This document shows positions 1-34,436 of a DNA stretch of 34,436 nt, one piece after another (positions within the stretch are counted from its first letter, which is position 1; the number at the start of each line of letters is the position of its first letter). Position numbers and translations under genes: made by a program. This stretch comes from an uncultured Oscillospiraceae bacterium (GTDB taxonomy: Bacteria; Bacillota; Clostridia; Oscillospirales; Oscillospiraceae), in the NCBI GenBank assembly GCA_947624585.1, contig CANQKZ010000014.1, positions 1-34,436 on the forward strand. Reading direction: 5' to 3'. Below the pieces are notes generated by a model. It was not told where the DNA came from. It was given only the letters and a program-made list of their open reading frames with translations, and searched no databases.

Positions 1-540
1 CTTGGCGTCATATTTCTGCCCGTCGGCGAAGGACACCTCGATGTCCACGCCGCTGTTCTCGGCGGCCTCCTCGATCACGTGGTAGTTGGTGGCGATGTAC
101 CCGTCGGCCGTCAGCACGAACCCGGAGCCGGAGGCGGCGTAGGGGGTGGCCTGGCCGAAGATGTTCACCGTGGTGGACACCGTGATGCCCACGCAGGAGG
201 GCAGGACCGCCTCGTAGAGGGCCTCGGGCGTCATCTCGCGGCCGGTGAGGGCGGTCATGGCGTCGGCGCCAATATTCCCGGCAGGGACGGCGTCCCCCCG
301 CTCTGTGGGAACGCTGGGACGGAGGCGTCCGTAGAGCGCCGCGCCGCCGAATCCCGCGCCGCCGCAGACGAGAGCCAGGGCTAAAACCAGGGCGACGGTC
401 CTCTTGGCGTGGGAGTGCTTTTTGCTGACTCCGGCGGTCCCGGAGGGCTCCTGGGCGGGCCGCGTGTCGGCGCCCGCCTGCGCGGGGGTGTCTATCGTCT
501 CAAATGTGTAATCATACCTGTTATCCATGTTATCCATCAT
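1..540 (-). CDS. HtrA/DegP-like membrane-anchored serine protease, N-terminal 180 residues (runs off window)
   Basis: Reading from ATG at 540 stays open to base 1, so the C-terminal half is outside the window. The start follows AAAGGAG with a 6-nt gap. Residues 1-45 are polar and probably cytoplasmic. About 47-68 is a single hydrophobic segment after a Lys/Arg/His cluster, a signal anchor. Residues 108-180 match the opening of the trypsin-like HtrA fold: SCVGIT, a GSGFVLTADGYIATNYHVI stretch and His154 as the likely catalytic His. The Asp and Ser of the triad and any PDZ domain would lie beyond base 1. The family degrades or refolds damaged exported proteins outside the membrane. The nearest -10 (TATAGT, 582-587) lacks a good -35. 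The consensus promoter at 1131-1159 points this way and might drive it through the repeat. Confidence 0.88.
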   Translation of the reverse strand, partial: MMDNMDNRYDYTFETIDTPAQAGADTRPAQEPSGTAGVSKKHSHAKRTVALVLALALVCGGAGFGGAALYGRLRPSVPTERGDAVPAGNIGADAMTALTGREMTPEALYEAVLPSCVGITVSTTVNIFGQATPYAASGSGFVLTADGYIATNYHVIEEAAENSGVDIEVSFADGQKYDAK

Positions 541-661
541 TCAGATCTCCTTTCGGGGGCCTCGCCCCTCTTGATGGCTATACTATAACGCCTGAAGCTG
601 AAAAGACGCTGAAAGATGGATTAACAATTTTTGAACAAAAGTCATGAAAAATATGAACTTC

Positions 662-1098
662 GCTCCGGGGCCGCGTGGCCCTTGATCGGTTGCCGTCCGA
701 ACGGACGGGGGGGCCTTCTTTTCTCTCTTTTGTTCCGTGGGCCTTTTGCCCACTGCACAAAAGAGAGAAAAGAAGCAAAAGAGAGAAAAGGCGGTTTTGG
801 GGCTGGCGGTGGATTTTGGCCCGGCGCTTCTAACGCGGGTCGGCTTCCGCGTCCCGGGTCGGTACGTCTGGGTGGAACCATAGCCGCGCGGGCCGAAGAC
901 TTAATTGGTTGGAGCATCAGCTTCGCTTGGCCGCTTACGCTGGCGGTGGCCGGTAGGTGGGCGGCTCTGTTTTGGGCCGCGCTTTGTGGGCGGGGGTTGT
1001 GGGGCCCGTTTTTTTGTGTGTGTCGTTTGGGGTGGTACGTCGCACTGTTAAAAATGGTTTTTCAAAATATCTTTGCCGTTGGCAAATTCATTTTGAAA
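662..1098 (+). repeat. 430-bp structured dispersed repeat, copy 1
   Basis: It shares order and sequence with 25060-25479 and with the inverted 26041-26472. Shared blocks are a GGGCCG/GGCC start, the CCGTCCGAACGGACGG hairpin, a long pyrimidine/purine hairpin (arms 715-733 and 757-775, inner stem 737-742/748-753), a near-invariant block around 869-940 (ACCATAGCCGCGCGGGCCGA, then GACTTAATTGG), GCACTGTTAAAAATGG, and a terminal hairpin (1060-1077/1081-1098). The longer stem is perfectly paired in each copy although the arm sequences differ, so pairing seems conserved. Open frames inside it are not conserved between copies. It may be a structured RNA or a non-autonomous element. I do not recognise the family. 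Confidence 0.85.
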
Positions 1099-1130
1099 GA
1101 ACACTTTGGTTCTTTGTGGTTTCTGGGTGT

Positions 1131-1159
1131 ATTATAACATAAATTTGATTTTGTGTCAA
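1131..1159 (-). promoter_or_regulatory. Consensus sigma-A promoter reading into repeat copy 1 antisense
   Basis: On the minus strand, TTGACA (1154-1159), a 17-bp spacer and TATAAT (1131-1136) match consensus in all 12 positions. Transcription would start near 1124 and run antisense through the repeat toward the HtrA-like gene at 540. Confidence 0.7.
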
Positions 1160-1210
1160 GTGCTTTTTTGAGTAATTCTAATTATCTTAAGGCTGTGTGG
1201 GGGCGAAAAT

Positions 1211-1246
1211 AAACGCGGGAGGGGTGGAGCCCTCCCGCGTTTTTCA
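1211..1246. terminator. Strong 13-bp hairpin terminator with no gene upstream
   Basis: Arms 1211-1223 and 1230-1242 pair perfectly (AAACGCGGGAGGG / CCCTCCCGCGTTT) around a 6-nt loop, with T-rich sequence on either side, so it could work both ways. No coding region feeds it on the plus strand. It may mark an untranslated transcript or a lost gene. Confidence 0.6.
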
Positions 1247-1302
1247 ATTCCGCTTTATGTTCCCGGTCAACGGCGCTAACGGCCCGTTGCGGCGATTTGT
1301 TC

Positions 1303-1471
1303 ATACTGATATTCAATTAAAATCAGACACCCAGACACCGAGCACCGGGAATTTTTCGTACCAGACGAGAAACGCGGCGCAGGGAATACTTTGTGTATTT
1401 TCAAGCCGCGTGACGAAGTATGGCGCGAAAAAGGCCGGCGCGAATGTCTGATTTTGATTGAATATTAGTAT
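1303..1471 (+). mobile_element. Palindromic MITE-like element, copy R1
   Basis: It starts ATACTGATATTCAATTAAAA and ends with the inverse TTTTGATTGAATATTAGTAT. The interior is nearly self-complementary, with a centre GGAATACTTTGTGTATTTTC. It is 8 bp longer than the 161-bp copies because CAGACACC is duplicated near the left end. The outer arms AAAATCAGACA/TGTCTGATTTT pair perfectly. It has no coding capacity. From 1472 to 1628 there is no convincing gene, only an 8-bp hairpin (GTTGTACG/CGTACAAC, about 1530-1556). Confidence 0.8.
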
Positions 1472-1628
1472 CAGATGTTCCTTAAAGGATTAATGCCGTG
1501 GATCATGAAATTTACCTTCGAGCACGACCGTTGTACGGAAATCCAATCGTACAACTTATTTGAAATGTACTGAGCCAGCCGCGCGGCTCCTGGCGGTCGA
1601 TGGGAAAGGGGCCGCCGCGAACGCACGT

Positions 1629-2606
1629 TTACCCGATCATGGGCAGTATGAACTGGAGGCCGCAGAAGGCGGCGTAGATGGCCAGGAGCGTGACGCCCTG
1701 CCAGCGGGAGAGCTTGCCTTTAATGAGGGCCGGGACGGTGAGCAGGAGCATGACCGTGAACATCACGGGGATGTCCATGACCAGGGAGGCGTTGTGTCCC
1801 AAAATCTGGACGCCCTCGGGGACCTGGAAGGGGTTCACGGTGATGGCCATGCCGGAGACCAGCACCAAATTGAAGAGATTGGCGCCGATGACGTTGCCCA
1901 GGGACAGCGCCCCGTGGCCCTTGGCGAGAGACGTGATGGCGGTGACAAGCTCGGGAAGGGAGGTGCCCAGGGCCACGAAGGTCAGGGCGATGACCGTCTC
2001 TGGGACGCCCAGGGCCCGGGCGATGTAGGTGCCGTTGTCCACCAGCAGATTTGCGCCCACGGCGATGAGCGCCGCGCCCACCACCAAAAGCACCAGATTT
2101 ATGACCAGGGAGCGCTCCTTCTCCTCGCCCTCGTTCTCAGCCGGGGGGTTGGGGGAACCCTTCATCTGGAGGACGGTGATCACCATGTAGACCACGAAGC
2201 CCGCCAGAAGGATGATGCCGATGGTCCGGGAGAAGAACCCGGTGGTGTAGGCCACGCCCGCGTACAGCGCGGCGGCCAGGAAGAAGCACAGCACCGGCGT
2301 CCGAAGGGACTTCCGGTCCACCCGGCCCGGCTTCACGGCCACGGTGATGGCGGCGATCAGGGAGGTGTTGCAGATGACGGAGCCGATGGCGTTGCCGTAG
2401 GCGATGGACCCGCTTCCCTGGAGGGCGGCGGTGGTGGACACCATCACCTCCGGGAGGGTGGTGCCGATGGACACCACCGTGGCCCCGATGAGCAGCTCGG
2501 GCAGATGGAATTTCCGGGCGATGCCGGTGGCGCCCTCCACGAACCAGTCTCCGCCCTTGATGAGGAACACAAGGCCCACGGCGAAAAGAAACACTGCTTT
2601 GACCAT
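1629..2606 (-). CDS. CaCA-family Na+/Ca2+ (cation/proton) antiporter
   Basis: A 325-residue membrane protein with the two inverted alpha-repeats of the CaCA superfamily. The first has GTTLPEVMVSTTAAL followed by YGNAIGS, about residues 48-78. The second has GTSLPELVTAITSLA followed by LGNVIGAN, about 210-240. The G-[ST]-[ST]-[LF]-PE cores carry the ion-binding Glu residues. About ten membrane segments are visible, split by a charged loop near 155-170 (ENEGEEKERS). Length and layout fit the bacterial YrbG type, which exchanges Ca2+ or a related cation across the cytoplasmic membrane. The start is ATG at 2606, with AGGAG 12 nt upstream, a slightly long gap. It has its own promoter (2768-2796) and a 155-nt leader, and it diverges from the DUF308 gene. 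Ion specificity cannot be read from sequence. Confidence 0.93.
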   Translation of the reverse strand: MVKAVFLFAVGLVFLIKGGDWFVEGATGIARKFHLPELLIGATVVSIGTTLPEVMVSTTAALQGSGSIAYGNAIGSVICNTSLIAAITVAVKPGRVDRKSLRTPVLCFFLAAALYAGVAYTTGFFSRTIGIILLAGFVVYMVITVLQMKGSPNPPAENEGEEKERSLVINLVLLVVGAALIAVGANLLVDNGTYIARALGVPETVIALTFVALGTSLPELVTAITSLAKGHGALSLGNVIGANLFNLVLVSGMAITVNPFQVPEGVQILGHNASLVMDIPVMFTVMLLLTVPALIKGKLSRWQGVTLLAIYAAFCGLQFILPMIG

Positions 2607-2761
2607 GATTTGAACTCACTCCTGTGTAAAAAATGATATGGAACGCTTTCACTCTTTCCCGCCGTCCCTTATGCAGTCGGCGGGGTCGTATATGTATTCC
2701 GGCTGTCCAATAGTATCCTCCCCCACTGTATGTTTTTTCCGGGATGGAAATACATTGCAAC
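2607..2761 (-). promoter_or_regulatory. Structured 155-nt 5' leader of the cation antiporter; possible ion-sensing element
   Basis: The distance from predicted transcript start (about 2761) to the start codon is riboswitch-sized. A stem pairs TGTATT...CCGG near the 5' end with CCGGAATACA further on, with a 6-nt bulge, and encloses a G-rich loop (GTGGGGGAGGATAC). A second stem is CCGCCG/CGGCGG. I could not match it to yybP-ykoY or another known class: the typical yybP-ykoY core is absent. A regulatory role is inferred from position and structure only. Confidence 0.4.
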
Positions 2762-2767
2762 GTGATA

Positions 2768-2796
2768 ATAATACATCACCCGCATCCGCTTGTCAA
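2768..2796 (-). promoter_or_regulatory. Promoter of the cation antiporter
   Basis: TTGACA (2791-2796), 17-bp spacer, TATTAT (2768-2773) on the minus strand, back to back with the promoter for the DUF308 gene. Confidence 0.75.
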
Positions 2797-2810
2797 GCCG
2801 CGAAAGGGAC

Positions 2811-2839
2811 TTGAAAAGCGGATGAAAACGGTTTATGAT
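2811..2839 (+). promoter_or_regulatory. Promoter of the DUF308 gene
   Basis: TTGAAA (2811-2816), 17-bp spacer, TATGAT (2834-2839), 43 bp before the start codon. Confidence 0.7.
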
Positions 2840-2881
2840 AGGAGTGGAAAACGGCTGTAAAAGCCTTTGGGAGGTAATCGC

Positions 2882-3436
2882 ATGGATAAATTCAAAAAAA
2901 TATTGGGCAAGCTGGTCCTCTGCGCCTGCGAGGTGGCGGTCGGTGTGGTGCTTCTGACAAACCCGGAGGGGTTCACGAAGCTCACCGTCACGGCTTTGGG
3001 CATCCTCTTCTGCGTGCTGGGGGCGCTTTCGGCCATACGCTATTTCAGCGAGGACCCGGAGGAGGCGGCGCTGAGCCAGGAGCTGACGCGCGGCCTGATT
3101 GCGCTGTCCCTGGGCATCTTCCTGGTGTATAAGTCCGACTGGATCGTTCGCTCCTTCATGCCCATCACCGTCTTCTACGGCATCGCGGCCCTGCTCACCG
3201 GCATCATGAAGCTCCAGTGGACGGTGGACATGATCCGCCTCCACCGGGGTATGTGGCAGACCACCGGCGTGGCCGCCGTCCTGTCCATAGCCATCGCCAT
3301 AGTCGTCTTCGTCAGCCCCTTCAGGGTCCGCGACACCCTCTGGACCTTCACCGCCATCGCCCTCATCATCACCGGCGTAGTGGACGGCGTCTCGGCCCTG
3401 CTGAGCCAGCGGGAGCCCAGGTACACAATAGAATAA
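2882..3436 (+). CDS. DUF308 (HdeD-like) membrane protein
   Basis: A 184-residue protein of three paired hydrophobic hairpins, about six membrane segments. It has the short repeated helical units typical of DUF308/HdeD proteins: VLLTNPEGF and ITVFYGIAALLTGIMKL patterns, then IALIITGVVDGVSALL near the end. ATG at 2882 is preferred over the upstream in-frame TTG because GGGAGG lies 7-8 nt before it. HdeD is linked to acid resistance in enterobacteria, but the role in Firmicutes is unknown. It has its own promoter and a terminator at 3443-3477, so it is probably transcribed alone. Confidence 0.85.
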   Translation: MDKFKKILGKLVLCACEVAVGVVLLTNPEGFTKLTVTALGILFCVLGALSAIRYFSEDPEEAALSQELTRGLIALSLGIFLVYKSDWIVRSFMPITVFYGIAALLTGIMKLQWTVDMIRLHRGMWQTTGVAAVLSIAIAIVVFVSPFRVRDTLWTFTAIALIITGVVDGVSALLSQREPRYTIE

Positions 3437-3442
3437 TCACAA

Positions 3443-3477
3443 ATTCCCCGCCCCTTTTTTACCGAGGAGCGGGGAAT
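3443..3477. terminator. Hairpin terminator between convergent genes
   Basis: ATTCCCCGC (3443-3451) pairs with GCGGGGAAT (3469-3477). It lies between the 3' ends of the DUF308 gene and the SLH gene. The T-run is in the loop rather than after the stem, so strength is uncertain. Confidence 0.5.
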
Positions 3478-3551
3478 ATTCTGCCCGGAGGGGATGCGGA
3501 TGTCCTGACCGGCGGCCCTATGTACCCCGCGGCGGTATGCCGCGGGGCACG

Positions 3552-4802
3552 TCATCCGACAGTGATCTCATGGACCGCCGTAAGCTCGGCGATGGCGCCT
3601 TTGGGGTCGTCCTCCGGGGTCACATCCACGAAGGGTGCCGGGATCCCCGGGCCGGGACAGCCGTCCCGCCCCAGGAGCGCGGCGAAGAACTCCGCCGCCC
3701 GGGACCGGGATACCGTGTCGGACTCCGGGACGGAGGCGGGGCACAGGTCCAGAAGCCCATCCAGGCGCTCCGCCACCTTTTGAAGCTCGGCGGAGGTCAC
3801 GGCCCTGTCCGGGCGGAAGGTCCCGTCCCCGACGCCCACCATGACGCCCAGAGAGCTCAGCGCCGACACGCTGGGGGCATACCAGGCGCCCTCCGGCACA
3901 TCGGAGAACGGGGCGGCCTCGGGCGCCTTTCCCGCCTCGATCCCCAGGACCCGCGCCGCCACCGCCGCCAGCTCCGCCCGGGTCATGGCGTCCCGGGGCC
4001 GAAAACGGCCCTCCCCGCCGCCTTGGAAGAGCGGCAGATGGACCTCCGTCCGGGGCTGAGGCTCCGGATCCGGTTCTGGCTGTGGTTCCGGCTCCGGCTG
4101 CGGCTCCGGCTCCGGTTGTGGCTCCGGCTCCGGTTGTGGCTCCGGCTCCGGCTGCGGTTCTGGTTCTGGCTGCGGTTCCGGTTGCGGTTGTGGCTCCGGT
4201 TCCGGTTCTGGCTCCGGCTCCGGCTGCGGTTCCGGTTGTGGTTGAGGTTCCGGTTCCGGCTGCGGTTCCGGTTCCGGTTGCGGTTGAGGTTCCGGTTCCG
4301 GCTGTGGCTCCGGTTCCGGCTGTGGTTTCGGTTCCGGCTCGGGCGGCGGGAGGATCGTGAGGCGGGCCGTGCCGGTCCCGGTGAAGGTGGAGTAGTAAAA
4401 GCTGTAGTCCACCTCATAATCCAGCGTATACTCCCCCGGTTCCGTGAACTCCGGCGGGGCCTCCGCCGTCAGCTCCCCCGGCGCGACGCCGCAGCGGACG
4501 GCGGCGGTCACCTCGGGGTCGGAGTTGTCGAAAAAGGCAAACCCGTGGGCCTCGCCGTCATAGGGGACCTCCCCGCCGGTGAACCCGGCGTCGGCGGCGT
4601 AGTAGTCGGCCAGCTCCAGGCCGCAGTCAAGGCACCTCTCGGCCTCCTTGATGCGCCTCATCTCCGGCTCGTATTCCAAGATATATTCGATCCTTCTGTG
4701 GACACAGTCCGCCGCGCCGGACCCCATATCAGAGGGCACGGCGGCCGCCATGGCGGCGCAGGCTGTCACCGCGAGAACGCGGCGGATCCATCTCTTGCGC
4801 AT
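3552..4802 (-). CDS. Secreted SLH-domain protein with long Glu-Pro-Gln-Pro linker
   Basis: ATG at 4802 is chosen over the longer frame because GGAGGTG lies 8 nt upstream and the residues that follow form a signal peptide ([20 protein letters not shown]). The 416-residue product then has a Cys-containing segment, an Ig-like part with VPYDGEAH (about 79-86) and [12 protein letters not shown], a linker of about 100 residues made almost only of Pro, Glu and Gln (about 152-255), and a C-terminal SLH region. Three SLH-like units are seen, around [26 protein letters not shown] and [14 protein letters not shown]. Only the first keeps the TRAE motif. SLH domains bind pyruvylated secondary wall polymer, so the protein probably sits on the cell surface. 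The GT4-CsaB fusion at 19639 could make that ligand. The function of the N-terminal part is unknown. Confidence 0.88.
4075..4340 (-). repeat. In-frame hexanucleotide-type repeat coding the Pro/Glu/Gln linker
   Basis: Degenerate tandem units based on GGCTCCGGTTGTGGTTCC (plus strand) encode [12 protein letters not shown]. Because units are in multiples of 3 or 6 bases, copy-number change would lengthen or shorten the linker without a frameshift. Confidence 0.85.
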
Positions 4803-4905
4803 ATCATACACCTCCGGTCTCGGAGAGTGCGGGCGGGAGGACATCCACAGTCCAATCCTATGCGCCGCCCCCTCGTTTGGTTCCCGGAAAAATCCCATTT
4901 TCCCC

Positions 4906-4934
4906 TTGACAAATCGGCCGGGGGATTGTACAAT
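4906..4934 (+). promoter_or_regulatory. Promoter of rubrerythrin
   Basis: TTGACA (4906-4911), 17-bp spacer, TACAAT (4929-4934). Confidence 0.75.
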
Positions 4935-4942
4935 ACAAACAA

Positions 4943-4965
4943 GAATAATTCTCATTAAGAGAATA
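4943..4965. promoter_or_regulatory. Candidate Fur/PerR-type operator at the rubrerythrin transcription start
   Basis: AATAATTCTCATT resembles half of a Fur-family box and continues into an inverted repeat TTCTC-ATTAA-GAGAA. It covers the predicted start of transcription, where a repressor would block it. Rubrerythrins are often under PerR or Fur control. The match is suggestive only. Confidence 0.33.
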
Positions 4966-4999
4966 AGGTCATTTTAAATTTGAGGAAGGAGAAACGAAC

Positions 5000-5536
5000 A
5001 TGAGCAAATACGCAGGAACCCAGACCGAGAAGAATCTCCAGGCCGCCTTCGCCGGAGAGTCCCAGGCCCGCAACAAATACACCTACTTCGCCTCCGTGGC
5101 CAAGAAGGAGGGCTACGAGCAGATCTCCGCGCTGTTTCTGAAGACGGCGGACAATGAGAAGGAGCACGCCAAGCTTTGGTTCAAGGAGCTGGAGGGCATC
5201 GGAAACACCGCCCAGAACCTTCAGGAGGCCGCCAACGGCGAGAACTACGAGTGGACCGATATGTACGCGGGCTTTGCCAGGACCGCCGAGGAGGAGGGCT
5301 TCCCGGAGCTGGCCGCCCGCTTCCGCCTGGTGGCCGAGATCGAGCGCCATCACGAGGAGCGCTACCGCGCCCTCCTGAAGAACGTGGAGACCGCCGCCGT
5401 CTTCGAGAAGAGCGAGGTCAAGGTCTGGGAGTGCCGCAACTGCGGCCACATCTGCGTCGGCGCCAAGGCCCCCGACGTCTGCCCCACCTGCAACCACCCC
5501 AGAAGCTTCTTCGAGGTCCACGCGGAGAACTATTGA
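5000..5536 (+). CDS. rbr: Rubrerythrin
   Basis: A 178-residue cytoplasmic peroxide-reducing diiron protein. Residues 1-140 form the ferritin-like four-helix domain, with iron ligands in [14 protein letters not shown], in [13 protein letters not shown], in [12 protein letters not shown] and in [11 protein letters not shown]. Residues 143-178 are the rubredoxin-like domain with CRNCGH and CPTCNH motifs for a single Fe(Cys)4 centre. It reduces H2O2 to water using electrons from rubredoxin or NADH-linked partners in anaerobes. ATG at 5000 follows AAGGAG. It has its own promoter and a possible metal/peroxide operator just upstream, and it is followed by the separate rplJ promoter. Confidence 0.97.
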
Positions 5537-5598
5537 TCCGCGCAAGGCCCGCCGGAGCAAAAGGAGCAAAAAATACGGAACAAATTCAATTTTTCCCC

Positions 5599-5627
5599 TT
5601 GACAAGATGTCCGCGCCGTGATATGAT
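5599..5627 (+). promoter_or_regulatory. Promoter of rplJ-rplL
   Basis: TTGACA (5599-5604), 17-bp spacer, TATGAT (5622-5627). It sits directly before the L10 leader. Confidence 0.8.
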
Positions 5628-5633
5628 GTCACA

Positions 5634-5756
5634 GCGTTCCAAAGACAGCAGGTGGCGAGGGTGCGTATGACGTACTGTGAGCCGTAAATCCTGCCGAGGG
5701 CGGCAAATATGATTTGCTGATTCTATGCCCTGACGCTTTGCGCGTCGGGGCATTTT
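5634..5756 (+). promoter_or_regulatory. Ribosomal protein L10 leader with attenuator
   Basis: The leader carries the AAAGACAGCAGG...AAATCCTGCCGAGG pattern typical of Firmicute L10 leaders, with GCAGG (5648-5652) pairing CCTGC (5690-5694). The L10-L12 complex binds this RNA to limit its own synthesis. A terminator follows: ATGCCCTGACGC (5725-5736) pairs GCGTCGGGGCAT (5742-5753), then TTT. This suggests control by attenuation. Confidence 0.8.
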
Positions 5757-5794
5757 CTGTGGACGCCATCAAACCTACGGAGGTGAAAACAAAA

Positions 5795-6325
5795 ATGCCC
5801 AATGCAAAGGTCCTTAGCGAGAAGCAGGCGGTCGTTGCCGAGCTGAAGGAGAAGCTCAAGGGTGCCGCCGCCGGTGTGCTGGTGGATTACTCCGGTATCA
5901 CAGTGGCTGACGACACCGCCCTCCGCCGCAGGATGCGCGAAGAGAAGGTGGACTACTCCGTCGTCAAGAACACCCTGGTCCGCTTCGCCATCGACGACGC
6001 CGGGTACGGCGAGCTGGACTCCCTGCTCCACGGCACCACGTCCCTGGCCATCTCCCACGAGGACGCCCTGGCCCCCGCCAGAGTCGTCGCGGAGTTCGCC
6101 GACAAGCTCCAGAACTGCTTTGAGATCAAGGGCGGATTCATGGACGGGAAGGTCATTTCCGTCGACGAGATCAAGGCCCTCGCCAAGATTCCCCCGCTGC
6201 CCATCCTGCGCGCGCAGGTCCTCGGCACCATGCTGGCCCCCATCTCGAGCCTTGCTTGCGTCCTGAAGGCCATCGCCGAGAAGCAGGGCGCTCCCGCCGA
6301 GCCGGAAGCGGCCCCCGCCGAGTAA
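5795..6325 (+). CDS. rplJ: 50S ribosomal protein L10
   Basis: A 176-residue L10, the base of the ribosomal stalk that holds L7/L12 dimers. Recognisable parts are EKQAVVAELKEKLK, the DYSGITVADDTALRRRMRE stretch, YSVVKNTLVRFA and the C-terminal helix that recruits L12. The tail is Ala/Pro/Glu-rich (APAEPEAAPAE), a little longer than many. ATG at 5795 follows GGAGGTGA. An upstream in-frame start falls inside the terminator of the L10 leader and was discarded. It is co-transcribed with rplL 60 bp downstream. The usual upstream partners rplK-rplA are 23 kb away on the other strand. Confidence 0.97.
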   Translation: MPNAKVLSEKQAVVAELKEKLKGAAAGVLVDYSGITVADDTALRRRMREEKVDYSVVKNTLVRFAIDDAGYGELDSLLHGTTSLAISHEDALAPARVVAEFADKLQNCFEIKGGFMDGKVISVDEIKALAKIPPLPILRAQVLGTMLAPISSLACVLKAIAEKQGAPAEPEAAPAE

Positions 6326-6385
6326 GTCCCGGACTTACAAAAACTTTTACTGACTTGAACAAAATACTTATAGGAGGATAATAAA

Positions 6386-6763
6386 ATGGCCAGTGAAAAG
6401 ATCAACGCCCTGATCGAAGAGGTCAAGGCTCTTACCGTTCTCGAGCTCTCCGAGCTCGTCCATGCCCTTGAGGAGGAGTTCGGCGTCTCCGCAGCCGCCA
6501 TGGCCGCTCCCGCCGCCGGCGCCGCCGCCGCTCCCGCCGTCGAGGAGAAGACCGAGTTTGACGTGGTCCTGACCGGCTTCGACGCCGCTTCCAAGATCAA
6601 GGTCATCAAGGCCGTCCGTGAGATCACCAACCAGGGCCTCGCCGAGGCCAAGGCCACCGTCGAGGGCGCTCCCAAGACCATCAAGGAAGCCGTCTCCAAG
6701 GACGAGGCCGAGGAGCTCAAGAAGAAGCTCGAGGACGCCGGCGGAAAGGTCGAACTCAAGTAA
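6386..6763 (+). CDS. rplL: 50S ribosomal protein L7/L12
   Basis: A 125-residue L7/L12. The N-terminal dimerisation part ([20 protein letters not shown]) is followed by an Ala/Pro hinge (about 36-52) and a globular domain with [20 protein letters not shown] and [20 protein letters not shown], which contacts elongation factors on the ribosome. Start ATG at 6386 follows AGGAGGATAATAAA. A terminator lies 74 bp downstream. rpoB, the usual next gene, is not here. Confidence 0.98.
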
Positions 6764-6836
6764 TTTTCGCTCCCCAGACCCCAAAAGCCCGCCGAAAGGC
6801 GGCATAACCGGGAGATTTGCGATCTCCGAAAAATCC

Positions 6837-6868
6837 GGCATAGCCGCGTGCTGCGGCTATGCCGTTTT
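6837..6868 (+). terminator. Rho-independent terminator of rplJ-rplL
   Basis: GGCATAGCCGC (6837-6847) pairs perfectly with GCGGCTATGCC (6853-6863), followed by GTTTTT. Two smaller hairpins (CCGCC-GAAA-GGCGG and GGAGAT-TTGCG-ATCTCC) lie just upstream. Confidence 0.85.
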
Positions 6869-6905
6869 TGTCTTTCGGAACGGCAAAAAAGCGGCCGCAA
6901 GGATA

Positions 6906-6934
6906 TTGACACGGCGTCAGAACAGTGTTACAAT
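6906..6934 (+). promoter_or_regulatory. Consensus promoter whose gene appears lost or displaced by a MITE
   Basis: TTGACA (6906-6911), 17-bp spacer, TACAAT (6929-6934). About 40 bp on there is a GGGAGG ribosome-binding site (6973-6978), but the next base block is the end of element R2 at 6983. Only a 14-codon frame (6939-6983) follows. Confidence 0.7.
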
Positions 6935-6959
6935 AGATATGCGGACACAACGTCAGAAC
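6908..6959. promoter_or_regulatory. Direct-repeat operator candidate flanking the -10
   Basis: GACACGGCGTCAGAAC (6908-6923) and GACACAACGTCAGAAC (6944-6959) are 16-mers with two mismatches, 36 bp apart. One overlaps the -35 and spacer, the other the start of transcription. Each holds a GAC...GTC dyad, as bound by dimeric repressors such as TetR-type proteins. No regulator gene is adjacent. Confidence 0.5.
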
Positions 6960-6982
6960 GTATTCGCAGGCCGGGAGGCTTA

Positions 6983-7143
6983 ATACTAATATCCGATTGA
7001 AAGCAGACACCGAGCGGCGAGGATTTTTCGCGTCAGACGAGGAAGGCGGCGCAGGGAATACTTTGTGTATTTCCAAGCCGAGTGACGAAGCCGGACGTGA
7101 AAAAGACCGCCGCGAATGTCTTATTTTGATTGAATATTAGTAT
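6983..7143 (+). mobile_element. Palindromic MITE-like element, copy R2
   Basis: 161 bp from ATACTAATATCCGATTG to TTTTGATTGAATATTAGTAT. The interior is fold-back, with CGGCGAGGATTTTTCGCGTC against GACGTGAAAAAGACCGCCGC-like sequence and a centre GGAATACTTTGTGTATTTCC. It lies between an orphan ribosome-binding site and the GH2 gene. Confidence 0.82.
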
Positions 7144-7310
7144 TACTTAAGCGACGGGCATTCCCATTCCGCGCCGCCCCTCCTCTATGTCCATCGGGTA
7201 GTTGTCATAGGGCGGGACTCCGGGTCCGGTACTCCGGGAACCTGTCGGACGGGTCCCTCTTCCCGAAGAAGGACGCGGTATACTCCTTCGTCCCAATTAT
7301 CCTTCGGTCA
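7144..7310 (-). pseudogene. Possible decayed gene remnant (unassigned)
   Basis: On the minus strand one frame reads TKEYTASFFGKRDPSDRFPEY, then shifts to a second frame that reads PGVPPYDNYPMDIEEGRRGMG and ends at TAA by the MITE. The composition looks protein-like but there is no start, no ribosome-binding site and no family match. It may be the end of a frameshifted gene or chance. Confidence 0.2.
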
Positions 7311-7339
7311 TTGATTTTCCCGCCGATTTGCTGTATACT
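7311..7339 (+). promoter_or_regulatory. Promoter of the GH2 gene
   Basis: TTGATT (7311-7316), 17-bp spacer, TATACT (7334-7339), 31 bp before the ATG. Confidence 0.65.
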
Positions 7340-7370
7340 GGAACCATCAAGACAGAACGGAGGCGGCAAA

Positions 7371-9029
7371 ATGGACTGGAACGATCACTATCCGAGACCC
7401 ATGATGCGGCGCGCGAGCTTTTTTCCCCTGGGCGAGGGGTGGACGCTGAACGGGAGGCCCATCCGCGTGCCCTTTCCGCCGGAAGCGCGGCTCTCCGGGT
7501 TTCAGGGGCAGGTGACGGACGACCTGGAATACCGGGTGCGCTTCACCCTCCCGGAGGGGTTTCTGACGGAGGGGCGGCGGCTCCTGCTCCACTTCGGGGC
7601 GGTGGACCAGGCGGCGGAGGTCACTGTAAACGACCGGCCCGCCGGGCGGCACGAGGGCGGGTATCTGGCCTTCTCGGCGGACATCACCGGGCTCGTCCGC
7701 CGGGGCGTAAACGATCTGCGGGTGCTGGCGCGGGACACCCTCTCCCCGGCGTACCCCTACGGCAAGCAGTCGAAGAAGCCCCACGGGATGTGGTATACGC
7801 CCGTCTCCGGCATCTGGCAGACGGTGTGGCTGGAGGCGGTTCCGAAAACCGGCGCCGTCCGCTCCCTCCGGTCGGTCCCCGACCTCACCGGCGTGACGCT
7901 GACGGTGGACACGGACGCGCCCTACACCGTGACGGTGCCCGCCGCCGGACTGCGGGTGGAGTCGAAGGAGAAGACGCTTCGTCTGGACCTGCCCGCCCCG
8001 CGTCTCTGGACGCCGGAGGACCCGCATCTCTACGAATACACCGTGGAGACGGCCACGGACCGGGTGGAGAGCTACTTCGCCCTGCGCACGGTGACCCTGC
8101 GGGAGGTGACGGGCCGGACGCGCCTGTGCCTCAACGGGGAGCCGGTCTTCCTCCACGGGGTGCTGGACCAGGGGTATTTTGAGGACGGCCTCTTCCTGCC
8201 GGAGACGCCGGAGGGGTATGAGGCGGACATCCGGCGCATGAAAAACCTGGGCTTCAACTGCCTTCGCAAGCACGTGAAGCTGGAGCCGGAGGCGTTTTAC
8301 GCGGCCTGCGACCGGCTGGGGATGCTGGTGATGCAGGACATGGTCAACGCCGGGGAGTATCGCTATATGCGGGACACCGTCCTCCCCACCCTGGGCTTCA
8401 CCCGCCGCGACGACAAAAAGGCCGTGGTCACACAGCGCCAGACGGAGCGGTTCGAGGCCAACGTCCGGGGGACCATCGAGCGGCTCCGGTCCCACCCATG
8501 CGTCGTGGGCTACACGATTTTCAACGAGGGCTGGGGCCAGTACGACTCGGACCGGCTCTACCGTGCCTGTAAGGAGGCGGACCCCACCCGGTTTATTACC
8601 TCCACCTCCGGGTGGTTCGCCCAGAGGGAGTCCGACGCCAGGGACGTACACGTCTACTTCAAAACGAAGGTCCTGAAGCCCGCGAAGCCCGGTCGGCTCC
8701 TGCTCCTGTCCGAGTGCGGGGGCTTCTCCCGCCGGGTGGAGGGCCACGTAATGGGGGGACGCCGCAACTACGGCTACGGCCGACGCCAGGACTCCGAGGC
8801 GGAGCTGACCGCCAAAATCGCGGATATGTACAACCGCACGGTCCTGCCCTCCATGGACAACGGCCTTGCCGGGTGCGTATACACACAGCTTTCCGACGTG
8901 GAGGGCGAGACCAACGGCCTCTACACCTACGACCGCCAGGTCCGCAAGGTGGACCCCGCCGCCATGCTGGAGATCGCCAAGCAGCTCCGGGTGAGGTTCG
9001 ACAATCTGGTGGGGAGGAAGATGTACTGA
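7371..9029 (+). CDS. Glycoside hydrolase family 2 beta-glycosidase
   Basis: A 552-residue GH2 enzyme without a signal peptide, so probably cytoplasmic. An N-terminal jelly-roll sugar-binding domain (about 1-165, with VTVNDRPAGRHEGGYLAFSADIT) and an Ig-like part lead to the TIM barrel from about residue 250 (FLHGVLDQGYF, RRMKNLGFNCLRKHVK). Glu386 in FNEGWGQYD is the likely acid/base and Glu448 in LLLSECGGF the likely nucleophile. The family includes beta-galactosidases, beta-glucuronidases and beta-mannosidases, and the substrate cannot be fixed here. ATG at 7371 is chosen over the upstream frame because of the GGAGGCGG site and the promoter at 7311-7339. It is a single-gene unit, and its TGA is the first base of element R3. 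Confidence 0.92.
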   Translation: MDWNDHYPRPMMRRASFFPLGEGWTLNGRPIRVPFPPEARLSGFQGQVTDDLEYRVRFTLPEGFLTEGRRLLLHFGAVDQAAEVTVNDRPAGRHEGGYLAFSADITGLVRRGVNDLRVLARDTLSPAYPYGKQSKKPHGMWYTPVSGIWQTVWLEAVPKTGAVRSLRSVPDLTGVTLTVDTDAPYTVTVPAAGLRVESKEKTLRLDLPAPRLWTPEDPHLYEYTVETATDRVESYFALRTVTLREVTGRTRLCLNGEPVFLHGVLDQGYFEDGLFLPETPEGYEADIRRMKNLGFNCLRKHVKLEPEAFYAACDRLGMLVMQDMVNAGEYRYMRDTVLPTLGFTRRDDKKAVVTQRQTERFEANVRGTIERLRSHPCVVGYTIFNEGWGQYDSDRLYRACKEADPTRFITSTSGWFAQRESDARDVHVYFKTKVLKPAKPGRLLLLSECGGFSRRVEGHVMGGRRNYGYGRRQDSEAELTAKIADMYNRTVLPSMDNGLAGCVYTQLSDVEGETNGLYTYDRQVRKVDPAAMLEIAKQLRVRFDNLVGRKMY

Positions 9030-9189
9030 TACTAATATTCAATTAAAACGAGACACCGAGCGGCGAGGATTTTTTGCGTCAGACGGGGAAGAACGCGCAG
9101 GGAATACTGTATGTATTTCCAAGCGGTCTGACGAAGTATGACGCAAAAAAGACCGCCGCAAATGTCTTATTTTGATTGATTATTAGTAT
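9029..9189 (+). mobile_element. Palindromic MITE-like element, copy R3, abutting the GH2 stop codon
   Basis: 161 bp from ATACTAATATTCAATTAAAA to ATTGATTATTAGTAT, with the same internal fold-back and centre as R2. Its first A is the last base of the GH2 stop TGA. Confidence 0.82.
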
Positions 9190-9227
9190 GAACTGTCTTT
9201 TAGTCATATCCCGCCGGAAATTATAAA

Positions 9228-9287
9228 GAACCTCCGAACAGATCGAATCGTCAGGACCGGCGCGGCGATTTGTTCGGAGGTTCCCTT
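9228..9287. terminator. Hairpin terminator after GH2/R3
   Basis: GAACCTCCGAACA (9228-9240) pairs with TGTTCGGAGGTTC (9271-9283) across a 30-nt loop, followed by CCTTTT. The reverse side also has a T-rich tail. Confidence 0.6.
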
Positions 9288-9293
9288 TTCACA

Positions 9294-9325
9294 AAAAAGA
9301 GCGGCCGGACGCCCGTCCGGCCGCT
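9294..9325 (-). terminator. Rho-independent terminator of the xpaC-telA-lemA-TPM cluster
   Basis: On the minus strand AGCGGCCGGACG and CGTCCGGCCGCT (9300-9325) form a 12-bp stem with a 2-nt gap, followed by CTTTTTTG. Confidence 0.8.
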
Positions 9326-9330
9326 TGTGT

Positions 9331-10293
9331 CTATCTTCTGCCTCCGAAGCTTCCGCCGGAGCGGCCTCCGCCGGATCTGCCGCCGAAGGAGCCTCCGCCG
9401 AAGCCGCCGCCTCTGCCGGAGCGGCCTCCGAAGCCGCCGCCGGATCTGCCGCCGCCGCTGGGCGGGCGGTAGGAGGGACGGGAGGACGGGCGCGGCCTGT
9501 AACCGCCTCCGCCGCCGAAGCCTCCGCCGGGTGGGGGAGGCGGAGGCGGGGGCCCGCGCCAGCGTCTGTAGGGGTGGGAGGTGAAGATGAACCAGGGGTA
9601 GTAGCGGGGGATGGGCATACCCATGGACATATAGTAGCCCCGGTACCGCCGCCTGTCGTTGCCGAAGATGATCACGAGGACAATGACGAAGAAGAGGATG
9701 ACGAAGATGTTCCGGAAGAGGAACCCCAGCACCAGCCCCAGAAGGCTGACGCCGGTGGCGACGCCGGACGCGCCGGAGCTCCCGTACCCCGGGCCCGGGA
9801 CGGCCCCGCCGGAGACCTCGCCGTAGGTGTCCTCATACCAGCCGGCCAGCTTGCCCACCAGCTTTGTCACGGCTTTGTCGTACTTGCCGCCGTCAAAGTC
9901 GTCCCAGAAATATTTGTCCAGGTACCGGTTCATGTCGTCGGAGGTGAAGAGGGAGTCGATCTCCGTGCCCACGGTCATGCCGCCCCGGCCCTCCTTGGGG
10001 GAGACAACCAGCAGCATCCCACGGGGGGACAGGCTCCACTCGTTGAAGAGGCTCACCGCGTATTCGTCGGCGTAGACGTCCCCGAAGTAGTTGACGAACA
10101 CCACCACGATGTGGGCCCCGTAGTTGGCCTCCAGCGTCTCGTTGACGCGCACCACCTCGTCCACCGTGTCCTGGCTGAGAAGCCCCGTCTCGTCGGTGAC
10201 GTAGAACGCCTCGCTGGGCTCCAGCGCCAGGGCGGGGAGGGCGGCGCACAGCGTCAGAAAAAGCGCCAGAAAAAGGGTAACAGCTTTTTTCAA
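9331..10293 (-). CDS. TPM-domain (YgcG-like) membrane protein with Gly/Arg-rich tail
   Basis: A secreted N-terminal TPM domain follows the signal peptide (AVTLFLALFLTLCAALPALA): YVTDETGLLS, GAHIVVVFVNYFGDVYADEY and GMLLVVSPKEGRGGMTVGTE are typical. About residues 180-215 hold one or two membrane segments. The cytoplasmic tail has a run of eight prolines and many GGG/GR/GF units. I prefer the TTG at 10293 (GAGGTGG 5 nt upstream) over the GTG at 10302, which lacks a site. The gene begins 10 bp after the lemA-like stop, so the two are co-transcribed. LemA-TPM pairs recur in many bacteria and are linked to envelope quality or stress, but the molecular role is unsettled. Confidence 0.85.
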   Translation of the reverse strand: MKKAVTLFLALFLTLCAALPALALEPSEAFYVTDETGLLSQDTVDEVVRVNETLEANYGAHIVVVFVNYFGDVYADEYAVSLFNEWSLSPRGMLLVVSPKEGRGGMTVGTEIDSLFTSDDMNRYLDKYFWDDFDGGKYDKAVTKLVGKLAGWYEDTYGEVSGGAVPGPGYGSSGASGVATGVSLLGLVLGFLFRNIFVILFFVIVLVIIFGNDRRRYRGYYMSMGMPIPRYYPWFIFTSHPYRRWRGPPPPPPPPGGGFGGGGGYRPRPSSRPSYRPPSGGGRSGGGFGGRSGRGGGFGGGSFGGRSGGGRSGGSFGGRR

Positions 10294-10303
10294 AGGGACC
10301 ACC

Positions 10304-10915
10304 TCACTGGAATTTCTTGGGCGGGTTCACGCCCAGAAGGCCGCCGAAGAGGCTGGCGGGGAACCGGTCGAAGGTCTTCTCCGTGAATTCCTCCACCGCC
10401 TCGTTGTACCCCGCGTGGTTCGCGGCGCCCTGGGCGCCCTCGAATTGGTTGACGTAATATTCCACATCCGCCGCGTCCTGTTCCGAAAGCTCCAGGGACA
10501 GGAGCTTGTCGCGGAGGGCGGCGAAAGAATCCCGCATCAGGGCGTTGGCCCCGGCGTAGAAGGAGATATCCCGGCCCTCCATGGCGTCCATCAGGAAGGA
10601 GCGGTCCACCCGGAGCTGCCCGGTCTCCTCCACGGCGGCGTCGTATTTGGCGCCCACGGAGATGAGCCCCAGGGCGGCGTCGCCCGCGTCCTCCAAATAG
10701 TCCGCCACGGCCCCCCGGCCCTCCACGCCGGTGAAGAACTGCTCCTCCACCTTGTCCACGGCGAGCCGGAGACTCCGCGCGGAGCCCAGGGGGACGCCGA
10801 AGACCAGCGCCAGCGCCAGAACGGCGGCGGCGAAGCGGCGGCTTTGGAAGAGGCCGCCCATAATGCCCTCCCGAGGGGCGGGATCGGGGGCCTGCGCCCG
10901 CGCGGCGGCGCTCAC
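10304..10915 (-). CDS. LemA-like membrane-anchored protein
   Basis: A 203-residue protein: a short N-terminus, one membrane segment (FAAAVLALALVFGVPLG, about 28-45), then an extended alpha-helical domain. The end AGYNEAVEEFTEKTFDRFPAS fits the LemA pattern YN-x-V...FP. It is divergent from textbook LemA and lacks the usual closing motif. Its GTG start overlaps the telA stop by 4 bases (GTGA), a sign of coupled translation. The TPM gene follows directly, matching the common lemA-ygcG pairing. Confidence 0.7.
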   Translation of the reverse strand: MSAAARAQAPDPAPREGIMGGLFQSRRFAAAVLALALVFGVPLGSARSLRLAVDKVEEQFFTGVEGRGAVADYLEDAGDAALGLISVGAKYDAAVEETGQLRVDRSFLMDAMEGRDISFYAGANALMRDSFAALRDKLLSLELSEQDAADVEYYVNQFEGAQGAANHAGYNEAVEEFTEKTFDRFPASLFGGLLGVNPPKKFQ

Positions 10916-12072
10916 CGGTTGATCTCCAGGAGCTTGGCCCGCAGGTCAGACTCGATCCTGCCCAGCTCCGCCTCGGCCTGGCGGCGCTTGGCGGCGCCCT
11001 CCACCTGGATGGTGCGGACCTCCTCCAGCGTCTCGATGAGGGACTGGTTGGTGGCCTTCAGCGTCTCGATGTCCACCACGCCCCGTTCGGACTCCTTCGC
11101 GATCTCCACGGTGTTCATCTTCAGCATCTCCGCATTCCGGCGCAAAAGCTCGTTGGTCATGTTTGTCACCTCCCGCTGGGCCTGCATGGCCTGCTGGGAG
11201 TGGGCCTGGCCCAGGGCGAGGACCATCTGGCTCTTCCAGAGGGGGATGGTGTTCACCAGGGATGTCTGTATCTTTTCCACCATCAGGGTGTCGTTATTCT
11301 GGATGAGGCGGATCTGGGGGGACATCTGGACGGAGATCATCCGCGTCAGCTCCAAATCGTGGATCTTCTTGTCGAAGCGGGTGATCATGTTCTGGTAGTC
11401 GTTGACCGCCTGGGCGTCCTCGGGAAGGCCCGACGCCTGGGCCTTGGCCTGGAGCCTGGGGAGCTCCACGGTCATGCACTCGTTGAGCTTCTTCTTCCCG
11501 GCCAGGATGTACATGGTCAGCTCCTTGTAGTAGGCCAGGTTCAGGTCGTACATCTTGTCCAGGGTCGCCACGTCCTTGAGGAGGGTGATCTGGTGCTGCT
11601 CCAGCATCCCGGCGATCTTGTCCACGTTGACCTCCGCCTTGTCGTACTGGGCCTTGATGGAGGCGATCTGTTTGTCCATCTTCTTCTTGAAGCCGAAGAG
11701 GCCCTTCTTCTCCTCCTCGCCGTAGTTGAAGCCCTTCAGCTCCACCACAAGGTCCGAGAGCATATCGCCCACCTTGCCCATGTCCTTGGTACGGACGTTC
11801 TGCAGGGTGGTGCCGGAGAAGTCGGCGATGTTCTTCTGGCTGGCCGCGCCGTACTGGAGGATGGCGTTGGAGTCGGTGATGTCGATCTTTTTCGAAAATT
11901 CCTCCACCGCCTTCAGCTCCTCCGGGGACAGCTGGCTCTCCTCGTGCTGAGTGGCGGAGACGGCGGGCTCCTGGGGCTTCGGCATGGCGGCGGCGGCCGC
12001 CGCCTGCTGGTCGGCGGGGGTCGTGGGGGTCGCGTTGAATGTGAGGGTGGGGACATATTCCTGTTCGCTCAT
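10912..12072 (-). CDS. telA: Toxic anion resistance protein TelA family
   Basis: A 386-residue, soluble, largely helical protein of the TelA family (PF05816). Typical stretches are ILQYGAASQKNIADFSGTTL (about 73-92), GMLEQHQITLLKDVATLDKM and LIQNNDTLMVEKIQTSLVNT, plus a coiled-coil C-terminus rich in Glu, Arg and Lys. The family is named for tellurite resistance, but the real role is probably envelope stress or membrane-associated. ATG at 12072 has an AAAGG about 10 nt upstream. It follows xpaC, a common partner, but a MITE (R4) lies in the 235-bp gap, so the two may be separately expressed: TATAAT on the minus strand near 12107 could be a -10. Confidence 0.93.
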   Translation of the reverse strand: MSEQEYVPTLTFNATPTTPADQQAAAAAAMPKPQEPAVSATQHEESQLSPEELKAVEEFSKKIDITDSNAILQYGAASQKNIADFSGTTLQNVRTKDMGKVGDMLSDLVVELKGFNYGEEEKKGLFGFKKKMDKQIASIKAQYDKAEVNVDKIAGMLEQHQITLLKDVATLDKMYDLNLAYYKELTMYILAGKKKLNECMTVELPRLQAKAQASGLPEDAQAVNDYQNMITRFDKKIHDLELTRMISVQMSPQIRLIQNNDTLMVEKIQTSLVNTIPLWKSQMVLALGQAHSQQAMQAQREVTNMTNELLRRNAEMLKMNTVEIAKESERGVVDIETLKATNQSLIETLEEVRTIQVEGAAKRRQAEAELGRIESDLRAKLLEINR

Positions 12073-12122
12073 AGTATCTCTGCCTTTCTGTTTCGCAAAT
12101 TATTATATGAATGGGGAAGCTT

Positions 12123-12283
12123 ATACTAATATTCAATCAAAGCAAGACATTTGCGACGGTCTTTTTCGCGTCAAGCTTCGTCATACGGCTTGGAAATACA
12201 TACAGTATTCCCGGCGCTACCTTCCTCGCTTGACACGAAAAATCCTCGCCGCTCGGTGTCTTCTTTTAATTGAACATTAGTAT
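12123..12283 (-). mobile_element. Palindromic MITE-like element, copy R4 (inverted)
   Basis: 161 bp with the same termini, in the opposite orientation to R1, R2, R3 and R5. It sits between xpaC and telA, otherwise commonly adjacent genes. Confidence 0.82.
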
Positions 12284-12307
12284 GAAAATTGTTCCGGGCG
12301 GGGCGTA

Positions 12308-12955
12308 TCACACCTCGAAATCCTTTCCCGTCAGCCCCTCGCGCTTGAGCATGGACTCCAGAACGGTGATGTCCGTCTCGATGTCCAAAGCCTCGTTGGC
12401 GAAGAGGGCGTCGTACTGCTTTCTGTAGGCCGCCACGGTGGTGTCCAGGATGTCCTCGATGCGCCGGAGGGTTCCGGTGACGTTCTCGCCGGTCCCCCGC
12501 TCGCTCATGCGGTCGTAGGCGTTCAAAAGCTTCACGGTGGTGGGCAGGTAGTAATTGGCAAACCGTCTTATCTGGGGCGCGTCCTGGGGGTCTTCCCGGA
12601 CATCGGCGAAGATCTTCTCGGTGAGGTCCGCGATCTCGTCCACCCGGTCCCGGACCGAGGGCTCCCGGGCGGTGTCCCGGAGGCGCCGAAGCTCCGATAC
12701 GGCCCGGCGGCCCTCCCGCACCAGGGCGTCCACCTCCCCGTCGCCGGTGGGCTCCGGCTCGGGCTCGGGGACCTCCACCTCCTGGTCATGACCGGGGAAG
12801 AGCATATCCAGGAGGGCGAAGGTCACGGCCAGCGCCCCGATGAGCGCCGCGAAGTGCCACAGCTTATACAGCGGCAGGAAAAGGCACCACAGAAGACACA
12901 CCGCCGCCGTCCCGTAGAGGGGCAGAGGGGAACGGACGCGCACAGTTTTTTTCAC
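12308..12955 (-). CDS. xpaC: XpaC-family membrane protein (5-bromo-4-chloroindolyl phosphate hydrolysis family)
   Basis: A 215-residue protein with two membrane segments at the N-terminus (about 12-30 and 34-52), a short acidic EVPEPEPEPT linker and a helical cytoplasmic domain. The core RRFANYYLPTTVKLLNAYDRM is characteristic of XpaC (PF10112). Start is GTG at 12955 with GGAGG 8-10 nt upstream. The family name comes from a Bacillus phenotype; a true hydrolase activity is not established. It pairs with telA in many Firmicutes. It has its own consensus promoter. Confidence 0.85.
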   Translation of the reverse strand: MKKTVRVRSPLPLYGTAAVCLLWCLFLPLYKLWHFAALIGALAVTFALLDMLFPGHDQEVEVPEPEPEPTGDGEVDALVREGRRAVSELRRLRDTAREPSVRDRVDEIADLTEKIFADVREDPQDAPQIRRFANYYLPTTVKLLNAYDRMSERGTGENVTGTLRRIEDILDTTVAAYRKQYDALFANEALDIETDITVLESMLKREGLTGKDFEV

Positions 12956-13002
12956 AGGCCGGACCTCCTTCGCTGGATCCTTTGAGATAAAATACCACTT
13001 TT

Positions 13003-13031
13003 ATTGTAGCGGTTTACACAGGAAATGTCAA
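13003..13031 (-). promoter_or_regulatory. Promoter of xpaC
   Basis: TTGACA (13026-13031), 17-bp spacer, TACAAT (13003-13008) on the minus strand. Confidence 0.75.
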
Positions 13032-13056
13032 GCCCGCGCACGCCGTTTTCGGCAAA

Positions 13057-14331
13057 TCACCGCTTATACTCGAACTCGATGCCGCAGACGCTGACGGTGT
13101 CGCCCTCCTCCACGCCCAGCTCCTCCAGGCGGTCGAAGACGCCCCGCTCCCGCAGGGTCCGGTCGAAATACATCCGGGACTCGTAGTCCCCGAAGTTGAC
13201 GTTCTGCACCAGGCGCTCCGCCCAGCCGCCGTCCACGTACCAGACGCCGTCCTCCCGGTTGATGGCCGGGTCGGGCAGCTCCGTCTCCCGCTCCGGCTCC
13301 ACGTACTCGGGCTCGAAGACCGCGATGGGGGGCAGGCCGGCCAGGCGGTAGGCGATGGCCCGGGTCAGCTCCTCGGTGCCCATGTGGGCGGCGGCGGAGA
13401 TGCGGAAAAATTCCATCCCGGCCTCTTTGACGCGGTTCTCCAGGCGCTCCAGATTGGCTCGGGACTCCCCGTCCAGCAGGTCGCACTTGTTGGCGGCCAC
13501 CATCATGGGGCGGGAGGCCAGGACCGGGGAGTACTCCCGGAGCTCCCGGTTGATGATGTCGAAGTCCTCCACCGGGTCCCGGCCCTCCCGGCCCGACACG
13601 TCCACCACGTGGACCGTCAGGCGGCACCGGTCGATGTGCCGCAGGAAGTCGTGGCCCAGGCCCGCGCCCTCGCTGGCGCCCTCGATGATGCCGGGGATGT
13701 CCGCCATCACGAAGCTCCGGCCCTCCCCGGCGTAGACCACGCCCAGGTTGGGGAAGAGGGTGGTGAAGTGGTAGTCCGCGATCTTGGGCCGCGCCCTGCT
13801 CACCACGGACAGCAGGGTGGATTTGCCCACGTTGGGAAAGCCCACCAATCCCACGTCGGCCAGGAGCTTCAGCTCTAAGACGATCTCCCGCTCCGCTCCC
13901 GGCAGGCCCGCCTTGGCGAAGCGGGGGCACTGGCGGGTGGGGGTGGCGAAGTGGGAGTTGCCCCAGCCGCCGGAGCCGCCTTTGGCGGCGATAAATCTGT
14001 CGCAGGCCGACATATCCGCCATGACGGCGCCGGTCTCCTTGTCACGAACGACGGTGCCCACGGGCACACGGATCAGCAGGTCCTCGCCCCGCTTGCCGGT
14101 ACACCGCTTGCCGGAGCCGTCCATGCCGTTCCCGGCGGCGTACTTGCGTTTGTAGCGGAAGTCCATCAGCGTGGACATATTGGGGTCCGGCAGGAGCACC
14201 ACGTCCCCGCCGTCGCCGCCGTCGCCGCCGTCCGGTCCCCCGGCGGCCACATATTTTTCTCGGTGGAAGGCCACGGCCCCGTTGCCGCCCTTCCCGGCCT
14301 TTACCTCGATCGTCGCTTTGTCTACAAACAT
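13057..14331 (-). CDS. obg: GTPase Obg (CgtA)
   Basis: A complete 424-residue Obg GTPase for late 50S ribosome assembly and stress signalling. The Gly-rich Obg fold covers about 1-158 (MFVDKATIEVKAGKGGNGAV). The G domain shows GFPNVGKST (G1), DIPGIIEGASEGAGLG (G3 and switch), NKCD (G4) and SAA (G5). A C-terminal OCT domain of about 80 residues ends the protein, as in Gram-positive Obg. ATG at 14331 has AAGGA about 10 nt upstream. It is divergent from murJ and has its own promoter. It lies alone here, without the rplU-rpmA neighbours seen in many genomes. Confidence 0.97.
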   Translation of the reverse strand: MFVDKATIEVKAGKGGNGAVAFHREKYVAAGGPDGGDGGDGGDVVLLPDPNMSTLMDFRYKRKYAAGNGMDGSGKRCTGKRGEDLLIRVPVGTVVRDKETGAVMADMSACDRFIAAKGGSGGWGNSHFATPTRQCPRFAKAGLPGAEREIVLELKLLADVGLVGFPNVGKSTLLSVVSRARPKIADYHFTTLFPNLGVVYAGEGRSFVMADIPGIIEGASEGAGLGHDFLRHIDRCRLTVHVVDVSGREGRDPVEDFDIINRELREYSPVLASRPMMVAANKCDLLDGESRANLERLENRVKEAGMEFFRISAAAHMGTEELTRAIAYRLAGLPPIAVFEPEYVEPERETELPDPAINREDGVWYVDGGWAERLVQNVNFGDYESRMYFDRTLRERGVFDRLEELGVEEGDTVSVCGIEFEYKR

Positions 14332-14361
14332 AGTGTTCCATCCTTCTTTCGATTTGTCCTT

Positions 14362-14390
14362 ATCATATCAGAAAACCCGCCGGTTTTCAA
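14362..14390 (-). promoter_or_regulatory. Promoter of obg
   Basis: TTGAAA (14385-14390), 17-bp spacer, TATGAT (14362-14367) on the minus strand. Confidence 0.7.
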
Positions 14391-14449
14391 GTGCGGCGTG
14401 TATTTACAAAATATTAAAGGATAATGTGCCACTACATGGGGTATTTCAG

Positions 14450-14478
14450 TTGATATTTTACGCAAGATGTGCTAAAAT
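14450..14478 (+). promoter_or_regulatory. Promoter of the polysaccharide operon
   Basis: TTGATA (14450-14455), 17-bp spacer, TAAAAT (14473-14478), 58 bp before the murJ start. Confidence 0.6.
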
Positions 14479-14536
14479 ACAAAATTGGGTCAACGTGTAT
14501 ACTATATTCAAAGAGAAAAACGGGAGATGAAAAGCG

Positions 14537-16090
14537 TTGGAGAAGAAGAAAAGCGCCGTGTGGACGGTGGGCTCCATGATGGTCATCACCCTGGGGGGAA
14601 AGCTCCTGGGGCTGGTGCGGGACCGGATGCTGTCCGTCAATTACGGCAGCGGCATGGAGGCCAACGCCTTTCTCACGGCCTCCCGCATACCGAGGGTCTT
14701 TTTTGACACCGTCTTTTCCTCCGCCATCGGGGCCTGCCTCATCCCGGTGATGGGCGAGATCATGGTAAAACGCGGCAAAAAGGACGCCATGCGCTTCGCC
14801 GGGAATTTCCTCACCGTCATGTGCCTCCTGTGCGCCCTGATGTCGGTGCTGGGGGCCGTGTTCGCGGGGCCGCTCACCTGGCTCTTCGCCGACGGATACG
14901 ACGAGGCCACGGCGGCGCTGTGCCGGGAGCTGACGCGGATCATGATGCCCATGGTCCTCTTCGCCGGGGTTGCCTACGCCTTTGTGGGGATCTTGCAGTC
15001 TCTGGACGAGTTCAACGTCCCGGCGGCCATCAGCCTCATCTCCAACATCTTCATCATCCTCTATTATTTCACCCTCAACGACCGGTTCGGCATCTACGGC
15101 CTGGCGGTGGCGTTTTTGGCGGCCTGGGCCATCCAGGCGCTGGTGCAGGTGCCGTCCCTCGTCAAAAAGGGGTTCAAATTCTACCCCTCCCTGTCCCTCT
15201 TCAATGAGGATATGCGCAAGGTGTTCCGGCTTCTCCTGCCCGTGATGGTCAGCACCTGGGTCCTGCCCATCAACCAAACCGTCAACTCCCGGTTCGGCTC
15301 CCGGCTCTTCGAGGGGGCGGGGGTGGCGGCCATCGAGTACTCCTTCAACCTCTACACCGTCATCGCCGGGATCTTCGTGGTCCAACTGGCAAACTATATC
15401 TTCCCGCGCCTGTCGCGGGAGAGCGCCTCCGGGGACCCGGACAAGCTCCGGAAAACGCTGGGCTCCACCGTGGGCATCACCCTCTTCGCGGTCATCCCCA
15501 TGACGGCGGGCCTCTTCGTCATGGCGGGGCCCGTGGTGGCCTTCATCTACGGCGGCGGCAGGTTCGACGCCTTCTCCATTGAGATCACCTCCCGGGCCCT
15601 CCGGTGGATGAGCCTGGGCATGATCGGGTACGCGGTCCAGTTCGTGCTGTCCCGGGCCTATTTCGCGGGCCAGTCGGGGGCCGTGCCGCTCGTGGCGGGG
15701 GCGGTGTCCATCGGGGCCAACATAGCCCTCAGCTCCCTGCTGGCGCCCCGGTTCGACGTGGCGGGCGTGGCCCTGGCCTCCGCCGCGTCCTTCACCCTCA
15801 ACGGACTCATCCTGGCGGCGCCGCTCCGGCGGCGGGGGATGGGCTTCACGGACAGGAAATTTCTTGTAAATCTGGCAAAACAGGTCCTGAGCGCCCTGGT
15901 GATGGCGCTGGCGGCATACGGCGTCCTGCGGCTTCTGGACGGGCGGACGGGCAAGCTCCTGACGCTCCTGGTCCCCACGGCCGTGGGCGTGGCGGTGTAC
16001 GCTCTGCTGGTGACGGTCCTGCGGACCGACGAGGCGGGGGCCGTCTTTGGACTTATCAAAAGCAAACTTGGAAAGGGGGAGAGCCGATGA
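14537..16090 (+). CDS. murJ: MurJ/MviN-family lipid flippase
   Basis: A 517-residue MOP-superfamily transporter with about 14 membrane segments. The N-terminus (GGKLLGLVRDRMLSVNYGSG) with Arg residues facing the cavity, and GACLIPVMGEI, are typical of MurJ. The family flips lipid II; in this context it may instead, or also, move the lipid-linked units of a wall polymer. Start is TTG at 14537 after GGGAG. The stop overlaps the next gene (ATGA), which starts a chain of overlapping genes. If a second murJ exists elsewhere in the genome, this copy is probably dedicated to the polysaccharide. Confidence 0.9.
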   Translation: MEKKKSAVWTVGSMMVITLGGKLLGLVRDRMLSVNYGSGMEANAFLTASRIPRVFFDTVFSSAIGACLIPVMGEIMVKRGKKDAMRFAGNFLTVMCLLCALMSVLGAVFAGPLTWLFADGYDEATAALCRELTRIMMPMVLFAGVAYAFVGILQSLDEFNVPAAISLISNIFIILYYFTLNDRFGIYGLAVAFLAAWAIQALVQVPSLVKKGFKFYPSLSLFNEDMRKVFRLLLPVMVSTWVLPINQTVNSRFGSRLFEGAGVAAIEYSFNLYTVIAGIFVVQLANYIFPRLSRESASGDPDKLRKTLGSTVGITLFAVIPMTAGLFVMAGPVVAFIYGGGRFDAFSIEITSRALRWMSLGMIGYAVQFVLSRAYFAGQSGAVPLVAGAVSIGANIALSSLLAPRFDVAGVALASAASFTLNGLILAAPLRRRGMGFTDRKFLVNLAKQVLSALVMALAAYGVLRLLDGRTGKLLTLLVPTAVGVAVYALLVTVLRTDEAGAVFGLIKSKLGKGESR

Positions 16091-17505
16091 TGAGACAGCT
16101 TTTGGAGGGCAGCGTCCTCTGGCGCTTCCTGGCAGCCGCCGCTGTGTGGCTGGACGGTCAGTGGGAGAAGAGCAGGCTGTCGCGGATTTTTAAAGACAGG
16201 GCAGAGCCGTCCTGCGGGGGCCTCTTCGGGCGGCTCTGGGGCTGGGTCCACCGGGTCCTGTGCCGGCTTTTCAAGGTCCTGCGTCTGGACCGGGCGCTGG
16301 AGGGGTCCATTTTCACCCGGTACGACCTGTGGGTGTGCCTGACGGCCTTCGCCTCGCCCCTGCTGCCCACCATGGCGGTGCTGGGGCTGGCGGCTCTGAC
16401 GGCGGTTTCCTACGCCGTGACCTACGCCAGGGACCCGGAGCGGCGGTTCCCCCGGTCGCCGGTGACGAAGTGGCTGGCGGCCTTTGCCGCCGTCTTCATG
16501 ACGGCCACGCTTCTGTCCGTGGACGTGTCCGCCAGCCTCCGGGGCGGACTTCTGACAACGGCCTTCACGCTCTTCGGACTTGTGGCGCTGGACAACTGCC
16601 GGACGGAGGAGCAGCTGGACCGGATCATGACCGTGATGATGGCCTCCGGCGCCTGCGTGGCCGCCTTTGGGCTTTTGCAGGCCGTCTTCGGCGCGGACAG
16701 CGCCCGGGCCTGGGTGGACAGCTCCAGCTTTGCGGACCTGTCCCTGCGGGTCTACTCCACCCTGGAAAACCCCAACGTGCTTTCCGAGTATCTGCTGCTG
16801 GCGATCCCCATCGGCGCGGCCTGCGTCTTCAACGCGGAGAGCCGGAGGAGGCGCTCGGTGTGCCTGGTGTGCCTGGGACTCATGTGCCTGTGCCTCCTGC
16901 TGACCTACGCCAGGGGCGGATATCTGGGCCTCGCCATCGCGGCGGCGGTGTTCCTGGTGCTGATGGACCGGCGGTTCATCGCCATAGCCCCGCTGATGCT
17001 CCTGGCGGTGCTGGCCGTACTGCCCCAGGGGATGATCGAGAGGCTTGCCAGCATCGGCAACGTGAAGGAGACCTCCACCACCTACCGGGTGTACATCTGG
17101 ATGGCCACCATCGAGCTTCTCCGGGAGCACTGGGTCTTCGGCATCGGCACCGGGGTGGAGGCCTTCCGCAAGGTCTACCAGCGCTACAGCTTCAACGCCG
17201 TGGCGGCGCCCCACTCCCACAGCCTCTATTTGCAGGTGCTGTGCGAATGCGGCGTCATGGGCTTCGTGTCGCTGATGGGCGCGGTGATCGCCTACTTCCG
17301 GGAGCTGGGCCGGGCCTTCCGGGGGGCGGACAGGCGGATGAAGATCCGGGCCGCCGCCCTCATCGCCTCGGGAGTGGGATTTCTGGCCCAGGGGGCCACG
17401 GACTACTCCTTCTATAACTACCGCGTGATTTTGATATTCTGGACCGTTATGGGCCTCGGCGCGGCCCTTGCCAACATCCAGCGCCGGAGGAGGGAAAACA
17501 GTTGA
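16087..17505 (+). CDS. O-antigen ligase/polymerase family membrane protein (Wzy_C)
   Basis: A 472-residue polytopic protein of the Wzy_C/O-antigen ligase family (PF04932). A polar N-terminal 70 residues precede about 10-12 membrane segments. LTYARGGYLGLAIA and the conserved outer-loop motif PHSHSLYLQVLCECGVMG are diagnostic. It would join or polymerise lipid-linked glycan units on the outer face of the membrane. ATG at 16087 overlaps the murJ stop by 4 bases and has GGGGGAG just upstream. The next gene starts at its own stop (TTGA overlap). Confidence 0.87.
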   Translation: MMRQLLEGSVLWRFLAAAAVWLDGQWEKSRLSRIFKDRAEPSCGGLFGRLWGWVHRVLCRLFKVLRLDRALEGSIFTRYDLWVCLTAFASPLLPTMAVLGLAALTAVSYAVTYARDPERRFPRSPVTKWLAAFAAVFMTATLLSVDVSASLRGGLLTTAFTLFGLVALDNCRTEEQLDRIMTVMMASGACVAAFGLLQAVFGADSARAWVDSSSFADLSLRVYSTLENPNVLSEYLLLAIPIGAACVFNAESRRRRSVCLVCLGLMCLCLLLTYARGGYLGLAIAAAVFLVLMDRRFIAIAPLMLLAVLAVLPQGMIERLASIGNVKETSTTYRVYIWMATIELLREHWVFGIGTGVEAFRKVYQRYSFNAVAAPHSHSLYLQVLCECGVMGFVSLMGAVIAYFRELGRAFRGADRRMKIRAAALIASGVGFLAQGATDYSFYNYRVILIFWTVMGLGAALANIQRRRRENS

Positions 17506-18626
17506 TCAAGGTTCTCAACATCATCTCCGACACCAACATCGGCGGAGCGGGCCGGGTGATCCTGAACTATCTCAAGTATTCCGACAGGACCCGGTTCGAG
17601 ACCCACGTGGCCCTTCCGCGAGGGAGCCTGCTGGCGTCCCCCTTAAAGGAGCTGGGGGCGCGGGTCCACGAGGTGGACGGCATCGCGGACAAGTCCATGG
17701 ACCTCAAGTCCATCGGAATCCTGAAAAAGCTCATCCGGGAGGTGGACCCGGACATCGTACACACCCACGGGTCCCTCACGGGGCGCATCGCGGGACGCCA
17801 GTGCGGGAGGGCGGTGATCTTCACCCGCCACTCGGCCTTCCCGGTGAAGCCGTACATGAGGAAGGGTCCGGGCCGGTGGGCCAACAAGTTCATCAACGAG
17901 CACTACGCCGACAGGATCATCGCCATCTCCCCGGCGGCGGCGCGGAATCTCACCGACGGCGGCGTGTCGCCGGACAGGATCGACATCATGATGAACGGCG
18001 TGGAGCCGGTCACGCGCACCAGCGTGGACGACCAGGCCAGATTCCGGCGGGAACACGGGATCGAACCCGGGGACTTCGTGACGGGCATCATCGCCAGGAT
18101 CGAGGATTACAAGGGCCATGAGGACATCCTGGACGCCATGGCGCGGATCGTCCCTGAAAGGCCGGAGCTGAAGCTCCTGGTGGCGGGGACGGGGTCCTAT
18201 GAGGAGAACGTCAGAAGGAAGTGCTCGGAGCTGGGTCTGGACGGGAACGTGGTGTTCCTGGGATTCATGTCGGACGTGGCGCCGGTGCTCAGCGTGCTGG
18301 ACCTGCAGCTCAACGCCTCCTGGGGGACGGAGACCTCCAGCCTCTCCGTTCTGGAGGGGTTCAGCATGGGCGTCCCGGCGGTGGTCAGCGACTACGGCGG
18401 AAACCCCTGGCTTGTGAAGGACGGGGTGGACGGGTACCTCTTCAAAACACGGGACAGCGCGGACCTGGCGGGGAAGCTCCTGAAGCTCATGGACGATCCG
18501 GCGCTTCTCCAGAAGCTGGGACACGGGGCCAGGAACGAGTATCTGGCCGGTTTCACGGGACAGAAGGCCGCCGCGAGGATCGAGGAGATCTACATAAAGA
18601 CACTGGAGGGCAGACATGGAAAATAA
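17502..18626 (+). CDS. GT4-family glycosyltransferase
   Basis: A 374-residue GT-B enzyme. The N-lobe starts VLNIISDTNIGGAGRVILNY (glycine loop). The C-lobe has GIIARIEDYKGHEDILDAM, LLVAGTGSYEENVR and the nucleotide-sugar motif TETSSLSVLEGFSMGVPAV (E-x7-E). It probably adds a sugar from a UDP- or GDP-sugar to a lipid-linked glycan at the cytoplasmic face. Start TTG at 17502 follows GGAGGAGGG. Its stop lies inside the next gene (11-bp overlap). Confidence 0.92.
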   Translation: MIKVLNIISDTNIGGAGRVILNYLKYSDRTRFETHVALPRGSLLASPLKELGARVHEVDGIADKSMDLKSIGILKKLIREVDPDIVHTHGSLTGRIAGRQCGRAVIFTRHSAFPVKPYMRKGPGRWANKFINEHYADRIIAISPAAARNLTDGGVSPDRIDIMMNGVEPVTRTSVDDQARFRREHGIEPGDFVTGIIARIEDYKGHEDILDAMARIVPERPELKLLVAGTGSYEENVRRKCSELGLDGNVVFLGFMSDVAPVLSVLDLQLNASWGTETSSLSVLEGFSMGVPAVVSDYGGNPWLVKDGVDGYLFKTRDSADLAGKLLKLMDDPALLQKLGHGARNEYLAGFTGQKAAARIEEIYIKTLEGRHGK

Positions 18627-19134
18627 CGCAGGAAAAAAAGAGGGCGGGAGCGCTTTGAAGCGTTTCCTGGGGCTTTTCAACTTCTTCGACCTGGCCCTGC
18701 TGATCGCGGCGGCGCTGCTGGCGGTGGTCCTGGTGCTGGTGACGGTGCTGGGCGGCCGGGAGGACACCGTGACGGTCCGGTACACCGTGGAGGCCACGGG
18801 CTTTGAGGACGGCATCGAGAAGCTGATCCGCGTGGGCGACCCGGTGATGGACATCATCAAGAAGTACGACGTGGGCACCATCGTGGCGGTGGACTATGAG
18901 GACACCACCAGGGACGTGGTGGACTACGACACGGAGACCGTGGTCAAGGCGAAGATCCCCGGACAGGTCACGGCCATGGTGACCATCGAGACCGAGGCCG
19001 AGGACGGGGAGGAGGCCTACAGCGTGGAGGGGAACTACGACCTTCGCGTGGGCAGCGCCGTCAGCATCAGGTCCAAGGGCCTGTCGTTCTCCGGCACCAT
19101 CGTAGTGGTAGAGGAGGTCAGCGGCGATGAGTAA
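18616..19134 (+). CDS. DUF4330 membrane-anchored protein (first of two)
   Basis: A 172-residue protein: a short basic N-terminus, one membrane segment (FFDLALLIAAALLAVVLVLV, about 23-44) and an extracellular beta-rich domain (YTVEATGFEDGIEKLIRVGD, VGTIVAVDYEDTTRDVVDYD). It fits DUF4330, a family with no known function. It overlaps both neighbours and is followed by a paralogue. The position between GT4 and GT4-CsaB suggests a scaffold or length-control role in the glycan pathway, which is inference. Confidence 0.75.
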   Translation: MENNAGKKEGGSALKRFLGLFNFFDLALLIAAALLAVVLVLVTVLGGREDTVTVRYTVEATGFEDGIEKLIRVGDPVMDIIKKYDVGTIVAVDYEDTTRDVVDYDTETVVKAKIPGQVTAMVTIETEAEDGEEAYSVEGNYDLRVGSAVSIRSKGLSFSGTIVVVEEVSGDE

Positions 19135-19642
19135 GAAGAGAAAAATTCTTGAGAATGGGCGCCTCTTCGGCAAGGTGAGCCTGGTGGATCTGTTCGTGGT
19201 GGTCCTTGTGATCGGGCTTGCCCTGATGGTCTATTTCCGGTTCACCGCCGGACAGGACTCGGTGAACGTCTCCAACGGCGACGACAAGATCACCTTTGAG
19301 ATGAAGATCACCCCGGTGAGGCACTACAGCGCCGATATGCTCCATGTGGGGGACAAGGTCTATGTGGCAAAGGGCGAGTGCATCGGCCAGATCACCGACA
19401 TCCGCACCGAGCAGGCCACGGACCTCTACAGCACCCTGGACGGGCGCATCGTCCGTATGCCCATTGAGGACAAGCTCTGCGTCTACCTGACGGTGGAGGG
19501 CACGGGCCGGTATATGAACGACGCCTACTTCCTGACGGACACCCTGGAGCTGCGCATCTACGACTTTATCTACGTCTACACCAAGGAAGTGAACACCTCC
19601 GGCACGGTCGTCTCCATAAGCGTCGAGGAGGGCGAAAAATGA
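19127..19642 (+). CDS. DUF4330 membrane-anchored protein (second of two)
   Basis: A 171-residue paralogue of the previous protein. It has one membrane segment (VDLFVVVLVIGLALMVYFRF) and an outer domain with FEMKITPVRHYSADMLHVGD and AKGECIGQITDIRTE. The shared plan is an anchor, then a domain with a G-D-x-V/M near the start. It overlaps the first copy by 8 bp and the GT4-CsaB gene by 4 bp (ATGA). Sequence identity between the two is low, so the duplication is old or they form a heteromer. Confidence 0.75.
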   Translation: MSKKRKILENGRLFGKVSLVDLFVVVLVIGLALMVYFRFTAGQDSVNVSNGDDKITFEMKITPVRHYSADMLHVGDKVYVAKGECIGQITDIRTEQATDLYSTLDGRIVRMPIEDKLCVYLTVEGTGRYMNDAYFLTDTLELRIYDFIYVYTKEVNTSGTVVSISVEEGEK

Positions 19643-22149
19643 AGATCCTGATGGCCACCATGGGCCTGGACATCGGCGGGGCGGAGACGCACATCGTGGA
19701 GCTGACGCGGGAGCTTGTGCGGCAGGGCCATCAGGTGGTGGTCGTCTCCAACGGCGGCGTCTACGTGCCGGAGCTGGAGCGCAGCGGGGTCAAACACATC
19801 AAAGCCCCCCTCCACAGACGGAATCCCTTCACCATGCTGAAGGGACTGCTGGTCCTGCGCTCCGCCATCCGGGCGGAGAGGCCGGACGTGGTCCACGCCC
19901 ACGCCAGGATCCCGGCGTTTCTGTGCGGGATCCTGCGGAAATTCATGGACTTCCCCCTGGTCACCACCGCCCACTGGGTGTTCGACCCGGGGTTCCTGCT
20001 GAAATACCTCACCAACTGGGGCGAGCGGACCATCGCCGTCTCCGACGACATCGTGGAGTACCTCATCAAAAACTACGGGCTTGACCGGGACAAAATCACC
20101 GTCACCATCAACGGCATCGACACGGACAAGTTCTCCCCGGCCATCTCCGGGGTGGCGGTGCGGCAGGAGTTCGGCATCCCCCTGGACGCGCCGGTGGTGT
20201 CCCACGTGAGCCGTCTCGACGAGAGCCGGGCGCTGGCGGCGGATATGCTGCTGATGATCGCCCCCACCCTGGCCCAGCGGGTGCCGAAGGTGCGCATCCT
20301 CATCGCCGGGGCCGGCGGGCGGTACGAGGAGATGGTCCACCGGGCCGAGGAGATCAACCTGAAGATCGGCTACAAATGCATCGTCATGGCCGGGTCCAGG
20401 ACGGACATCAACCAGATCTGCGCCGCCGGAAACGTCTTCGTGGGCGTGTCCCGGGCGGCGTTGGAGGCCATGGCCTCGGCGCGGCCCGTGGTGGTGGCCG
20501 GAAACGAGGGGTACATGGGCCTCTTTGACGAGGACAAGCTTCAGGAGGGCATCGACGGCAACTTCTGCTGCCGGGGCCTGCCCCCCATGACGAAGCAGGC
20601 GCTCCTGGACGACGTGACCACGGCGCTGACCCTGGACGGGGTGGACTACGACAGGCTCTCCGCCTACGGACGCCAGGTGGTCGGCGAGCACTACAGCGTC
20701 AAACGCATGGCCGCCGACGCCCTGGAGGTGTACGGTAAGGTCCGCCGCTCCCGGCGGGTGGCCCTGAGCGGGTACTACGGCTTCAACAACTACGGGGACG
20801 AGGCCATTTTGGAGTCCCTGTGCCGGGCCATCCACCGGATCGACCCGGATACCGAGATCACAGTCCTTTCCAACAATCCCCAGTTCACCGAGTCGGGCCA
20901 CGAGTGCCGGGCGGCGAGGAGGTTCTCGCCCCTGGCGGTGTGGAAGACGCTGCGGCGGTGCGAGCTTCTCATCTCCGGCGGCGGGAGCCTGATGCAGGAC
21001 AACACCTCCACCAGGTCCCTGATCTACTACCTCTCGGTGATCCGTCTTGCCCACAGGATGGGGAAGAAGACCATGATCTACGCCAACGGCATCGGGCCGG
21101 TGACGAAACCGGCCAACAGGCGGCGGGTGCGGAAGACCGTGGAGCTGGTGGACAGCGTGGTGCTCCGGGACCCGGATTCCGTGGCGGAGCTGCGGGATAT
21201 GGGGGTCACAAGGCCGGACCTCATCGAGAGCGCCGACCCGGTGTACACCATGCCGGCGCCCAGCCACGCCGCCGCCCAGAGGGAGCTTTCCATCATCGGG
21301 GTGGAGGGCCCCTTCATCACCGTGGCGGTGCGGCCCGTGAAGGACGCGCCGGACACCGTACAGAAATTCGCCGCCCTGTGCGACGGCATCGCGGACCGGT
21401 ACGGGCTGAAGATCGTGCTGATCCCCATGCAGCCCCGGGTGGACGAGCCGGTGTGCCGGGAGCTTCAGGAGGCTATGCGCAACCGGGCCACGGTTCTTTC
21501 GGGGGATTACAGGCCCCTGGACGTGATGGGCATCATCGGAGAGGGACGCATCGCCCTTGCCATGCGGCTCCACGCCCTGATCTTCGCCGCCTGCACCGCC
21601 ACGCCCATCCTGGGCTTCGACTACGACCCCAAGGTGGGGAGCTGTCTCGCCATGCTGCGGATGCCGGCGGTGGAGGACATCTCCAAAATGGACGTGGACA
21701 CGGTGCTGGAGGCGGTGGACGTGATGCTCCGCCACCGGCAGGAGATGTCCGCCGGACTCCGGGAGAACGCGGACAGGATGCGGGCTCTCGCCGCCCGGGC
21801 AAACGTGGAGCTGGAGCGCCTTATGACGGGCTCCGCGCCCGGGGAGGACGCGGATAGCGAAGGTTTTGAGACATTTAACGAGGCGGAAACCGCCTTTGAA
21901 ACCGGGGAGACCGCCGGAACAGAGCCTGAGACGCAGGAGGACGGGGCGCGGATCGCCGGGACAACCCCCGCGCCGGTGGAATCCTGGCCGGAGGCGGACG
22001 CGCTGACCATCCCCAGGCCGGAGAAGGCCCCGGAGGACGCCCCGGAGGCCACGCCGGAGACGCCGGAGGACGCCGAGGCTTCCCCGGAGGACACGGAAGA
22101 GACAGAATCCGCCGGAGACGGCGCGGAAGATACGAAAGGAAAGGAATAA
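19639..22149 (+). CDS. csaB: Fused GT4 glycosyltransferase and CsaB-type polysaccharide pyruvyl transferase
   Basis: An 836-residue two-enzyme fusion. Residues 1-365 form a GT4 domain (GLDIGGAETHIVELTREL, NGIDTDKFSP, RAALEAMASARPVVVAGNEG). Residues 372-730 are CsaB (PF04230): LSGYYGFNNYGDEAILESL, SGGGSLMQDNTSTRSLIYY, YANGIGP and a closing AMRLHALIFA. CsaB adds a pyruvate ketal from phosphoenolpyruvate to a wall polymer, the mark that SLH domains bind. Residues 730-836 are an acidic Glu/Pro/Ala/Thr tail, probably disordered. ATG at 19639 overlaps the DUF4330 stop. It is the sixth gene of the operon, and the M16C gene follows after 5 bp. Confidence 0.93.
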   Translation: MKILMATMGLDIGGAETHIVELTRELVRQGHQVVVVSNGGVYVPELERSGVKHIKAPLHRRNPFTMLKGLLVLRSAIRAERPDVVHAHARIPAFLCGILRKFMDFPLVTTAHWVFDPGFLLKYLTNWGERTIAVSDDIVEYLIKNYGLDRDKITVTINGIDTDKFSPAISGVAVRQEFGIPLDAPVVSHVSRLDESRALAADMLLMIAPTLAQRVPKVRILIAGAGGRYEEMVHRAEEINLKIGYKCIVMAGSRTDINQICAAGNVFVGVSRAALEAMASARPVVVAGNEGYMGLFDEDKLQEGIDGNFCCRGLPPMTKQALLDDVTTALTLDGVDYDRLSAYGRQVVGEHYSVKRMAADALEVYGKVRRSRRVALSGYYGFNNYGDEAILESLCRAIHRIDPDTEITVLSNNPQFTESGHECRAARRFSPLAVWKTLRRCELLISGGGSLMQDNTSTRSLIYYLSVIRLAHRMGKKTMIYANGIGPVTKPANRRRVRKTVELVDSVVLRDPDSVAELRDMGVTRPDLIESADPVYTMPAPSHAAAQRELSIIGVEGPFITVAVRPVKDAPDTVQKFAALCDGIADRYGLKIVLIPMQPRVDEPVCRELQEAMRNRATVLSGDYRPLDVMGIIGEGRIALAMRLHALIFAACTATPILGFDYDPKVGSCLAMLRMPAVEDISKMDVDTVLEAVDVMLRHRQEMSAGLRENADRMRALAARANVELERLMTGSAPGEDADSEGFETFNEAETAFETGETAGTEPETQEDGARIAGTTPAPVESWPEADALTIPRPEKAPEDAPEATPETPEDAEASPEDTEETESAGDGAEDTKGKE

Positions 22150-22154
22150 ACAGC

Positions 22155-25055
22155 ATGGAATTTCAAAAGGACACCACCATCCACGGCTTCCGGGTGCGGT
22201 ACTCGGAGCCTGTTCCCGAGCTGAAGGCCACGCTCCACCGGATGGAGTACGTCAAAAACGGCGCCGATCTTGTGTGGCTGGAGCGGCCCGACGACAACAA
22301 GACCTTCTCCATCGCCTTCAAGACCATCCCCTCGGACCACACGGGGGTTTTCCACATCCTGGAGCACTCCGTTCTGTGCGGGAGCCACAAGTACCCGGTG
22401 CGGGAGCCCTTTGTGGAGCTGATCAAGAGCTCCTTACAGACGTTCCTCAACGCTATGACCTTTCCGGACAAGACCATGTACCCCCTGTCCACCAGGAACG
22501 ACCGGGATTTCCTGAACCTCATCGACGTATACATGGACGCGGTGTTCCATCCGCTGTCCATGGAGCGGGACGTGGGATTTTTGCAGGAGGGCTGGCACTA
22601 TGAGCTTGACAGCCCCGTGGGAGAGCTGACGCGCAACGGCGTGGTGTTCAACGAGATGAAGGGCGCCTTCGTGGACCCGGACGAGGTGCTGAGCTTCGAG
22701 ATGGGCTGCGCCCTGTTCCCGGACAACTGCTACGGGTATGAGTCCGGCGGACACCCGGAGCACATCCCGGAGCTGACCTATGAAAGCTATAAGGAGAACC
22801 ACCGCAGGTATTACAGCGCGTCCAATTCCTATATCTTCCTGGACGGGGACATGGACATCGACGCGGTGCTCAAAAAATTGGACTCCTTCCTTTGCGAATA
22901 CGACCGCATCGACGTGGACGCGGACATCCCCATGCAGAAGCCGGTCCACCCGGAGGAGATCACGGCGCGGTACGAGATCGGCCCGGACGAGGACGGCGCC
23001 GACAAGGTCATCGTGGGCGAGGGCTGGATGGCCAGCCGCTTCGACGAGCCGGAGCGGGTGATGGCCTGCTCGGTGCTGACCCGCGCACTGTGCGGCACCA
23101 ACGAATCGCCGGTGAAAAAGGCCCTTCTAGAGAAGGGGCTCGCCCAGGACGTGGAGATCCACTCCTACGACGGCATCCAGCAGAACTTCCTCTTCATGTC
23201 CGCCAGGAACACCAGCTTGGAGAAGAAGGACGAGCTGGTAAAGACCGTGTACGATGTGCTCCGGGAGCAGGCCAAGGGGCTTGACCACGCGGAGCTTCAC
23301 GCCATTTTGAATCAGGTGGAATTTTCCAACCGGGAGAAGGATTTCGGCAGGATGCCGAGGGGCCTTGTGTTCGCCATGGTGAGTCTGGAGTCCTGGCTCT
23401 ACGGCGGCGACCCGGCCCAGAACCTCAGCTCCGACGCGGTGTTCGCGTCCCTGCGCCGCAAGGTGGACGAGGGTTGGTTCGAAAAGCTCCTGGAGGAGGT
23501 ATTTTTGAACAATCCCCACACCGCCCGTGTGGTGCTGGTGCCCTGCAACACGTTGGGCGAGGAGCACGCGGCCCACACAAAGGCGGAGCTGGCCGCCATC
23601 CGCGCCGGGTGGTCCGAGGCGGAGACAAAGGCGATCATCGAGCGGTTCAACGCGCTGCGTCAGTTCCAGAACGCCGCCGACACGCCGGAGGCTCTTGCCA
23701 CCCTGCCCCAGCTGAAACTCACGGACATCCCGGAGAAGATGGCGCCGCTGCCCTACAGCGTGACGAAATTCCACGGGGCGGACCTGCTCCGGCAGGATCT
23801 GGAGACCGGTGGGATCACGTATCTGGACCTCTACTTTGACGCGGACGACCTGACGGAGGAGGAGCTGCTGGCTCTGCCCATGGCCAGCTCCCTCTTGGGG
23901 AAGCTGAACACGAAGCGGCGGCCCGCGCTGGAGATGACCACCCTCATCCGGGAGAAGCTGGGAAAATTTGGCGTCGCCGCCATGATGATCGGCCGCAAGA
24001 GCGACCGGGCGGCGCTGCCCAAGCTCCAGGTGAGTCTGGCGCTCCTGCCGGAGCGGAAGGATGAGGCGGTGGAGATCTTGCGGGAGGTCCTGCTGGAGAC
24101 GGACTTCGGCGACACCGCCGCCGTGTACAACATCCTCCGTCAGCACAGGATCATGACCGAGCAGACGGCCCAGAACTCCGGGAACGCCTTCGCCTTCGTG
24201 CGGGCCAGCGCCGGGACGTGTCCGGCGGGCGCCGTGGCGGACATCCTGCGGGGCGTGGAACAGCTGCGGTATTTGCAGAATGCGGAGCGGTCCTTCGAGG
24301 AGAAGGCGGCCGGGCTGACGGCGAGGTACGAAGCGCTTTTGAAAAAGCTCCTGGTCCGGTCCAGGCTGACCCTCTCCGTCACCGGCGAGCTGGACGAAAA
24401 TTGGCTTGAGTGCGTGCTCCGGGTGTTCCCGGAGGGGGCGCGGGGCGCGCGGAGAGAGTACAGCGCCGTTTCCCGCCCCGGCGAGGGCTTCTCCATCCCG
24501 GCGGGCATCGGATTCGCCGCCAAGGCCATGATGCTGGAGGACGCCGGGGCGAAATACGACGGCTCCATGGCCGTGGCGGACAAGCTTTTGACCATGGACT
24601 ACCTGTGGAACAGCGTCCGCGTCAAGGGCGGGGCCTACGGGGTCAACATGGGGACCAATTCCGACGGCACCGTGTCCATGACCTCCTTCCGGGACCCCCA
24701 CTGCGGGAACACCCTGGACGTGTTCGACGCCTGCGGCCAGGTCCTGCGGGAGTTCGCCGACTCCGGCGAGTCGCTGGACAAGTTCATCATCTCCACCGTG
24801 GGTTCACTGGAGCCCATCACCACGCCGCGCACCGAGCAGGAGAAGGCCGCCCGGATGTTCTTCTCCGGCACCACCGCCGACGACCTGCAGCAGGTCCGCT
24901 CCCAGGTCCTGCACACCACCCACGAAAAGCTGAGGGAATACGCCGATGTGCTCGGCAAGCTCGCGGGGGAGGCTCACACCTGCGTCATCGCGGGGAAGCC
25001 GATCCTCGACGGGTGCGGGGAGAAAATCGAGACGGTGGAGAACCTGGTATCTTGA
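22155..25055 (+). CDS. M16C metallopeptidase (insulinase/presequence-protease type)
   Basis: A 966-residue M16C peptidase with two halves. The inverted zinc motif HxxEH is His67-Ile-Leu-Glu70-His71 (HTGVFHILEHSVLCGS). A downstream Glu in GVVFNEMKGAF is the third ligand. The C-terminal half carries the substrate Arg/Tyr region (VKGGAYGVNM). The family degrades short unstructured peptides inside a closed chamber. No signal peptide is seen, so it is cytoplasmic. ATG at 22155 follows AAAGGAA. It is 5 bp from the CsaB fusion and likely co-transcribed, though a direct role in the glycan pathway is doubtful. Repeat copy 2 starts 5 bp after its stop. Confidence 0.94.
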   Translation: MEFQKDTTIHGFRVRYSEPVPELKATLHRMEYVKNGADLVWLERPDDNKTFSIAFKTIPSDHTGVFHILEHSVLCGSHKYPVREPFVELIKSSLQTFLNAMTFPDKTMYPLSTRNDRDFLNLIDVYMDAVFHPLSMERDVGFLQEGWHYELDSPVGELTRNGVVFNEMKGAFVDPDEVLSFEMGCALFPDNCYGYESGGHPEHIPELTYESYKENHRRYYSASNSYIFLDGDMDIDAVLKKLDSFLCEYDRIDVDADIPMQKPVHPEEITARYEIGPDEDGADKVIVGEGWMASRFDEPERVMACSVLTRALCGTNESPVKKALLEKGLAQDVEIHSYDGIQQNFLFMSARNTSLEKKDELVKTVYDVLREQAKGLDHAELHAILNQVEFSNREKDFGRMPRGLVFAMVSLESWLYGGDPAQNLSSDAVFASLRRKVDEGWFEKLLEEVFLNNPHTARVVLVPCNTLGEEHAAHTKAELAAIRAGWSEAETKAIIERFNALRQFQNAADTPEALATLPQLKLTDIPEKMAPLPYSVTKFHGADLLRQDLETGGITYLDLYFDADDLTEEELLALPMASSLLGKLNTKRRPALEMTTLIREKLGKFGVAAMMIGRKSDRAALPKLQVSLALLPERKDEAVEILREVLLETDFGDTAAVYNILRQHRIMTEQTAQNSGNAFAFVRASAGTCPAGAVADILRGVEQLRYLQNAERSFEEKAAGLTARYEALLKKLLVRSRLTLSVTGELDENWLECVLRVFPEGARGARREYSAVSRPGEGFSIPAGIGFAAKAMMLEDAGAKYDGSMAVADKLLTMDYLWNSVRVKGGAYGVNMGTNSDGTVSMTSFRDPHCGNTLDVFDACGQVLREFADSGESLDKFIISTVGSLEPITTPRTEQEKAARMFFSGTTADDLQQVRSQVLHTTHEKLREYADVLGKLAGEAHTCVIAGKPILDGCGEKIETVENLVS

Positions 25056-25059
25056 GAAA

Positions 25060-25479
25060 GCTCGGGCCGCTTTGGCCTTGATTGGAGGCCGTCCGAACGG
25101 ACGGGGGATAATTTACTTTCTTCTCTTTTGTGCTGACAAAAGAGAAGAAAGTAACAAAGAAGAGAAAATCGGTTTTTGGGGCCGGCGGTGACTTTTGGCT
25201 TGGCGCTTCGTAACGCGGGTCGGCTTCCGCGGTAGCGTGTCGGTGGGTCTGGGTGGAACCATAGCCGCGCGGGCCGAAGACTTAATTGGTTTCTGCATCA
25301 GCTTCGCTTGGCCGCTTACGTTGGCGGTTGTTGATAGGTGGGTGGCTCTGTTTGGGGCCGCGCTGCGATGGAGGTCGTTGTGGGGCCCGTTCTGGGGCGT
25401 GTCTGTTGTCTGGGGCGGTGCGTCGCACTGTTAAAAATGGTTTTTCAAAATATCTTTCCTTCGGAAATTCATTTTGAAA
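25060..25479 (+). repeat. 430-bp structured dispersed repeat, copy 2
   Basis: Same block order as copy 1. The pyrimidine/purine hairpin is 25113-25131 (TTACTTTCTTCTCTTTTGT) with 25136-25154. Four positions of each arm differ from copy 1, and all four are compensated on the other arm. The block ACCATAGCCGCGCGGGCCGA followed by AGACTTAATTGGTT is identical to copy 1. It follows the M16C stop codon by 5 bp in the same orientation, so it would form the 3' end of that transcript. Confidence 0.85.
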
Positions 25480-25551
25480 ATTATTTTATTGTGCTCTGTC
25501 CTCCGTCCTCCAAAATAATACCCGCCGTCCGTAAAGACAGCGGGAAAACAT

Positions 25552-25580
25552 ATTGACTTTTCGGGTCCGATGGCGTATAA
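25552..25580 (+). promoter_or_regulatory. Promoter of a small RNA in the repeat-flanked island
   Basis: TTGACT (25552-25557), 17-bp spacer, TATAAT (25575-25580). Transcription should start near 25587. No coding gene follows on this strand. Confidence 0.75.
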
Positions 25581-25586
25581 TAAAAG

Positions 25587-25705
25587 TGTGGAAGCTCGCA
25601 GAACGCCAGGCACCACGAGTACACGATCATCAATGTGAGCCGGGGCCGCAACCCCAAACCCACAGTGAGCCGTCTGTTCGTAGCAGACGGCTCACTGTTT
25701 CTTTA
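25587..25705 (+). ncRNA. Candidate about 115-nt small RNA convergent with a small hydrophobic peptide gene
   Basis: It has a consensus promoter 7 bp upstream and a perfect 14-bp terminator hairpin at its end. A GGGG-CCGCAA-CCCC hairpin lies in the middle. No ribosome-binding site plus frame of note is present on this strand. Its 3' part is antisense to the end of the peptide frame at 25692-25796. A function as antitoxin RNA is inferred from this layout. Confidence 0.5.
25663..25705. terminator. 14-bp perfect hairpin terminator shared by the convergent transcripts
   Basis: CAGTGAGCCGTCTG (25663-25676) pairs CAGACGGCTCACTG (25684-25697) across a 7-nt loop. TTTCTTTAT follows on the plus strand. 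The minus strand has no T-run after the stem, so it probably serves mainly the small RNA. Confidence 0.75.
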
Positions 25706-25796
25706 TCGTTATGTACAGCGCATACACGGACACGATCAGCCCCAGTATACTGCATATGCTGCCAATCACGGAAAGAACAGTGACTATGTATCTCAC
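25692..25796 (-). CDS. Small hydrophobic peptide, candidate type I toxin-like
   Basis: From GTG at 25796 it gives 34 residues, RYIVTVLSVIGSICSILGLI then VSVYALYITIKKQ: one membrane helix with a Lys-Lys-Gln end, the pattern of type I toxins and small holin-like peptides. A near-perfect GGGGAGGTGAG site overlaps that GTG. The codon at ideal distance from the site is ATA (25785-25787), which would give a 31-residue form. Either the start is unusual or an ATG has been lost and the gene is silenced. A consensus promoter lies about 200 bp upstream. The longer open frame in the same phase is ignored. No family is recognised with certainty. Confidence 0.42.
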   Translation of the reverse strand: MRYIVTVLSVIGSICSILGLIVSVYALYITIKKQ

Positions 25797-25910
25797 CTCC
25801 CCGGGCGTATTTCCCGCGAAAGCAAAACACTCGCCTCCTCGTCGTCGCGGAACCCGCTTTACCTCGCCCTCCCTCCGGTCGGGCTCAGGCGCTGGGTTCG
25901 CTCCTCCTCT

Positions 25911-25937
25911 CCCCACAAAATCTCCAATTTTGCGGGG
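25911..25937 (-). promoter_or_regulatory. 11-bp hairpin in the 5' UTR of the small peptide
   Basis: On the minus strand CCCCGCAAAAT pairs ATTTTGTGGGG (one G-T pair) around a 5-nt loop. It lies in the 200-nt leader between the promoter and the peptide, in keeping with a structured toxin mRNA. Confidence 0.45.
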
Positions 25938-26000
25938 ACCCCGTGAGGGATGTCAGGCACTGTCAGCGTACCGCAAATTGCGTCGGACTTCCACAAACTT

Positions 26001-26029
26001 ATTATACATCCGTGCCACTTTCCTGTCAA
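26001..26029 (-). promoter_or_regulatory. Consensus promoter of the small-peptide transcript
   Basis: TTGACA (26024-26029), 17-bp spacer, TATAAT (26001-26006) on the minus strand, identical to consensus. It sits 12 bp from the 3' end of repeat copy 3 and reads away from it. Confidence 0.8.
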
Positions 26030-26040
26030 TTCCGAATTTT

Positions 26041-26472
26041 TTTCAAAATGAATTTCCAACGGAAAGATATTTTGAAAACCATTTTTATCAGTGCGACGCA
26101 CCACCCCAGACAACACACACAAAAACACGGGCCCCACAACCCCCGCCCACAAAGCGCGGCCCCAAACAGAGCCACCCAGCTACCGACCCCCACCAACGTA
26201 AGCGGCCAAGCGAAGCTGATGCTCCAACCAATTAAGTCTTCGCCCCGCGCGGATATGGTTCCTCCCAGACGTATCGACAACAACCGCGTGAGCCGACCCG
26301 AGATACACGGCAGGAGCCTTCGTCTCCCACCGACCCCCCCACCCGCCTTTTCTCTCTTTTGCTTCTTTTCTCTCTTTTGTGCAGTGGGACCCCCCTCCCA
26401 CGGAACAAAAGAGAGAAAAGAAGATCCCCCCGTCCCTTCGGACGGCCCCCGATAAAAGCCCTTCGGCCAGAA
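26041..26472 (-). repeat. 430-bp structured dispersed repeat, copy 3 (inverted)
   Basis: On the minus strand it has the same blocks. The long hairpin (26362-26380 with 26405-26423) has the same arms as copy 1, but its inner stem is GTGGGA/TCCCAC instead of GTGGGC/GCCCAC, a compensated base-pair change. The terminal hairpin is TTTCC-GTT-GGAAA. Its 5' end lies 25 bp after the tmcAL stop, in the same orientation, as copy 2 follows the M16C gene. Confidence 0.85.
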
Positions 26473-26496
26473 CGATCTTCTATTTCAAATCCGTCC

Positions 26497-27684
26497 TCAT
26501 GATATGACAAACGGGCTGGCGGTCCACTCAACACCGGCGGGCTGGGGCTTGGCGCATAGGAGCGCGAATATGTCCGCGGCGCGGGACTCCAGTTCAAAGA
26601 CCTCCCTCGCCGGCGGCGGCAGCGTCCTGACGGAGGCCGGTTTGGTAATAACAGGAAGGGCGGCGCGGCCCTTGATCTCTCGCAGCGCCTCCCGGCCCCG
26701 GGGGCCGACGGCGAGGACGCGCAGGTAGGGGGGCTCGGACCTCTGCCGCTCCGCCGTGACGCCCAGGAGGGCGGCCATAGCCATACGCCTGAGGCGCGCG
26801 TGGGCGTATCGCTTCGTCTTGGCGCCATCCAGAACGGCGGTCAGGGTCGACTCCCGCCCCGCGCACCGTTTGAGCCGCGCCCACAGCCCCTCGCCGCTGT
26901 CGGGGAGGGCGGCGTATTCCTCCGGCGTCATGGTGCGAAGCCGGTACATGGTCATGGCGTCCAACCGGTTCCTGTCGGGGGTGCGCCCGGCGATGAGCTC
27001 CCGGCGGAGGACGCTGAGTGCCGGGTCCGGCAGAAGGGGGCCGTAATCCCCGCCGGAGGCGATGAGCTCCCGGACGCGGGAGGCGCCCGCGTAGACACCG
27101 CGCTCCCCGCCGTCGTGGGCGGCGAAGGCCCTGGGGACCGGCAAGGGCCGCAGAGGGGACCGGCGGCGGGCGATGGCCTTCAGGTACTCCACCGCCAGAA
27201 TGTTGTTGGGCTCCCGGAGCAAAAGCGCGTCCTCGCCGACGAACCGCCGGACGGCCCGCTCCCGGGCGGCGGCGTAGGAGATGCCGGAGGACAGCTCGAT
27301 CTTCACAAAAGCGTCGCACTCCGGCGTCAGAAGGGCATCGGCCACAGTCCGGAGGCGGCCCGCGTCGGGGCACTCCGCGCCGAAGGAGATGAAGTCCGCG
27401 CCCACGGCGTCCAGAAGCGCCACTCCCCCGGCGGCGAACCGCTCGGCGGAGGCCAGCGCCCAGGGGACGGGCAGCTCCAACACCAGGTCCGCCCCGCACA
27501 GCGCCGCCATCTCGGCTCTCGCGTGCTTGGACACGATGGCGGGCTCGCCCCGCTGGACAAAATTTCCTCCCATCACGCACACCAGAGCCGCGTCCGGGCC
27601 GGAGAGGGACCGGGCCGCGCCAAGCTGGAGGGCGTGGCCGTTGTGGAACGGGTTGTATTCGCAGACGACGCCGGTGAGGACCAT
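26497..27684 (-). CDS. tmcAL: tRNA(Met) cytidine acetate ligase
   Basis: A 395-residue TmcAL (formerly YlbM-like nucleotidyltransferase). It makes N4-acetylcytidine at the wobble base of elongator tRNA-Met from acetate and ATP. The nucleotidyl-transfer motif is CEYNPFHNGH (His14, His17). VMGGNFVQRGEPAIVSKHAR, SFGAECPDAGRL, LREPNNILAVEYL and the C-terminal ITKPASVRTL fit the family. The ATG at 27684 has a GGGGTGA site 7 nt upstream. It is divergent from ackA, whose product converts acetyl phosphate to acetate and ATP, both substrates of TmcAL. Repeat copy 3 begins just after the stop. Confidence 0.95.
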   Translation of the reverse strand: MVLTGVVCEYNPFHNGHALQLGAARSLSGPDAALVCVMGGNFVQRGEPAIVSKHARAEMAALCGADLVLELPVPWALASAERFAAGGVALLDAVGADFISFGAECPDAGRLRTVADALLTPECDAFVKIELSSGISYAAARERAVRRFVGEDALLLREPNNILAVEYLKAIARRRSPLRPLPVPRAFAAHDGGERGVYAGASRVRELIASGGDYGPLLPDPALSVLRRELIAGRTPDRNRLDAMTMYRLRTMTPEEYAALPDSGEGLWARLKRCAGRESTLTAVLDGAKTKRYAHARLRRMAMAALLGVTAERQRSEPPYLRVLAVGPRGREALREIKGRAALPVITKPASVRTLPPPAREVFELESRAADIFALLCAKPQPAGVEWTASPFVIS

Positions 27685-27716
27685 GGAAAAATCACCCCAA
27701 AAATCGAAAATAGGTC

Positions 27717-27745
27717 TTGAGATATTCAGCGAAGTGTATTAAAAT
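27717..27745 (+). promoter_or_regulatory. Promoter of ackA
   Basis: TTGAGA (27717-27722), 17-bp spacer, TAAAAT (27740-27745). Confidence 0.65.
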
Positions 27746-27775
27746 AGTATATGTATTTTATACCCCCGGCGACAA
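27746..27775 (-). promoter_or_regulatory. Likely promoter of tmcAL, overlapping the ackA promoter region
   Basis: TTGTCG (27770-27775), 18-bp spacer, TATACT (27746-27751) on the minus strand. It abuts the -10 of ackA, so the two promoters may compete. Confidence 0.4.
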
Positions 27776-27798
27776 TTTTACAAGGGAAGGTACGAAAA

Positions 27799-28989
27799 AT
27801 GAAAATTCTTGTTATCAACGCTGGCTCCTCCTCTCTCAAATACCAGCTCATGGACTCCGACTCCGGCGAGGTCTACGCCAAGGGCCTGTGCGAGCGCATC
27901 GGCATCGACGGCCGCCTGACCCACAAGGTCCCGGGCCGCGAGGACGTGAAGGCGGACATCCCCATGCCCACCCACAACGAGGCCATCAAGGCCGTCATGG
28001 ACGCGCTGGTGGACCCGGCGCGGGGCGTCATCGCCTCCACCGACGAGATCGACGCGGTGGGCCACCGGGTGGTCCACGGGGGCGCGGAGTTCGCCGCCTC
28101 CTGCGTCATCGACGACAGCGTCATCGCCGCCATCGAGCGGTGCATCCCCTTCGGGCCCCTCCACAACCCCGCCAACCTCATGGGCATCCGCGCCTGCATG
28201 GAGGCCATGCCCGGCAAGAAGCAGGTGGCCGTGTTCGACACCGCGTTCCACCAGACCATGCCCCCCAAGGCGTACATCTACGCACTGCCCTACGAGTACT
28301 ACGAGAAGGACGGCGTGAGGCGCTACGGCTTCCACGGCACCAGTCATAAGTACATCGCCGCCCAGGCCGTCCGGGCGCTGGGCAAAACGAGCCCCGAGGG
28401 CACCAGGATCATCTCCTGCCACCTGGGCAACGGCTCCAGCCTCGCCGCCATCGTGGACGGCAAGGTGGTGGACACCTCCATGGGCCTCGGGCCTCTCGCC
28501 GGGTTCCCCATGGGCACACGCTCCGGCGACATCGACCCCACCATCATGGAGTACCTGATGGGCCGCTACGGCTGGGATATCAAGGAAATGCTCTCCGTCC
28601 TCAACAAGAAGTCCGGCGTGCTGGGCATCTCCGGCGTCAGCTCCGACTTCCGGGATCTGACCGCCGCCGCCAACGCGGGCAACGAGCGGGCCGCGCTGGC
28701 GCTGGACAAGTTCGCCTATGAGGTGAAGAAGTACATCGGCGCGTACGCCGCCGCCATGGGCGGGGTGGACGCCATCGTGTTCACCGCCGGTGTGGGCGAG
28801 AACGACGCGGATATGCGCCTGCGCATCGCCTCCGGCCTCGAGTACATGGGCGTCAAGATCTGCCCCCACTGCAACGCCACTCGCGGCAAGGAGGAGATCT
28901 CCGCCGCCGATTCCAAGGTCAAGGTGTTCGTCATCCCCACCAACGAGGAGCTGATGATCGCCATGGACACCGCCGAGCTCGCCAGGTGA
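27799..28989 (+). CDS. ackA: Acetate kinase
   Basis: A 396-residue acetate kinase: acetyl phosphate + ADP to acetate + ATP, the energy-yielding last step of fermentation to acetate. Family blocks are NAGSSSLKYQL (5-15), GHRVVHGGAEF, FDTAFHQTMP, GFHGTSHKYIA, HLGNGSSLAAI, DTSMGLGPLAGFPMGTRSGD and FTAGVGEND. ATG at 27799 with GGGAAGG upstream is chosen over an in-frame start 48 bp earlier, which lies too close to the -10. The phosphotransacetylase gene is not in the window. A terminator follows at 29013. Confidence 0.98.
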   Translation: MKILVINAGSSSLKYQLMDSDSGEVYAKGLCERIGIDGRLTHKVPGREDVKADIPMPTHNEAIKAVMDALVDPARGVIASTDEIDAVGHRVVHGGAEFAASCVIDDSVIAAIERCIPFGPLHNPANLMGIRACMEAMPGKKQVAVFDTAFHQTMPPKAYIYALPYEYYEKDGVRRYGFHGTSHKYIAAQAVRALGKTSPEGTRIISCHLGNGSSLAAIVDGKVVDTSMGLGPLAGFPMGTRSGDIDPTIMEYLMGRYGWDIKEMLSVLNKKSGVLGISGVSSDFRDLTAAANAGNERAALALDKFAYEVKKYIGAYAAAMGGVDAIVFTAGVGENDADMRLRIASGLEYMGVKICPHCNATRGKEEISAADSKVKVFVIPTNEELMIAMDTAELAR

Positions 28990-29012
28990 CGCAGAAGTTG
29001 ATATAAAGACAC

Positions 29013-29067
29013 GCTCCCCCTGTTCGGGACGGCAAAACGCGCCGTCGGGACGGGGGGAGCTTTTTCC
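29013..29067 (+). terminator. Rho-independent terminator of ackA
   Basis: GCTCCCCC (29013-29020) pairs with GGGGGAGC (29053-29060), and an inner GACGGC/GCCGTC stem lies within. TTTTTCC follows. Confidence 0.8.
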
Positions 29068-29103
29068 GTCCCCCACAAATGAATCATTTTCCCCGTCCCA
29101 TCG

Positions 29104-29199
29104 GGTAATACTAAATGTATTTCCAAGCCGTATGACGAAGCTTGACGCAAAAAAGGCCGTCGCGAATATCTTATTTTGATTGAATATTAGTATTAGTAT
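29104..29199 (+). mobile_element. Truncated MITE-like element, copy R5
   Basis: It keeps the right half from AATACTAAATGTATTTCCAA to TTTTGATTGAATATTAGTAT, followed by a second TAGTAT. The left half and its terminal repeat are missing. Confidence 0.7.
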
Positions 29200-29221
29200 G
29201 AGAACGCCTACAGGATCCAAA

Positions 29222-29272
29222 ACCCCCAGGCAAACCGCGGCCGGGTTCCGGCGATTCGGTCTGTTTGGGGGT
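29222..29272 (-). terminator. Terminator of the Fe-S protein gene, possibly two-way
   Basis: ACCCCCA...CAAACCG (29222-29237) pairs with CGGTCTGTTTGGGGGT (29257-29272) with small bulges. TTTTGG follows on the minus strand and CTTTTCC on the plus. Confidence 0.6.
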
Positions 29273-29301
29273 CTTTTCCGTGTCTTCTTTTAATGAATAT
29301 T

Positions 29302-30000
29302 TCAGCAATCCAACAGCTTCCCGTCCGTGGAGACGGTGCGGACGGTGAGCTCCAGCTCCTTCCCCGAGGCCGCCAGGGCGCGGGTGACGGCGGAGGTGAG
29401 GCCGCCGCAGCAGGGGACCTGCATCCGCAGGACGGTGACGGAGCTTATGTCGTTGAGAAGAAAAATCCTGCTCAGCTTGTCCGCGTAGTCCACCGCGTCC
29501 AGCTTGGGGCATCCGATGAGGGTGACGCGGCCGCCCATGAACTCCCGGTGGGTCCCGGCGTAGGCGTAGGCGGTGCAGTCGGCGGCGATGAGCAGGTCCG
29601 CGCCGTCGTAATACGGGGCGGAGACGGGCGCCAGCTTGATCTGGGGCGGCCAGTTCCGAAGCTCCGAGGCCGGGGTCTCGGCGGGCGCGGCGGGCGCGGC
29701 GGGCGCGGCGCTTTTGCGAAGCTCCAAAACGGCGGAACCGGGACAGCCGCGCGGCGACTCCGCCGACTTTTTGGCGGCCAGGACGGCAGCCTCGTCGTAG
29801 GGGGCGGCCTCCCGCTCCTCGATGCGGATGGCCCCGGCGGGGCAAGCGGGCAGGCAGTCGCCCATGCCGTCGCAGTAGTCGTCCCGCAGGAGCCGCGCCT
29901 TCCCGTCGACCATGACGATGGCCCCCTCGTGACAGCCCTCCGCGCACGCGCCGCAGCCGGTGCATTTTTCTTCGTCGATATGTACGATCTTGCGGATCAT
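29302..30000 (-). CDS. 4Fe-4S ferredoxin-domain protein
   Basis: A 232-residue protein. The N-terminal ferredoxin part has CTGCGACAEGC (Cys13, 16, 19, 23) and CDGMGDCLPACP (Cys43, 49, 53), enough for two clusters, the second in an unusual CX5CX3CP spacing. An Ala/Pro hinge (about 93-108) joins a second domain with LLIAADCTAYAYAG, LIGCPKLD and VPCCGGLTSAV, whose Cys residues suggest another metal or redox site. It probably carries electrons in the cytoplasm, but the partner is unknown. The ATG at 30000 (GGAGG 7 nt upstream) is chosen over a 63-residue N-terminal extension that has no family match. TATAAT lies at 30044-30049 on the minus strand, but the -35 is poor. Confidence 0.85.
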   Translation of the reverse strand: MIRKIVHIDEEKCTGCGACAEGCHEGAIVMVDGKARLLRDDYCDGMGDCLPACPAGAIRIEEREAAPYDEAAVLAAKKSAESPRGCPGSAVLELRKSAAPAAPAAPAETPASELRNWPPQIKLAPVSAPYYDGADLLIAADCTAYAYAGTHREFMGGRVTLIGCPKLDAVDYADKLSRIFLLNDISSVTVLRMQVPCCGGLTSAVTRALAASGKELELTVRTVSTDGKLLDC

Positions 30001-30095
30001 AGGTTCCCCTCCGTTATTCAGTGGATTTACGTGATTTTCAGCGATTATATTTATTTCCGCTTTGGGAAGTCTTTCCGTCTCGGGTGATCGCGCGT

Positions 30096-30123
30096 AAAAA
30101 GGATGCCCGGCATCGCCGGGCAT
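30096..30123 (-). terminator. Rho-independent terminator of the rpmG-rplA operon
   Basis: On the minus strand ATGCCCGGC and GCCGGGCAT (30103-30123) form a 9-bp stem with a 3-nt loop, then CCTTTTTA. Confidence 0.85.
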
Positions 30124-30128
30124 GGGGT

Positions 30129-30821
30129 TTAGAGGGTCTTCATCGCGTTGATCTTGATGCCGGGGCCCATGGTGGAGGCGGTCACGCAAGAGCGGATGTA
30201 CTGGCCCTTGGCGGCGGCGGGCTTGGCGCGGAGGAGCGCGTTCATGAGAGCGTTGTAGTTCTCGGTGAGCTTCTCGGGGCCGAAGGACACCTTGCCGATG
30301 GGGCAGTGGATGATGTTGGTGCGGTCCAGGCGGTACTCGATCTTACCGGCCTTGACCTCGGTGATGGCCTGGGTCAGATTGGGGGTGACGGTGCCTGCCT
30401 TGGGGGAGGGCATCAGGCCCTTGGGGCCCAAGGTCTTACCGAGACGGCCCACGATGCCCATCATGTCGGGGGTGGCGATGACTACGTCGAACTCGAACCA
30501 GTTCTCCTTCTGGATCTTCTCCACCATGTCCATGGCGCCCACGTAATCGGCGCCCGCGTCGATGGCCTCCTGCTTGCGCTCCTCCTTGCAGAACACCAGG
30601 ACCCGGCGGGTCTTGCCGGTGCCGTGGGGGAGGACCACCGCGCCGCGCACCTGCTGGTCGGCGTGGCGGGAGTCGACGCCAAGCTTTACGTGGAGCTCAA
30701 CAGTCTCGTCAAATTTGGCCTTGCTGGTCTTGGTGATCAGATCGAAGGCGTCCTGGGGCTCGTACTGGACGGAGCGGTCGACAAGCTTTGCGCTGTCCTT
30801 GTATTTCTTTCCTCTGAACAT
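30129..30821 (-). CDS. rplA: 50S ribosomal protein L1
   Basis: A 230-residue L1, the mobile stalk protein that binds 23S rRNA at the tRNA exit and can repress its own m[53 protein letters not shown] and [15 protein letters not shown] are family hallmarks. ATG at 30821 has AGGAGG 9 nt upstream, inside the end of rplK, so the genes are coupled. It is the last gene of its operon here. Confidence 0.98.
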
Positions 30822-30825
30822 AGTC

Positions 30826-31254
30826 TCAGCCCTCCTCTACTACGATGCCCATGCTGCGGGCGGTACCGGCGATCATGCTCATGGCGGCCTCGATGGAACC
30901 GGCGTTTAGGTCGTTCATCTTGGTCTCGGCGATCTTGCGAACGTCTTCCTTGCTGATCTTGGCGACCTTGTCCCGCTGGGGGACGCCGGAGCCCTTCTCG
31001 ATGTTGCAGTACTTCTTCAGCAGCACCGCGGCGGGGGCGGACTTGGTGACGAAGGTGAAGCTGCGGTCGGAATAGACGGTGATGACCACGGGGGTGATCA
31101 TGCCCATGTCGGCCTTGGTGCGCTCGTTGAATTCCTTGGTGAAGGCGCCGATGTTGACGCCGTGCTGGCCAAGGGCGGGGCCTACGGGGGGCGCGGGAGT
31201 CGCGCGGCCCGCAGGGATCTGAAGCTTGATGATTCCTGTTACTTTCTGTGCCAC
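30826..31254 (-). CDS. rplK: 50S ribosomal protein L11
   Basis: A 142-residue L11 of the GTPase-associated centre. [38 protein letters not shown] and the rRNA-binding domain ending [13 protein letters not shown] are typical. Start is GTG at 31254 after AGGAGG. The gap to nusG holds three hairpins. Confidence 0.98.
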
Positions 31255-31368
31255 TTTCGTGAACCTCCTAATATTGATGTGGTCAGGCGGAGCGGTCTTC
31301 GTTTTCCGCTCCTCCCACAGCGCCGGGGGGCGCTAATGCCCTTTCGGGCGGGGAAATGCGTATTTTTT
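31255..31368 (-). promoter_or_regulatory. Structured nusG-rplK intergenic region
   Basis: Three hairpins lie in 114 nt: GGAGCGG/CCGCTCC (31289-31295/31306-31312), AGCGCC-CCCC-GGCGCT (31319-31334) and GCCC-GAAA-GGGC (31338-31349). In other bacteria L1 binds the mRNA just before rplK to shut the operon down; whether any of these stems is that site cannot be told here. Confidence 0.4.
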
Positions 31369-31893
31369 TCAGTCCTGGGCCAGCTCGATCTGGTCGAAGT
31401 CCAGCTCTACGGGGGTCTCCCGTCCGAACATGGAGACGACTACGCGGACGATCTGCTTTTCCATGTCCAGCTCCTCCACCGTGCCGAAGAAGCCCTCCAG
31501 AGGACCGTCGCTCACGCGGATGCGGCTTCCCACGCTGAAATCCACCCTGAAGTCGCGCTTTTCGACGCCGAGGGCCAATATCTCGGCCTCGGAGAGGGGG
31601 ATGGCCTTGTTGCCGGTGCCCACAAAGCCCGTGCAGCCGCGCACGTTGCGCACAAGATGCCAGCTTTCGTCGGTCAGGATCATCTTGACCAGCACGTAGC
31701 CGGGGAAAACCTTGCGCTCATAGGTCTTTTCCTGCCCGTCCTCAAGCTCGGTCACCGTCTCGAGGGGGATGTTGACCTCCTGGATGAGGTCTGTCATGTT
31801 CCGGTTCTCCGCCGATTTCATGACGGTGTCGGCCACGGCGTTCTCGTAGCCGGAGTAGGTATGGACCACATACCACTTTGCTTCCTGTGCCAT
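31369..31893 (-). CDS. nusG: Transcription termination/antitermination protein NusG
   Basis: A 174-residue NusG. The NGN domain (WYVVHTYSGYENAVADTV, FPGYVLVKMILTDESWHLVR, GCTGFVGTG) binds RNA polymerase. The KOW domain (FSVGSRIRVSDGPLEGFFG) is C-terminal and links to Rho or the ribosome. ATG at 31893 has GGAG 5 nt upstream, overlapping the end of secE. Confidence 0.98.
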   Translation of the reverse strand: MAQEAKWYVVHTYSGYENAVADTVMKSAENRNMTDLIQEVNIPLETVTELEDGQEKTYERKVFPGYVLVKMILTDESWHLVRNVRGCTGFVGTGNKAIPLSEAEILALGVEKRDFRVDFSVGSRIRVSDGPLEGFFGTVEELDMEKQIVRVVVSMFGRETPVELDFDQIELAQD

Positions 31894-31902
31894 TTGCGCT
31901 CC

Positions 31903-32118
31903 TCAGGCGAAGAGGTTGATCAGGACCTCGACAAGCTTGTTGGCAAGCCAGTCGAATCCGCCCAGGACGACGGCGGAAGCGGCGCAGACGGCAAGCACCA
32001 CGAGCGTGTTGTTGGTGGTCTGCCTGGCGGTGGGCCAAACCACCTTTTTGAGCTCGCTCTTCATGCCACGGAACCAGTCGGACACGCGGGTGAAGAACTT
32101 TTTCTCGGATTTAGCCAT
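31903..32118 (-). CDS. secE: Preprotein translocase subunit SecE
   Basis: A 71-residue single-span SecE of the Gram-positive type. The amphipathic helix GMKSELKKVVWPTARQTTNN is the family signature, followed by the membrane segment TLVVLAVCAASAVVLGGFDW. It stabilises SecY in the export channel. It lies between rpmG and nusG as usual. Confidence 0.96.
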   Translation of the reverse strand: MAKSEKKFFTRVSDWFRGMKSELKKVVWPTARQTTNNTLVVLAVCAASAVVLGGFDWLANKLVEVLINLFA

Positions 32119-32136
32119 TTGTGTTCTCCTTCTCCC

Positions 32137-32298
32137 TTACTTCGTCTCGGTGTGGACTGTGTGCTTGCGGCAGAAACGGCAGTACTTCTTCAGCTCCAGC
32201 TTCTCGGGCGTGTTCCTCTTGTTCTTGGTGGTGTTGTAGTTGCGCTGCTTGCACTCGGAACAGCGAAGGACCACCTTGACTCTGTTTTCTGCGGCCAT
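32137..32298 (-). CDS. rpmG: 50S ribosomal protein L33 (zinc-binding form)
   Basis: A 53-residue L33 from ATG at 32298 (AGGAGG upstream). CSEC...CRFC gives the four zinc ligands, and [20 protein letters not shown] is the family core. The longer frame upstream overlaps the promoter region and is discarded. It is the first gene of the rpmG-secE-nusG-rplK-rplA operon. Confidence 0.97.
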
Positions 32299-32404
32299 TT
32301 TTCGGCACCTCCTAAAATTTGCCTCCCTGCTTTGAATTGGCCGGGACGGGGCCACCGTGCGCGGGCGCGCAAAAAATAAACCCTCTCGGTCGACAGGTGA
32401 GGAA

Positions 32405-32433
32405 ATTATACCACCGATGCGTGCGCAAGTCAA
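32405..32433 (-). promoter_or_regulatory. Promoter of the rpmG-secE-nusG-rplK-rplA operon
   Basis: TTGACT (32428-32433), 17-bp spacer, TATAAT (32405-32410) on the minus strand. Confidence 0.8.
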
Positions 32434-32475
32434 GAAAAATTTTACGGAAAAGCCCGGGAAAATCGGAAAAAGCCG

Positions 32476-32504
32476 TTGAAAACCGGCGGCGTTTACGGTA
32501 AAGT
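32476..32504 (+). promoter_or_regulatory. Promoter of ruvX
   Basis: TTGAAA (32476-32481), 17-bp spacer, TAAAGT (32499-32504), divergent from the rpmG operon. Confidence 0.6.
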
Positions 32505-32542
32505 AGAGATGCTTGAGCTTATCAAAAAGGAGAAGAGGAAAA

Positions 32543-32950
32543 ATGAGGATACTCGCCGTAGATTACGGGGACCAGCGCACGGGGGTCGCGGTGTCGGACC
32601 CCACCGGGACCCTCGCCGGGGACGCCTTTGTGCTCGCTGAGTGGAACGCGGAGCGTCTGGCGGACAAAATCGCCGCCGAATGCGAAAAGAGGGGCGTGGA
32701 GCGGATCGTTTTGGGAAATCCTATCAACATGGACGGCTCCGCCGGGCCCCGGTCGGAGAAGGCCCGGGCCTTCGGGGCGCTCCTCCGGGAGCGGACGGGG
32801 CTGGAGGTGGTCCTCTGGGACGAGCGGCGCACCACCGTGGAGGCCCATGGGATCCTCACCGCCAACGACCGCCACGGCAAGCGCCGGAAGCAGACCGTGG
32901 ACGCGGTGGCCGCCGCGCTGATTTTGGAGGGGTACCTGGGGAGACGGTGA
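32543..32950 (+). CDS. ruvX: YqgF/RuvX-family putative pre-16S rRNA nuclease / resolvase
   Basis: A 135-residue RNase H-like fold protein. The acidic residues of the active site are in [18 protein letters not shown] (Asp near 7), [28 protein letters not shown] and [14 protein letters not shown]. The family processes the 5' end of 16S rRNA and was first proposed as a Holliday-junction resolvase. ATG at 32543 follows AGAAGAGG and is preferred over an upstream ATG that would start near +1 of the transcript. hemW follows with its own promoter. Confidence 0.93.
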
Positions 32951-32972
32951 GGAGGAATTTTTGTGTTTCCTA

Positions 32973-33001
32973 TTGAAATAACGCCGATGTTGGTTTATAC
33001 T
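32973..33001 (+). promoter_or_regulatory. Promoter of hemW
   Basis: TTGAAA (32973-32978), 17-bp spacer, TATACT (32996-33001). The transcript would start near 33008, after the ATG at 33007, which rules that ATG out as the start. Confidence 0.7.
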
Positions 33002-33036
33002 GTATTATGTCAAGTTTTAAGAGAGGAGGGGGAAAC

Positions 33037-34287
33037 GTGGAGAAGAGGCTTGGGGTATACATCCACATCCCCTTTTGCGCGGGGAAGTGCGCCTACTGCG
33101 ACTTCTACTCGCGGCCGGGCAAGGACGCGCTGATGCCCCGGTATCAGAAGGCGCTTCTGGCCCACTTAAAGGAGGCCGGGCCCCAGCTGGATGGGTACAT
33201 CATCGACACGGTGTACTTCGGCGGCGGGACGCCCAGCTGGTACGGCGCGGCGCGGCTCACGGAGCTCTTCGACGCGCTGAAAAAGTTCGGGCGGGTGATG
33301 GTGGACGGGGAAGTGACCGTGGAGGTCAACCCCGACAGCATCGGCTTCCAGGACCTGGTGAAGCTCCGGAAATGCGGCTTCAACCGGCTTTCCATCGGCG
33401 CACAGTCGGCCAACGACGGCCTTCTCAAGAGCCTGGGGCGGCTCCACAACTGGGCGAAGGTGGAGGAGACGGTGGCCAGCGCCCGGAGTGCCGGGTTTGA
33501 GAACGTCTCCCTGGACCTCATCTACGGCCTGCCCTCCCAGACCAGGGAGGACTGGGCGGACACGCTGACGAAGGCGCTGGGCTTAAAGCCGGACCACTTA
33601 AGCTGCTACGGGCTGAAGATCGAGGAGGGCACGGCGCTGTGGCCCTTCAAGGACTCCCCCTTCATCCCGGACGACGACCTCCAGGCGGATATGTACCTCT
33701 TCGCCGTGGACACCCTGGCCCGGTACGGGTACTGGCAGTACGAGGTGTCCAACTTCGCCCGGCGGGGGTGCGCCTCCCGGCACAATCTCAAATACTGGCA
33801 GATGGGCGAGTACATGGGCTTTGGCGCCGCCGCCCACTCCTGCGTGGCGGGACAGCGGTACTCCTATGTGGCGGACATGGAGCGGTACGCCGACAGCATC
33901 CTCACGGGCCGGAGCGTGGTGGACCACGCCGAGTCGGTGACGGACTTCGAGCGGGCCGGGGAGTACCTGATGCTGGGCCTGCGGACCACCTACGGCATCT
34001 CGGAGCAGGAATATTATGACATCTTCCCCTGCAAGTTCGATATGTGCCGGGAGCTGATGGAGTCCTACGCCAAGCGCGGGTGGATGGTGAAGAACGGGGA
34101 CCGGTGGAGCTTCACGCCGGAGGGGTTCCTTCTGTCCAACACCCTCATCGGGGAGATTTTGGACACCCAGACGCGGCAGCGCGCCAGCATCGTCTCCCCC
34201 TGGAAGAAAGGGAGCGCCGGGGAGTACCAGTACTCCATGTTCCCCAGGCATTCCGAGGACGTGCAGCTGTTCCACGGGATCACCTGA
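33037..34287 (+). CDS. hemW: HemW-like radical SAM heme chaperone
   Basis: A 416-residue radical-SAM protein with YIHIPFCAGKCAYCDF (CX3CX2C, about residues 14-21) for the 4Fe-4S cluster. TVYFGGGTPSW, EVNPDSI, RLSIGAQS, NVSLDLIYGLP and LSCYGLKIEEGTAL follow as in the HemW/HemN-like family. HemW binds heme and hands it to respiratory proteins; it is not the coproporphyrinogen dehydrogenase despite older names. The HemW-type CX3CX2C without a fourth Cys fits. Start GTG at 33037 (GAGGAGGGGG upstream) is fixed by the promoter position. No clear terminator follows. Confidence 0.93.
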   Translation: MEKRLGVYIHIPFCAGKCAYCDFYSRPGKDALMPRYQKALLAHLKEAGPQLDGYIIDTVYFGGGTPSWYGAARLTELFDALKKFGRVMVDGEVTVEVNPDSIGFQDLVKLRKCGFNRLSIGAQSANDGLLKSLGRLHNWAKVEETVASARSAGFENVSLDLIYGLPSQTREDWADTLTKALGLKPDHLSCYGLKIEEGTALWPFKDSPFIPDDDLQADMYLFAVDTLARYGYWQYEVSNFARRGCASRHNLKYWQMGEYMGFGAAAHSCVAGQRYSYVADMERYADSILTGRSVVDHAESVTDFERAGEYLMLGLRTTYGISEQEYYDIFPCKFDMCRELMESYAKRGWMVKNGDRWSFTPEGFLLSNTLIGEILDTQTRQRASIVSPWKKGSAGEYQYSMFPRHSEDVQLFHGIT

Positions 34288-34318
34288 CGCTTTATTTATA
34301 ATGTTAACCGTTTTGTAA

Positions 34319-34347
34319 TTGATTTTTTCCCGGCGCGGGAATATCAT
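34319..34347 (+). promoter_or_regulatory. Promoter with a perfect palindrome in its spacer
   Basis: TTGATT (34319-34324), 17-bp spacer, TATCAT (34342-34347). The spacer holds TTCCCG-GCG-CGGGAA. Its target would lie beyond the window, past the fold-back element. Confidence 0.4.
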
Positions 34348-34351
34348 AGTA

Positions 34352-34436
34352 AGGAAGCTCTGAATAAGTCGACGTGCCGAGTAGCCTGCGCAGATTTTTC
34401 GCCAGAGGAAGGCAAAAAATCTGCGCAGGCTACTCG
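34352..34436. mobile_element. Fold-back element, cut by the window end
   Basis: GGAAGCTCTGAATAAGTCGA (34352-34371) resembles the terminal repeat of insertion elements. It is followed by 26-nt inverted arms (34378-34403 and 34411-34436, CGAGTAGCCTGCGCAGATTTT...), with one mismatch and a 7-nt loop. The opposite end is outside the window. Confidence 0.55.

Follow-up and report, generated by a model that had tools for sequence, protein, structure and literature searches.

Structured repeats as probable arms of dispersed cassette units with a predicted triplex design in a genus of uncultured Oscillospiraceae

The stretch of DNA analysed here (the window) comprises 34,436 nucleotides of contig CANQKZ010000014.1 from an uncultured Oscillospiraceae bacterium, and contains three copies of a hairpin-rich repeat of about 0.4 kb. 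A preliminary description had read these copies as a possible new structured RNA located in 3' UTRs. The question raised by the locus is whether the conserved structure of the repeats serves an RNA or the DNA itself.

Results

Copies and distribution of the repeat

The three repeats of the preliminary description are real. Copy 1 occupies approximately 655-1098 (+), with its 5' end towards a gene at 1-540 (-); copy 2 occupies 25060-25480 (+) and copy 3 occupies 26040-26472 (-). Copies 2 and 3 were found to be the left and right arms, respectively, of one unit, whereas copy 1 stands alone. Stem type 1 is present in copies 1 and 3, and stem type 2 in copy 2.

In the source genome, which belongs to an uncultured Oscillospiraceae genus, the family numbers approximately 90-100 copies. 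A 19-base core motif was found at 89 sites genome-wide versus 0 for the reversed control, which excludes chance. Counting in 413 kb of retrieved sequence gave 98 copies or pieces, with one element, present in two overlapping stretches, counted twice. The double purine arm described below was detected in 15/34 genomes of the genus and in none of the 26 genomes outside it that were covered by a DNA search. The hosts are uncultured gut bacteria, probably of rabbits. An exact 35-base core pattern had no match in the named genome collection, and a degenerate arm pattern, which is insensitive, matched only the source genome, and only 4 sites in it, among 295 genomes of the order. Copy 1 had no homologues among phage and plasmid records, and the arm patterns were absent from viral contigs.

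Arm architecture

The arm (~0.4 kb) comprises variable outer hairpins, a long pyrimidine:purine stem, a second purine arm, a G/T-rich core and a tip hairpin that adjoins the cargo and is present in most full copies. The first (variable) hairpin lies at 693-708 (+) in copy 1 and at 25089-25104 (+) in copy 2. The long stem and inner stem of copy 1 span 715-775 (+; 19-nt arms 715-733 and 757-775) and are followed by the second purine arm, a possible third strand, at 776-790 (+). In copy 2 the long stem spans 25113-25154 (+; arms 25113-25131 and 25136-25154), and the second purine arm at 25156-25168 (+) mirrors 13 bases of the stem's purine arm without a mismatch. The stem's purine arm, linker and second purine arm of copy 3 lie together at 26348-26379 (-). 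Tip hairpins were located at 1057-1098 (+) in copy 1, at 25439-25480 (+) in copy 2, at the left edge of the cargo, and at 26040-26080 (-) in copy 3, at its right edge.

Selection on pairing

All four positions at which copies 1 and 2 differ in their 19-nt arms show compensation, as had been reported, and so do the inner-stem and tip changes. Across the 52 copies with letters at these positions, the four long-stem pairs were C-G in 46 and T-A in 6, T-A in 46 and A-T in 6, T-A in 46 and C-G in 6, and C-G in 46 and T-A in 6. The four changes do not represent four independent events because they are linked as one block (stem type 1 versus stem type 2). The first hairpin could be placed in 87 of 99 copies; 71 of these had a perfect stem of at least 6 bp, compared with 2.9% of shuffles, and the stems comprised 43 distinct sequences. 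When covariation was compared with a tree-based null, only one pair (in the tip) lay above the null maximum. Twelve pairs exceeded the level expected approximately once per alignment, 3 of them inner-stem or tip pairs and 9 linked or non-pairing variants.

The lengths of the 67 full copies were evenly spread modulo 3, and at most 27 of them had any given frame open for 100 codons. The data therefore support selection for pairing and not for sequence or protein, since the stems co-vary and no reading frame is conserved. G-T cells outnumbered A-C cells by 55 to 24 in the long stem, inner stem and tip, and adding the first hairpin brought the totals to 85 and 45; counted as distinct columns, the figures were 30 to 15 without the first hairpin and 38 to 23 with it. 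One strand thus seems to be favoured for folding, which fits RNA and single-stranded DNA alike. The conserved structure of the repeats is confirmed; an RNA function is not.

Inverted pairs

Copies are arranged as 3'-to-3' inverted pairs with their tips facing each other. Neighbours within 2.5 kb were oriented '+-' in 22 cases, '-+' in 3, '++' in 4 and '--' in 3 (22 versus 3, p = 1.6e-4). Outside the source genome, close pairs were tallied in G032, G005, G020 and G006 and were '+-' in 8/8. Nineteen arms lack a partner even though over 2.5 kb of sequence follows on the 3' side. Pair centres span 83-1914 bp and often hold one or two small foreign-looking genes; several are short (83-174 bp) or have no clear gene. 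In all 15 centres of at least 300 bp, G+C content was below that of the flanks (mean 48.4% versus 63.3% outside; p = 6e-5). Neither the inverted pairs around cargo nor the second purine arm was mentioned in the preliminary description.

In the window, the whole unit (left arm, centre and right arm) extends over 25060-26472, between a gene ending at 25055 (+), which we take to encode an M16C peptidase, and a gene at 26497-27684 (-), presumably TmcAL-like. The gene next after the M16C gene differs between relatives. The centre (25481-26039) has a G+C content of 53% compared with 67-68% outside, and shares 91% identity with the corresponding part of a second unit (L060 4765-5327). Inspection by eye showed promoter-like sites at either edge and, on the minus strand, an ORF for a short hydrophobic peptide; the peptide had no Pfam match.

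Variable loci were examined at two sites, and cargo exchange was documented at one of these only, leuD-leuB. No insert was present between leuD and leuB in 22/28 genomes (species), where the gap is 3-139 bp. G000 and G006 carry units at this site; alignment of their arms and edges gave 81, 84 and 73%, and the cargo genes differ.

Predicted triplex design

In design, the long stem and second purine arm together match bacterial intrastrand triplex repeats of the purine motif (PIT/BoxC/TM_ECO). At the level of sequence, the layout is that of class II purine-motif elements (pyrimidine stem, loop, purine stem, short linker and purine stem, with the third strand in mirror orientation). Like intrastrand triplex repeats, the copies are intergenic, numerous and found at variable loci.

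The second arm tends to mirror the first. On a common 5-nt-linker axis, which kept 44/53 rows (4 dropped for scoring below 9/13 and 5 with another linker), 24 distinct pairs gave a mean of 12.2/13 versus 8.5 when permuted. When equal search freedom was allowed, a fairer null in which overlapping seeds are not independent, the mirror score was 9.68/11 versus 8.87 permuted and 9.14 direct, a moderate difference. With the register fixed by purine content the sign was opposite (mirror 7.4, direct 8.9 of 13), we suppose because the rule that set the register put the axis of stem type 1 in the wrong place. Mixing both strands of the palindromic stem gave 112 asymmetric readings with means of 8.6 (mirror), 8.1 (direct) and 7.2 (mismatched); mirror beat direct in 45/112 and the reverse was true in 29. 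Low complexity accounts for part of the mirror symmetry, and the commonest arm is itself mirror-symmetric. The reversed-pattern control of the cross-species arm search also matched in G005, G020, G018 and G006, and arm counts in these genomes cannot be judged by that control because the motif is mirror-symmetric. The second purine arm fits a purine-motif triplex, which is a DNA structure.

Discussion

Alternative explanations

The repeats could be a non-autonomous transposon of REPIN or MITE type, whose inverted hairpin doublets depend for movement on a RAYT or other single-strand transposase acting in trans, although we consider this somewhat unlikely. Intergenic inverted doublets, hairpins, high copy number and strand-biased folding speak for such an origin, and in the part of PMC3116915 available to us, REPINs and BIMEs with their RAYTs are likewise inverted doublets of hairpin-forming repeats between genes. 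The REPs described there are 20-40 bp long and tied to RAYTs, whereas the repeats studied here have 0.4-kb arms, gene cargo and no matching RAYT pattern. The Y1 transposase model PF01797 gave no match in G005 or G006 and a partial match in G000, although all three carry units; beyond this partial match, the associated RAYT by which REPINs are recognised was not found in these genomes, and RAYT mobility is weakened as a candidate. Target duplication was likewise not seen: the longest word shared by the outer ends, whose exact positions are uncertain, averaged 6.0 versus 5.7 for mismatched flanks. When sequences were judged by eye, no transposase was noticed beside 21 unpaired or same-direction arms and no recombinase beside lone arms.

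In a structured-RNA reading, which we regard as unlikely, the arm would be transcribed as a 3'-UTR or leader element with a chain of hairpins, and the copies would have spread as gene parts. The compensated stems, the shape that the first hairpin keeps across its many stem sequences and the G-T excess all argue for it. The preliminary description placed copies 2 and 3 after stop codons in sense, which is correct for these two copies. Across the family, however, a gene was called on the 5' side of 53 copies and ran in sense with 34 of them and against 19 (p = 0.053), and the 5' neighbour of copy 1 is opposed. Each pair has one arm antisense to the other. For 24 of the 57 cores, folding of the 270-bp core did not exceed that of shuffled sequence, with a mean z of -0.53 on one strand and -0.63 on the other, and the tree-based null was exceeded by the single tip pair. 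A purine third strand is generally considered unfavourable in RNA. The Rfam search that had been proposed found no family at gathering score at the repeats; sub-threshold matches in copy 1 and in one unit of another species mostly involved microRNA models aligned to the perfect stem, with a best E of 7e-6. Of the original proposal of a new structured RNA, the conserved, co-varying stems stand. Its 3'-UTR reading is not supported, given the antisense partner in each pair, the absence of a significant orientation bias, a core folded no better than shuffled sequence and a purine arm suited to a DNA triplex.

Ordinary interspersed repeats that flank genes by chance, with no unit, are very improbable: lone arms and short or gene-less centres do exist, but the orientation bias of 22 to 3, the low G+C in 15/15 centres, the presence or absence of a unit at leuD-leuB and the recurrence at a second site of a centre with 91% identity, arms included in the arrangement, all speak against chance. 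Least credible are integron-like cassettes excised and inserted at folded sites by an integron integrase, since, despite small, foreign-looking, GNAT-rich cargo genes and folded ends, the integrase model TIGR02249 was over its cut-off in 0/34 genomes (weaker matches in 33/34, as to other tyrosine recombinases, leave room for a different recombinase), the cassettes are dispersed rather than arrayed, and the sites are inverted rather than direct.

Proposed explanation

The evidence speaks more for a DNA cassette unit than for a 3'-UTR RNA. We put at roughly 0.6 the probability that the repeats are the arms of dispersed cassette units with swappable cargo, under selection on DNA structure. Selection would act on the structures formed when a region becomes single-stranded during replication, repair or transcription, where the arms could fold and stall or break the fork. 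Recombinational repair with other copies would then swap cargo between units, the common arms serving as universal homology arms; such a role in recombination would account for the patchwork of the arms. The outer hairpins may insulate the cassette and the neighbouring genes. Several observations count against this explanation: the 19 partnerless arms, the centres that are short or hold no clear gene, the record of cargo exchange at a single site, the share of low complexity in the mirror symmetry, and a G-T excess that RNA would explain as well. Unit insertion and gene exchange are what we infer here, no transposase, target duplication, RAYT or integron integrase having been linked to the units.

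More tentatively, the units may constitute a dispersed, integrase-free cassette system, in which the predicted triplex arms would be docking sites at dozens of chromosomal positions, and structure-induced breaks together with arm homology would let any captured gene move in and out, between sites as well as species. The whole chromosome would in that case be a scattered integron, and a role would be given to old, unexplained bacterial triplex repeats, which have been on record in bacteria for years with no function assigned. A triplex design around genes of foreign composition, with differing cargo in a conserved operon, makes gene capture and swapping by DNA structure directly testable and suggests that genes may spread by a path independent of any recognised recombinase.

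Comparison with known systems

The putative design is already known from bacterial triplex repeats; here it lies within long inverted arms that flank genes of foreign composition. In the part of Holder et al. 2015 (PMC4666352) available to us, PIT, BoxC and TM_ECO elements also have a pyrimidine stem, loop, purine stem, short linker and second purine stem on one strand, and are intergenic, present in many copies, sometimes in inverted pairs, and located at rearranged or variable loci. The same part describes TM_ECO of E. coli as having this triplex design, inverted pairs and variable loci, with inverted pairs at 5 sites in MG1655; 4/5 of these are '+-' by our own reading of its Table 1. It also records that E. 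coli PIT elements had no effect in vivo and that in vivo footprinting revealed no triplex, which counts against the explanation proposed above. TM_ECO, as described there, is G/C-rich and 34-37 nt long with paired motifs close together, whereas the repeats studied here have A/T-rich stems of 12-19 bp within 0.4-kb arms that carry other hairpins, with foreign-looking genes inside many of the pairs. The TM_ECO consensus (CCCTC.CCC / GGG.GAGGG) was not found in these A/T-rich arms, which are not TM_ECO proper. The words Clostridi and Firmicutes are absent from the main text of PMC4666352.

A literature search found no account of such cassette units. Mobile insertion cassettes (MIC) resemble them in holding genes without a transposase between inverted repeats, and integron gene cassettes in placing small foreign genes, GNATs included, between foldable sites. 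Compared with MIC, as presented in the part of PMC3913671 available to us, the units differ in having ~90-100 arm copies per genome, long, diverged and structured arms, cargo that differs at most sites, and no target duplication seen.

Cargo proteins

Cargo proteins were taken from plain ORFs because the gene caller, which relies on host codon use, missed several cargo genes. Of 20 proteins scanned, 6 had no match and 2 were below the cut-off; the others comprised 6 GNATs, 2 methyltransferases, and one each of a metallo-beta-lactamase fold, a HIT protein, a histidine phosphatase and a flavin reductase.

Copies and units

The three repeat copies of the preliminary description were confirmed at about 655-1098 (+), 25060-25480 (+) and 26040-26472 (-). 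Copy 1 is a lone arm. Copies 2 and 3 form a unit (25060..26472), that is, two inverted arms enclosing a centre or cargo. A BLAST search of the own genome, with 40 of 125 candidates scored, returned at least 83 matched stretches, a large share of which were backward readings of the palindromic stem. Allowing up to 2 mismatches, a 19-base core motif occurred at 89 sites in this genome (46 forward, 43 reverse; control 0). A profile search of 413 kb around these sites yielded 98 copies or pieces, in which one element split across two overlapping stretches was counted twice; 99 entries were used in later steps (two added, one dropped).

Neighbouring copies within 2.5 kb were oriented '+-' in 22 cases, '-+' in 3, '++' in 4 and '--' in 3. 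The excess of '+-' over '-+' (p 1.6e-4) indicates that paired arms face each other by their 3' tips, and close pairs were '+-' in 8 of 8 cases tallied in four other species. The arm pairs enclosed 83-1914 bp; 19 arms were unpaired although space for a partner was available. Compared among themselves, the 5' flanks outside the units yielded no match (thresholds E 1e-6, 50 bp). At 91% identity, the window unit's centre (25481-26039) matched the centre of a unit at another site, in which the left and right stem types are combined oppositely. The arms of both units are patchworks, consistent with recombination between copies. Another repeat family (about 83% identity) was seen 3' of copy 1 (about 1300-1470) and of another lone arm (stretch L078, about 12980-13140).

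Copy 1, used as a DNA query, matched 17 of 60 genomes including its own, all 17 within the genus, and none of 26 genomes outside it. The purine double arm (the purine arm of the long stem plus a second one) was detected by one pattern in 8 of 34 genus genomes, by a second in 14 and by either in 15. The repeats were not found in the phages, plasmids and viral contigs searched. Close relatives reached through the M16C peptidase gene, which are uncultured Oscillospiraceae MAGs, were taken to come from rabbit gut from their name 'Lapin'.

Sequence design of the arms

Along each arm, the purine arm of the long stem is followed by a linker and the second purine arm. As described by Holder et al. 2015 (PMC4666352), an intrastrand purine-motif triplex requires mirror symmetry of a purine arm adjacent to its own duplex. 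The TM_ECO repeats of that paper occur, as here, in inverted pairs and at variable loci; by our reading of its Table 1, 4 of 5 pairs are '+-'. The second purine arm was a mirror image and not a direct repeat both in stem type 2 and in several other species. In stem type 1 it resembled a direct repeat, yet the stem's purine arm is itself mirror-symmetric. Across 24 distinct arm pairs the mirror match averaged 12.2 of 13, versus 8.5 for permuted pairs and 9.7 for direct matches in the same register, in a filtered set (of 53 rows, 4 were dropped below 9/13 and 5 with another linker). When matched and permuted pairs were searched with equal freedom, the mirror score was 9.68 of 11, versus 8.87 permuted and 9.14 direct; mirror was better in 149 comparisons, direct in 69, with 91 ties (seeds overlap). 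With the register fixed, the mirror arrangement scored lower than the direct one (7.4 versus 8.9 of 13), a result attributed to a misplaced axis. The repeats are real and unusual, and by their sequence design they represent a putative new variant, large and cargo-bearing, of the intrastrand triplex repeats.

All four differences between copies 1 and 2 in the 19-nt arms were compensated on the opposite arm, as previously described, and both sides of the inner stem and tip hairpin changed together. The alternatives at the four long-stem pairs (C-G/T-A, T-A/A-T, T-A/C-G and C-G/T-A) each stood at 46 to 6 among the 52 copies with letters there, and thus make up a single linked block that defines a second stem type. 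Covariation was assessed against 12 null sets of substitutions placed on a tree of 67 copies. One pair, in the tip, lay above the maximum of these sets. Twelve pairs exceeded the level expected about once per alignment, comprising three inner-stem or tip pairs that kept Watson-Crick pairing and nine linked or non-pairing variants, mostly around columns 135-146. The first hairpin had a stem of at least 6 bp in 71 of 87 copies, versus 2.9% of shuffles, with 43 distinct stem sequences. In stretch L225 (1-275, genome G032), some ten small tandem hairpins, most with their own stem sequence, were seen ahead of the long stem.

DNA or RNA

G-T cells outnumbered A-C cells by 55 to 24 in the long stem, inner stem and tip, and by 30 to 21 in the first hairpin (85 to 45 in total), so one strand is apparently preferred for folding. 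Such a preference is compatible with single-stranded DNA and RNA alike. Genes on the 5' side of the copies were in sense rather than opposed in 34 versus 19 cases, which was not significant. In the 24 of 57 cores analysed, the G/T-rich core folded no better than its shuffles, whichever strand was taken, and the two arms of each unit are mutually antisense. A purine third strand is better suited to DNA than to RNA. DNA is therefore preferred to RNA, with moderate confidence. The preliminary description had rightly seen covariation; its reading as a structured 3'-UTR RNA was not supported by the wider evidence.

Cargo

The cargo is foreign in composition. In the 15 centres of at least 300 bp (of 22 pairs), G+C was 35-53% (mean 48.4%) versus 63.3% outside, and was lower in 15 of 15. 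Twenty cargo proteins were scanned; one was next to an arm without a partner, at the end of a contig, and another came from genome G006, so not all lie between own-genome pairs. They comprised six GNAT acetyltransferases, two methyltransferases, one each of metallo-beta-lactamase fold, HIT, histidine phosphatase and flavin reductase, two with matches below the cut-off and six matching nothing. Judged by their sequences, the genes outside the units are presumably housekeeping genes. A short box containing a ribosome-binding region or stop codon was common to some cargo edges (8 of 75 arms listed by pattern, more by eye).

Inspection by eye of the window unit cargo (25540-26040) showed promoter-like sites at each edge, a hairpin near 25670 that resembles a terminator, and a minus-strand ORF for a short hydrophobic peptide. 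These predicted features are reminiscent of a type I toxin-antitoxin pair. Related centres were found in stretches L060, L066 and, by its peptide, L112. In L062 (4620-5735) and L101 (3825-4067 and 7189-7447), the centres consist of short repeats centred on TTAATTTCAAA that occur in either orientation, and no clear gene was recognised there by eye.

Presence and absence of units, and probable exchange of cargo

LeuD was detected in 29 of 34 genus genomes, and the distance from leuD to leuB was measured in 28 (G027 was left out because of a split match). The gap was 3-139 bp in 22 of 28. Units lie between leuD and leuB in G000 and G006, and the G032 interval runs into a hairpin chain at the edge of a contig. 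In G033, G015 and G022 (L234, L239 and L241), 310-458 bp separated the genes and were not recognisable by eye as this repeat family. The G000 and G006 units align at 81% over the left arm plus flank, at 84% over the right edge and at 73% over the right arm plus flank. Their cargo differs: one encodes an 81-residue membrane-like protein, the other a protein of 114 residues that matches a pyrophosphatase below threshold. As both genomes keep arms at the same place, replacement of cargo between the two species is the simplest reading; two independent insertions are a less likely alternative.

Cargo replacement could begin when the arms fold as DNA is replicated or repaired; recombination between arms would then move the cargo. 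RAYT and integron integrase, the two enzymes surveyed as movers, did not fit. Target duplications were looked for at the units and not found.

The M16C locus was compared in stretches L143-L149, partly by eye. In the window the M16C gene (ending at 25055, +) is followed by the unit and then other genes. L143 and L149 had no unit between the M16C gene and the next convergent gene. L147 had a unit of approximately 700 bp and then what looks like the same next gene, and L146 had a short version of the unit. Other genes without a visible unit followed M16C in L145 and L148; L144 ends too early. Gene order after the M16C gene differed among these close relatives (window 22155-28989). Compared with the window, L145 has the acetate kinase-TmcAL block inverted, and the unit of the window lies at this breakpoint. 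Elsewhere in the window, a Ribosomal protein L10 leader (RF00557) was found above the gathering score at 5621-5766 (+), preceding genes that resemble L10 and L7/L12.
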